A stretch of DNA of 64,000 nucleotides from Heterotrichella gracilis. Taxonomy: Eukaryota; Sar; Xanthophyceae; Tribonematales; Xanthonemataceae. The notes below the pieces were generated by a model. That model did not search any database and was not told the origin of the DNA. It was given only the letters and a program-made list of their open reading frames with translations. Of the stretch, positions 1 to 64,000 are shown one piece after another (positions within the stretch are counted from its first letter, which is position 1; each line of letters begins with the position of its first letter). Where the stretch lies: positions 229,794 through 293,793 of the forward strand of contig JAULBX010019965.1 in NCBI GenBank assembly GCA_032358255.1, written 5' to 3'. A program made the translations under genes and the position numbers.

Positions 1-3000
1 CGTGGGATGCACACATGCCGCAGCGGGACAAGACCATTGCTGCTGTCAAGGCCGCCAAGCTGTCTGCTGTGGAGCGCATACTGTGGGGAGGGGCGCCGCC
101 TGTGGTGACAAGTAAGCAACCCCACAAGCCGTGCAACTTGGGGATTGATCATAATGATACATTCAAAATGCACCTATTTTATGGCATGCATGGTTATTTA
201 CGTGGATGCATTATACATGTAAAGCTTTGCAAAGCTCGAGGGCATACGTGTATCTTATTTTTAAATATATTTCACCAGTAATTTGTGGGAACTGTCGCTG
301 GCATGTGCTCCGACGCGTGCACATCGCCCCTGCTGCACAACACATCCGTTGTGTGCTGAACTGCTTAACTTTTGCATTGTATCCTCATTACCTCCTCACA
401 ACCTTCTCACACCCGGGCACTGATGGCTGTCTCAAGGTGCACTTGCCTTGCACACAACCGCACTGCATGGAACCTCCTGCCTGCAGGCACACAACCACTC
501 ATAACCAACCTGGCTGGAGCCTGGCACCCATGTATACCCGTGCGGTATGCTAGGCCATTGCGGACATCCCCACACCCACACTCCCACACTCAGCGGCACC
601 CCACACCCTGCCCCCTAAACTCAAAACCCTTCAACCCCCCCAGGCCGCCGTACGCGCCAGTACCTGCTGCGCCGCCTTGGCTACCTTGTGCTGCGTGGCC
701 TGGAGGTGGAGCTGGCTGACCTGCGATGCACCCTGGTGCTGGACCAGGTGCCAACGCAGAGGACGGAAGGTGAGCGGCATGGATTTTAATAATGTTGTTT
801 GGGGGGGTGCTGTACATCGCATCCACCACTCGCCACACATGCTGCGCCTCCCCTCTTACCTGTCCTTCGGTCACCACCAGTCATCACCACATGCATTCTG
901 GCACAAAAGCGAGATCTACCCTCTTTGCCCTCCTCCTACCCACCGCACCCACCACCGCCCTCTGCGCACAGACCCCACCACAGGCACCGACGGCCAGGGC
1001 CTGTCAGCTGACCAGCTGCTGGGCACATCAGCCACCCTGGCGCTGCGGGGGCTGCGGCTGGGCAACCGGGCGGCGGTGGCGGGGGGCGTGGTGGCGGGGC
1101 TGGCGGGGGCGGTGGGTGCTGGGGTGGTGTCTACTGATGTGCAGGTCAAGGGGCTCATGCTGGAGGTGACGCCGCCACCCGCGCTGGCGGGGTCAAGGTA
1201 ACGATTTTAGGGTGAAGTGTGGTGGGGATGGGGGTTCAGGGTTTGGAGGTTCTGGACTTAGAAGATAGGCATTACCGCGGGGTTTGGGTGCGTGGATCAA
1301 TAGCAAGCGCACGGTGCTCACATGGTTGTCTGTCAAACGGGTTACAAATGAACAAAGATGGTGGACACTACCAGATTCTGGTCAGCCAATCACAGTCAGT
1401 TACAGGAGGTTCATCAATGCATCCCAATGTGCATTGTGTTTTCCCCGCTCCTGGAGAGTGAAAGCATCCATTTTCATTTTGATAATGAAAATTTGCTTTT
1501 AAACCATTGGCTTCGCCCCCGCAGCACCCCCCGCCCCGTGCCCGTCATCCGCCGCTGGAACTGCTCCACCCAGGTCAGCTGGCAGCTCACCACCACGCTC
1601 ATGCGCGCACCCTGCTCCGAGTGCGGTCCCGTGCTGAGCGTGCACATATTCATGCACGCGCTGCACGTGCAGCTGGAGCCGGTGGCGCTCAAGCTGATGC
1701 TGGCCAGCCTGGCGTGCGTGCACCAGTACGTGCAGCACCGCAAGTATCGCAAGCTCAGGCCGCAGGTGGGTAAATGTTGTGGACGCTGGGGGCGAGGGGG
1801 AAGGGTGGGGGGCCTCATGCGTGGCTTGTGTGTGTCTGCATTAGTGCATTGGGGAAGCCAGCCCACAATACACGCTGTTTACCTTGAGGTTTATAGGCCG
1901 ACTGCGCATTGGTATGCACACACATATCTACATCTGCATTAATTGCCCCTATCCTTCATCTTCCTGCCTACCTCAAACCTCCATTCCTGCGCAAAAATGC
2001 AGTGCCCCCGGGCTTGCGCGACTCCAGCGTAAACCCTGAACCCTGAATTCTGAACCTGCTGCGTGACTAGCTCTTGAATCCTACACCGTTTGTGTGACTA
2101 ATTCCTAACCCCTCAACCCCCACAGGTGGACGTGCGCTCCTCGCCCCTCCAGTGGTGGCACCACGCCTGCCGCTCGGTGCTGGTGGAGCGATCCCGACTG
2201 CTGCGCGGCTACCAGACGCACATGGCGCAGGGCCAGCGCCACGAGCTGAGGCAGGCGTATGAGCGCCTGTACCTGCGGTCAAAGTCTAAGAGGGTCAGGT
2301 GCGGGCGGTAGGGAGTTGGTGTCGGGGAATGCAGGTGGGTAGAGGTCGTGGGTTTGCGTGGAGTGCAGGTGGGTGCATGTTGAGCAGAAGTGTCGGGTAC
2401 AAGGGCGTGGTGTAGGTACTACGACTGTGGTTTGGGGCTAGGTTGCGCTGCGTTCAGGGTTCATCGCCAATTCCCTCTGGTTTTCTATGCACACATGCCC
2501 TGGTTAGGGTTTATGGTTCCCTGACACTCCCCTAACACCTACCTTGACGGTGCAGGGTGTGGGATATGGCCATGCGGGCGATGGGCAGCGGCGCGGAATG
2601 CACCTGCACTGCGCTGTGGAGGATGGAGGCGCACATGTGTGAAGGGGACATTGCGCAGTTCAGGTGGTGGGCGTGGGTGCACAGCCAGGGCCGAAAGGTG
2701 GGTGGTGTGGTTAAGGGAGGGGTGGAGGTGATCAGGTGTGTGTATGGGGGGGAGCCATTGGCGGCATGGCTTATACCTGGTATTGCGGAGGGGTGCACCC
2801 TCATTTGATATTTAGAGTTCGTGCACAGAATTGCATATCCAACACCCTACCTTGCTGCAACCCTTAACCCCACTGTGCAGCCCCCCTCCCCCGACGCCCT
2901 GCACCACAAGCTGGAGAGCATCTTCAACATCATCGGGGCCAAGGGGAAGATACGAGTGGACCGCTCCCGCCCCCTGCGCGCCCAGCTCTCAACCTACTGT

Positions 3001-4749
3001 CCAAAGGTCTCCCTGGCCATGCAGCTGGCGCCCGCCTCCGATGCCTGCCGCGCGCAGCTGGTGCTGACTGTGGAGCAGCTGCACTGTGGGCTGAGGGCAG
3101 GGTCTAACCAGGCGCAGCAGTTGCAGGATGGCGCGGGGCCGCTGAACGTTGAGGTGCGTGTGGGGTTTTGAGGTTGGGGGGGTTGGAGAAGGGCGTGCGC
3201 TCAGGGTTTGGGTGTACGGTTTAGGATTTGGGATTCAGGGTTGAATGGCGTGGGCAGCAGCTGGTGCTGACTGTTGAGCAGCTGCACTGTGGGTTGAGGG
3301 CAGGGTCAAACCAGGCACAACGGCTGCTGGATGGGACGGGGCTGCTGAATGTGGAGGTGCGTGTGGGGTTTGCAGGTTGTTGAGGTAGTGCCTTATGTTC
3401 AGGGTTCAGCTTGAGGGTTTAGGGTTGAATCAAGAGGGTTTAGGGTTGAATCTCGAGTCTGCGATTTTGATGTGTAATATTGTGCTGACAATGTACTCAT
3501 GCTGACAATGTCCACCCTCCCCCCCCGCAGGCCTCCTGCCACGCCATGCACATTGCACACTGCACAGGCAGCGCTGCTGCAGGCGGACTCCCGCAGCGGC
3601 CCATGGGTGGGGTCCCCACGGCCACCGGTGCCCCCCCCGCCCCCTGGCTGGTGCAGAGCCCCCCCGTGTACCTCACAAACACACACAGCCAGAAGGTGAG
3701 GGGGGCGTCTTTGAACGGGAAGCGGGAGGGGTTGTGCTTCTCACATGGGGGATAATTGTGTACATAATCATGTACATAGGACAGACACAGCACATGGCCC
3801 CCATGCGGGAACGCCAGGAACTGACCACCGCAGGGATGGTGCGCCAGCAGCCCAATTATTGCCGTGCCGTCCTTGTGCCCACACACCAACCCCTCTTAAC
3901 GCAGAACTCTACCAAAGAACCCCATAAAACACTCACTCTCTGCTCACCCACCACCTTCCCCCCCTTTGCAGGGCGTGCCCCCTCCCCCCTTCTTCCGCCT
4001 CGCCATGGTCCGCCCCCCCCTGCAAACCGCGGCCGAGCCCGGCACCCTGCGCGCCGAGGTGGCCCCCATCGACATCATCCACCAGCAGCTGCCATTGCTG
4101 CAGTGCGTGAGGTTCATGAATGCAGCCTGGCCCCCTTACAGCTTTGACCCCCTGGTGGTGAAGTCGGCTGTGTCCTTCAACGAGGTGGTGCGGGACAGGG
4201 TGTTTGGCGCGCGCATGGGCCACCGCCACATCAACACGCAGCTCAGCACGCACCTGGAGGTGGGTCGGTGGTAATCTGCATGGGGCAGAAATACATTGAT
4301 GATTGATATCAGGATGAGCCTGGGGATGGGGCGGCGTTGCCTACTTCTCAGAGTTTGTGCAAACTAAGTACAAAACTTTGCGCTGCTTGCCACGAGAATG
4401 GCCTGTTTTGGGCATGCGGGAATGGAGCCAATACTGATTGTAAGGGTCCCTTGCTGCAGCTTGAGGTTGGCGATGTAATAGACTATGAAGAAATCAACAA
4501 ATGTAGTAATAATCTAATATTCGCTTTGTTTGCAGCTTGAGGTTGGCGACGTGCGCCTCATCCTTCCCTGCGGGGACCTGCCTGCCAAGGAGGAGGACCC
4601 GGCAAATGCGCCGCATGGCCGCGCGTTCCTGCGCCAGCGCTCCATGGCGGGCACCAGCGACGATGAGGGCGGGGAGGAGGCGCCCTGCATGCTGGTGCTG
4701 GCGCTGGGCCAGTTCACGGTCACCTCATCATGCAGGGGGCTGGGGCCAG
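1..4749 (+). CDS. VPS13: VPS13 exons 1-10: extended chorein / N-terminal groove region
   Basis: Exons 1-111 (partial), 644-769, 984-1197, 1525-1765, 2126-2298, 2556-2697, 2881-3153, 3531-3695, 3972-4259 and 4536-4749; residues 1-648 of the visible product. The first exon may begin at 24 after a CAG rather than run off the edge. QYLLRRLGYLVLRGLEVEL, the WNCSTQVSW strand and the EGDIAQFRWWAW segment resemble the amphipathic strands and helix of the VPS13 N-terminal region that follows chorein. Phases chain without conflict: 111 leaves one base, 769 one, 1197 two, then zero. The intron after 3153 carries an in-frame copy of the last 99 nt of exon 7, and the intron before 4536 repeats the first bases of exon 10 at 4460, so one of these may be used alternatively. 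Confidence 0.82.
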
Positions 4750-7700
4750 GTGCGGGGTGCAGGGTGTTTGGGTGAGGGGGGTGTTTTCAGGGTAGGATAA
4801 GGGTGCTCATGTGGGCATGACAAATGGCCCAGTATAGCAGTAGGTGTATACAGGGTAGCTGGTGATGCGGCAGTATTTAAATCAAAAGTACCCAGTATTA
4901 ATCCAGTATGCCAGTATGCTTCCATACGGTTACTCAATATGTTTGTTGGCGTGCCATACTGGCATGGGGAGCTAGTATGGTGATATGGCAATATGGTGCC
5001 TTGCACCTCCCCCCTTTTGATCTTCATGTTTGATTAAAGTCAGTAGGGTAGTAGGGCTGTATGGTAGGGGTAGGGGGTGGGGTGGGTGGGGGGAAGGCAT
5101 CATGCCAGCCACACAAGGGGGGGGGGTCCTAGGCACCATACAGCCATACAGCCATACAGTGCCTGTAAGATACCCATATCAAGTGCCTGTTAGGGTTGCG
5201 ATTTAGGTTTTTAGGGTTTAGGCTTTAGGGTTAGGGTTTAGGGTTTTAGGGTTTAGGGTCCAAGTTTTCGAGGCTGATATGGCGGCGGTATGGCGGTATG
5301 GTGCCTTAGGTACCCCCCACATATTCATAAGGCTGTATGGTGATATGACGGTATGGTGCCTTTACCCCCCCCCCTATTCTCTTGGGCTGGTATGGTGGTA
5401 TGGCAGTATGGTACCTCATACACCCCCCCCCTTCTCCATTCAATAAGAGGACAAGAATATATCTTTGATGAAAGGCTTGTTATATATATATTTTAATGCT
5501 GTACATACGGCTACCATACAGGCAAGGCTGTATACACATACTGTCATAGTGGGCCAACCCTCGTGGGCATGGGAGGGAATGTTGAGGCAATTATTGGTAC
5601 ATGTGCTGTGTAAAGTTTTTCCTTGTTAGGCTGAGAGTATACCTATGTACGGTAGTACTTTGCATTTTACTTGTATGAATTCCAATGTTTGCATAAATAT
5701 TTGTATGAATTTTAACGCACAACCCATGGTGTGTACGCCCGCTTTCCAGCATGCGTAGTGTTACCACTTTATACCGCATGCCAATCAGCGGGTCCTCTGC
5801 CATTCAGGTGCCACCATGGCTGTATCCAATGCAATCCCAGAAGGCGCCATTTCCTCCCCTCCACCCGCACCCCTGCAATCCCCCTTCCAAGTCATTGCAG
5901 CCGCCTCCTCCCCCTTCCTGGCCCCAGTGCCCCCCTCCCCCCTCTCCCCCATCTCCCAGCTGTTCGGCAAGCACAGCCGCACCCCCTCATCCACACCCTC
6001 ACACCACAGCCGGCGGCTGTCTCAGGTCAGTAAGGTGGTTGAAAATATACTTGGGATTGCATTTAATATTGTAATTGTCTTGTAGATGTATTTGTGATTG
6101 TAATTTTGAGTTGGATTACATGCATATTAACAGTCATCGTTGCGTACACAACACCTAGGGAGGTCTTCCTCGACCCTGTGTATGGCCGTCATGCGCGCCG
6201 AAAGGTCCTTGGTAACCACGTCAGTGCATGTGACCTAAACTCCCCCTAGGGTCGGTGACTCTACCAAGCAGCACGCACATATCTGGCACTGCGAGTGTAT
6301 TGAACCCTCCTTACAAAGGGATTGAATCGCTTTCGAGAGGGTGAATGCTACAACTGGTAATCCCTCCCCTCCTTCCATCATTTCGAGCAATAAAATACTT
6401 CAATTTTTTAAATGTGTTGTCTGCCGTCCCAGGTTGAGTCAGTCCTGCAGCAGGAGGGCCGTAAGGCCACCCACGACCGCCTGTCCTGCCACCTGTCCCT
6501 CGAGGCCTTCATCACCAAGCTGGACACCGCAACCATGGAGGTGGAGGAGCGGGTGCCGGTGCTCAAGCCATGCTACGTGCAGGTAGGCAGGCAGGCATGA
6601 AAGATCACACTGGCTGTGATCAACTATCGCCTCGTATTCATGGGGTTCATGGTTTTCTTATTTACCTGGGATTAATGCACCCAAATTTTAACATGCATAG
6701 TCTGTTTTCTACAATAGAATCAGATGTGTAAGTATGTATACATGTCTTTTAGAAATTCCCTGTGAAACTTTCCTGTGAAACTTTTCCAGCTGCGGAACAA
6801 AAAGATACAAATTCATAAGACAGGTAAATATGTTTACCCGTCTTTTTAACCCTGGTTTTATGTTCAGTCTTATAGACCAACTTGTTCATTCTCTTTGCAG
6901 GCGCACCTGGACCAGCAGGTTGAGGCCGCAAGGGACAGCGTGTACAAGCGCGTGGTGCAGACGCGGCTGGTGACCTCAGTCATCGATGTGCAGGTCAGCC
7001 AGTTTGTGAAGAAGGAGCTGCAGGGGCTGGTGCACTACCTGGCGAGGTCCTCCATACGCCTGTCGGAGACCGCCTTTGCGCACCACTTCAAACAGGTAAA
7101 GGGAACACTTCGACGAAAGGTACTGGGCAGGAAACCCTGCCTAAGGTACCTACCTAGGGTATCTGGTGGAATCTGGTGGAATTTGAAAGGATAACTTTTT
7201 GAAACAGAGAAAGTAGGGAATCCTTGCTAGGGTGGGTAGTGACCTGCTTGGCCAGCAGGCTGTCAGGAAGTGCGCACTACTGTAGACAGGCAATGCAATT
7301 GTGTGGATGAAGCAAAGGCAGGGAACTCATCACGCTCGCACACCACTAGCCAAAAATGGAAATATGAACAGGTCACACCAATTCATGCCACACTGTCCTC
7401 TACATGCAGGAGGACAGGGATCCCGACCTGGTCCCCCAGCAATCCCAGGAGCGGAAGTCTGCCCTGGCCTCTAAGCCCAGCATGCTGAGCGCCTCAAAAT
7501 ACATGACCAAGGACCTGAAGGAGCTCAAGCAGCGCATACACAGCGGGGAGCATGACCCTGCCGCGTCAACGGTGTATTCCACGCAGCAGGCAACCGAGGC
7601 CAGCGAGACGGACATCCCGTTGGAGGTGAGGGAGATGTGTAGGGTCTAGCGTTCATGCTGTCAAAATTGTCGTGAACAGCACGCATGTATACAATCTGTA

Positions 7701-10700
7701 GATCTTTGAAATCACTGGTTGACATTTTGCAATACATTAAAAAGCTGCTGCTGTCAAGCCAGCGCCTGGGGCCAACGTACCCCCTTCTCCCTTTGCACCG
7801 CTTCATACGCCGTGCATTTGATCGTGCACTCAACCCCCACCGCAGGCCATCCACGGCGCCGAGCGGCGGTACGGCCTGGTGTTTGCCATGCACCTGTCGG
7901 TACCCTCGGCTGGGGTCACCTTCCTTGAGTCTGAGGACATGGCCGACACTGTGTATGGTCTGGCCCGGGAGCTGTTCAGGGTGCAGCTGGAGCGGGTGGG
8001 GGCATCGGTGGCGGTGGAGGACGGGGTGCAGGACGTGAGGTGGGTGTGGTAGGGTGCGGGTGGTAGACCACATTGAGTAGGTTGGGTGTTGTGCGCACCA
8101 TTATCATCGACAATTACACACGATCACCAATTGATTACATGCATTGGAGCAGCTGGGGGTTGGTCAAACACCATTGGCGGCGTTCCAACACCTCACAGTG
8201 CGTGCGCCCGCTGGGTATCAACTTCCACAAGCAATAATAATACTAATACTAATAATAATAATAAGATTCAATATTATTATTAATAATCTAAGCAACCTGC
8301 AGGTTTGCGCTGGGCGCCATCGGCATCGACGACCTCACCATGCCCGAAAACTGCTACTGCCACCTGCTGGCGCCCACGCCCGCATGCGTCAACGAGAACT
8401 TCCGGGGCGACGGGGGATTTCTGCGGCGGGCATTCACTGCATGGCGCCTGCTGGTTGCGCGGCGCAGCGGGTCCAGCCGCAAAGCGCGGGAGGCTGCTGA
8501 GCACGTGCTTGTGGGTTCGGATGCGCAGCTGGCGGGGCATGTGTCGCTAGGTGCGGGGATTGGGGGTGGATTTGGGGGTGCACAATGAGGACCAGCAGAA
8601 ACCATGGAATTTCTTTCAATTGTGGGAATAAGGTGTGGGGGGGTATTGTTTGGGTATAATTTGGCTTGGGTGCGGCGCAAAGGAGGTGGGGCACAATATG
8701 ATTCCTCCTCAACCTGCAAACCCTTACTCCTAAAAACTCTTGCCCCCCAGGCCAGCACCAGGTGAGCGTCTCCCTGAGCAGCAGCTTCTTCAGGAGCACG
8801 CTGGAGCTGGCCACACTCACGCGTGCCATCGACTACGCACACACGGTCATGGACACAGCGTCGCCACAGGGGGACAGCCCGAGGGCCGTGCGGGGGTTGC
8901 AGGAGGCGCCATCTCCAACCGCGGCGCCCGACTCCCGCAGGTTTGTTACTTATTTAGCGCTGCACCATTGGATGGACTTGTTTTATGTTGCCATCGTGCT
9001 GAACGACTTGGATTCTTGTGTCATAATTTATGAGTTTTTCGGTTCACGCTCGTGCTGAATTGATCCCTCCACTCCCTCCTGCCTTCCCGCAGGATGGTGC
9101 AGCGACAAGGCTCAGGGGTGCGCATGTCCATTTCCACCCCTGGAGGGCGCACAGGCAGAGCCAGGGGGGTCAGCTTTGTGGAGGCGGGCCAGTCCAAACC
9201 TCCCACCGACAAGAGCAAATCGGGGACCGCTGCGGTTCCCGCCCCGCGCAAGCCCCTCCTCTGGGGACGGGCGGTGAGCGTGGAGGTGACGGTGAATTTT
9301 GCGCACTTCAATGTGGTCACCCGGGGGGAGTGCTTCGCCACTGTGTTTTGGGACAAGATCGACGGCGTGGTGTATGCGGATGCCCGGCGTGAGCACAACG
9401 AGCTGCAGCTGATGTGTGTGGGGATGGAGGTGGCTGACAAGCTGGGGAGCAACCCCCACTACCGCACCATCGTGGGGTGCTCGGGGGTGGATGGCGCCGA
9501 GATGAACCAGATCCTGGTGCAGGCCTACCACGGGAAGGTGCAGCATATGGCGACGCAAGGGGGGTTGTTTGCGCTCAACCTGAGCGAGCAAGGTATGAAA
9601 AGCAAAAGGGGAAAGAGTAAGCTGCGTTTGGCCCTACATGCAGGGGCCCTGTAGCATGGGGCCTGGCCGGCATCTTTGACTATCTAAGCTATGGAGCAGC
9701 TATGATTTGGCGATGGGGCATCTGCCACGATTGGTTGGGTGATGGTGACTTATGGAGCGAATGAATGGTGTCTGTTTTGTGGCCATGGTTGCTATAGCTG
9801 TCACGAGATCCTTGCACAGCCGGCCATCCAAGGCACCTATTCAGGCCATTTGTTGGCCATCAGAAGCGCAGCGATGGGTTTCTTATCCATGTTTTTCCAA
9901 TCCCCACAGAGTCCTCCCGCAAGCAACGCCGCAAGGGCGCTGATGGTCTGCGGCGGGAGCGCCTAAAACCCCAGGCTAGGTTCCAGACGGTGGTCAAGGT
10001 GGAGGCAGAGGCGGTGCAGCTCACCATGTTGTGCAGGTCAGGACGTGTATTTTTGCCATGATTATGAATTGAGCTGAATTTAGTTGCAAAACCCAAAGCC
10101 ATTTGGGGTCCTTTTACTATTCGACTATCTGCAGATTAAGCGCATTTGGAATTCCTGCTCCATCCAAGGGAGGAGGGTGGCCCAGTAGTGGCCCAGTCGA
10201 TTTTACAAGAAACCTGAAAATGAACTGTGGTCCTTGGTGCAGGTTCTTCAAGGACCTGGGCTATTTTGTGGATGAGGTCAAGCACGCCCTGGGATCCCTG
10301 ACCGCCGACGCCATCCCTAGCGATGGCGAGAAGCCGCCCACGCCGCACCCTGCCAGCGGGGACGGGGGCGCATCCTACCAGCCCATTGCTGAGTTCCAGT
10401 TCCGCAGCTTGCGGGTGGATGTGCCTCGCCATTCTTGCTCGGACGAGTTTTTCTCCATCGCCATCCCCGACGCCAAGGTGGTGGTGCGCGCATCCCCGGG
10501 ATTCGTGGCGGAGCGGCGCCAGGTATGCGTTTGCTTGATATCGCATATGTCCGCTGTTCGTCAGTGCTCTTGCAATGCCGCACCAATTCTGCTCTTCTAG
10601 ATGAAATTATGAAGAAATGAGCAGAAAACCAATGCAATTAATGCAATTATTGCAAGGCAGTTAATTATGCATGTACCGAAAATTGCCGTTAATATATTTT

Positions 10701-13700
10701 CGATGTCACGCTTTCACAAATGTGTATGTCATTTTTTTTTGTGTGTATGGGTACTATCTTCTCATAGACCCCGTTCCCACATTTCGCATCTCATTCCCCA
10801 GGTGTACGAGACCCGCCCCCCGCCCGAATACGCGCGCCACCACTCCATGGCGTTCAGCAAGCACGCGCAGGGCCGCGACTGGGCGGATGTTCAGCGCCAG
10901 ATCTGCCAGCAGCAGCTGCACTGCCGACCAGGCTACTTTGGCTACGCCACTGACGTTGCCGCGCGCACAGCAGCCTTCAGCACCAGCGGGATGGAGGCCA
11001 TGTCGGATATGCTGAAATTTGAGGCGGATTTCTACCGCCAATTTGACCACTTTCAGGGCGAGGGTGGGACGGTCCCCGGGACTGCGTTGGCTGAGCTGGC
11101 GTCTCCCAAGGTGTGAGGGTTGGTGGCATGTGTTTATGCATTTAGTTTCAAATTCTGCAAAGTAGGCCTCTCCCCCTTTCAAGTGCTGGTTTGGAATAGC
11201 ATGCAAATATATGGCTGACTCCAACGGTCGACCCCCCTCCAACGGTCGACCCCCCTCCAACGGTCGACCCAGCCGTTGGCTCAGCACCTGAGTTTGAGTT
11301 GAGTCTTGAGTTCAACTAAGCAAGGGGTCGCAGGTTCGAATCCTAAGGGTAGCGATATTTTTCGAATTTCCCTGAACTTTGCGACGGGATAAAATGGGGA
11401 GCACGAAAGTGCGGTAAGCGGCACGACTGGTTGGCCACCATCTGCCACACTCGAAAGAGTGTCAGTTAAGCCTTGGCTCTAGAACTGGGGTGAGGCATAC
11501 CCAGACATGCTAACCTGGCTTCGAAGCTGGAAAGCAAATACTTACTTACTTACTTATATGGCTGACTAGCCAGGGTACTTTTGGTAACCGTTTGCCTTAT
11601 TTAATATGCATATGGCATGAGGGCCCCAGGATGGCTTTTGCTGTTGCAGCCCTTAAGACATCCCCCTTTTTGCCTTTCCTAGGTGTACTGGGGCCAGCAC
11701 ATTGCGGCAGAGGATACCGCTGGGTGCGGTTGCCTGTCGCTGCGCCAGGTGATGGAGTCGGGGGATGTGTTGGTGGCCGTAACACACGCGGATGTGCCGG
11801 ACTGCAAGGTGGGTAGGGGGGCAGAATTTGGGCCCAAAAGACAACTGGCGGTCGTAGCCTTTTGGTGCCATGTGGTAACTGCTGTGGTAAAGGTTGTTAT
11901 TTGCTAGAGTGCGCTTGTGGTTGCAAGGTGTTGACTTGTGAAGGACAGGACTGCATAGCGGATGGATGCCCTGGGGACAGGCATGCAATTTTAAATGTCA
12001 CAGGGGGTGTTGTAATGGATGGACATTGTCAGTTAGTAGACTGAGATGTGATGCAACACACCGTGCGCCATGCCACTGTCACATAGTACTCCCCCCTTGT
12101 CTTTCTCAGGTGTGGTGGCCATGGGCCAATGCGGTGTTTGGCGAGCTGCACTTCAGCCTCATGATGGCGGTGGTGTACGAAAACGCAGCGGAGCCCTCGC
12201 ACTTTGCCCCCCCCGCGCAGCCGCTGGTGCCCATCGGCGTCCCCCTGCCCTCCGCCCCCCCTCCTCCCGATAAGCTGGGGGTGGCGGAGGGTGCTGTTGT
12301 GCGGTGGGGGGTGCAGATCCACACCCACCGGGTGGATGCCATGGTTGAGATGCTGCCCAGGGCAACCAGCATGGCAGGCAGGGGGAGCGCGCTGGGCGAG
12401 GTGAGGGTACTGCGGGTGTGGGGGCGGGGGAGGGGAGGCATCTATCTCATAGAGGCTTATACTCTAAATCACAAGAGCACGGTTGTACCGGTTAAATAAA
12501 ATATAGTTGCATGTATTGATCAGCGGTTGTACATTTGCAGGCGTCTCTGGCCGGGTGCCAGCTTGATGTGCGAGGTTACAGCTGCGGGTCCATCAAGATA
12601 GTGCTGGCGGCTGCAGGGGCAAAGGTCACGGACCACAGGCTGTCAGAGGTAAGGAGGGAAACCAGCTAGGATAGCTGATTAGAGAAAAAAATGAGGAAAC
12701 CGTCTAGGGGAACCATAGGGTGTTGAAGATAGAACAAAGGCTAGACACCACAGGTTGAATGGCTTGGCAGTTGCTGGCTCGTGTGCTAAACCTTGATGGG
12801 GGCCTACAGGTTGCCTTTGGTCTCCCCGTTTGTTGTGTTCATTCTCCTCCCGCCGGGAAATTAGCCTCCCTGCACTGCTTCCCATCACATCCCCGTGATT
12901 TCTCCAACCGCAGGAGACAGGGTACGCAGTCCCCGTGATGCACGTGCGCCCCCTTGGCGCCCCCTCAGACCAGCCTGGCAGCACCACAAGCACCTCGGGC
13001 CTCAGGACAAACCCATGGGCATCAACACCCAAAGGTGGGTACGCCGCACCGCACACCACTTTACACCACACACACATCCCTGTGTGTGAAACTGGTGCAG
13101 GCAGTGGAGGGGCATTAGTTTCGCCACCACAACCGCCGCCGCTGCCTTGCCCATGCACACATCTGGGTGCATCTTAGGTCACTCGCATCCATCATGCAAA
13201 CCTAGTGCCAGGCACCCCCACGTCATAACTATGATCCTTGGTGTGCAGGGTCTGGCGCCAATTCCGGCTCGGGCCGCTTGCGGCGCCTGAGCATGTTCCA
13301 TGCGGGCGAGGCTGAGCAGCTGGGAGACAAGCAGTTTGTGGTGGAGTATGTCATTCAGGGGCTGCCAAATGGACTGCCAGGTGGGGGTGGGTGGCTGGCG
13401 GGCGGGTGGTGGAGATGGGTGGTTGGCAAATGGGAGTGATTGGTGGGTGCTCCAAGGCATTGGGGAACTTCTTTTGGTTCCCTGTTAGCCCTGAGCCTCT
13501 CAACCCTATTAGAATTTCTTGCACACACATAGATTTTGTGCGCGCCGTGGGTGCCCTTCTGTCCCCGGCCTTGAATTTCTGAACCTCTGAGCTTAAGGAA
13601 AACCCTATGCGCCATCCTGACCCGAGCCTGAAAACCCTGGCCCCAGGTCCCCACGTGGCGGAGGTGCTCATGCGCGGCGCCAGCCTCAAGTGGCCCTACG

Positions 13701-16700
13701 TGCTGCAAACAGACTTTGTGCGCGACGTGAGCGGCTGCTTCTCAAACTACTTTTACCAGCCCACATGCCCAGCCAACCCCCCTGGGGCCAGCGCGCGCTG
13801 GATGTATGTGAATGTGATCTCGGAGGAGGGCCACCTGCACCTGCCCATACCGGAGGAGGCGGAGTTTGGGCTGAGGGAGTGCTCAAACATGGTGGGTGGG
13901 ATGGGCGGTTTCGGGGGTGTGGGGTGGGGTGGGATTGGTGCTTGAAGCGGTTTACTACCCTTTGTGCATGTGTTGCACTTTTAATTACGGGTGGTGTGCA
14001 CCGTATTACCGTGTTCCTTGTGCGTGGCTGTGCAATGAGTGTCGTGTTTGGCACCATGTGCACACCAACCATAAACCCTAGCACGTGGTATACAAAGCCG
14101 GCGACCTCATCCTAGCCCCAACCCCCACACCCTAAACCCTTGCGTGTGGTTTTTTGCAGCTGGTGCACGGCGGCCTGGTCCTGGCCTGGCACAAGCTGCG
14201 CCTGGGCTACTTCTGGGGAGGCAACTCTGAAACCATGCTCAAGGTCAACGCAGAGGGGCTGTACGCCATATTTCGAGGGGAGGGGGAGCGCGGAGGCAAG
14301 CCGCTTGACCTGCTGCAGCCAATGGAGGGTGCGGTGGATGTTCAGTGGCGGTCGCCCCCCGGCGGCGCGCACAGCGTGTGCGTGCGTGCGAGCAGCAGCG
14401 AGGTTGCGCTGCACCTGTCCTTCCAGCAGGTGTACCCCATGCAGGTGGGTGGTTGAGGTCCCGATTCATGCACTGGTGAAAGCGGTCTGTCCTTCATTTT
14501 CTTATACCTCAGCGAGAGCATTGCTCCGTGCCAAAACCCCTCAACCCTAGAGAATCCAACCCCCTTGATGCCAGGTAGCCATCCGCCTGTCTCTGAGAAC
14601 ATCGCCCTGTGCCAGTAACCCTCAACCCTAAAGGATTCTACCCCCCTTGATGCTAGGTTGCCACCCGCCTGGTGTCCGAGAGCATCGCCCTGTGCCGCCG
14701 CCAGCGCGAGGACTGCATGTCAGACATAGAGCCAACCACATCTTGCATGGCCAGCCACTCGGGGCCCTTCACCCGCCAGATAGGCATCAAGCTGGATGGC
14801 TTGTGCGTGCTGCTGATTGATGACCGCGCCTCGCACGGCATTGAAGTGCTTCATTTGCAGCTGGCTGAGCCCAGTGTGCGGTGGGAGGAGGACCGGGATG
14901 CGGAGGGTGTGCCGCCGGTGGTGCACTTTGGGGTCAAGGGGGCGCTCAACGTGAGGGTTTGGGTTTTTGAAGGGTTGGGGGTTGCGGAAGCTTGCATCTG
15001 GGAAGAACAGGGCTCTTGGTTAAACCCCAAAAGTTTAGGGTTTTGGACGGACTGGGATGAGGATTGTGGGGGTTTGCGGAGGGTATAAGATTTCAAGATG
15101 ACATGAATACCTGTAAAAGATATATCTCTTTTCTATATTTCTTTTTTTTGTCGTCGTTGTTCTTTACAGGTGGCATCACCCTTTTCACCCATTTCCACCC
15201 CTTGGCCCCCTGCAGGTCTTGTTCCTGAACAGCGCCATTGACAGCATGGAGCCCCTGGTGGAGCGGTGGCCCTTCCTGGCATCATGCAAGCGCCGCGGGG
15301 CCAACCAGTCGGTGCTGCTGTCATCAGTTGAGAGGCTAAACATGGTCTTGTCGCCTGCAGCCTTCAGGTAGGGGGTGCGGGGTATGGGGAGGGAGCTGGG
15401 ATGGGATGGGGGCAATTGTGGTGGTCTGCTTGCGGCGTCAGGAAGAGTGTTGCGCTGGGGGTCAAAAACCCTTGATGAGGGTGTGGCCCAAGCGGTCGCT
15501 GCTGCTGTCCTTAGTGGAGAGGCAAATGGTCATGTCGTCAGGTAGGGGTATGTGGGTGCAGAAATCCTTGGCTAGGTTGTGGCTAGGGCACCATGAGCAG
15601 GGCTCAACCTAATGGGCACCCATTTTTGCATTCCATAAGTAAAATACTTGGTTTCCCTTGGGCAGATCCCTGGGCGACGCCACCTCCTTCGTCTCCCTCC
15701 TCACCTCACCCGCAGCACTGCTGTGCTCCCTCCCCTCACGGGCATCGGTACCCGCGTCAGCCAACCGCAAGCGCAGACCCTCCAAGGTCCTGTACTGGCT
15801 CATCAACAAATCGGGGCTGCACCTCAGCTACTGGGTGGATCCCGGGGGCGGCAAACCCGGGAGCGATGGCCAGGGAGCAAATCCCAGGGAGGAGGGTCGT
15901 GCGGGGATTTCGGGGCACGTTTTGGCTCCCGGGGATGAGTCTGAGCTCCATGTTGAGCCGGCTGAATCCACCGTGATGCTGCCAGACACGCAGGCGCAGG
16001 TAAACTCCTCAACCCTAAACCCTAAGCAGCTCCATGTTGGGCCCGCTGAGTCAATGCTTATGCTGCTGGGTATGCAGGCGCAGGTGGGGGTTAGGCTTAG
16101 GCTTGCGGTAGGGTTTAGGACTAGCAGGACAGGCAGGTGGGGTTGGGGCGGGGGTTGGGGGATGAGGAGGGGTATGTGGAGCAGACTGTGCTGCATTTCC
16201 ACCAATGGTGTGCGCACAGTCTGCTCATTTGAACCAAAGCGAATGTGGCAGCAACCATATTAGGTACATTGCCGCAGACTGAAGGGGCAATGCCCAGTGT
16301 GCGCACGGTATACCAGTGGACCACCAGGCCCAAACCCTGCACAAGGGTGTCAACCCCCACCCCCTGCCCTCCATCCCCAGGTGAAGGCGCGCACCATCAA
16401 TCTCCAGTTTGAGGGCGGGTGGGGCGCTGTGAGCGACGTGATCATCGACAAGGTTGGCAAGTACTGCTACCTGGTCAAGGCGCAGCACTCGGACGCGGCG
16501 CCCATGCCCATCATACTGGACGTCACGCTGGATGTGCGCACTAAGGTGGGGTGCTGGGACAGGGGTGTACTGGACCAGGTTTGCAGCTCTGTGTGTAGGG
16601 TGTTGGGTTGCAGGGGTAGGGTTTACGGTGTAGAGATCAAAACAGTGTACGTCTTTCCATTCCCGGACCCCTTGGAGGTGATAACCATCCACTCCCACTA

Positions 16701-19700
16701 CAGGTGTAAACTGCACGCAGCGCTTCGTTTATCCAACATTCAGTGTTTTCGTTGTGGGCATGCTTTGATTACCTGAACTTCTGTTGCTTGTGCAAATGAT
16801 CGCCATCCACTCCCACTACCGCCTTGAGAACAGCACCACGAGGTTTCTATGGGCACAGTCATAGGGCATGCAGTTTCGTACCCCCACGCACTCCTTCATC
16901 TCCTGCAGGTGATCACCATCCACTCGCAGTACCGCCTCGAGAACAGCACCACAGTGCCGCTGCACTTCCTCATGCACAGCTTCAGCGCGCAGGCAGCGAC
17001 ACAGGGGGGACAGGGGGGCGGGGGGCAAGGGGAGCGCACACACCCTGCCCTGCTGCAGGTGCCGGCCTCCCGCCCGCTGCCACCTGGCGAGAGCTGCTTC
17101 CTGCCAACCTCGGCGCAGTGGTGGGTGCAAGTTGGCGGCTCGAATTGCGCCTGCGTTTGTAGAGCCTGCGAGCGTGTGCCGCGTTGTTCAGTGTTTTTTT
17201 CCCTTGCCCTCCTGTTGTCTGCTTGCCCTGTGGCAATGGCGCCAACATTGGGGCTCCCCTCCCATCCCGCAGGCCAAGGTTACGATCTTGCAACACCTAA
17301 AACCCTACCTAGTGGTCTCTCCTGTAGGACCACCATGGTAGGTTGCGCAAGGTCGATCTCATGCAAAACACTAAAACCCTAATGTGTGGTTCTCCTTCCG
17401 TCACACAGGGGTGGCGTGATGTACCTGCACCCGCAGGGCTACCAGGTTGAACGCAAAGTCAGACGATACTTAAAAACCCTAAATGTGTGGTTTCTCAACT
17501 TCTTGCAGGGGTGGCGTGATGTACCTGCATCCCCAGGGCTACCAGGTTGGGCGCAAGGACAAGATCGACATGACACCTGGCGGGCTGAGGGAGCAGCAGG
17601 GTGTGTACACGTGCCCCCCCCTGCACCCCACCCACCCGCCCTTCCACTGCTGCCTCAAGCTGGCAGAGGTGGCAGTACGGGTAGGTGGCCAGCTTAGGGT
17701 TTAGGGTTTAGGTTTTAGGGTGTACTTACGGAGGTGACGGTGCAGGTAGGTGGCCGGAAGGACGGGGGAAGGGTGGGAGGGCAAGGAGGGGATAGCTGTA
17801 TACAAGTACAATCCTATAAGTACATGAGAGTCGTCATAGAGGTGGCGCTGTTACTTGGAGACTGCAAAAGGGTGCTGTGCAGCTTCTTGTGTGTGATTTA
17901 CATGTGGATTGACCTCAAATTATTTGTTCCTTACTTGCAGGCTTCTACCGTGAAAGGAGCACCTTGCTCCTCCGCCCCTCATGCGAGGGCAGACCTTTCG
18001 CCAAAATATATCAACTTCCTTCTCCCCTCTTCCTCGCAGGTGTTGAACCAGGGGGTGATGCAGGTGGTGCCGGAGCACGTTCTCAGCTTCCACCCCCCCC
18101 TCACCCTCCACAACACCCTCCCCTTTGACCTCACCATCGAGCTGTCTGACGCCACCGCCAGCCAGGTGCACCACCTGGCCGTGGGTGCAAGCCTGGAGGT
18201 GTACCAGTTTGACATGGGCCACAAGGTCAAGATGAGCGTGCACCTGCAGGTGAGGGGCTGTGCAAAGTGCGGGTTCAGGGTTGTGATAAGGGGTTAAAGA
18301 AGCGCATGGCGGGTCCAAGTTAAGCCTTGGCTCTATGACTGGGGTGAGGCATACCCAGACATGCTAACCTGGCTTCTCAGCTGGAAAGCAAATACTTACT
18401 TACTTATGGCGGGTCGGGCATGGGGCATGAGGTCCAGAGTAGAGGGACATGGGCAGGCAAGGGTTTAGGGTTTGGGCATGGGCAAGGACAAGATGACATG
18501 CGCCTGTGGGGTGGGTTGAGGTTTGGGATGAGCGAGGGGGCCCAAGATCCTTAGGCTGGGGGTGTCCTGAGAGGCACAGGGTTGTGAGTAACGCCATTGT
18601 GTACCCAATACTAGGTTGCTTAACCCTAAAACATAACCCTTATCCACCATTGGGCTGCTTAGGACCGTGCAGTCCAACACGGCAAGTGTGGGGAAGGGAG
18701 GTACACCTGCTTTCGCCACACCTGCTTGGCGCTCTGCTCCTTCTCATTATCTTTCAGCTCGTGTATGGCTGTCTTCTCCCCTCGGCGGCACCGGCGCTCC
18801 CCTGCTGGGTGCAGGCGTCGCCAGAGGGGAAAGCAGGCATGCAGGAGTTGGAGGTTAGGATGGCGGAGTTAGGCGCCAAACAGGTGTGACGCAGGCAGGC
18901 GCTCCCCTTTCCCGCGCTTGCTGGCTCGCAGCCAGTTATGGGTGGCGCCGCCCTCGTTAGTAAGGATCTTGAGGCTGTGAATTTTCAGACTGTCAGCAGG
19001 CCTGTAAGTGTTGGGTGACGCAAGCTGTGCGAGGGCTGCCCTTTTCCACTCCAATCCCTCACTCCACCCGGCCTCAATTCTCCTTATCCAGAGGAGTTAC
19101 GGTCCATGTGCGCTGTGACCATCCATTACCCAATCCCCATCTCAATCCCCACATCCCTGACCCCATCCCCGCAGGAGTTCCGGTCCGTGCGCGCTGTAAC
19201 CATCCACTTCCCCATCCCCTCCCAAATTCCCACTTGAATCCCCACATCCCTGACCCCATCCCCGCAGGAGTTTCGGTCCGTGCGCGCCGTGACCATCCAC
19301 TACCCCCCCTCCCACCTGCTGTCGGATGCAGCCCGCAGCTCTCCCTTTGCTGACATACCAGGGCTGCGCCTGTCCAAGGACTTGCTCATGGTGGATTCGA
19401 ATGTCACGTCGACGCTGGGGGCGCCGAAGATTCTACTGCGCCTGGAGAACGTGGTGCGTGGGGGGGTCAGGGTGGAGTGGTGGAAGGAGGGTTTGGGTGT
19501 GTGTGTTCAAGCCTGGCGCATGGTTGAGAGTGGTTGGGCAGATGATGGGGAGCTGGGCCTGCGCATGCCTAAGGATCTGCTCATGGTGGAATCAAGTGTG
19601 GCCTCATCATTGGGGGCACCAATTGGCTTTTAAACCTACCTGCAGGTCAATGGACCCCAGCCTATTACTCGAACCCTAAAACTAAAACCCTTTGTGCAGG

Positions 19701-22700
19701 ACAATGGTTCCCGGCCTATGCCGTAAATCCTTAAACCCTAAACCTCCGTTGTGCAGGTTGACGGCCCCAGCCGCGCGCGCAGCGTGGTCATCTACTGCCC
19801 CTACTGGATCATCAACAAGACCAACGTGGCGCTGAGGTTCAGGGAGAACATGCCGCACGCATCCATACCAACAACCACGCTGCCAGGTACGCGTGGGTGG
19901 GGTGGCGGTGGTGCTTGGGGGTAAGGGGCATAATATACATGAGGGCGTGAAGGGGAGAGGAAATGGGTCCAGATCCTTGCTGGGACCTACCACTGCAAAC
20001 CGTTGTTACCACAGCAATTGCCCAGGACCATTACGGCACATTTCCTGGCAAATTGCACCCCGTGCCACCCTGGGAAATTACACCCCACCCACTTCTTCCA
20101 CACCCACCCACCCACCCCTCCCTGCAGGCGCCGGCAGCGTTGCCCAGCCGCTCCTCTTCAGCAGCCGGGGGTCCATCAAGATGTGCGTGCACCCATCCTA
20201 CTGGTCCAAGACCATCAACCTGCAGAACCTGGGCATGAGCGGGTCCACCTTTGTGTTTGGGCCGGTCAAGGCGTCAAAGGCGCTCACAACCTCGCCCACG
20301 GGGCCGCTCAGATTTGAGCTGCCGGGGCCCATCCAGCCCAGGGACATGGACTCGGGAATGAGGTGCGCAGCCAATTTTCTAACTTTTGGCAATGCATTCC
20401 TCAGTTAGCTACAATTAAATTGCGTTGCAGGCTTTGTCAACTCTTACAGCCAATACCAACTCCACAATACTGAGTAATCTGTTCCAAACCTGCTATTTCA
20501 CTACAATTACTTCATATGTTACTTTTGCTGCAGGCTGCGTCCAATGCACAGCCAGGACAGCTCCACCCCCCGCAACCCCCTCGCGCACCCGCCCCGCCGC
20601 CGCTTGGGCAAAATCGCATCCGGCAGCAATCCCTGGGACCCCTCCTGGGACCCCGCGCATTACATCATGCGGCAGGACACCTGGGAGGGGGACGGGAATG
20701 TGCGCATTTCCTGCACGGGTCAAATCCTGAAGGAGCTCAAGGTGAAGGACCGGCTGAAGCGCTATGAGTTCAGCCTGGATGTGGGGATTGGGCCTGGGCC
20801 CTTCCACCGCACAAAGGTGGGTTTGGGGTGGTGGTTGCGTGATTTGGATGTGGGGATCAGATGTGTGAGTCGGTTTCAAACTGCGGGTGGTGATGCAAGG
20901 CTTCTCAGAAGAGCATTTGGTGGTCTTTAGGTGTGAACAACCGCAGGGATATTAACAATACTATCCATCATCGTTCCTTATTTGCCCCCCACCCCTGCTG
21001 CCAGTCCCTGCATTTTGGCAAGATTTCTCTATTCATCCGCTTCCATCCCACCTCCATTATATCCCAAATCCCGGCAGGTTGTGACCATCGTCCCCCGCTT
21101 CATCCTGCTCAACAACACCTCCACGCCAATCGACTACGGCCAGCGCGGGGCCGACACCATGTGGCGCCTGCCCCCCGGGGAGCGCACCCCCTATCACTGG
21201 GATGATGCAGAGGCGCGGGTGGAGGGGCGGCACGAGATGTGTGTGCGGCCCAGCGATGGCCAGTGGAACTGGTCGGGCGCGTTCAGGATTGACGAGGCGG
21301 GCGACTATGGGCTGCGGGTGTTCAACAGGTGGGCGGGGCGGGGGTTGGACCCTAGGGAAGGGTTTGGGGGGTGTACTCTGTGAAAACGATTCATAAGAGG
21401 CCATTGATGATGTATTTCGATCAGGGATTGTATCTCTTTTAGGAATTGCAGAACAAAATGCAATCACATCTGGATTTACATTCTGTGCGGTCTCCACAGG
21501 CTTGACAAGACCTTCAGCATCCTGCCAGTCGACGTGGCGCTCAAGGGGTCGAGCGTGCTGGTCACCATAGGCAAGGCGGCTCATGATGCGCCACCGTACA
21601 GGATAGAAAACAGGTGAAGGCGCCAACCTCTGAAAAACCCTAAACCTTTGTTGTAAACACATTGCCGGGAATGCGGCCGGCAGGGTAACTCTGGTACGTG
21701 GGTCTGAGGCTGCGAATTGCCATGCAGCTAGTAACTGGTAACTGTTAGTACCTAGTACCCAATTGTCTAGTAACCAGCGATGGCTGTCTGTGCACACCCC
21801 TTGTTGAAGCATGCAGGCTCATGGTGGCATCTAGACGCGCAGCGCATGATGGTGTCTTGCGGAAGCTAGTGGACCTCTCTCTTGTTGGCCTCTGTGTTGT
21901 GCTGCATCTCTCCTCTCACAAGACCCTACTCCCTTACCAAACCCTACCTTTCCCCCTAGGTGCGAGCACATCAAGCTGGTGCTGCAGCAGCGCGACCTGC
22001 CAGGTGGCGAGTGGGAGGAGGTGGCACCCGGCGCCAGCCTGGACTACGCCTGGGACGAGCCCACGCTTGCGCACCGGCTGCGCGTGAGCCTTGAGGCTGT
22101 GCGGGGCAACTTTGAGGACAGGACGGTGCACGAGTACTCGCTGGACGACATCAAGGTGAGGAGGGTTGAGTTGGGCGTTGGTGCTGTGCGCATTGGTGTT
22201 TGTTGGAATCTTTTGGGGGTAAATTGCTCACAGTCAGAGCCCCAGGCGCTACCACAAACCCCATCTACCACCCTCGCACCCCATGCGCCCCCTGAGACCC
22301 TACTTAAACCCTAACTGCGCCCCTCACAGGCCCACCCGGTGGTCATCCTGCGCCGCACCGGCCCCAAGATGATGCGCCGCCTGCGCAACGTGAAGCGCAC
22401 CATACAGCAGCTGTCGTCGTCGTCCTCGCTGCGCCCCGACCAGCCCGACGTTGACGCGCGCCACATCTACGTGGGCGTGCATGCCGACGGGCCCACGCGG
22501 GTGCTGTGCTTTTCTGAATGCCGTGACCAGTACACGCGCGAGACTGACGAGGACAGCGTGGCGCTGCTGAATGGCAGGCTGCGCGCGCTGGAGCACCAGA
22601 TCCAGGTCGGTGGGGTGACGGTGGGGTGCGGGGGGATGAATGGTAATTAGCTGGTACAGGTTGAGCGTGAGTAGGAGAAGGGGAGGGCAGCTGTGTGCCT

Positions 22701-25700
22701 CAAGGCACTTGATTCAGGTGGGGTTGGTGACTGGGGATTTATGCAGTGGGAATGGAATGCAGTCGACTCACTTAAAGTAGTTTTGACGAGAAGGTTGGCT
22801 GTCGTCCTTGAAGCGCTAACCAGCCACCTTTGCTCCGCAGGAGGTTGACTCCCAGCTGCGTGAGTATGAGCAGGACTCGGACATTGACTGGAGCCAGCAG
22901 GCGGAGGCAGAGGCGCTGGCGCAGGTGGAGGACAAGGCAGCCTTCCCTTTCACGCCAAACCTGAGGAGGGAGACAGGTACGGGCGCTAGAGGGGCGGGCA
23001 TTGGTAGGGCATCTATGGCATCTACGACATTTAGATGCCGGGCATTGAATACGGTCCCCACATGATAGGAATATATGTGAGGGTTGAACTTTTGTTTTCT
23101 GTGGTGTGCAGCGGTTGCCTTTGAAAGCCCATACGGCACCGGCGCCGGCGGCGAGGGTGCGGGTGTGGGTGAGTCCCCTGGCAATCGCAAAACCCTCAAG
23201 GGTGCGCTGGAGCCGCTGCGCAAGGGGCTGAGGGAGGGGCTGAGGAGGATGAGCAGGGTGAGTGGGAACCCTGGCTAGGGTTTTGTCATATCGTGCATGT
23301 AGTGTGTGGTGCGAGCACAGTTGTTGCCTGGAAAGATTGGGATACCACTGATTCTGCACCAATCCATTGTCACTGTCAAGGAGGACCCGGGAACAGTAAT
23401 CTATGTTTCATTACTTTCCTACCTGTACACATGGTCTAGTCATGTGGTGCATCTTGCGTATTCCTGCTGCGTGCCTGGGTCAACAACCACCACCATTGTG
23501 TGCAGACGCCTGGGCTGGAGCCGCTGACCAGCTTCCAGATCCCCGAGGAGACGCTGTCGGACATCATGTCGGAGGGGGAGGGGTCGCCATCAATCAGCGC
23601 ACCCACCAGCGCAAGGTGAGGAACCCTACACAACCCTAAGGAACAAATCATGGCGAACCGGCTGTGGCAGCATCTTTATGCCATTGCTGTGCAATTTCCT
23701 TGTACACCTCTTTGCGCACATGGCTTACATGACCATGTGGTTTCAGTGATGGTTGGAGGCATGCGCGGTGGCGAATTGCGTTTGTTGGTCGTGCCTTCTT
23801 TCCACTCTTTATGCATGCATCCCACAACAATCAATGACACTTGTGCACGGAGCGTCAAAATAGAGGAGACAACTTAGTGGTACCTATTTGCCTGGATATC
23901 GCAGGACCATCTCCGATCCCCTGGATACCTCCCCTTTCACACCCCCGGGATACTCCCCAGACGCTCTGGGCGCACTCAGCTTCAGGAGAGACCTGATGGC
24001 CAAGGCGCAGGCACCTACCCCCACCACAAATGGGCCCCCTAGGGTTTCCACAGGGGTGGGCACGCCCACCACCAATGGGCCCCTTAGGGTTCCCACCGAT
24101 GACTACACACCCTTCTCCAGTGGGCTGCCCCCTAGGGTCTCCACTGGCATGCCCGCCACCAATGGACCCCTTAGGGTTTCTACTGGGACGGGCGCAGCCG
24201 CCACAAATGGGCCCCTTAGGGTTTCCACAGGCAGGGACGCAGCCACCACAAATGGACCTGTTAGGGTTTCCGCAGGCTGGGACACGGCCATTGCCAGCGG
24301 CTCAATCTCCAAGGCAGAGGGTGGGGTGTCCGGCATTGGAGCCAAGCAGGCGCCACGAGATGGTGCTGCTGTGGAGGGTGGTGGTAAAAAGCTCCCCCGC
24401 AAGCCGCCCCCGCCCCCCCTGCAGTTGCCCCCCTTCACGCCGCTGCCCCCCTTGAGCCCCTCGCTGCCACCGAGTAAGTCGTGCACCTGGCTATAGGGTT
24501 TTGTGGTACGCTTTGTTGGTGGGGTGTGTTAGGTCTAGGCTGTATTTAGAAGGGTGGCATGGGATGCAGGTATACAAATAACAACTCAACATCAGGATTA
24601 CCTATGTCAGGTTGCTGGATCTTCAATACCTGACATTGATGTTCTGAGCCCCCCGTGCAATAATGGCAATATTTGCAGTATAGGCCCACACCATCCCTAC
24701 CATTCCACCCACCCACCCTCACGCCCTGTTTCTTCCTCTTCAGGCCGTTCCCTTCCCGCACTGCCCACTGAGATCACCGAGGAGCCTGAACCCTTGCTAG
24801 GGTCTCACTCCACCCAGGCCATGCACCCCTCACCCTCTATAGCCAGCATCACCGATGATGGCTCGGAGGGGGTGGGGCACAGCCCTGGTGGGGGGCTGGT
24901 GGGGGGTATGGGTGGCAGGGGCCGGGGCGCCAGGGGGGTTGTGAATGAGGATGAGGATGTGCTGGGGGGCGAGCTGGTGGTGAAGGTGGTGGCTGCTCAG
25001 GTAGGGGGACAGAGTACCTGTGCAATGACCGATCCGTGTAAATTTTGCTTTTTTAATAAAAGATCAGTCTATGATCAGTCTCAGGTATCATAGAGCAACG
25101 ATACCTGACACTGGTGATGCTGTCTACAACAGGCAGGTATCTTGGCTCTATGCACCCCCAAGGTATCAATTTGCAATTTTGCCATCACGGTGCTAGCCCT
25201 ACCTGCACACTGCCATCACAGCCCGGACCTCAATACCTCCCAACCACTACCCCCCCCTCTCCTCCCCCCCCCCTCCTCACTCCACCCCCCCTTGACCCAG
25301 GGCCTGGCCGCCCACCTGCTCAAGGCTGGCCGCAAGGCGGCCCCCCCAGGCGCCGCCAAGCACCCGCGCGCCGACCGCAAGGGGGTGTACTGCGTGTTGC
25401 GGTGTGAGGGTCAGGACAAGCACACATCGCTGGCATTCCTGCCTGACCCCGTGTGGGAGGAGGAGCTGGCGTTCAAATCGGTGCAGATCACATCAGATCT
25501 GAAGGTGGGGTTCCAAACCAGGGCGCAGAGTTAATATTGCCGTAGGTTTTGGGGTTGGATTGTCAACTAGGACTCCAGGTGATGCAACCTTGTCCAGAAT
25601 TGAAGGAAGGGTTTTGGTAGAGTTTTTGGGTAGGGTTATCTGCCTGACTTGGTGTGGGAAGAGGAGCTTGCATTCAAGTCGGTACCTGTAGATCACATCG

Positions 25701-28700
25701 GACCTCAAGGTGGGGATAAGATAAGGATTTTGGTGGAGTTTGGGGTGTGGTTTTCGGTGGCTGTTCTTTAGCTGTTGAGGCATCCTCTGGATACTGACGG
25801 CAAAACCTTTCTAATTGTATGCCAGACCCTACACCCCACTTCGAGCTCACCCTGTGAAGCGGCATTCAGCCCAGCCCTAACCCTAAACCCTACACCCCCC
25901 TTGCAGGTGACGATGTACGGCCGCAACCGCTTGGGCCAGACCATCTTCCTGGGAGAGGTCGACATCCCCCTGCGTGAGGTGGAGGACAACCTTGCTGACA
26001 TGGCGCTGGATGAGAGGAGCTACACGCTCAGCAGGAGGTGGGTGGGGAGGGAGATTTGCAATGGGCCATGCCTAGGGTTTATGGTCTGGGTTTTAGGGTC
26101 TTGTGGTGGATGGGAGCTTGTAGGAGTTTTGTGGCGTTGGGAGCTTTGCATAGGTAAGGCTACCATTTCCATCCTGCAGACCTGCTGCTGTACTGAACAC
26201 CGTCTTGATATTCTTGAAGACTCTTTGCTGGTGATTCCAATCCCTGTCCTAGGCCTCCAGAATGCTCGTGCTCAACCAGGAAGTAGTCTGCCTAGGAAAG
26301 TGGTTCACCCCCCCCACACACACACACACTCTCTCTCTCACACACACACACACACCCCTTTCCCCCTTGCAGGAGTGTTAAGGAGAAGGTGAGCGGGGAG
26401 GTCCGCCTTGCCCTTGCGTGGCGCATCACCCCTTTCGACGTTGCCACCCTCAAGGTGAGGGCGCTGCAGCAGGAGCTGGCCAGGAAGGAGGAGAGGCTGG
26501 CGCTGCTCAAGGAGAAGTGAGTGGCCAAACCCTGATCAGAACCCTAGGGAAACCCTGATAAGAAACGGGCATACAAACCTTCTGCAAACCCTGATGTCTC
26601 AATTCAGCTGAGTTGCAATGTGAACTGGGTGGAAAGCGATAGGATCGTGTTGCACCTGTACCGGCCCCAATGCCACCTTCGCATGCCCTCAATTTCGCAC
26701 TTCAATTCAATATCCTGCATGAATTTCCCCACTTTGCATTCACACCAAGCACCTCTGCTGCAGGTCCGGTGAGGGTGACGCGCTAGTGTCCCCCACCCCC
26801 GCCCCCTCCTCCTCCCTGTTGGACGTCAAGGACGCAAAGCGGCTGAGGCAGTACAGGGGCTGCCTGGCGGTGCGCGCAATAGAGGGGCGCAATCTGACTG
26901 GGCCGCAGGAGGCGGTGCTGTTTGGATCGCTGGTGAGCCACAAACCCCTAGAAACCCTTAAAACCCTAGTATAGGGTACTTGAGCGGCAAACAGCGGGAG
27001 GAACCTAGTGTGTCGCAGGAGGTTGTGCCGTTGGGTTTGCCTGTGAGCTGGGTATCCTAGACTACCGTGAAACCTGTACTGTAATGGTGGGAGAGGGATG
27101 TTGCGGAGTTGCAGTTGGGAGCAGAGCTATTGACCGCGCCTGCATGCCTCGCCGATTCAAAGTATTTCCTGGAGGTGAAAGGATAAAGCTTTGCTTTATA
27201 ACAAAGCAAATTCAAAGCATGAATTTGATGTGACACTACCAGTTTAGTAATACACACCCCCTCCTCCTGCAGAACACCTATGTTGTGGTTTCGGTTGGCA
27301 CCGAGGGCGGCACCACCTCCCGGCAGAGCAAGGTTTCGCGTGGCGCGCTGGCTCCCAAGTGGTCTGCTGACTTTGAGTTTGATGACGTGGCGCTCACCGA
27401 TAGGCTCATGGTGGCGGTGTATGACAAACGCATGCTGGGCTCAGACATGCTCATGGGGCAGGTGGGTGGTGGGGGTGTATGTGGGGATTTTGGGATTTTT
27501 TTTATCATATGTGTGCAGGTGGGCGGTGGGGGTGTGGGGGTTTGCCGCAAGTGTCTTGAAGATCACCTTGGGTGAGATGCATTTTCGTAAATGATGTGTT
27601 GTCGGGTTGGTGGTATTGTGTTTCAAACAAAACCAAATCTGGCAATGAGGCATTAGACCAATCAGACCATCACTATTCTTTGAGTTCCACTAACCCCGTC
27701 CCAACCTCTCCACAGGCCACTGTCCCCATCACCAAGTTTAAGGATGCCCGCCCCCACTATGTGTGGCTGGCCCTGCGGCCCCCTGCCGACCCCTCCTCCA
27801 ACCCCCATTCCCAGCGCACCACCCGGGTGTCGGGGCCGGAGGTGCGGGTGCGGGTGCGGTGGGCGGGAGAGGAGGGAGAGGCGGCTGTGGGGGCCCAGCA
27901 GGCATTCTCAGCGGAGGTGGGTGCCGCTGGTGGTGGTGCGGGGGGGAAGGGGGAGACATGGCTGCCCTACACGTTCTCCTGGTGTTCTCTATCCCTGCCA
28001 TTGACATCATAATTGCCCCTGCCAGCATTACCATTCATCACCCGCATAATCACCCCTCATCCTCCCCGCCACCCCCCACCACCACTCCCGCATCACGCCC
28101 TCTAGGGGATCAGTATCTCTGTATCTCTAACCCCTAACTCCTAACCTAAACCCTAAACCCCTGCCTCCTGCAGCTCGCCCTCCAGGGCATCGGCATCTCC
28201 ATCGTTGAGGCGCCTGTGCACAAGCTGCCCCGCGAGGTTGCGCACATCCTGCTGGAGGACATCAGCTGCGGCTACAGGAACACGCCCAGGGACCAGTCGG
28301 CCTGGCTCACCATCTACTCCATGCAGGTGGGGTATTGGTGGTTACAATGCCACCACAGGCGCATAGTGTTTATCCTTCCTGTTGGGGCTGACACTGTGCA
28401 CCCCTCTTGCCATGCCATGCCCCCCATTTCTGCCCGTTGTTTTCCCTCTGCGCGCTCACGCTGTGTACCCTTCCCCCCTTTGTGCAGGTTGACAACCAGC
28501 TGCTGGCCTCACAGAACCCCGTGGTGCTTGCACGCACCCGATCACCACACAGCGTCAATGTGATGGCAGGTAGGCCAGCAGCACCGAACCCTTACCACAT
28601 ACCTTAAACCCCTGCCAGCATGTGCACATTGCATGCTTGCAACAGTCAACGTGTAGCCATACATCTTGCAGACATATGGCATCCTTCAAGAGGTGCCCCA

Positions 28701-31700
28701 GCCCGCTGCCAACACGCTCAAACCCTAAACCCTGCCAACCCCTGGCTGCAGATGCGTTTGGCAGCCTCCAGGACGATGGTGTTGGCAAGGTGAAGCCCCT
28801 GCTGGAGGTGCGGTGCGAGATGGTGCACCACAACCCATCCATCTTCTACTTCCGATACTTCACAATGCTGCTCCAGGAGGTGGACCTGGTCATCGAGGTG
28901 GGTGGTCACAAGGGTTTTGGGTTAGGGTTTTTAGGGCGCGCAGGCTGCTTAAGGAATTGGACTGGTCATTGAGGTGGGTGCTTGCTATGTTTTTGAGGTA
29001 GGGTATTGAAAAGGGTCTGTGAAGTAGGGTTGTGGAGGTAGGATGTTTGGGAGAGCGCGTTGCTGTAGGGGGTAGATGTGGACATTGCAATGCATGGAGG
29101 GGGGTTGGGCCGCTCTCAGGGTTCAGGTTTGGTAATTGGGAGCATTGCTGTAGGAGATCACAGTCCGCAATTGGCAGCTCCCTGATTTCCATCACGAACA
29201 TTTCCGTGTGCAAAGCATGCTCATGATCCCCCCTGACCCTGTTTTTCCCCCTTGCAGGAGGACTTTTTGGATGCAGTGATCGTGCTCCTGAAAGACCTGC
29301 CACGTGGCGACCTGTGGCAGGGCGACCATGGCACACCTGCGCCCATCCCCTTACAGCACGATGAGACCAGCGCGCTTGCGCTGCAGCAGCTGTTTGACAA
29401 CTCCATGGGCCACCTCACGGCAGAGCCAAGGTGGGGCGGGGGGTTGAGGGTGCTGAGGCGCTTGTCTATGGTTTACAACTACATGGACCACTTTCAGGCG
29501 GGGCCAAGGTGGCCGTAATTCTATACACTGAACCCTAAAATCTGACACCATGCAGGGGCTGCTCGCACAGGCAAAGAACCCTAATGCTAAACCCCAACTC
29601 TAAACCCTGTCCCCTGCAGGCAGGGGCGCAATGCCTAAATCGAGTTGCTGCACATCCAACTCATAGAGTGCAACTTGACCCTCATACCCTGCCCTAATTT
29701 ACGCAAGACGGATGTCGCCCTACCGCCACCAGGCATGCTTGGCATCCAATGCATGAAACCCTAAACCCTAAACTCTAATCCAGCCCACATACCCTATATC
29801 TTGCACCCTGCAGGCGTGGCCGCAAGTCCTACTTCGAGGTGCTGCACATCCAGCCCATAAAGTGCAACCTCACCCTCATCCCCCGCCCGGGCCTGCGCGA
29901 CGCCGACGCCACCCTGTCGCGGTACCGCCTGGCTGGCATGCTTGGCATCCAGTTCATCGACATCAACGATGTTTCGCTGAAGATCAGCCAGATGGGGCTG
30001 TACAATGTGTTCATGTCGCCGGATGACCTGACCAAGCAGATCGTGCGCCACCTGCTGTCATCGGTGAGTGGAGGGAGAGGGGGGTTGGAGATTGGCAGTA
30101 GTCAATGCCACAGTGTTATATTACATGATATAGAACGCTGAGGACAGCAATTTGTGGATAATGCATGGCTGTATATTACGCTCTTGTCCTCGGATGACCT
30201 CAACAAGCATGTTGTGCGCCGATTAAAGCTAGTGCAATCGCAATGCATGATTTGGCCACTGACGCGCAGCACGCGCTGATGTTCCTGCAGGCCCTGCGGG
30301 AGATGCACAAGATCCTGGGCCAGGTTGACATTGTGGGCAGCCCCATTGCGCTGGGCAGCAGCCTCATCACGGGGGTGACCTCCTTCTTCTACGAACCCGC
30401 CAAGGGCTTTGTAATTGGTCCAGAGGAGTTTGGCAAGGGGGTGGCAAGAGGTGGGTCAGGGATGGTTGTGAGGGAGATTGGTTGCCAGTATATAGCTTGC
30501 TTATTGGGAAGCGCTTCACATGAGCCCTCATATGTGTGCACATTGCACATTTTGTGGTGTAGGGATTAGCAGCAACTTCTAGCCTTTTTTCTTGACGAAC
30601 AATGTAACAACACCCTGGCCACAGGCTGGTTCAGGAATGAGCATGAACCTAAGGGTTTTGAAGCCCTGACAAAACCCTAATTCTGGCCGCAGGCACCGTG
30701 AGCCTTATGAAGAACGGCATCTACGGCCTGCTGACCACCGTTGGCCAGGTGACTGGTGGCGTGGGCAAGAGCCTGGCTGTGCTGTCCATGGACAACGACT
30801 ACATAGACAGGTTCAGGTCGCGGCCCATGGGGTACAAGGACAGGCTGGCGCATGGGTTCCAGTCGCTGGGGCTGGGCGTGTATGAGGGGTTTGTAGGTAA
30901 GGAGGGGAGGGTTTAGGGATCAGGGTTTGGGGTTTGGGGTTCAAATGGCTTTGGCTGGGCGTGTAGGAGGGGTTTAGAGGTGGGAGTAGGGGAGCAGGCA
31001 GCCGGTATTGGCTGTTGTCTGGAGCCTGTGTTGGGAAGTGCGTGCATCGGGGGTTGTGGCGCTCTGACTTCCTTTGTCATGCAAGTGTGATTTAGTACAT
31101 CGTTGCATTCCAGACTGCAGCTGACATAAACCCCTGCCCATCACCCCCTTCCCATGGGCCCATGCTCATCTTCAAACCTACACCCCTGCAGGCGTGGTGC
31201 GAGACCCCATCGTAGGTTTCCAGGACGAGGGCGTATGGGGCCTGAGCAAGGGCGTGGTCACAGGCGGGGCGGGCCTGTTTGTGAAACCCTTGTCTGGGGT
31301 TTTCGAGTTTGCCTCCAAGACCGTGAGCGGGGTGGGGTCCGGCATTAGGACGCTGGGCGACGAGGTGGTGCGGGTTGCGCCCACGCGCGTGCGCTCCCCC
31401 AGGCAGTTTGACCAGCACAGCTACAATGACCTAGGTGCGATGAGAGGTGGGGAGAGGTTGGGGTACTAATGACGCCCATACTGTACTGCTGCGGCTGCCG
31501 GGTCAAGGCTTGAGGTGTTAGGTGCTAGTTTTGATACTTTAACCCTGATTAGGGTTTCTCGATTTCATACATCACCCCTGGCCATGCTGCCTTGCCGGCC
31601 AAGCGCGGCATCCTCCACCATCCTACGACATTTAACCCCTATTCGCCCTATGCATTGCCCTCAACTCGCCTCACCATGTTAACCCTTTTGGCATCGCTGA

Positions 31701-33578
31701 CCATATCCCCCCACCCCTTGCAGGCGAGGTGCGCACCCTGTCCACGTGGCGCGACACCCTTGCCTACCTGCAGTGCGGGCGGTACCAGGGGGAGACCGTG
31801 CTCGACTACCTGCAGCCAAGGGACAACAAGGCGCTGCTGTTCACTAACCAGCACATCATTTACATCAACGTCAAGAAGCAGACGGTGAGTGGGTGGAGTG
31901 CTTGATACATTCCTTTTGTTCTGCCAATGCACACATCGTTGGATCTGTTTACTTGTGGCTATTTAATGATCCCTCATTTCATCCACTTTTGAGCCAGTGC
32001 CAGCCAATCCAGCCCGCGGACGCCCCACCCCCCATGTCCAGGTAATGGGACCGTATGAGGGCATATGCTGCGCCGTGCACCCACCCTGAAAACCCTAATC
32101 TGCCCTTTCTTGCAGGTGCGGTGGGCCATGCTGCTTGACGACCTGACCACCGTGACCACCATTGGGCTGGTGGCATTCCTGCACTACAGGCACAGGCTGC
32201 CGCTGGGCCGCTCGCTGCCCATGCGCAAGCAGGTGGAGTGCAAGACAAGGGACCTGCACCAGGTGGGGTTCTAGGGCTTGGGTTGTAGGGTTTGGGTTAG
32301 GGTCTACCGTAGGAGCCGGTTGTTTGCCTATGCGCAAGCAGGTGGGGTTATAGGGTCTGAGAAGGGGTTTGGAGTTTTGGTTTTGTCTGGAGTTTGACCG
32401 CAGAGAATAATCACATGAGGGTACCCTCACGGACGTCCGAGTTGGGTCTCAAACAATACCCTAATACCCTACATAAGGGTCATCGACAATATCCTCCCCC
32501 AACCCGCAGTCCCTGCTGGTCAAGGTCAACCGAGCCAAGGTGTTCAAAAAATCGTCCGGTGGGGAGCCACCCGCAACAGGCTCCACCTCCACAGCCACCT
32601 CCAGCCCCCGCCACCCGCCACACCACCCCAACCACGTCCGCACCACGTGCAGCGATGACACCCCCGGCCTGCGGGGTCAAACCCTAGACGAGGGTTTCCG
32701 TCGTGCCAGCCTCCAGATCATGGATCGCCGTGCTCCGGTGCCTGCTGAGCTTGATGCTGACATGGACAGCTGGAGCTATGGTGCTGATGGGGGCCGGCAG
32801 TGGGGGACAAGGGGGAGCATGGGGGCGGGGCGGGTGACCAGCGGCAAGGTGAGGGAGTGGGGTGTAGGAGGGTGAAATTATTGATGAAGGGTGTGGTTAT
32901 GTGCCACTGGGAGTTTTAGGATTGCAATCACCTGCAGTCCTCCAAACTGAGCACTCGGTTAATGCCCAGCTCATTTGGTCACTTGCTAGCACACGAATGG
33001 AGCACAGCTGCCGGATATCAAGTCACTGAACCCCAAATGAATGTTGTTGCTTTTGCCTGCTGCCATTGCTGACGTGGCACCCACTGGTGGTGCAGGTGCA
33101 GGATGTGGATGGTGACATCAGCGCTGACGTGGCACAGCCAGCCAGCGAGGCAACCACCCCACACCAGCCACCAGCCACCGCCCCGCCACACCCCACTGCC
33201 GGCACAGACCTCCCCAGCCCACCACCAGCCACCACCACCGCCGCCACCCTCATGGCACACCTCCACTCCATTGCCGCGCTAGCCGAAGCAGCGTCGCAGG
33301 CTGCTGACTCAGCAGGGGCGAGGCAGTACACACAGCCCATGTGTGTGCTTGGGGACTTGTGCCTGGGGATGGCGCAGACAGAGCACGTGCGCTCGCTGCT
33401 GGTTTCGGTGCGGGCGCTGTGCAGGGAGGTGGGGGGGGTGAATGGGGGAGGAGGGGAGGAAGCCCTAACGGGGACCCTGGCGTCAGTCAAGGTGCTGTGT
33501 GGGTTGGCGCTGGAAGCGATGGGGGCAGGGGGGGAGGGGGGGAAGGATAATGGGGAGGGGAGGGGGGGAGAGAAGTGA
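1..33578 (+). CDS. VPS13: VPS13-family bridge-like lipid transfer protein, 5'-partial, 67 exons
   Basis: Large rod-shaped proteins of this family carry phospholipids through a hydrophobic groove between membranes at organelle contact sites. Sixty-seven exons with GT-AG boundaries and compatible phases join into one frame of 4670 visible residues ending at TGA 33576-33578; exon coordinates are in the eight block entries that follow. The chorein N-terminus and start codon lie left of the window. Landmarks in order: extended groove region (residues 1 to about 2110), VAB repeats (about 2150-3070) with YWLINKSGL, PYWIINKT, YAWDEP and GPTRVL, a low-complexity linker, two C2 domains (about 3460-3590 and 3640-3760), the ATG2/VPS13 C-terminal region (about 3825-4295, GIGISIVEAP, VDNQL, YFEVLHIQP) and a PH-like domain (about 4295-4400). 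C2 and PH modules are reported for plant VPS13 proteins, so this is probably a plant-type paralogue. Family call is near certain; individual exon edges are predictions. Confidence 0.93.
3258..3356 (+). other. In-frame copy of the end of VPS13 exon 7 inside the next intron (possible cassette exon)
   Basis: This stretch repeats 3055-3153 base for base in length (99 nt, 33 codons) with scattered substitutions, many of them synonymous; it starts with QLVLTVEQLHCGLRAGSN and ends NVE. It keeps an upstream GGGCAG acceptor and the same GTGCGTG donor, and inserting it would preserve phase 0. It could be a true alternative exon, or a recent duplication that has not yet decayed. RNA evidence would separate these. 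Confidence 0.75.
4840..5545 (+). repeat. Intronic minisatellite with GGTATGGTG/CAGTATGG words and a telomere-like tract
   Basis: The 1058-nt intron between exons 10 and 11 (4750-5807) is mostly repetitive. Variants of GGTATGGCGGTATGGTGCCT followed by a C-run recur near 5276-5310, 5340-5375 and 5390-5430, roughly every 60-70 bp, with looser related words (CCAGTATG, CCATACAG) from 4850 to 5160 and at 5500-5530. A TTTAGGG-like tract occupies about 5196-5262. No coding potential is visible. Confidence 0.75.
5808..11110 (+). CDS. VPS13: VPS13 exons 11-21: central groove region
   Basis: Exons 5808-6025, 6433-6582, 6901-7095, 7410-7625, 7846-8039, 8303-8550, 8751-8940, 9093-9592, 9910-10036, 10243-10522 and 10802-11110; residues about 649-1524. 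Exon 11 is Pro/Ser-rich (LAPVPPSPLSPISQLFGKHS) and is probably a disordered loop outside the groove, as is the basic stretch in exon 19 (SSRKQRRKGADGLRRERLK). The remainder alternates hydrophobic and polar residues, for example AVSVEVTVNFAHFNVV and FQTVVKVEAEAVQLTML, typical of the repeating beta-groove of bridge-like lipid transfer proteins. Exon 18, at 500 nt, is the second longest internal exon after exon 48. No catalytic motifs are expected or seen. Confidence 0.8.
8233..8291 (+). repeat. (AAT)n / (ATT)n microsatellite in a VPS13 intron
   Basis: AATAATAATACTAATAC-like triplets continue into AATAATAATAATAA and then into ATTATTATTAATAAT, so the tract can fold back on itself. It ends about 11 nt before the acceptor of exon 16 at 8303 and replaces the usual pyrimidine tract. 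Confidence 0.9.
11221..11554 (+). mobile_element. Full-length tRNA-derived SINE with 13-bp target site duplication
   Basis: The element sits in the intron between exons 21 and 22 of VPS13 and is bounded by perfect 13-bp copies of TATATGGCTGACT at 11208-11220 and 11555-11567. It opens with an 18-bp unit (CCAACGGTCGACCCCCCT) present twice plus a third partial copy, then a tRNA-like head with a box A-like TGGCTCAGCACC (11277-11288) and an exact box B GGTTCGAATCC (11333-11343), then a unique body and a (CTTA)n tail. Target duplication, internal RNA polymerase III promoter and short-repeat tail are the hallmarks of a SINE moved by a LINE machinery. A second, 5'-truncated copy lies at 18316-18405. 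Confidence 0.92.
11683..15367 (+). CDS. VPS13: VPS13 exons 22-30: distal groove region before the VAB repeats
   Basis: Exons 11683-11808, 12110-12400, 12541-12648, 12914-13034, 13249-13380, 13647-13891, 14160-14444, 14657-14950 and 15216-15367; residues about 1525-2108. LHFSLMMAVVYENAAEPSHF and the AVEPLV-like segment of exon 30 (IDSMEPLVERWPF) match the family pattern in which a membrane-facing strand ends in an acidic-Pro-Leu turn shortly before the VAB module. A Pro-rich insert (PIGVPLPSAPPPPDKLG) lies in exon 23. Exon 29 is preceded by two decayed tandem copies of its own start, and exon 30 is followed by a decayed copy of its end (15486-15552). An alternative acceptor at about 15169 upstream of exon 30 cannot be excluded. 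Confidence 0.8.
14503..14656 (+). repeat. Two decayed tandem copies of the start of VPS13 exon 29
   Basis: Just upstream of the true exon (14657) lie two copies of its first 40-50 bases plus the preceding pyrimidine tract. Each unit reads CTTGATGC(C/T)AG, then an exon-like block containing GAGAACATCGCCCTGTGCC or its decayed form, then CCTCAACCCTA(A/G)A. Unit length is about 77-88 bp. The nearer copy has a stop-prone, degraded frame, so these are relics and not exons. Confidence 0.75.
15666..22605 (+). CDS. VPS13: VPS13 exons 31-44: VAB (SHR-binding-like) repeat domain
   Basis: Exons 15666-15999, 16381-16545, 16909-17120, 17509-17680, 18040-18249, 18758-18883, 19268-19453, 19757-19886, 20128-20362, 20534-20816, 21078-21328, 21500-21613, 21960-22155 and 22330-22605; residues about 2109-3072. 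The VAB module binds adaptors that target VPS13 to particular membranes. Recognisable repeat signatures are YWLINKSGLHLSYWVD, IHSQYRLENSTTVPL, VVIYCPYWIINKTNVALRF, IKMCVHPSYWSKTINLQNLG, PRFILLNNTSTPIDYGQ, PYRIEN, YAWDEP and DGPTRVL. Exon 36 (18758-18883) is the least certain member, and 17941-18039 is open in phase with exon 35, so intron retention there is conceivable. This block has the densest set of exon-end copies in its introns. Confidence 0.88.
17405..17458 (+). other. Copy of the start of VPS13 exon 34 with acceptor (possible mutually exclusive exon)
   Basis: The bases from the acceptor at 17401-17408 through GGCTACCAGGTTG repeat the first 50 bases of the true exon at 17509 with four or five substitutions, and are followed at 17459 by a GTCAG donor-like word. 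Reading frame is intact across the copy. The distance between copies is 100 bp. Confidence 0.65.
18316..18405 (+). mobile_element. 5'-truncated SINE copy with 10-bp target site duplication
   Basis: About 90 bp matching the 3' body of the element at 11221-11554 (from GTTAAGCCTTGGCTCT through the GGAAAGCAAATACTTACTTA tail). ATGGCGGGTC at 18306-18315 is repeated at 18406-18415, a 10-bp target duplication, so this is a separate, 5'-truncated retrotransposition event into the intron after VPS13 exon 35, and not a segmental copy. Confidence 0.9.
19083..19267 (+). repeat. Two tandem copies of the start of VPS13 exon 37
   Basis: Blocks at about 19090-19126 and 19175-19212 repeat the beginning of the true exon at 19268 (GAGTT(A/C/T)CGGTCC, then ACCATCCA), spaced about 90 bp. 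The nearer unit, like the true exon, is preceded by TGACCCCATCCCCGCAG. All three have usable acceptors, and none of the upstream copies has the rest of the exon. Confidence 0.8.
22841..24473 (+). CDS. VPS13: VPS13 exons 45-48: acidic and low-complexity linker between VAB and C2
   Basis: Exons 22841-22976, 23112-23257, 23506-23615 and 23905-24473; residues about 3073-3392. The segment is charged, then Pro/Gly/Ser-rich, and is probably disordered. KTLKGALEPLRKGLREGLRR looks like a basic amphipathic helix. Exon 48, the longest internal exon at 569 nt, holds a degenerate repeat of about 15 residues with the core NGPLRVSTG. The segment ends in a proline tract (PRKPPPPPLQLPPFTPLPPL). I know of no function for this linker; it may position the C2 domains or bind SH3-type partners. 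Confidence 0.78.
24024..24290 (+). repeat. Coding minisatellite in VPS13 exon 48 built on a telomere-like word
   Basis: Six degenerate units, most 45 nt apart, carry (C/G)TTAGGGTTTCC(A/G)C or a close variant, encoding L/P/V-R-V-S-T/A-G after NGP. Units lie near 24026, 24071, 24122, 24155, 24203 and 24248. The TTAGGGTTT core is the same word that litters the introns, and TTTCCACAG inside some units resembles a splice acceptor, so the array may be exonised intron sequence. Confidence 0.8.
24744..27916 (+). CDS. VPS13: VPS13 exons 49-55: two C2 domains joined by a short coiled coil
   Basis: Exons 24744-25000, 25301-25504, 25907-26037, 26373-26516, 26764-26932, 27273-27461 and 27716-27916; residues about 3393-3824. 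C2 domains bind membranes, often with calcium. The first runs from GELVVKVVAAQ through PDPVWEEELAFKSV to LGQTIFLGEVDIPLREVED. A helix (VRALQQELARKEERLALLKE) with heptad character follows. The second runs from YRGCLAVRAIEGRNLTG through NTYVVVSVGTE and LAPKWSADFEFDDV to LMVAVYDKRMLGSDMLMGQ. I see the beta-strand pattern but not a full set of calcium-binding aspartates in either domain, so calcium binding is doubtful. Confidence 0.83.
26316..26356 (+). repeat. (CA)n-(CT)n-(CA)n microsatellite
   Basis: A run of CACACACACA, then CTCTCTCTCT, then CACACACACACA lies directly before the pyrimidine tract and acceptor of VPS13 exon 52 at 26373. Its length variation would alter the 3' splice-site region. 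Confidence 0.93.
28174..31434 (+). CDS. VPS13: VPS13 exons 56-63: ATG2/VPS13 C-terminal region
   Basis: Exons 28174-28326, 28488-28569, 28752-28897, 29258-29430, 29814-30063, 30291-30450, 30693-30896 and 31192-31434; residues about 3825-4294. This is the most conserved part of the family and, in characterised members, includes the amphipathic helices that bind lipid droplets or mitochondria. GIGISIVEAPVHKLPREV, VDNQLLASQNPVVL, YFEVLHIQPIKCNLTLIP, HKILGQVDIVGSPIALG and EPAKGFVIGPEEFGKG match the family order exactly. Glycine-rich turns (TTVGQVTGGVGKSLAVLSMD; VVTGGAGLFVKPLSGVFEFA) follow as in homologues. Decayed exon copies lie in the flanking introns at about 28959-28985, 29615-29690 and 30179-30230. 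Confidence 0.92.
31724..33578 (+). CDS. VPS13: VPS13 exons 64-67: PH-like domain and C-terminal tail
   Basis: Exons 31724-31884, 32116-32262, 32510-32848 and 33096-33578, ending at TGA. Exons 64-65 encode a PH-like fold seen at the VPS13 C-terminus: YLQPRDNKALLFTNQHIIYI then VRWAMLLDDLTTVTTIGLVA. The remainder is a long tail, Ser/Thr/Pro/His-rich in exon 66 and Ala- then Gly/Glu-rich in exon 67 (EALTGTLASVKVLCGLALEA near its end), which I do not recognise. The last exon has a clear GGTGGTGCAG acceptor at 33086-33095, and the stop is followed by a G-rich region with a decayed copy of the tail near 33600-33700. Confidence 0.85.
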
Positions 33579-34507
33579 GCGCGGGGGGGGGGTAACGGGG
33601 AGGTTACTGGGGGGAGAACTAAGCATTGGGTGGTGGAAGGGCTGAACACCTTGGCACTGGTCAAGGTACTGTGGAAAGGACAGGGGTAAAGAAGTGAGCA
33701 TTTGTGGGGGGTGATTGGGTTGAGTGCATGTTTCTTTTCTACAATTGCACGAGATAACCGCACAAGTGTTGTTGTTGAGTTGTGTGTGGTGCTCTTTCTG
33801 GGGGTATTGCCTGTCGGGCCTGTCAGTGATTGACTTATTTCCTGTTACATAGTTGACCACATAGGGTGTTTGATTGACTGACTGGATCACATAGACTAAG
33901 TCACACGGTAACAGGTATTGCCCATGTGATTCATGAAAGTTTGTTTAACTCAGTTGTTTTAACTCTGCCGTTCGACAGTTGTGGATTGCACAATATCTTT
34001 TTTGCAGACTCTTCAGCTTTTCACACTGGGACAGGGCACGCGTAAGCACTATCAACTTGATTCAAGCAGTATAGTAGTGTTTCACTCATTTGTCACGCGT
34101 TATTATCGGTTACGTTTTTGGGTTTTTTCTAGCTTTGTTTTCCGCTCTCGTTTGCGAGCATTCCTGACGTCTGCCTAGTATTTCCTGTATCATACAGTAT
34201 TTCGTACCGTTGTTTATATGCAATTTAATCAGGTAGGACCTTTGCTGCTGTCGCAATTGGTCCAGTGGGCCATGGATTGTCCAAAATGCCAATACTAAGG
34301 TTGAGGTTGAGTTTCACACAAAGGGTACCGTTGCCGCTAAGCCTTTAGATACCCCAGACAGCCTATTAGGCTAGTAGCTAATGATATGCCGCGCTCTGCC
34401 TGATCATCCAATTTGGTTGATAGCATTATGATAGGATCAAGTTACGCTGCAATGATAATGATTGCAAACTGGAACAGTTTGTAAAAAATGGGGACAAATA
34501 TATCTTT

Positions 34508-34807
34508 TCAATAAATGGATGGCATCCATTTCATACATTTGTTGATCAGGACCCGTGACAAACCTCCGAGGGGTCTGTCACGGATTTGGCCAAATTCTTC
34601 CGCGAAAATTGGCAGGACCCCGTGACAGTCAATGTGGACGCACTTGGTTAAAACTAGTTGGCTTGGAATTGTGTCAGCCCGTAGCGCTTCATCAACGTGT
34701 GCGGTATATGGTGGCTTGAATTTTAATTCTGAATTATCTGAAATTGGTCTGCCAGAAATCATTTTGCCATGCAAACTCCATGGTCTACCATGTGCGTGGA
34801 ACATCAC
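34508..34807 (-). CDS. Unrecognised 99-codon ORF
   Basis: An ATG-to-stop reading frame of 99 residues with balanced composition (contains HIDCHGVLPIFAEEFGQIRD) in otherwise non-coding DNA. No splice structure, no neighbours on the same strand within 3 kb and no family that I recognise. It could be a relic of a mobile element, or chance. Reported because it is the only frame here with protein-like composition. Confidence 0.25.
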   Translation of the reverse strand: MMFHAHGRPWSLHGKMISGRPISDNSELKFKPPYTAHVDEALRADTIPSQLVLTKCVHIDCHGVLPIFAEEFGQIRDRPLGGLSRVLINKCMKWMPSIY

Positions 34808-34860
34808 GAGTCACGAAAACAATATTTAATTCCTCTGTAAACTTGAAGTCTTGACAAATA

Positions 34861-34942
34861 TCCTTGCATGAATGGACATACAACCTAAACACCACCTGAT
34901 ATCGGGTGGTATTTCCTTGTTGTATGTCCTATCATGCAAGGA
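34861..34942. ncRNA. Near-perfect 82-nt foldback, possible small-RNA precursor or foldback element
   Basis: Arms 34861-34884 and 34919-34942 pair at 22 of 24 positions; the only mismatch is a symmetric AT/TA step in the middle. The 34-nt loop contains a second stem (ACCACC / GGTGGT around TGATATCG). Outside the arms GACAAAT and ATTTGTC can extend the pairing across a bulge. Size and the central 2-nt internal loop resemble a microRNA-type precursor, but a short foldback transposon would look similar. Confidence 0.5.
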
Positions 34943-35703
34943 ACACCATATGATTTGTCTAACCTACTATTAATTATATTTCCCGTAATTATCGTAACTA
35001 CAATAATTAGCATTTTCTCGATGCCATGCGCGCTTGTTGGATGCATTGCCTACATCATGCCTGAAGGCAGAGTCAGGTTGATTCACCCTATACAGGCCTG
35101 TGCATGCTGATCACCTAATATGCGCTTAGCCTAACAATCTTCCTGTGTACCCCCTCCAACCCTTTGATGTAGCATAAACAATTTTGATGTTTGCTGGCTA
35201 GAGGTTATCAAATGCTATAAGCCGGGCGTTTCATACCACCACTTAAATTGACTGTTCAGATGTGACTGTTAAAGAAAGACCCTGTCAAGCCATTCCAAAG
35301 TACTCCAATCCCTAGATGGCATGGCCCTGCCTTGTCTGTGCCAAGCCAAGCAGCCGCTGTAGTGTCTGAGTAAAACAATTGGTTCCAATGGCAACTACAG
35401 TGTAGACTGTGTGACCTCTGGGTAACTGCAACCACCACATTTGCTAATAAATGAAGCGCTCCACGTTTATCCATGGAGGCTGAGGGTTGCCGGGTCCCCA
35501 ACAGCTCTTCACCTGGTTCTCATGCAACATCCTGCAAGGCCAGGGAGGTTGGGCTGAGTAAGATGACATTGCAGCACACAGAGTGGCCGCTCTGTAGGTT
35601 TCGACGTATCATATAATTCAGTGAACTTCAAGGTGTGATACACTTGTGGGGCATGTTTGAGCATGAAGGAGTCGCCCACCACCAGGAGGATAAGTCTGTG
35701 TAG

Positions 35704-37776
35704 ACTAGGAAGTTTTCCTGGTTCCTGCGTGCACATGGCTCACCCTTCCAGTCCACACATACACCACAGCGGCCGCCAGGCCTGGGGCATGATTTGTGGA
35801 CAAAGGCGCCGAACCCATACTGCTACGTATTCCACGCAAAGCATTTAAGTTCTGCACCCCCGGATGCGTGGAGCGGTAATGGTACGCTGGCCGGACATCC
35901 AATATGGGACATCAATATTATTGGCATAGGGAATGCACAAGGCTTTCAGATCATGCAACAGCAGGTCAACACAGTAAATTTCATCCACGACCTGAGCATA
36001 GCCCTGGCGACAGTGTGCTCCACCACAACTAGATCCATACAAAATCAGCTCCAAGCTTCCCTAGGCTCACGCAGCCCAACACTAAACCTAGATGGCAACC
36101 ACGATATTTCTACTGAATCCAGGGAACCTCTCCTAGATGGCATCCTCCTCCGCATGCCGGGCAAATTCCGGAAAGCCCAACCGGACCACATTCGATCGGT
36201 GTACACAATTATCCACTCACATGGCCTCCTCAGAACTAGACAGCAATTTGCACACTGCTCTCCCCTAAAACATGACTGGTCTGATTGGATTTACACAGAT
36301 GGCAGCAAGCAAGACCAGACTGACCCAACAACAGGACAGGTGATTAAGACAACATTGGGAGCTGGAATATACGTACCCCCCCAAGGACATACATTGGATC
36401 CTGAACTGGGCAAAACCTACACAATTGACCCCACTGGGCAGGGACCAACAGACACAATCAATAGAGCAGAACTAGTCGCAATCTTCAAAGCTATCAAACT
36501 TAAGCTGGGCAGATGCATTGCCACAGACAGTGCTTGCAGCATCTACCAAATATGCAAACAACTACTCCACCCAAGGCTCCTACGTATGCACAAACACCAA
36601 CCTCTGCTGGCTGCAATTATAGACAGCCTGCGCCAGCTGGAAAACTAAGAAAGCATCACAATTATCAAGGTCAAAGCACACTCCGGAATAGTAGGTAATT
36701 GGCATGCAGATACAGCAGCCAAACATGCAGCACAAAATAAGGAAACAGTGCAAATTACTGCCAGAGATTATGCTCACACACCATGGCGGAACATGCATTG
36801 GGCATACCACCCAACCCAGCAATCCACACATGACGAGCAAGTGGATGCAAATCAATCACCTCCCTGCCCACAACCCTTTGAAGGGCTCAACAGCCAGCAC
36901 AAAACACACCTGCTAGAAACCCACAAATTAGGCAAATCCAACACTGGCACCATTTAGTACAACCTTCTGAAGGACACTGCCCCACAAACAATACCAGACG
37001 TATCTCACAAGTTTCTGACCAACAAAAACATATCATTTGCACAAAGGAAACATACACTGCAGTACAGATATGGAGGCCTATATACTAGTAAACAAGCCTA
37101 TAGATATGGCCACACACCAACACCATACTGCATGCAATGTGGGGCAATGGACGGGGGACATCACTCAATCAGCGGGTGTCCTGCAATAAAGAAACTTGTG
37201 ATAGAGCGCCACAATGCGGCAGCTAGACACATAATGAAAGCTGTAGCCGATGGACAGTTGGGTGGTGCCCTCATCATGGCCGACGTGGGCAATGCAGAAA
37301 AAATGGCTGAAGCAGGATTCCACACTAAACCAGCCGCACACATTCCTGAAACAGTCCTCCCTGGCATTGATGCTGTCATCAGGAATTCCCTAAAACCAGA
37401 TGGTCTCCTCGTATCAAATATTACCCAGCCCATCCCACAGCGCAAAGTACACATGATTGAAATTAAATATGCTGCTGACACATATACCAATAAGCAAGAA
37501 ACGCGGGCACAGGAACAGCATAACAACTTAGAGAACATACTTCAAGCTGCGGGATACTCTCCAAACCACATAACCCGAAAAACCATGGTGATTGGGGTGG
37601 GAGGAACCATATATACCGAAAACATAACAACTCTCACCGCTTTAGGAGTCTCAGAGTCACAGGCTGAAAAGACACTCACTAAGATCCACCTTACATCTGT
37701 TCAATGGCTACACAAAATAGACTGTTTTAAGCTGCACTGCAACAATCAGAACATATCTAGACGGGGAATAGGCTAA
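35704..37776 (+). pseudogene. Non-LTR retrotransposon 3' fragment: RNase H, CCHC and restriction-like endonuclease
   Basis: One frame is open from 35704 to 37776 apart from TAA at 36646 and TAG at 36955. It encodes an RNase H domain with the four acidic catalytic residues in order: YTDGSK, NRAELVAI, ATDSACSI and, past the first stop, VKAHSG with NWHADTAAKHAA. A C-x2-C-x7-H-x4-C knuckle (CMQCGAMDGGHHSISGC) follows, then RHN, and a PD-(D/E)XK pair (LKPDGLLV with MIEIKYAADT), the layout of the restriction-like endonuclease of R2-type elements. RNase H together with this endonuclease is reported for the Dualen/RandI group of green algae; that assignment is inferred. Reverse transcriptase is missing upstream, so this is a typical 5'-truncated copy. 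Both stops are one C-to-T change from Gln codons. Confidence 0.85.
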
Positions 37777-37964
37777 CGTCATTAACCGGCACTCCCAGGG
37801 GAATTATCCCTTGAGGAGGGCACCAAACAAATATGGTAGAGGACATAGTAGACAGGAGAGCATTGCCCTTCTCTCTGCTAATTCCTCTTCCTTAACCAAC
37901 GCGCTTGTTCAAGGACAGGCTGCGTAGCTATATATTTATTTGCTGAACCCACACACGTGCGCTG

Positions 37965-40900
37965 CTAACTTGCATGGCAAGAGCAGTAGGTGCACGATTG
38001 GCAGCTGCAAAATGTGTCTGTGTCAGCGCCTGATAACCCCTCCACAAACAATGAACCCTCACACACCCAGGCTTATCAGTGATAGACTATCATGGCCACA
38101 TACATACAAATAGTGGGTTGAACACCACATACACGCAGTGCTATATGCGCCACATTTGTCATTGTGCGACCTCAGTGACCCGCGAGCCACCACAACTTAC
38201 CCTTTAAAAAGCGCCGGAAACGCCCCCACATTGCCCCACTCTGCCGGCAGCTGTCCTCTCAGCTTATTGCAGTGCAGATCCCTGCGGTGTGTGCGGCAAA
38301 GGAGTGGGTGAGTACGTGCATGGAATACCAGTGCGGCGCACACTTGCCACCATTGCACAGGCTTGCAATTGGCACTGCTGAGCCGGCTTGGGTATACACA
38401 GCAAAGGCCCGCACGTAACCCTGTAGGAAATTGTGGGCACCAACCAAGCCATATGAAAAGGTGTCGCACATGAGAGGGGTGCGTAGTGGACCATTGTGTG
38501 CAAGACAGTCACAAAAGCCTTGGCGCCACCTTTCTACCCCCATCAAGCTGCAAGTGAGCACACATTACACACAGTGCAGAGTAAACCAGGCTGGAAGTAA
38601 GTTCACATTACTCACAGTAGTCCACTCCATACTGTCGCAAACCCCAAAAACAGGAAGGCATGCATCAGGTATATCCGCAGGTTATGACTTCATATACCCC
38701 GCAAGGGGCTAGCGCAACTTACAGGCCCTTCAGCATTGGAAAAGCGCCGGCCTTGCCCCACTCTGCTGGCAGCTTCCCACAAAGAAGGTTGTTAGACAGG
38801 AACCTGCAAATTGAATTGCCTTTCCTGGAAGGGATGCATGGCATAGCGCCGTGCCGCCGCGGGGCATGGGCATAGGTGCTGTGCGCATTTGACCCTGCCC
38901 TATGCCCGACAACCAATTCAGTGGGCATACATACCCCAAGTAAGCAACAAAAACCCAAAAGCAACACCATGGGCCACATGCACAGCTAAGGTCACCCAAC
39001 AATTCAAGCCCGCACAGATTGTGATTAGAAGATTCAATGGCTCACGAGCTCCTGGCAGGGTGGGCAATGTGATGTCTTCATGATGCGCAAGTGCACAGTT
39101 GATGGTTACAAAAAATATTTGAAATCAGGCACAATATAGTCCATCAATTTAAACTGCCTCAAGGAGTCCGAATCCATTGTAACTTACAGCTGGTTCAACA
39201 TTGGAAACGCCCCGACAGCACCCCACTCTGCTGGCAGCTTCCCACGCAGCTTGTTGTCGGTGAGGTCTCTGCAGGTGGGTGTCAGGAGGGTGAGTGGGGC
39301 TGCACATGGGGCACTACTGCACAGCACAAGTGCCAATACTGCACAGGCATGAAGCTGGGCCGTACGGGGAACACACAGCCTGCATAGGACAGGGTCAGGC
39401 AACCATGCACACTTAGAAAGCGGCCCCGCCACGTGAAAGGATATGCATGCCAGTGCGTTGCCCCAACCTAGGCTAGTGTATGCATCCATGCCTAGCTGGA
39501 TGAAGGTAACAGTGCCTTATGTCTCCAATATGTGCGCAGTTATTGATCACATGCACCGACTAATGCTTATCCAATTGGACAGTCGGATATAATATGTCCA
39601 TATTATAATTTTTATGGGAACTTTGGACCATTTAATGTGGTATACGGTGGTATACACGCGTACAAGCCAGAACATACCCACCCAGCAACTTACAGCTGTT
39701 TCAACATTGGAAAAGCCCCCCCTTGGCTCCACTCTGCCGGCAGCGCCCCACTCAGTCTGTTCTCGTACATGCGTCTGCAGGTGGGAGTTAAATGGGTGAA
39801 TTTGGACTCCTCACCAAGGGCATGCACTCCTCCACCTCATTGGTTTTGATGCGGGTTGGATTAGGCACACACTGCATTGGCCATCACAGAATAGGGGGCA
39901 CCCATGCACATTCAAAACTGAATCCCTGCCACATCCACATGCGGGGTGCCGGGTGGGGGGTGGGAAGGGGGATACTTACAGATGTTCCAGCATTGGAAAT
40001 GCCCCTGCAGTACCCCACTCAGCTGGCAGCTCCCCTCTCAGTTTATTTAACCTCAGATCTCTGCAGGTGGGTGTCGAGAGAGTGGGTGGGGGCACTTCAC
40101 TGACCGTGTTTCCAGCGCTACACTACTCAAGCACAATGTGCCACTGTTGGCTTGGGAGGGTACCCTTGCATGGGGTACACACAGCCTGTGCTGAGCATTG
40201 ACCAGCACTGGAGAAGAGCAGGCAATCTTGCACGCCCAAAACATTAGTCGCGCCATGGGGTCAAGTTCGCACACTTACAGGTATGCCAGTTTTGGAAACG
40301 CCCCCTCAGCGCCCCACTCTGCTGGCAGCGCTCCCTTCACAGAAGTACTGCACATGTCTCTGCAGGTGGGTGTCAAAAAGGTGAGTGGGGCTGTGCATGG
40401 GGCACTGCTGCGCAACACAAGCGGCACCACGTGGTACTGCACAGGCGCAGTACTGCACAGGCGTGAGCCTGGATCAGACAGGGAACACACACACTCAGGG
40501 CAATCATGCACAGGACTGGGGCAAGCAATCATGCACACTTTTCAGATTGCCCCTGCCATGTGAAAAGGAATGATGCTAGCTACGCAGTGTGATGGGTGTG
40601 TCACATGGTTCTCAGGCACACCCTGGCCTATCACCTACACGTCCTTTGCCTATCACATGCCTGAGTTGCATACTCATGATTGTTTGGATCAACACGACAG
40701 TGTCAATCGCGGCCGTGTCAGGAACATAACAACAGGACCAAAGCAAAGGAAAAAATCTTACAGCCTTTTCAACATCGGAAACGCCCCAACAGCGCCCCAT
40801 TCCGCTGGCAGCGTTCCTTTCAGAGGATTACAGCTCAGTTCTCTGCAGGTGGGTGTTGGATGAGTGAATTTTGAGCCCTCACCAAATGCATGCACTCCGA

Positions 40901-43114
40901 GTGCTTCAGCTCATTGCTTTTGATGCCCGGCCCGGTTGGATGGGGCACACACAGTATTGGCCAGCACAGGATGGGAGCAGGCAACGGTGCACATCCAAAA
41001 CTAAGTACCCCCTGCCACATGCACAAGGTTAAATATATTTTCCCTTATATACTCACAGATGTTCCAGCATTGGAAACGCCCCTGCAGTACCCCACTCTGC
41101 TGGCAGCTCCCCTTTTAGTGTACATAAACTCAGTTGCCTGCAGGTGGGTGTCGAGAGAGTGCGTGGGGGCATCTCACTGACCATGTATCCAGCACTACAC
41201 TACTCAAACCACCGTTGGCTTGGGAGGGTACCCTTGAACAGGGTACACACAGCTTTGGCCAGCACAGGATGGGGACAGGCAATCATGCACGCCCAAAACA
41301 TACAAAATCCCTCCATGGGATCAAAATGAGGAGGGGGGGGGGGGGATACTTACAGGTATGCCAGTTTTGGAAACGCCCCAACAACGCCCCACTCTGCTGG
41401 CAGCGGTCCCCTTAGAGAACTGCAGTACAGGTCTCTGCAGGTGGGTGTCAAAAAGGTGAGTGGGGCTGTGCATGGGGCACTATTGCGCAGCACAATTGCC
41501 ACCATTGCACAGGCATGAGCCTGGGTTGGACAGGGAACACACACTCTCAGGGAAATCATGCACAGGACTGGGGCAGGCAATCATGCACACTTTTAGAACT
41601 GCCCCGCCAAGTGAAAAGGAATGATGCTAGCTACGCAGTGTGACGCCCTTGTGCCCCCCTAGCTAGCCCATTTCTGAGATGTGGGTGGGGGTGTCACATG
41701 GTTCTCAGGCACACCCTGGCCTATCACACGCTGAGCTGATGTTACCATCCAATGTTTGGATCATCATGTAGTACACTACACTAGGAACCAATAACTTACA
41801 GCCTTTTCAGGTTCAAAAACGCCCCCGCATTGCCCCACTCCGCTGGCAGAGGTCCCTTCAGATGATTCCAGCCAAGATTTCTGCAGGTTAGCGTCAGAAG
41901 GGTGAGTGGGGAATAATTACTGAGGGGATGCACTACGTCTCCGCATTGTTGGCAACACTGTACATGCTTGATGCGCATTGGATGGGGCTGCGCAGCATTG
42001 GCCAGCACAGGAGGAAGCAGGCAAGCAGGCACACACAAAACATAAATCACCCTCCAAAAGGTTGCAACATGCCATGTTATTGGACAGTGCCACTTACAAC
42101 TCTTCCAGGTGAGGCAGGTATGGGAGGTCAGCGGGGAGTGAAGACAGCTTCAAACATGCTTCTTTACAAAAGCTGCCCATCCTGCGCATACTATTAGAAA
42201 TGACCATAAGCGTCTCTATGCTTTTAACGTTGTGACAGACCCGTTGCAACACAAACGAATGTGGTATATCATATACCATATATGCGCAATGACTATTTCC
42301 CCTCAAATTACTACAGTGCATTTTTGTTCTTTTGTCATGTACAACAGTTGTACAGTGCTCCGTACAATCAGGTCGAAAATACATCCAAAGGCCCTTGGGT
42401 TGGCAGCTGCAGTGAAGCTTGCAGAGGATGCACTCACCTGATCCCTATCACATGCCCCCCTCGCATGGTCACTCCTTTCCATTCCTCCACAGGCTTCCCC
42501 TTGTGCCAGCCCAGCTGGGAGCCATCAGGGTCCATTGCCGCAGCCAGCGCCAGCATCACCCTCCTGTGCACATGGTACAGGAGCACGTGGCAGAAATAAA
42601 TACATGAATTAGAAGGTACGCTCCTTGTAGTATGAGGGCGTTGGTTGAGGAAGAGACAGAGTGAGAGAGAGCCAGCCTCGGAGGCTGGTCATTCCCTCAC
42701 GTATCCCTACCATTGCACGTGGCAAAGGAATTGTTCCCAAAGGACATTTACAATCAAATGTAGTCTGCCCCTTGTCAACACATGGGCAAAGCCCTATAGC
42801 CCTGTGAGTGCAGCCTCTTGAGAACCTAAACCCTACAGCTGGGTGTGGCGTAAATACATGTACACACGTACAGACACAGGTAGGACCAGCTATCAGCATG
42901 CCCAACACCAGCCTTATGCATTCTCAGACCATGCAACACAGCTCTCTGCTTTTCCAAACTTCCCAACTTTTTGGTAAAAAAGAGAGATGTGTTGCATTCC
43001 CAGCATGACAGCCTGGTGCTGCCCACTGACTGGCACGCATGGCACGGTGCATCCACTGTCTTACTCACCGTTCATCCTCCACAGGCATAGCTCCTTCAGA
43101 TCCATCATTAGGAC
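37965..43114 (-). CDS. Leucine-rich-repeat protein with ten consecutive 81-nt repeat exons
   Basis: Transcribed order of exons: 43114-43069, 42563-42438, 42181-42098, 41880-41800, 41434-41354, 41137-41057, 40842-40762, 40359-40279, 40060-39980, 39774-39694, 39268-39188, 38803-38723, 38281-38201 and a tentative last exon 38004-37965. All junctions share the same phase. The second exon reads MLALAAAMDPDGSQLGWHKG then WKGVTMRGGHVIG, the cap that precedes plant-type repeats; the next is an LRR-like SLPADLPYLPHLEEL. Each 81-nt exon encodes one 27-residue repeat, L(x)3N(x)LxGxLPAEWGxxGAFPxLxxL. About 370 residues are visible, without a kinase or clear membrane segment. ATG at 43088 could start translation (MPVEDERR), or the gene may begin further right. 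Both ends are uncertain; plant-type LRRs usually mediate protein binding, but the function here is unknown. Confidence 0.8.
39980..41880 (-). repeat. Duplicated three-exon block within the LRR gene
   Basis: Exons 39980-40060, 40279-40359 and 40762-40842 correspond one to one with 41057-41137, 41354-41434 and 41800-41880: the paired repeats end in FPMLEHL, FPKLAYL and LKRL respectively. Intron sequence is copied too, for example TGATGCTAGCTACGCAGTGT at about 40571 and 41621. Offsets are 1077, 1075 and 1038 bp, so the block is one segmental duplication of about 1.05 kb. Confidence 0.88.
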
Positions 43115-45482
43115 CTGCACACCAATGGGCGCTAGCTAGATGTGGAGCTGACAGCCCATGGTGCACTGTACTCCAGACTTTCATATGAGCAGGCCAGTTC
43201 AGTATGAGCAGGCCAGATCAACAACACCAGTACATCTGGCAGGGTCAGTGGTGATAGGCACAGGTGTATTCATTGCAGTGTTTTCACCTGGATGTGAAGT
43301 AACTATACCATATAGTGGAACTACCCTACTACTCTGCAGCGATTCCCAGCACAGGGTTGGATCCTGCATGTCCTTTTGTATGGTAGGCGTGCGCTAGGTA
43401 GACTTAAAACCCTTGACCCTCATCGGGAGGGATGAGTCAACCCCCAACTTTTAAACCCTCAACCCTGGTGACAGCTACTAGAGGGTTGAAGGCAAATGTG
43501 GCCAGTCAAATGCAAATATGGCAATGGCGTTGGCAGAGTGCTGGCAGTACCTATAGCAACGTCGACGGCAGTTCCTGAGGTATTTGCTGCAGTCGTGTGG
43601 GTAGTCGTGTCGCCATGGTTGGGGACGCAAGCTGCCCTGGAGTTGTTTCTTGCGACTGTGGTGTGCCTTGGTGACACTGGTGGGAGATCTGAGCAGCAAC
43701 CAGCAGATGGTTAATCAGATGTGTGTAACACCATCAGTTGCTATTAGTGCCCATCTGCAACTTTGCCCACGCACGCGCACGCTGCCTGCAGCGGTCCAGT
43801 CCTAGGTCCACATGCAAATGCATGACCCTAAACCCTAAACCTAAAACCCTAAAGCGGTGGACACGCTGCCACCGCCTGGCCCGCAGGGGCGCCTCGAAAG
43901 CAAGGACTTCTGAGACCAGCCATGTAGGTATGCAAGCGTACGTTGGGTGTGAAGCTGAGCGCGTAGCAGCACCCCACAAAAACGCTGTGGCTTCCAGTGC
44001 AGTGGGCGCTGCCCCACCTACAGTGAGGAAGGGGGGGGGGGGGTTTAGTGAGTGAAGTGCGCAAGAGTTGACACAAAGCAGTAATCACCTATGCTTGGGT
44101 TGCAGAAAGGTGGAAAGTGGCACCCAGGTTACACCCAATTCCGGCCTAAACCAGTGGACAAGTAGCAGTATGGTTGTGCTTACTAACCCATGTGCACAAG
44201 TAGCAGTATTGTAAAGTCAGAGTGGGGTTCACGGTATCCCAACGCTTGCGTTTGTGAGTTGCAGGTACGCTACGGATAAAACAGCAAATACCGCTCCAGC
44301 GCAGCAGCGTTGGCTGCGACTGAACCACACCTGGGTCACCGACTGTTTCCACATGCCCGACAAGCCACACTTTTGGTGCATAGCACACTGATAGCTCCTC
44401 ATATGCGTGGCGTTAAAATTCAGTCGCTACTCGCTAACATAGTCAATACTGCTGTAAATGTGGGTGTCGAGGTAGTTATGTGCAAGGAACCCGTTGGGTG
44501 GTTGACCAATACTGCATGCATGAGGGACCTAGGACTCGCCAAGGAGTAGGAACAGCCCTATTCAATACATCCAGCCATGTTAATCAACTCGTTCGCACTT
44601 ATATTTGAGATTTTGGTGGTGGACGAGCTTTCGTCCAGCCGAAACTACTAATGCACTTGCATGCATGCATAAAGGTTTGTGAAACCCTGCTTTAGGGTTC
44701 AGGGTTCTTGCCGGGTACTAGGGCCTATATAGGCAATATTGGCATTAAATAAGCATGCACGCAATAGTGCCCTGTGGCAGACGCTGGCGATTTTCTTTCC
44801 AAACAAGCGGGTAGATTACTAGCTAAAGGATCCCCTTAGTCAGATTAGCCTTCAACGTGCTGAACCCTACGGTAGGGTCCCTGCCCAGGTCCTCGCAATA
44901 CACGATATCGGATATCCATACACCGCCAATAGATGTCATAGAGTGCCGTAAATGTCACTCGCTGAACCCTACGGTAGGGTCCCTACCCAGTCCTCGCAAT
45001 CCAAGGTTCATACAACGCCAATAGTTCTGCCTGGACACTTTGGGGTTGGCCTGGCCATGTAGCTGATGCACCTTCCTCATTCAATGAATACAAGGAAGCA
45101 ATTGAACTTGCAGCTCCATTGCGTGACTCTGAGAAACTGAGCTTTGGCCCGAAGTTCGGGAAATCAGTACGAGCTCCAGGACCCTACCATCAGTATTGGC
45201 CCCCGTGGCCCAAGACACGTGCCAGTGATCACTTGTTCCTTCCTGTCTGCATCCACTTGTTGGGAATAGGGTCACTGAAGAGCAACCACCTTGCTGACCT
45301 GTGGCAACTGAAACTGGTGCTGTACTGGGCGCACAAAAAACCAGCAAGCACCCCCAAATCCCCATTCCCCATTGACTCACAGCAACAAATCATGCTGTCT
45401 GTGCCATACTCGAACCCATGAAACCCAGCGTGCGCTCCCACATCACCCATGCTTGCTGGCACATAGCGACACCGCAAGGCAC
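43115..45482. other. Intergenic region between NOB1 and the LRR gene, with repeats
   Basis: No gene recognised in about 2.4 kb. It holds a CCCTAAACCCTAAACC tract (about 43827-43855), a poly(G) run (about 44029-44043) and a direct repeat (44859-45024). Frames at 43478-43714 are open on both strands but lack family motifs and splice context. The NOB1 3' UTR lies at its right end and the LRR promoter at its left. Confidence 0.6.
44859..45024. repeat. Direct repeat with a palindromic ACCCTACGGTAGGGT core
   Basis: Two units, 44859-44932 and 44961-45024, share GCTGAACCCTACGGTAGGGT, then TCCTCGCAAT and end in CGCCAATAG, differing by substitutions and a 10-bp length change. ACCCTAC-G-GTAGGGT is a perfect 7-bp inverted repeat around one base. 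The core resembles two telomere-like words facing each other. Confidence 0.85.
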
Positions 45483-48400
45483 TCACTTCCTCCTCCTGTT
45501 TGTGCGCGCATGCCTCCGCTCGTTAGGGTTGTGCTTGTGGTCGCTGAACAGCAGCGCGGCTGCATCGGGCATCTTGGCAGCCACCGCTGCCCTGTGCCAG
45601 CTGTCTGTGCCATACTCGGGCGCAAAGGGGTCCACCTCTGTGGTCTTGGGCTTGTGCTTGGGCATGCGCTTGAGCAGCTCGTCCTCGCGCAGGATGGGGT
45701 TGGTGCGCGCCTGGCGCCCGCTCTGTGGGGGGGTGGGGAAGTGGGCGAGCGTTGATGGGATAGTGGTGGGGGCAATAGGGAGGTGTAAGAATTATGGTAG
45801 TGAACTCCGGAGGGGGGGAGGTATGATTGTAATGGGAGAGTTATTTTTGGGCTTGTGCTTGGGCATGCGCTTGAGCAGCTCGTCCTCGCGCAGGATGGGA
45901 TTGGTGCGCGCCTGGCGCCCGCTCTGTTGAGGGGTGGGGTGGGGTGAATGGTGGGAAGGGGTGAGAGTGGAGGTGGGTGGGAGATGTGAAGAGAGCGCCT
46001 CTGGACGCGTGTTGCAATTGACTGGAAAATATAAAGCCTTTGACTGGGACGATATCTCGACCGCTTTGCAGACGTCCTTGTTTCCTGCCCATAGGTAGGG
46101 TTGGCCATGCTTTAGACCAGATGCAGCTGGCGCATGCTTCCAGCACATTCCGCTTGCACCCACCTTTGGCTTTGGCGGCGAGAACCTCGTCCCCATGAGC
46201 CTACACCCTAGTCCCTAAACCCATTAACCTTACCTTTGGCTTTGGCAGCGAGAACCTTGTCCCCTTGAGCACATGCTTCTTGCGCATGCCGTAGTGCTCG
46301 GCACCGTCAGGTCCCACCACCACCTCCACGCGCTCCTGGGTGGCGTTGCCGCACCGCTGGCAGAACACGCGCCCCATCTCCTGTGGGGGGTGAGGGATGG
46401 GGGGTGAGTGGGTGCCACGCTGGTAGACATGGTGGCATGCGCATGCTCTGAAAAGCCCCGATGTTTATTGCAAAAAACCCTACTAAAACCCTTGCTTTTG
46501 TGCCTGAATGCGGCAACGCAGGCAATGCAGAACAGCGCAGTACCCATTGACTGAGCCTTGACCAAACCCTGGCCCAGACACCCTAAACAAAAACCCTTAC
46601 CTTTGTGACAGCGAAGCAGGCGGTGCAACGCAGCACCCATTTGCTCAGCCTCGACACCCGCATGCCCTCCGGCGTCACCAGCTGCAGCCCCATCTGCAGG
46701 ATCACGTTCTGCATGGCAAAATCAGCGGTGATGATGCTCACACTGCTGGCCACCTGGGGCAGGGGTGGGGTTGCGTCGGTGGCCACTGATTGGCTGACCG
46801 ATGCGGTGTCGTCGTCTGATTGGTCGGACAGGGAGGATGCGTCGGAGGAGGAGGCTGCGGGGGGTGGGTGAGGAGTGAGGTGGGGGATTTTGGGGGTGGG
46901 TGGGAGGGGTGGGGCTTGGGTGCGTGGTCACATGGGGGGTGGTTAATTGTACATGGAGCCTAGCAGTGCATGAGTGTGCCCATGTGTAAGTGGGGCCTTA
47001 ACTCTGCCTTTGTAGGGTCCTTCCCTTCTTTCTTTCTACTCCACAACAGTATTGCTGATGGCTTGCTCACCCCCAGCACCCGCCCACCCACCCACCACCA
47101 CCACCACCTCTCCCATGCACCCCCTCCCTGGCCTCTAACCGCAAAGCCCTTAACGGTGCTAGGATCAGGGATGCCATGAAACTCTAAAACCTGAGTACCC
47201 ACTCACCCTCCTCGTCATCCTCTTCCATGTCTCCCCCTTCCTCCCCTTGGTCTGACCCCTCCCCGATCGTGGAGGCGGGAGGGGGGTGTGCCGCATCCCA
47301 CACAGCCTTGCGCTGTTGCTGCAAGGGGGGCAGCCACATGTAAGCAAAGCGCGATTCACAAGCGCAGGTGTGCGAAAGTATAATCCCACAAGCTTGGTGC
47401 TTGGACTAACAATGCCTAACAGCTACTAACAACTCCTAACAACTACCCTGAAACCTACTCGTTGTAGTTGTTTCCCCCATACATGCACACCCAAGTGCAC
47501 ATCAACCTCAATCAGTAACCCTATGAGGAAGATTTCTATTGACATCCTGAGAGGGATGAAGACCTGCCGCAGCCCATGCATACCTTCTTGGTGTGCTTCC
47601 TGCGTGCGTTGGCACTGCTGCGAGCCACCTCCCACTCCCCCTCCTCCTCACCCTCCTCGTCTTCCCCTGCCACCAACACCCGCACGTCAGCATCATGCCA
47701 CATCAGTCATGCTCTTCATAGGCATGATGCACAATTACACGCCAGCCATGCTTGCTGGAAGACACCCGCAACACTTACCCACAGTATCAAATGGCCCAAG
47801 CACTTGGCAATCTCATACTTTGAAACCTAGGGCTATATTATAATTCAATAGGTATGATACTGTCAAGGTGAAATTTGGTGAAATTTTATTTGGTTTGCTT
47901 CCATAAGCAGCCCCCACCCCACCGCCAGCATGTGACCCCCCCACCTCACCCCACCACCACCAAGGCCCCCTCACCTGCCCCGTCATCCCCCATGTGGTCA
48001 TCCCCAGCACCCGCCGCCTCCTCCCCCCTGCCTGCGCTGTGCATCAGGTCATGGTCCTCTAGATTGAGCTCCTGCACCTGGCGAGAGATGCGGCTCACTG
48101 CATCGGGATCCTCACCAGTGGGGGCACCGGCTGTGGCTTCGGCTGTGGCTGTGGCTGTGGCTGTGGCGGCATGCGTGCTCAGCATCTGGGGGAGGGAGAG
48201 TGGGGTGGTGAGTGGGTTGAAACATGGGGGTGAATCATACTCAGAAGTGAGTTGTGTTTTAGAGGCGGGTGCATGCAAGTGAAGAGGAGGCGGGCGGGTG
48301 CATTATGCGAGCTGCAGCATAGGGATGCGCTCCCCCTGTTCACAACTACACTCCCACCCTTGCATCCTCCTGCGGCTGGAACCTCTCTAAACTCCCTCCA

Positions 48401-49296
48401 TTCCCCACCTCCCGTTCCTCCCCTCCCCACCTTGAGCGCATTCTCCTCCTCTTCCAAGTTGAGCGCATCCAGCGCCTCCCAGGCCCCGCCCTCAGCCCCC
48501 CACCCCGGCAGCGCCTTGCTCTGCTGCTTGCGCGACTTCTTGCAGGGCTTGGGGGGCGCGGGGGTGGTGCGCAGGTGCGTGGTGCCGTGGCGGGCCGCCT
48601 CTAGGGTGTGCGCTAGGGCAATGAGCTTGATGTCGACGGCGGAGAGGGCGTGCAGGTCGCCAGTGGCGCGCGCAAACCGGACGACTGCGGGTGGTGGGGT
48701 GGGTGGGATGGAATGGGAATGGTGTTGTGAAGTGTAGTGGGTGCTGAGAGAGTGTGGGGTTGCTGACATTGCAGTGGCCGGCATAGGCAAGGCGTGGGCA
48801 TAGGGGAGGGAGTGTGCGGTCCTCGCTTGAAAAGCCGTGTAACAGTGTGGTGGGAGGGGCACAGCGGCGATGGTTTGTAAGGGAGGCACAGGTATGGTGG
48901 GTAGTGGTAGTTGCACCTCCCAAGCGGCATAGCTATGACAGTGACACTAGGTGGCTGCCTAGTGGCCTGCAGGGGGCACACTCGTGTGCAAGGGTTTGGT
49001 AGGGTTTTGCAACCATGCAGACTTTAAGGAGGCGCACCAGCTTTGAGCGACTCCTCGGCAGGCTCCTGGGTGACGATGCCAAAGGGGAGCGTGGCCAGAT
49101 ACTCCCGCGACTTCTTGTCCCGGACCTCGGTCAGCACCTCCGGGATACTGACGGCGGACTGGGAGATCCGCTCCACCCGTATGCCGCCGATAATGGCGTT
49201 GGCGTCCACCACCAGCACGGTTTCGTGTGCGTCGAGGGCGGCGGAGGGCTCCGGCACTGCGGCGTCCGCCTTTGCTATGGTGGCCCAGGAGGCCAT
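45483..49296 (-). CDS. NOB1: NOB1, PIN-domain endonuclease of 40S ribosome maturation
   Basis: NOB1 cleaves 20S pre-rRNA at site D to give the 18S 3' end, in late pre-40S particles. Transcribed exons: 49296-49038, 48684-48431, 48185-47975, 47666-47584, 47318-47207, 46854-46601, 46380-46234 and 45722-45483; they total exactly 520 codons (519 residues). The PIN domain opens with VLVVDANAIIGG (Asp31) and continues IPEVLTEVRDKKSR and ATGDLHALSAVDIKLIALA (Asp104), giving the expected acidic residues. An acidic, low-complexity insert follows, then DFAMQNVILQMGL and the zinc ribbon LRCTACF (Cys383, 386) with FCQRCGN (Cys398, 401), and the basic C-terminal tail ending RRRK. The start MASW is chosen because conservation begins there. 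Introns 6 and 7 contain exon-end copies. Identification is firm. Confidence 0.95.
45846..45922 (-). repeat. Copy of the start of NOB1 exon 8 inside intron 7
   Basis: These 77 bases repeat the first 77 of the last NOB1 exon almost without change (SGRQARTNPILREDELL, KRMPKHKPK), with a CAACAG acceptor in the transcribed direction. The copy runs out after the HKPK codons into intron sequence. The frame is intact but there is no donor, so it is probably not used. Confidence 0.88.
46161..46200 (-). repeat. Copy of the end of NOB1 exon 7 with donor site
   Basis: Forty bases repeat the exon 7 3' end (GTRFSLPKPK in the real exon) including a functional-looking GTGGGT donor, 73 bp downstream of the true donor in transcript direction. 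Between them is the telomere-like tract GGTTTAGGGACTAGGGT. Confidence 0.82.
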
Positions 49297-50409
49297 CGTG
49301 GGGGGTGTCACGAGATTACGGCTGGAGGTGGGTTGGCCGCCAAGGGTTGTGTATATGCATGCACGTGGGAAATGCTGCGGGCGGTGCTCAAAGGTGGGTG
49401 TACAAGTGCAACGCGGGCGTTTGCAGCCCGCCAAGGGATGTATCACGCTGTAACGCGGCTCTGTGTTCAAGGGGGCGTCTGGCAAAAGTTGGAGCTATGG
49501 TGAGGACTGTGCTGGCGGTTGTTGGGCAAGGTCACTCGTACAAGCATAGGCACGTCACACCACAACGCGAGGCTTTGTTTGCAGCTACACAACTTGCCTA
49601 TTTAGGCTCGCACCCTCGGTTTATCGCAGGTTTCGGGTGTTGCCGAGCATGGCTGCAGTGGGGGACTTGATCCTGTGACACTACCCCTTGCAGCAGGCCA
49701 CCATGCCCGCTGACACCATGGAACAGGCTGCAACTCGCCAAGCACTGCTCACCACACGCTACGAACGTTTACAGAAGCCAACTTCGTCGCGATGCTCCAC
49801 ATCTAAAAGGGCGTTCGACCACAAATACTGACCACAAGCTGCATACACCACTTTAAAAGAGAGTACAACTCAGTTGTCGCGTAGTGCCTGGGCAAACACC
49901 CAAACTAGAGTCGAAACCTCCACGGACTTGTGTCGGGCCAGCAATCAACAGCGCAGCCTGGGCTTGGGGAGGAACAACTAGGGATAGTAGAGACCGTACA
50001 ACATGCTCGGGCTTAGCAAAACTGTGCCAGCGGTGAGTTGTCAGGTCATGACACACCTGTGGTTCCACCTGTGGTGGCCACACCCTGCAGGGCTCGTTTA
50101 CCCATGTTTCTATGTTGAATTCCTACTGCTTTTGCATATAGGCATGCGTGTTCTGCATACCTTCCACTGCGGAGGTGGTCCCGCCTGTCCCAGTGTTGTC
50201 TGTGGCATATGGTCATGGTTCGTCTGAGCCGCGGGGGGTACTCGGTGTCCACCTTGTTATTCACAATTTCTAACAAATTCATTTGTCTGGAACCCTCTGC
50301 ACACACGTGCTTCTCCCAGACGAAGGCCGTGCACATCATTCTCTGCAAAGGCCAAGACAGGCATTCAGCAGCGCTTGGACAGCAGTCACTCTAGGGAAGG
50401 AGGCTTAAT
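49297..50409. promoter_or_regulatory. Divergent intergenic region between NOB1 and the carotenoid dioxygenase
   Basis: NOB1 (minus) and the dioxygenase (plus) are transcribed away from each other, so both promoters should lie in this 1.1 kb (or 1.5 kb if the tentative first dioxygenase exon is wrong). I see no convincing TATA box or named element. No other gene is visible. Confidence 0.5.
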
Positions 50410-53400
50410 ATGCTGGAGAACTCACAGACTCTTGTTTTGATACAGGGCGTCACCAACGCCAGGGCCCTCTGTGGTGATACTACCCACAAGCCCTGCCTGG
50501 CAGGTACCACAACTCTAAACCCTCACCCTACACCATGTGCACATACAGTATTCACCAGTGCGTGCAATGGGGACGATGCCTGCCGTGCTGTTCTCATACG
50601 GACCGCCACTTTGTTGAGCGCATGCATACCTTTGTGTTGGTAGTGTGCAGTCCCGAAGCGTCCGTCCTGTCCTTGCGCACAGCACCGAGCTAGCACAGTG
50701 GTAGAACCCCTTTTAAGGCAAGGGTTTCACTAGTCTATTCTCCTGTATTTATGTATATGGGTACCCATACCCTGCAGGAGTGGCGCACACCCCACCCGCC
50801 AAGCCACGTGCCCCTCGCAGCCCCCAGCGGCCTGGTGTCACATGCAGCGCAGTCGCTCCCCCTGCAGTGGACCGGGTTGCAGGCAGCGCCTCCACCTCGA
50901 ATCGCTTCACCCAAGAGGAGTACGCCAAATTTCTGACGGGGTACAAGTCGCAGTATGTGGAGCGCGACTACTGGGTGGATGAGAGCAGTATAGAAGGTAG
51001 GAGGGCTGATGGAGCTTTGCAATGATGTTTATCAATGCATTTATCATAAAGGGATGCAAATTTGGGATGTACCGATGTGCCTCCAAGTAAGTAAAAATTG
51101 GGACCGAACACTCCTGTCCTTAAAGAATGGATTTCTGTTTTGCAGGCGAGGTGCCCAAGGATTTGGAGGGCACCCTGCTGAGGAACGGGCCAGGCCTCTT
51201 TGAGATTGGCGGAGCAGCAGTGCCACAGCCATTTGATGGCGACGGCATGGTAAGCATATTCACTACAAAAACGTGTATCCCTAGGAAGAGAACGGGATGG
51301 CAGGCTTGCTTCCACCACAGCAGATTCACATCGAGGCCCATCATCTGGACGGCATCCATGCCATCTCCGCTGGTGCTGCACCAATTAATGTCACAGATTT
51401 AATCTGTGAAATGTTTTAACTTTGCACAAACTGGTCCCTGCACAGATCTGCATGTTTGCTTTCAAGGACGGCAAGGTGTTCTTCCGCAACCGCTACGTGA
51501 GGACCGAGGCCTTTGTGAAGGAGCAGGCTGCAGGGCGCATGCTGCACCGGGGGGCGTTCAGTGTGGGCAACCCTGCTGGGTGGGGTCTGTTCAACCCCTT
51601 TGATTTCACGGTGAAGGGCATTGCCAACACCGGGGTTGTGGAGTTTGGAGGCAAGCTGATGGCTCTGTATGAGGTAGGCAGCTTGAAGTTGTGCAAGACC
51701 GCAATGGGCCTTCAGCGTTGTAGCAGCAAAACAAGTCACACCTGGCTGTTTGATGTTGTTAATTTGCTGCATGGTGAAGAATCTGCATATGAGCACATGC
51801 CTTATAGTTAATTAGTTACATGCATTCCAGCAATACAGCCAGATACAGCCAGTTCTGGCTGTATGCCTTATGCATGTTTCTGACTTGCAACCTGCTGCGC
51901 AGAGGGACCTGCCTTATGCGCTGGACAAGGAGCTGAAGACGCTTGGCCAGACAGACCTCGATGGCAGCATCGACACCCCACACAAGTTCTTTGGTGCCCA
52001 CTACCGGGTGGCAACCAACAGCGATGGCAGCAAGCGCCTCGTCGGCTTCAACTTTGCTGAAGGTGGGGGCAACGGGCTTCTGACGTTCTGGGAGTATGAT
52101 GAGCAGTTCAGGGCGATTGGCAAGACCAGCGCAAAGATTCCGGTAAGTGCCTCGCCAGCATTGCAACGCACACAGCGAGGGAAGCATGCTCCGGAATGGA
52201 ATGCACATTTTGAAATTTATGACGATTCCAGCCACAACGTCAAAGGGAGTGAAGGGAAAAATTTTATCTGAAGATCCTTCCGTTCTTAAAATGGTTTGGG
52301 GCATGGCATGCATTGTCGCTATTAAGTGGCTTGATGGCTAAACGCTGCATGTAATTGTTTGCTTCAGGGGGAGGAGCTTTAGGCTTCCTCCATGACTTTG
52401 TTATCACACATTAATATTACGTGGGCCTACAATGGTGGGCTTATAGCTTCTTCCTTTACTTTGCTATAACTGACCAATGTCATGTGGGCCTATAGGGGGG
52501 AGCTTTCGGCTTCTTCCATGACTTTGTTATCACAGACCAATATTACGTGGTGGTGGAAAACCCCATGTACCTGGATTTCAAGGACCTGCTCACGCGCTAC
52601 ATGTTTGGGCGAGCCTGCCTTGCCGAGTGCATCAAGTTTGACAGCAACAAGAAGGTCAAGGTCCACCTCATTCCACGAAATGGAACAGGTAATCACTATA
52701 AAGAAAGAAAAATCTTAAAGAGAGAGAAAAAAAACCAAAAATGTTCTACTTATATACATGTGTTCCAGCAGTACAGCCAGATGAGCACTCTGTCCTACAC
52801 CTGGTGTTGCGCCAACCAGCCATGTCATGGCACTGCTTGTATCATTTTCTGCTTGTCATACTGCCTGGTGTCAACGCAGCTACATCAAGTGAGCAGCTTG
52901 AGCATGGTCTTAGGTGTGTTGTTATTGCAGCTTGAAATCATGCTGAGCAATGGAAATAACTAAATTTGGAACAATTTTCAGCACATCACTGAAAACCACA
53001 CGTCGATGAACATCTGCTGAGGTTGCGGGTTGCTGCGCAGGCGAGGTAAAGTCCTATGAGACCGAGGAGTCGTTCTTCTCTTTCCACCACATGAATGCCT
53101 TTGAGGCTGGTGGTGGCAAGGTGGTAATTGATACTGTGGCCTTCCGAGACGGCATCAACTTTGGGGCGTCCTTTGACAACACAGATTTGTCGATGTATGG
53201 CAAACAAGAGGGCAGGTCATCAGCGGTGCGACTGGTGTTGGACACACAATCTGGCAAGGTACGGCATCAGCGACAAAGCCTCTTGAGATCAAGTAACCAC
53301 AAATGCAGAAGTTGTTTCCATTGGGTTTCCATCGCATGCCATGCATTGGATGGTATGGTTCATTACATGCGTTCCAGCAGTACAGTCAGAAGGGCAGTCT

Positions 53401-54921
53401 GTTAAGGGTTTTAGGGTTTAGGGTTTCTTCGTGCCTTGCGCAACCAGCCGTCACTAGTGTACTGCTTATACCATATCTCACAGTGTACTGATAAGGTAAT
53501 GCATGAGAATTCGTGTTAAAATGATGTCCACACGAGAGCTTCCACTGTGTTGCAGGTCAGCCTGACACCGCTCATGGAGCGGTCATGTGAGCTGCCCTGT
53601 GTGAGCCCCACAGTGGTGGGTCGGCCCCACCAGCACATGTACCTGTGTGCAGACAGGTTTGGCAGGGCAGACACCTGGGGACCAGCTCAGGTATGCGAGC
53701 GGATGGGAAAATTATACTATGTAAATTTGGTTGAGGATATTGCAGTGAATCACTGCCAGTGATACATGCCCATTGTGATTGAGGATGTTGCAGAGATACA
53801 CATATTATGGTCAATGAAACAAAATGTGTGGTAAATCCAGTAGACTGGATGTGAGTGTTGATAGACTGGACGAGAGTGTGTTGACTGTTTGCATGTGGAC
53901 AATCATCAGCTGAGCACGGTTCCTGGGGTCTTGGTCACACGCCCTTGTGTGCATGGCATGCAACTGGTGCAAACAGTCTATTGGTTGTCCCCACCGCTAC
54001 TGCATGCCATTTCCCAGCAGCCATTGCACCTCTGTCCCCACAAACGTTGTATTTTACCCCCAGTTCAGATCTGCATGTGGATCCATATCCATGCATGCCA
54101 GTCGCCCCTGCCACTCGGTCCCACCACCAATCCCCACCACTACCAACCTTGCAGGGAATCGCTAAGCTATCCCTGGACACATCAGCTGGTGTGACAACCA
54201 GCCTGTCGCAAAGCGACGTCCAAGAGAGCTACTTGTTTGCCGGACCCGACTGCTACGTGAACGAGCCCATGTTAGTGCCTCGCAAGGGGGGTAATGGCAA
54301 CGAAGACGATGGGTGGCTGCTGGTGGCGGTGTATGATTCTGCCCGGGAAAAGACGCACTTGGCCATTGTGGATGCTGCCAATATGGAGGCTGGCGCTGTG
54401 TGCAAGATCAACCTGCCGCACCACATCCCGCAAGGTACGCGCCTGACGGGAAAACGTTAAACCTTAACCTTGAGCGGGCAAGGTCGCGTGTGTGGCCAGT
54501 GCGTAGGACGCTGGATTGTGATCACCAGCCCTTACGTGAGCATGCAACATGTGGGATTGGTGCGTAGTGACTCGGCCATGGGCAACCCCATCACCTGCCT
54601 GCGTAGCAGCTGGCATAAATGCACACACGGGTGGTTCAAGGTAAGGGACAGGTGGAGGTGGTTAAGGTGGCTCTGTCTCCCTCTACCTGCATCCCAGTAC
54701 CTGGCACGAGGCGCAGAGCTATGATTTACTCACTTCTGTATTTATATTTATATTGTTATTTTTTCAATTTCAGTTTTAATTTTATTTTTTTTATTTCTGC
54801 AGGGCTCCACGGCTACTTCACCCCCAACTACTTGGGTCCCGGCCCAGGCACTGGGCCCGCCGCAGCCTACAACATCAGGCAGGGGGTTGCTGACGCAAAT
54901 GGGACCCCAAAGTACGCCTAG
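50410..54921 (+). CDS. Carotenoid cleavage dioxygenase (RPE65/CCD family)
   Basis: Non-heme iron enzymes of this family split a double bond of a carotenoid to give apocarotenoids. Exons: 50410-50503 (tentative), 50778-50996, 51146-51249, 51446-51673, 51903-52142, 52496-52688, 53041-53258, 53556-53690, 54155-54434 and 54803-54921, 609 residues. Family blocks are LEGTLLRNGPGLFEIGG, FDGDGM, VFFRNRYVRTEAFVKEQ, GIANTGVVEFGGKLMALYE. The four iron-binding histidines are visible: FGAHYRV (about 248), FFHDFVIT (303), FSFHHMNAFE (375) and GLHGYF (573). The exon at 50778 has no ATG in frame; 50410-50503 supplies one and the right phase, but its peptide is not conserved. VTCSAVAPP resembles a plastid-transit cleavage region. 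Substrate and cleavage position cannot be read from the sequence. Confidence 0.9.
52367..52495 (+). repeat. Two decayed copies of the start of dioxygenase exon 6
   Basis: Blocks 52367-52430 and 52437-52490 repeat the beginning of the true exon at 52496 (GGAGCTTTCGGCTTCTTCC in the real one, then the bases encoding HDF, ITDQYYV). Both keep an AG-ended pyrimidine tract in front or at the join, and both have lost the reading frame. TACGTGGGCCTA or TCATGTGGGCCTATAG separates units. Confidence 0.82.
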
Positions 54922-56711
54922 GCTGTCAGCATTGTTGCTACTGGCCCACCAGTGGCTCCTGCCTATGGGCAGTGAAGGTTGTTGGCGTTGCTGGTATGGG
55001 CCCACTAGTGAGTCTCACCTCGTGGCTTGTTTTTTTGGGCTAGCCGAGCAAGCTTGTCTGTGACATGCTGTACTGTGCCAGGACTGTACATATTCACCAT
55101 TTTGGGACCTGCACACTTGCCATGGCGTTGCAATGCAGTCTCTGTGCCATATATGTGGGGATGCCGCATTCAAAATTATAATCCGGATCAGGATCCCCTG
55201 TTTCAGCCTGCGACAATTGCTGTTGGAATGAAGCCGTTCCTTAAGTCTGCCAACATTATTTCAATGGTGCCCATGTCGATTTCCAATGAATTGAAGTTGG
55301 TAAGGTAGTCATTAGTGCCACGCAAGCGGCACAATCTGTGTAGAGAGTATATTCTCAGAGTAGTCTGACTCAGTGGGAGTCCCACTGTCCGACACTGCCC
55401 ATTGTGTTCAATAGGGTTGGAATCCCGGGTATTGGCGGCTCAGTGCCACGTCGGAAATTGTTGCACATGTGCAGTATTGCCATAATAGAAATGCTATACA
55501 TTTCTGGCAGGTTTTTTATCCTGTATCATTAGTTCCAACTTGGAGGTGACAGGAATTTGCAGCATTATCATACGGTCACAGTGACCGTCAATGACATGGA
55601 CTGAGTCTGTCTGACCAGCCACAGACAATTGGCAATTTTTAAGGAGATTTACAAAGTGGCAGCCTTGTAGTGATCAAGCATGCAAGCTGTATCACAGTGG
55701 AAAGCAACTGGCACGGTGTCGGACATGCAAGACAGATGCAATAATTGCAACGTGTACTAAAGCATCTGCACACAAAATTCACAAGCCTAGGAGCAAGGAC
55801 CTTTTACTACGAGTCTAATCTATTAGAGAGCCTGGCAAATTTGACTGGCCATTTGGCAAGCAGTGCATGACACGTGTAAAAGGTTGTAGGTTATCTTGCA
55901 TCTAATTGGAGACACCAGTTCTGCGTGAAAGCTGTAGCAATTGCTACATTGACCGGATTCAAGCAGCCTAGGTAAAGTGTTGGCAGTCATTTGAATGTAT
56001 GGTATATGTGCATAGACACCCCGAGATGACATTCTGAAAGTGGTCATCACCGTGATAATGCATGCAAATTCAGCGTGATAATGCATGCAAGGTACTGATA
56101 AATCACTAGTTGCCGTTTTGAATCCACTCCGAGCAATACGTGCCTACCCACCACTACACTGTAAACAACCGAGGGATCTGAAAAGGTGCGAGGAATGAGT
56201 CCGGCCGCAGTGCCAATACCAGTGCGCATATCCTGCCAGGTGAATATGAAAAACCTGCCCTCTCACTGTCAATTAGGCGATATTATCCCCTTGAGATACC
56301 CATGTGCGTGACCGAGATGCACCACGACAAAATGATCTGACCACATCCGCCATTTTTGTCCGCACAAACTCGACGTGGACAATCTTCCCCACATGCACGG
56401 CAATATGCAACACATCTCCCAAAGACCACATGGTAAATGTCCACAATGTAACAGGTATACGCCTAGAAAATTGACGGTGCATGAGAAACGATGCATGGCA
56501 CTACTACTCATTCCCCCATACCACATGCAAAGGTAGGGGTTGACTGCTGATCTTGCTTTCGAGCGGGACTGCATGTTATGTATATTCATACCATGACGAT
56601 GCCTCGTTTCTCCCCATGAAGCCATTGTAGGATGCCTTTTGAAAACGCAGCAAGCCTCAATGCCATCACCAGAGGCTATCTAACCCCTAATTGGTGCTGC
56701 CCATGCGGCAT
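54922..56711. other. Convergent intergenic region, no gene recognised
   Basis: Two genes end towards each other here (dioxygenase plus, Sec14-like minus). The 1.8 kb is AT-richer, contains the perfect palindrome ACGGTCAC-A-GTGACCGT at 55572-55588 and a short plus-strand frame at 56342-56536 with a C2HC-type finger; nothing else stands out. Confidence 0.6.
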
Positions 56712-58613
56712 TCAACTCAAAACTGCTGCGTCAGACTTTTTCCGCATGGCTTGAACTGCATCTGCCACTGGAACCAGCTGTGCAGCACCGCCATACTCCA
56801 CAGGGAGGCCCTGCATGACATAATCACAGCATGGATGACTATAAATCCAGCAATGGCAGCATAAAACAGCACACAGTGACTGATTGCAAGGAGGAGAAAT
56901 TCCAGCAGGATTGCAGTTGCAGCTTGCAGAGATGGCGTGCAGTACCTCCAGGTCAAAATCGCCAATGAATTCGCTCTTGTCGTAGATGAACTTCACTTTG
57001 TCTTTTGTCACAGGATCCAGGAAAGGTGCCAGCATTTGCCAGAAGGCCCAGAAGATGGTTGGCGCCTTGTACAGCAGCAGTGATGCTGACCTGCACAGTA
57101 CATGCATCGCTGTGAGGTCGTCGTTGACCATGAAGACCATCCAACCTTGATACCTCGCATACTGGCTCTATTCTACATTTACCAGGTGGCTCTGATCGCG
57201 AAGCTAGTACTGCACACATGTGACACACCACGCAATGACCCTAAACCCTAAACTATGGCATTGCTGATCACGGTGTAATGAGTGGCCTGCCCTGGGTCAA
57301 CGGTGAGTGAGCATACCTTTCGGGGTAGTGATCTTGCAACAACTGGATGACTGCCAGCCCCGCTGTCATGTCCAGATTGTTGTACACTATGCCTGCAACA
57401 CAGGAGGGCGTTAAAATTTACTTTCAAGACCACCAGTTTCAAAAGACGTGGAGGGAGCACGAATGAAATGTGATAGCCCCATTGATCGTGGCATTGCCAG
57501 CTGCAGCATGCCAACCCCCCTGGAATGCATGCATGGAGGTTGGGCTAATCTGGGTGAATAATGTGATACTGCTGCACACGCAGACAGGGGACATTGCCCA
57601 TTGTGCAGCTGCCCCCTAAGGGAGATACTGTGTGAAAACTGAACGCATGCAACACCACAACTCCATGCTGTGAACAGTGCAGGCCTGGCTATAGTTGATG
57701 TCACGTCAACTGTATTGTACCCACCTTCAAGGTCAAACAGGAACCTGACCCTCCCATAGGGGTTGAGCTCCAGGTCAACAGCATCGATAGCTGCATCCAC
57801 GCCATACACCACCAGCCGCTTGATCTCCTCAGAGTCGCTCTTGGAGCCGTCGTGGCGGCTGGCTTTCACTATCAGCAGTGGCTTCCCCTTTGTGTCCCCG
57901 GGGTGCAAGAATGTTTTGTTGTCTGCAAGCTGGTTGGGCAAGTCGGCCTGCAGGCAAAGGGCATGGGGTTGTTCACTGCAAGCACCACGGCAGTTATGGT
58001 AGGAATGGGTGCCATGCCCACCCTTGCCAACTTTGAGCACCTCAGCTGCTCCATCTGACAACCCACACAGGTACTATGTATGTCACAGCCTTGCAGCATG
58101 CAGAACCACTGCCCACTACTCTGTGTGCCATGTTTTGCCCAGTTGCCACATGATGATCTGGGTCAATGCATAACCAAAATGAGCACCGTACAGCTTCCAC
58201 AGTCAGGTGAACCAGTGTAAACTGCCTTTCACTGCTAAAAGTTGCTTGTCAGGCAACTTATGGACGTGGCAGTTGGTGCATGATGCTCTTTGCAATCAGG
58301 CCATTACCTCTGTGAATCGCCCATTGGGTACAAACTCAGCGCGCCAGGCGATGTGCTTCCGCAACCGCACAGAAGCCTTTGTGGCGTCCGACTTCTCTGC
58401 CCGCAAGAACCTCAACAGCACCTCGTCGTTCAGGTATTCGCCCCCTTTGATTGCAAGCTGCTCCAGCGTCGCGAAGTCATCCTTCAGGATGTCTTTCAGC
58501 TGTTCCAGCGCCATAGCTTCCACTTCGTCTACAGATAGCTTGTTCTTGCTACGGAAAAACTTGCTTGCACTTTTCAACAACGACTTGCCAGTCGATGCCT
58601 TTGCCGGTTGCAT
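56712..58613 (-). CDS. Sec14-like CRAL-TRIO lipid-binding protein
   Basis: Sec14-type proteins bind or exchange phosphatidylinositol, phosphatidylcholine or other lipids. Transcribed exons: 58613-58308, 57947-57725, 57392-57317, 57090-56946 and 56810-56712, 282 residues from MQPAK. The N-terminal helix set reads EYLNDEVLLRFLRAEKSDATKA (CRAL-TRIO N domain); the lipid domain contains GKPLLIVKASRHDG, YNNLDMTAGLAVIQLLQDHYPER, APTIFWAFWQMLAPFLDPVT and the closing LPVEYGG. ATG 58685 lies upstream in the same frame and would add 24 residues, but an acceptor-like TTTTGTGCAG lies between, so the shorter start is preferred. The gene diverges from the DUF1499 gene. No Golgi-dynamics or nodulin domain follows the lipid domain. 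Ligand unknown. Confidence 0.9.
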
Positions 58614-59014
58614 ACAGCTCAAGGTGTTGTGCGGCTGCACAAAAGAAGGCAGCAGTGCCAAAATGTGCGCAAACAGCGCGTGCAAGGTTTGCAGTTCCGT
58701 CAGTCAACCCGTTATTGTTCTGCAAAGGAGAATGGGTGCACGGAGGCTGTGTTTGCGAAGGTTTGCAAGGGCAGTACAAGTTTGAAAGCAGGCTCGGTTT
58801 TTGAGTTTCTGCCTTAAAAGTAGGGCACTTGAGTGGGCAGTTTTGTGAACTGAACTTTCTTCTCCGTGGTTGAAAATAGCCCTTCCCCCACAACTTCTCA
58901 CCCCAGAACCTACTTTGCGAGCCATCCCAAGCGAGACCCGCCAGTAACGGCCTGTCTCTTGCTTCGCGCTTGTAACACCTGCTGCCCACAAGCGCTAGTG
59001 TCCATCACCCCGCA
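58614..59014. promoter_or_regulatory. Short divergent promoter region shared by the Sec14-like and DUF1499 genes
   Basis: Only 401 bp (329 if the longer Sec14-like start is used) separates the two start codons, which face away from each other, so the genes probably share a bidirectional promoter. I see no TATA box. Confidence 0.55.
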
Positions 59015-61558
59015 ATGGCACACGCATCGAGCACTTGGGTGGCACTGCCGTTCACCAGCATCGGCTCCTCTACAAGGAGGGCTTCGTTCCGTGCCCCCAG
59101 GCCTGCCACTGTCTGTAAGGCACAGCAGAATGAGCCGGTGGAGTCTTCTTCCAGAAGGTGAGCATGTGATTGCTTTTGCATGCCTGCATGTGGGAACCCA
59201 ACTACTAGCCAGTCACTGTGAATGGGTGTTTGGGATACGCTGAAGGTTGTCTAGTTGGTTGCAGTTTGCAGTAGGAGCTGTGATGGGTTTGTTCATGACG
59301 GGATGCATAGCTTGCTGGGCTGGTGGTAGGCACACACCAGCAATGCCATAGAACCACTGCTCCTAGACAGCCACTCCTTGTGGGTGTGAAAGACCTCTCA
59401 ACAGTGAAAGTAAGCAATGGAAGTGTCTGTCCTAGGCAATAACCTTAGGGCAATGCACCCTGGTCCTCATCCTTTAAGAGATCACCACAAGGCACCCAGT
59501 TGGCCACGTTGGGCATGGCAGTACTGTGCCCCACACCACTGGTATCCTCTGATGGAATGGCCCATTAAAGCAAACACTGCAACCTTTACAGTCTTTACTT
59601 GGGTAGCTTGTGTTTCAAAAAATGGTGGGGGCACAGTGCTGGGAGCTAAAAGCAACCCACCCAATGAATTTTCCACTAGCCATCGCACCTGGTGGTCCTC
59701 CCCTATTATTCACCTCACCCCACAAACCCGCAGGGAGATCCTCCTGAGCAGCGTCAACGTGGCAGTACTAGGCGCGCTGTTCACTTTCGGCACCACCCCA
59801 CGCCCATCCAACATCGGCGTGCAGGACTACGGTGGTGGCATCAAGACACTGTCCCTGTGCCCCCCCACCCCCAACTGCATCTCAACCGCGGAGGAGATGA
59901 ACGACCCAAGGCACTTTGTGCCAGCATGGTGAGGCCGCACTGACAACTATGATACTGATTGGCACCCAATAGGGTATTTCCTTATGTACTATCTGCCCTG
60001 ATACCCTGTACCAATTGCAGCGTGGACACATCTCAACAACCAAAACCCCAAGCCTGTATCCAATTTACTTGCTGCCCTGGTCCTTGGTCAACTGCAGCAT
60101 GTCTGTTCTTGGGGCAGGTATCATCGCTTCTCACTCCCGCTGCCTTAAGGCTTGGTATATCTGCGACCTCCCCTCACCATCACCCCCTGCCTTGGCTGCT
60201 GCAGGAACTACAACCCCCAGGATGGTCGTGGCATGAAGAAGCCAGCCAGCCAGGAGCAGGCCATGCAGGAGCTGTACGATGTGGTGAGCAGCATGCACAT
60301 CCTGAAACCCTAAACCCTTAACTTTACACCCTAAACAGGCCATGCAGGAGCTGTACGATGTGGTGAGCAGGCTACACGCAATGCACACCCTCAAACCCTA
60401 CACTCTAACCTTTGAACCCTGAACTCTACACTAGGCCATGCAGGAGCTGTTAAGATATGGTGAGCAGCCTGTACACAAATGCACACCCTGCAATCCTAAA
60501 CTCGAAAGCAGGCCATGCATGCATTGCACGATGTGATGAGCACATACACCCTCATGTTGACACGCACCCATGATTAGCACTCGCATGAATGCAGTTCTAT
60601 GACCCAAGCCATACTAGTTGCTACTCCCATGGGAGCACACAATTGCTGTGAAAGCCATCCAGTAAAAGTCCTTTGGCACATACGACACCCATGCTGTTCG
60701 CACATCTACATGATGGAATGGCGCAATGCCTATGCATGCCAATTGCCCTTGTCACCTTACGCTTCATGACCCTGCACCCCGCACCGCGGCATACCATGGC
60801 ACAGTGACATGGTATGCTACGGTGCGGGGTGCAGCCCTAGTGCTCTCCCCGTTACCTCATCTGCACATTTCTTCTCAGTGATACTGGCATTCTGACCCAC
60901 ATGGCATGCCCTCCACCATGGCATCACAATCCTGTACGACAATTGCACTATCCACCCATGGCGATGGCATTACCATGGCATCATCCACGGCAAGATCATT
61001 CAGCATGGCATTATGCCATGGCATCACTCCTCCGATACACGTGCACAGGTGTCTGTCCTCAAACCCGACAACTTCACCCCCACGGTTGTCAAGCGCACCG
61101 ACGATTACCTGTACCTGGAGTATGAGAGCCCAACGTTTGGGTTTATCGATGATGTGGAGTTCTGGTTCCCGGCTGACAAGTACGTGTGTGTATTATTGTG
61201 ATTTTGATAGATTGAATTCAAATAAATATACATTTAAAATCTAAATGTGTTTTGTAGTGATTAATGCAAAATAGTTTGGACATGACCTCCTTAAAACACA
61301 AAATACATGAAAGTGTGATCAGAAAACTCACGAACAAGCTACATATCGTTTTCAGGAAGGGGCGGCTGGCCCATACAGAGGCATCCCTTCCCACATGCTG
61401 CTCAATATTATAGCGCTTCCTCCCCCTGCAGGCCCAACACCGTTGAGTACCGCAGCGCCAGCCGCATCGGTGAGAGCGACGGGGACATCAACCGCAAGCG
61501 CATCAAGGCAATCAGGCTGGAGCTGCAGAAGAAGGGGTGGGTGTCAGTTGGATTCTGA
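59015..61558 (+). CDS. Plastid-targeted DUF1499-family protein
   Basis: Exons 59015-59157, 59734-59928, 60205-60283, 61049-61179 and 61432-61558, 224 residues, stop TGA. The first exon is a typical transit peptide, rich in Ser, Arg and Ala (FTSIGSSTRRASFRAPRP, then ATVCKA). A hydrophobic stretch (ILLSSVNVAVLGALFTFG) follows. DUF1499 signatures are LSLCPPTPNCISTAEE, TPTVVKRTDDYLYLEYESP with FIDDVEFWFPAD, and VEYRSASRIGESDGDINRKR near the end. Members occur in cyanobacteria and plastids, often in thylakoid preparations, but no biochemical role is established. The transit peptide plus hydrophobic stretch suggests a thylakoid location; that is inferred. Intron 3 contains three copies of the exon 3 donor region and a long hairpin. 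Confidence 0.9.
60337..60541 (+). repeat. Three tandem decaying copies of the end of DUF1499 exon 3 with its donor
   Basis: Copies at 60337-60370, 60433-60467 and 60509-60541 repeat AGGCCATGCAGGAGCTGTAC with the following GATGTGGTGAGCAG of the true exon end (60257-60290). Decay increases with distance: the first is identical over 33 bases, the second has an insertion that breaks the frame, the third has several substitutions. CCCTAAACCC-like tracts sit between copies. Confidence 0.9.
60772..60834. ncRNA. Near-perfect 63-nt hairpin in DUF1499 intron 3
   Basis: Arms 60772-60798 and 60808-60834 pair at 25 of 27 positions with one symmetric 2-nt mismatch (CG against TA), closed by the 9-nt loop GCACAGTGA. 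As in the hairpin at 34861-34942, the only defect is a 2-nt internal loop within the stem. It may be an intronic small-RNA precursor or a mobile foldback; no sequence is shared between the two hairpins. Confidence 0.5.
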
Positions 61559-62894
61559 GGCACCACTGGAAGCGAGGGGCGGCGGCGGGGTTCTGAGACG
61601 CTGCTGCAATGGGGTGGGCGTGAGTGGACTACTTGAGCCTTCCAAGTACTGCAATGGTAGGACGTTTGGGTGGGAGCGAGGGGCAGGGGGTTGAGCGCAC
61701 AGGTTGCGGGTATCGGTGGGCTTTGGAGGCAAGTTGGACGGTAGCGGCATTAGGTAGAACATGGTGATGATGATGATGATGGCATGGTTGTGGAACTTCC
61801 GCCTTTTGAGTCTGTTTTCGTATGGTGATGATCATATTCATGGGTTTGTGCCACGTGCCAATTTTGATGACAACGTCTACTACCTATTGTGTGCAAACAA
61901 TTACTGTTGAATACTTTGTGCTTGGTTGGGAGATGCACAGTGCCATTGTAACACACTTACACCGTGACAGTCAGTCCGTCACTGTGACCAGGGGTATATA
62001 AACCAGAATTTTGTACATTGAACACCCCTGCCGTGACTGCAGCCGGGCCATCCTGTGGCTGGTATCATACGTACAAGTTTTATTAGGGATGTCAATATCT
62101 GTATTACAATAATTTTGCCTAACAGGCCCTTGGCAATGCCCCAGGATCAAGATGTCGCAGTATACTTATAAGTGCGCAGCGCTGCAGGATTTGACAAATG
62201 TACAATGTACCCCGGCCTGAGTGCCGCACTATGATAATCTATAGCTTATTGCAGTGCCACCGCCACCGCCACCACCACTCATCACTGCTGCGGCGGCCAC
62301 GGCATTGGCGGGTACCCAACTTGGAGGCCCTTGAAGGCCCAGGGGGACATGGCATGAATTTCAAAATTGTTACATCAATTGAATAAAACAAATGCGCATG
62401 TCCATGTCAATTTAAATCTGAGTGGAATGCGGTGCACCAATGCAATTAGTGGAATACAGAAGGTGGGGCATCTTGCGTACATGTTAGGCAACTGTTACAG
62501 CCCAGGCTCCCTCATCCGGTCCAGTCAACCCCACCCATGCCAAGTGAATACAGGAAACAGTTTGAACAAATTGGAAAAGCAGGGAACCGGCGATTACCGA
62601 TAAACCTGTACCGTCATCCTGTGTACCCTAATTCGGACTTCGCAGAACATCAGTCTGACTGCGACATGGACACAGCTCATCAAGCTGGTTCTCCTGTTTG
62701 CTACCTAGGCAGGGTCAGCGCTTGCGTGTGTGCTGTGGGCTATGTATTGTGTATTCATTTTACATCGGTTTGCTGGCCCACCCTAGCAAACCGCGGCCAT
62801 CGTGCCACCCCTCTCCCCCCTTCTCCTCCCTGAAGGGAGTCCCTGACATCCCCTGCAGCGCGCTGAAAATACTCCCCCTCCCCCCCTCCCCCCC
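61559..62894. other. Convergent intergenic region
   Basis: Lies between the DUF1499 stop and the stop of the next minus-strand gene. TGTAA at 61947-61951, 389 bp past the stop, is a candidate green-algal poly(A) signal. A short (ATG)n run sits at about 61760-61780. No coding sequence recognised. Confidence 0.5.
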
Positions 62895-63082
62895 TCACTC
62901 CACCACCAGCACGTTGATCATGTCCGCCCCCACCAGCATGTCCGGCGCCTCCACCCAGCCCCCCAGCTTGGCGTTGCGCACCTTCACATCAGCGGCAAAC
63001 ACCTGGTACAGCCCCGGGCCCAGGAAGGTGGTGGCCACAAGGTGGCGCTGGGTGGACCCCGGCTCGATGTGCAGCTGGATGC
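62895..63082 (-). CDS. Terminal exon of an unidentified gene continuing to the right
   Basis: An acceptor (CCCTGCAG in transcript direction) opens a 188-nt exon that ends at TGA 62897-62895 and encodes 61 residues of high-GC host-like sequence: IQLHIEPGSTQRHLVATTFL, GPGLYQVFAADVKV, VEAPDMLVGADMINVLVVE. The beta-strand-rich pattern would suit the C-terminal sandwich of a trafficking-complex subunit such as TRAPPC9/TRS120, but I do not recognise it securely. No further exon of the gene is evident before the AT-rich insert at 63541. Confidence 0.6.
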
Positions 63083-63540
63083 CTGCAGGGTGGGGAGTGA
63101 GGGGGGTGGGTGGACCGTGGTTGGGGGGTGGGGTGGGGTAGCAGGGGTGAGGGTGAGATGGGTGGTCCTTTGCCATGGCAGGCAGAATGCATGCGTGGAT
63201 GCGTACCCAAACCGCATGATATCAAGGCACGCTCTGTGGCTGCCACCAAGGCATGCCCATTGCTGCATCAACACCACACTCAACACCACAATACACATTG
63301 CCAGCACTCCCTTTGCTGGTGGCCCCCCGCCTCTTCCACCCCCCCCCCCCCTCAACAGTTGGCAGATGCAAAACGAAGGACTGCAAAAAAGAACTCATTT
63401 CGCATCGGCGACAAGTGCGCGAAAAAGTCCCGAAAACGCAACGAAAAACGGACAGAACATGTGTCGCCTCATCCCCCTTTTTTGGATATATATATACAAA
63501 ATGTTGAAATATCGTTCAAAATAAACTTGTGTTTTTAATG
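63083..63540. other. Intron or flank without recognisable features
   Basis: Starts as intron of the gene at 62895-63082, with a G-rich then CA-rich stretch and a poly(C) run at about 63341-63352, and shifts abruptly to AT-rich sequence after about 63480. Nothing coding is recognised. Confidence 0.5.
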
Positions 63541-63993
63541 TTAATATAATTCATGCTAAATCCCTCGAAGCAATCAGACTTTCTAAAATTCTTAATCACC
63601 CTGATGTTGTGTCTAAACTACCCCCTGATATTCAGGAACAAGAAAATATACCTGTCACTACTTATAAGCTTAGTAGCACTATAAGAAACAAAATACTTAA
63701 CTATAAAGACACAGTAAACTCAATATTTGTAGATGATGAGGTCTCGTTCAGTTTAAATACATGCATGTAAATGTGTAAATTCTGATTTCTACAATCTTTA
63801 TCATGGCCACATCATAACCGGTGATTCCAGATTGATACAAAACAGCAAACTGCTTAAATTATTGACAAAGGGACCTAACTATAGAGAACCCCGCACTATA
63901 AACTTTTCAAAGGCATTAAAAGAGATTAAAACATCAATCAGTACTTGTATTGAAAAGCCAACATCAAAACCCAATACAATGCTGCATATTTAA
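63541..63993 (+). pseudogene. AT-rich retroelement fragment, probably Penelope-like, frameshifted
   Basis: A reading frame open from 63541 to about 63768 (KSLEAIRLSKILNHPDVVSK, then TYKLSSTIRNKILNYKDTV) is continued in another frame from about 63760 to TAA 63991-63993: CKC, then YHGHIITGDSRLIQNSKLL and LLTKGPNYREPRTINFSKAL. The HGH-x-x-TGD ... KGP-x-x-REP block following a C-x-C pair is, as I recall, found upstream of the reverse transcriptase in Penelope-like elements, including the Chlamys type of green algae. A one-base frameshift near 63760 breaks it, and it runs close to the window edge. AT content is far above that of host exons. Confidence 0.55.
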
Positions 63994-64000
63994 AGACTGG

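Follow-up and report, generated by a model that had tools for sequence, protein, structure and literature searches.

Where spliceosomal introns come from, how they grow and how they are turned over is an old open question, and few genomes offer visible intermediates. The window analyzed here, a stretch of 64,000 nucleotides from Heterotrichella gracilis, poses this question directly: in a preliminary description, introns of several of its genes were said to contain serial, decaying copies of the adjacent exon ends. Are these copies real, and what process could place them at splice junctions?

The copies are real local direct duplications of exon ends, in most cases together with their splice sites. 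Annotation-blind self-BLAST of the window (offset below 800) yields 47 direct local repeats and 10 inverted ones at scores of at least 20, and 29 versus 3 at scores of at least 30. The direct repeats recover 19 of the 20 intervals initially listed as copies. The sole interval outside these matches, 19643-19718, contains three successive acceptors; the scores are 12 for the first copy and the real acceptor, 10 for the second copy and the real one, and 17 for the first and second copies, equalled by 0, 16 and 0 of 2000 shuffles, respectively. Additional pairs, absent from that list, include 24020/24152 (situated within a 45-bp tandem array), 29391/29469, 30854/30937 and 32216/32325.

The preliminary description would have been undermined by own-exon matches no more common than matches to other exons, and this is not what is observed. 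Among the 295 introns of 341 that were kept (46 were dropped by length or N filters), matches with scores of at least 18 are found in 28 of 590 comparisons with the own exon, in 4 of 2950 comparisons with other exons, and in 2 of 590 with the own exon reverse-complemented; at scores of at least 20, the corresponding counts are 23, 0 and, for the own exon reversed, 1. Moreover, in 207 exons of at least 120 bp, at scores of at least 18, exon starts are copied in the upstream intron in 10 cases and exon ends in the downstream intron in 17, with no wrong-side copies of either kind and no reverse-complement ones. The side rule proposed earlier, exon starts copied upstream and exon ends downstream, is thus followed by 27 copies and broken by none.

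The gene models were produced by a small self-trained model (264 kb, seeded with exons chosen by eye), which itself calls some copies exons, at least two in VPS13 and one in NOB1, including 3258-3356 and 45871-45923. Repeats with offset above 300, score below 20, or touching unannotated sequence were dropped from the exon-intron counts; 14 repeats were set aside as intergenic, and the four loci L029-L032 also lie outside these counts.

The VPS13-family gene (1..33578, forward strand, extending past the upstream edge of the window; the self-trained model gives it 77 exons) matches in its C-terminal part the human VPS13C chain 9yqp_B (E 1.2e-41) and VPS13_VAB PF25036 (E 2.6e-7). It carries 18 exon-intron copy pairs of graded ages, spread over 16 of its 76 introns, with all copies in the gene's own orientation. 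Exon ends with donors are copied at 3257..3451 (from 3054-3246, with the intron start, 76% identity, offset 203; the miscalled exon 3258-3356 lies inside), 25640..25715 (from 25439-25510, 80%), 27009..27048 (from 26899-26938, 75%), 28944..29007 (from 28867-28931, 77%), 29469..29512 (from 29391-29434, 77%) and 30937..30981 (from 30854-30898, 82%, the spacer containing GGGTTTAGGG). The exon end 15944-16001 is copied at 16028..16085 (78%, the spacer containing CCCTAAACCCTAA); since the gene model extends the exon through this copy, the pair is tallied there as exon-exon.

Acceptors with exon starts are copied at 4455..4476 (22 bp, from 4531-4552, 95%, with a 54-bp spacer lacking homology to either flank), 14514..14613 (tandem copies for the exon at 14657, 81%, offset 81), 17373..17461 (from 17473-17561, 82%, with a CCCTAA-like stretch), 19092..19213 (two tandem copies upstream of the exon at 19268, 86-87%), 19641..19725 (two short copies upstream of the exon at 19757, with CCCTAAA-like spacers between, the inner copy being weakly supported by itself) and 29577..29754 (from 29771-29948, 67%). 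The start of one further exon has an outer copy at 16658..16701 (from 16889-16932, 75%, offset 231) and an inner one at 16791..16839 (from 16904-16952, 88%, offset 113), the latter having lost its AG and having a spacer with no clear homology to the flanks (z 1.3 and 2.3). The remaining copies derive from exon parts: 15485..15526 (from 15298-15339, 81%, short of the donor by 28 bp according to BLAST and by 14 bp according to exon-intron alignment), 19556..19620 (from the exon-internal segment 19361-19425, 74%, 46 bp short of the donor), 30167..30220 (from 29996-30049, 76%, 14 bp short of the donor) and the short 32325..32348 (from 32216-32239, 92%, with a TTTAGGG-like spacer). Hence the statement that copies always span a splice junction was too strong: the junction lies inside 13 of the 18 VPS13 exon-intron pairs, while five end 14-46 bp short of it.

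In the NOB1 gene (45483..49296, reverse strand; human NOB1 E 9.1e-45, PF08772 E 4.8e-21), the intron between 'SLPKPK' and 'SGRQ' has one acceptor-side and one donor-side copy, both on the reverse strand. The former, 45847..45939, repeats 93 bp of polypyrimidine tract, acceptor and exon start (45646-45738) at 97%; the latter, 46162..46200, repeats 39 bp of exon end and GT (46232-46270) at 92%. Their spacers, of 108 bp and of 31 bp with GGGTTTAGGG in gene orientation, are each homologous to neither flank. At an exon start of a carotenoid-dioxygenase-like gene of the RPE65 family (PF03055 E 3.5e-11 for positions 52496-52687), a 63-bp unit is present in 2.5 copies (52376..52550, forward strand); as no gene was called there, the region was treated as intergenic and left out of the exon-intron counts. 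In the DUF1499 gene (PF07386 E 2.9e-31), an exon end with its donor is followed by two downstream copies with offsets 79 and 252 (60255..60542, forward strand).

The pattern is not confined to the window, being present in other genes of contig C200 and in one C13 gene as well, while C46 is poor in copies, with 2 pairs at 264 junctions versus 40 at 418 on C200. A recurrent process duplicating junctions, as suggested earlier, is therefore supported, with the correction that it is not uniform but depends on the region or the gene. Its supposed lengthening of introns lacks statistical support: C200 introns with copies have a median of 325 bp versus 267 bp without (p 0.39), and those of VPS13 280.5 versus 258 bp (p 0.57). 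Regions 45600-46300 and 16540-17520, queried for related copies elsewhere in the genome, match only themselves, so no dispersed or mobile copies (introner or transposon insertions) were found for these two regions; the same searches reported not even the neighbouring second copies as matches of their own, and short dispersed copies could therefore be missed.

The copies decay neutrally. Mismatches at the three codon positions (48 pairs) number 120 of 676, 95 of 671 and 156 of 676, giving a third-position share of 0.42 (bootstrap 0.38-0.46), near our hand estimate of approximately 0.43 for an unconstrained copy compared with a constrained exon. Copies diverge from their originals by 3-34%, and within a match the intron part is the more divergent (mean 0.211, against 0.150 for the exon part; intron higher in 14 of 20 pairs). 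The claimed growth of decay with distance from the exon is retained in a weak form (Spearman -0.31, p 0.043, 42 pairs; in VPS13 -0.57, p 0.014).

As would be expected of scars from staggered-break repair, direct repeats flank inserted sequence, which in some pairs, though not all, is unlike both flanks. Copies at most 12 bp apart are found at 3054, 14514, 17373, 19119, 28867, 52376 and 60257, while spacers homologous to neither flank separate the pairs at NOB1 45646 and 46162 and VPS13 4455. Match length is below 0.65 of the offset in 8 of 13 pairs with at least 84% identity; in a simulated tandem model, the 5th percentile of this ratio is 0.56-0.83 for matches of at least 85%. The simulations set expectations rather than facts, and their parameters were our choice (exon third positions evolving at 0.6 and other exon positions at 0.1 of the neutral rate, 0.15 indels per substitution). 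In VPS13, exon-intron and intron-intron pairs are found in the ratio 18:2, while the simulated exon-intron share is 0.45-0.66 (p 0.014 for the tandem model, 1.5e-4 for a spaced one); outside VPS13 the ratio is 24:16 (p 0.106 and 0.008, respectively), with expectations coming from simulations over all genes, VPS13 included. Hence VPS13 copies are more junction-centred than random placement predicts, and the excess is weaker in other genes. In large part, the side rule and the presence of the junction in the copy result from purifying selection, which tolerates only copies that can be spliced out. Selection by itself does not explain the VPS13 excess over random placement.

A feature missed by the preliminary description is the telomere-like sequence between copies. 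When the hexamers of 33 spacers are ranked by enrichment, the first seven places go to the seven that make up the CCCTAAA repeat, and a telomere heptamer is present in 16 of these spacers, compared with 16% of position-matched windows from copy-free C200 introns (reached in 0 of 1000 draws). With one spacer taken per intron end, the enrichment is located on the donor side (12 of 19 spacers versus 3.6 expected, 0 of 2000 draws), acceptor-side spacers showing no significant enrichment (2 of 11 versus 1.3, reached in 723 of 2000 draws). No exact telomere rotation is among the ten highest-ranking heptamers listed for outer flanks (AAACCCC is tenth), while these flanks are slightly above background (3.8% covered versus about 2.5%), seven of them containing a telomere heptamer. 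TTTAGGG-like matches at contig ends suggest that TTTAGGG is the telomere repeat of this genome. The head-to-head order TTTAGGG..CCCTAAA was considered as proof of healing at two ends, and its counts are mixed, making it weak evidence only: one register gives 139 versus 26 genome-wide and the other 347 versus 242 (overlapping matches included), but in 304 kb of sequence the count is 6 versus 8.

The reading that we prefer, and to which we give slightly less than an even chance, is recurrent local break and repair that duplicates short segments, often with telomeric filler, splicing then filtering the survivors. Each event would start with a staggered double-strand break, or two offset nicks; filling in of both ends would double the stretch between the nicks, some 20-150 bp in direct orientation. 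Telomerase might add telomeric repeat to the ends, or such repeat might be captured there, before joining yields X-filler-X, so that a non-homologous spacer would often be left between the copies, on the donor side enriched in TTTAGGG or CCCTAAA; other pairs would be plain adjacent tandem duplications. Selection would remove events lying wholly within an exon, while those bearing a donor or an acceptor could survive because the spliceosome can excise one copy and the filler as part of the intron; which copy is spliced is our supposition. Such excision would force copies of exon starts upstream and copies of exon ends downstream. The intronic copy would then decay neutrally, and a series of copies of graded age would result from repeated events. 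In favour of this reading stand the direct-only orientation, the side rule, the neutral decay, the high-identity pairs of non-tandem structure, the telomere-like spacers at donors and the lack of matches elsewhere for the two regions queried. In addition, CTAAA, CTAAC and CTGAC peak 25-35 bp before acceptors in the manner of a branch point, which suggests that the C-strand repeat could be spliceable. Against break repair speak the several pairs that lie in adjacent tandem with hardly any filler, the acceptor-side spacers without significant telomere enrichment, the mixed head-to-head order, the VPS13 junction excess, the absence of a significant difference in intron length, and the fact that no pre-duplication allele was seen; telomere-like sequence could also cause fragility instead.

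The main rival to break repair is plain slippage with selection: ordinary tandem microduplication, by slippage or unequal exchange, at random positions, followed by purifying selection and neutral decay, with no junction or telomere step. Adjacent arrays at 14514-14696, 19092-19306, 52376-52550 and 60257-60506 are of this kind, random placement already yields 0.42-0.59 junction-spanning duplications among viable units in simulations, and genes other than VPS13 show no significant departure from the tandem model. This account is nevertheless doubtful, as the VPS13 ratio departs from its expected share of 0.63-0.66, the telomere-like motif is denser between copies than outside, and several high-identity pairs have spacers unlike either flank; as the whole story, pure tandem duplication misfits these pairs.

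A bolder form of the preferred break-repair reading, which we find rather unlikely, makes telomeric healing of staggered breaks a standing source of intron sequence: each event would double a junction and wedge TTTAGGG/CCCTAAA between the copies. The C-strand would supply a branch point (CTAAA) and a C-rich tract, while the G-strand would give the intron a G-rich beginning. Scars of this kind would be spliceable from the outset, and many intron ends may have originated as telomeric fillers long ago.

The telomere-like tract could also be the cause of duplication and not its filler, if G-rich tracts inside donors are fragile (forming a G-quadruplex or R-loop) and provoke duplication of exon ends. 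Introns indeed begin G-rich: the density of sense TTTAGGG heptamers is 7.09 per kb over their first 100 bp, compared with 0.19 over their last 100. Only donor-side copies have a significant telomere link, introns struck at both ends number 3 versus about 0.6 expected (P 0.018), and C200 exceeds C46 in both tracts and copies. We consider this quite improbable, since duplication of an exon end with its tract should leave a second tract past the intronic copy, while the outer flanks have no exact telomere heptamer among their top ten listed, though seven flanks contain one; moreover, acceptor-side copies exist, mostly without such tracts.

Selection is very unlikely to be maintaining the copies as functional alternative exons, as decoy splice sites or as poison exons. 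Splice dinucleotides appear intact in many copies (judged by eye, with no systematic count), and the gene model accepts some, such as those at 3258-3356 and 45871-45923, as exons, but the third-position share gives no sign of coding constraint (saying nothing on non-coding roles), identity drops with distance, and the human NOB1 chain aligns with the duplicated segment a single time; mutually exclusive exons are thus unsupported by both the codon-position counts and the NOB1 homologue. An assembly artefact or haplotype collapse, suggested by an N run within the serial array of L031, is hardly conceivable for copies that are 3-34% divergent, occur on C200, C46 and C13, and obey the splice-side rule 27:0.

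Parts of this picture have precedents. In young Daphnia introns, 55 of 90 new introns contain internal repeats ascribed to staggered breaks, and a passive trend toward longer introns is proposed (PMC4202315). The intronic direct repeats and repeated terminal exon bases are shared with our case, but the exon-derived repeats in that study are 4-12 bp long and tied to intron birth, while ours, in another lineage, are matches of approximately 20-195 bp at existing junctions with donor-side telomere-like spacers. As in the potato RdRp gene (PMC4974935; review PMC3443670), the duplication crosses the intron-exon boundary carrying splice signals; the potato case is a single event creating a new intron, unlike the dozens of decaying events within existing introns seen here. 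Mammalian interstitial telomeric sequences inserted at breaks have duplicated flanks at 6 of 130 loci in rodents and at 4 of 25 in primates (PMC2246262, Table 1), resembling our telomeric repeats between duplicated flanks, which exceed controls on the donor side; the sections of that paper used here describe no link to splice junctions, while our duplications are tied to exon ends. For relatives of Chlamydomonas, green algae with long introns, the driver of intron length is called unknown (PMC8226300), and junction duplication is not put forward in the passages of that paper considered.

For annotation, these observations are a warning, as such copies are easily miscalled as exons, which our own gene model did. 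For intron evolution, a single gene, VPS13, displays 18 pairs of graded age, and the spacer signature points to break repair; with population or related-species sequence, the model of break repair with telomere capture becomes testable.

Annotation-blind self-comparison of the window (score at least 20) yields 47 direct local repeats versus 10 inverted ones, and recovers as direct repeats 19 of the 20 intervals in which the preliminary description had reported intronic copies of adjoining exon ends; in the twentieth, with three successive acceptors, two of the three pairings are supported when compared with shuffled sequence. Over 164 kb of contig C200, including the window, there are 84 direct versus 32 inverted repeats at score at least 22, just 8 of the latter being non-hairpins, while 100 kb of contig C46 at the same threshold contain 8 direct and 11 inverted repeats, all hairpins. 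When introns are compared with their own exons and with other exons, the control proposed in the preliminary description, introns match their own exons at score at least 20 in 23 of 590 cases and other exons in 0 of 2950, the own exon reversed giving 1 match in 590. Among the 28 own-exon/own-intron matches at score at least 18, 18 have their start no more than 4 bp from the junction, and 21 sit in the junction-proximal half of the intron. Exon starts are indeed copied upstream and exon ends downstream: among the 207 exons with a length of 120 bp or more there are 10 copies of starts in the upstream intron and 17 of ends in the downstream intron, with no wrong-side copies (both combinations) and no reverse-complement copies (all combinations). 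The exon-intron copies are not due to chance.

The genome containing C200 is eukaryotic (68.5 Mb, 903 contigs), with plant-type TTTAGGG-like repeats, suggestive of a green alga, at several contig ends (C140:3-72; C526:1-69; C46:403873-403923 of 404050; C607:200530-200600 of 200630). The gene model, self-trained on the sequence itself, comprises 17 models with 343 introns (341 in later analyses, from models with score at least 80), the splice consensus AG/GTGNG for donors and TGCAG/G for acceptors, and median exon and intron lengths of 146 and 277 bp. The window carries a long plus-strand VPS13 gene (VPS13C match, E 1.2e-41), a minus-strand NOB1 gene (E 9.1e-45; PF08772), an exon of the RPE65/carotenoid-dioxygenase family at 52496 (PF03055, E 3.5e-11) and, at 58-63 kb, a gene assigned to the DUF1499 family. 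The same junction-copy pattern is seen in the acetolactate synthase small subunit gene (locus L031 on contig C13), where an N run at 4839-4938, within a serial exon-end array, may be an assembly gap. Other repeats in the window are an interspersed repeat in a VPS13 intron (4817-5563), containing a TTTAGGG-like stretch and having relatives 70-92% identical on about eleven other contigs, an imperfect palindrome of 240 bp, likewise within a VPS13 intron (18682-18921), and a direct-repeat array, with several repeats at roughly 295-bp spacing, in a region without a gene call (38216-42056).

Some copy pairs form adjacent tandem arrays, others, including the youngest in the window, have the structure X-spacer-X. 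One minus-strand NOB1 intron, between SLPKPK and SGRQ, bears copies of both its ends, 93 bp (97% identity, spacer 108 bp) on the acceptor side and 39 bp (92%, spacer 31 bp) on the donor side, and neither spacer resembles either flank; the 98% pair of L031, on the other hand, forms part of a tandem series. At the search sensitivity used, the NOB1 region and VPS13 16540-17520 each match only themselves genome-wide. Plain slippage plus selection is one of the two main rival explanations.

Reading the spacers revealed GGGTTTAGGG or CCCTAAACCC between copies, e.g. in the L031 serial array. Exact rotations of the telomere-like heptamer (TTTAGGG/CCCTAAA) occur in 16 of 33 spacers versus 16% of position-matched windows in C200 introns without copies (0 of 1000 draws reach this value). 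With one spacer per intron end, the signature is on the donor side (12 of 19 versus 3.6 expected, 0/2000 draws), the acceptor side showing no significant enrichment (2 of 11 versus 1.3 expected, 723/2000 draws). In a motif-free ranking of hexamers by enrichment in the spacers, the first seven places are taken by the seven that make up the CCCTAAA repeat. Among the ten highest-ranking heptamers listed for the outer flanks, none is an exact rotation; nonetheless, seven outer flanks contain a telomere-like heptamer.

Telomere-like heptamers are also frequent in introns generally, at 5.67 per kb (2.94 sense, 2.73 antisense) versus 0.50 in exons, shuffled introns giving 0.39 per kb for the sense set. 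Introns of C200 exceed those of C46 both in telomere-like coverage (2.2% versus 0.6%) and in the frequency of duplications (40 pairs for 418 junctions against 2 for 264; p 3e-7); the other main rival is that telomere-like tracts act as fragile sites. On C46, the 100 kb at 300001-400000, with eight gene models, are poor in both junction copies and telomere-like motifs. The branch-point-like CTAAA, CTAAC and CTGAC peak 25-35 bp upstream of acceptors, and therefore the C-strand repeat could serve splicing. Introns of both contigs are G-rich at their start (G fraction 0.335 over the first 100 bp) and C-rich at their end (C fraction 0.352 over the last 100 bp); sense TTTAGGG lies close to donors, and CCCTAAA nearer to acceptors. 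Among about 50 plus-strand matches listed, of 242 found genome-wide for the pattern AAACCCTA-N0-30-TAGGGTTT, 16 are 19-mers with a fixed 3-base gap, AAACCCTA-NNN-TAGGGTTT.

Identity drops, though weakly, with increasing distance from the real exon, as was originally described. In 48 exon/intronic-copy pairs (offsets up to 500), mismatches at codon positions 1-3 number 120, 95 and 156; the third-position share, 0.42, is close to the value expected if the copy drifts freely while its exon stays constrained (about 0.43, a hand estimate), and unlike what two coding copies would give. The human NOB1 chain gives only one match to the duplicated NOB1 segment. The intronic copies look like decaying scars.

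A gene-internal duplication would be tolerated only where the message stays unchanged, and therefore no dedicated mechanism is required to explain the side rule: for a duplicated unit with an acceptor, splicing to the downstream copy would restore the message, leaving the upstream copy as intron, while for a unit with a donor the upstream copy would be used and the downstream one would become intron. In simulations where units are placed in VPS13 at random, followed by a viability filter and decay, exon-intron pairs constitute 0.63-0.66 of detected pairs for tandem units and 0.45-0.49 for spaced ones. The observed ratio of exon-intron to intron-intron pairs is 18:2 in VPS13 (plus 1 exon-exon), a significant excess (p 0.014, tandem model; 1.5e-4, spaced model), and 24:16 elsewhere (plus 5 exon-exon; p 0.106 and 0.008, respectively). 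Therefore some junction preference beyond selection is left unexplained, chiefly in VPS13, though, contrary to the original claim, the copies do not always span a splice junction: a junction lies within 13 of 18 VPS13 pairs only.

The closest known system is new introns in Daphnia (PMC4202315), which are ascribed to staggered breaks, contain direct repeats and are suggested to lengthen passively, but there the exon repeats are just 4-12 bp. Two other papers describe a single duplication crossing an intron-exon boundary in potato RdRp (PMC4974935), and telomeric insertion at breaks in mammalian interstitial telomeres, with flank duplication in a minority of cases (PMC2246262). No title or abstract beginning found in the literature, searched mostly outside subscription sources, joins telomeric filler with splice-junction duplication. 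The order test for two healed ends gives 139:26 and 347:242 genome-wide and 6:8 in a smaller 304-kb set, so the overall picture is mixed. Directly observed are the duplications themselves, their orientation, the side rule, the decay and the spacer signature at donors. We favour an origin of the copies in staggered breaks, which would be repaired with fill-in and with telomeric filler, presumably supplied by telomerase or by capture; splicing, with a presumed choice between the duplicated sites, would then filter which duplications persist.
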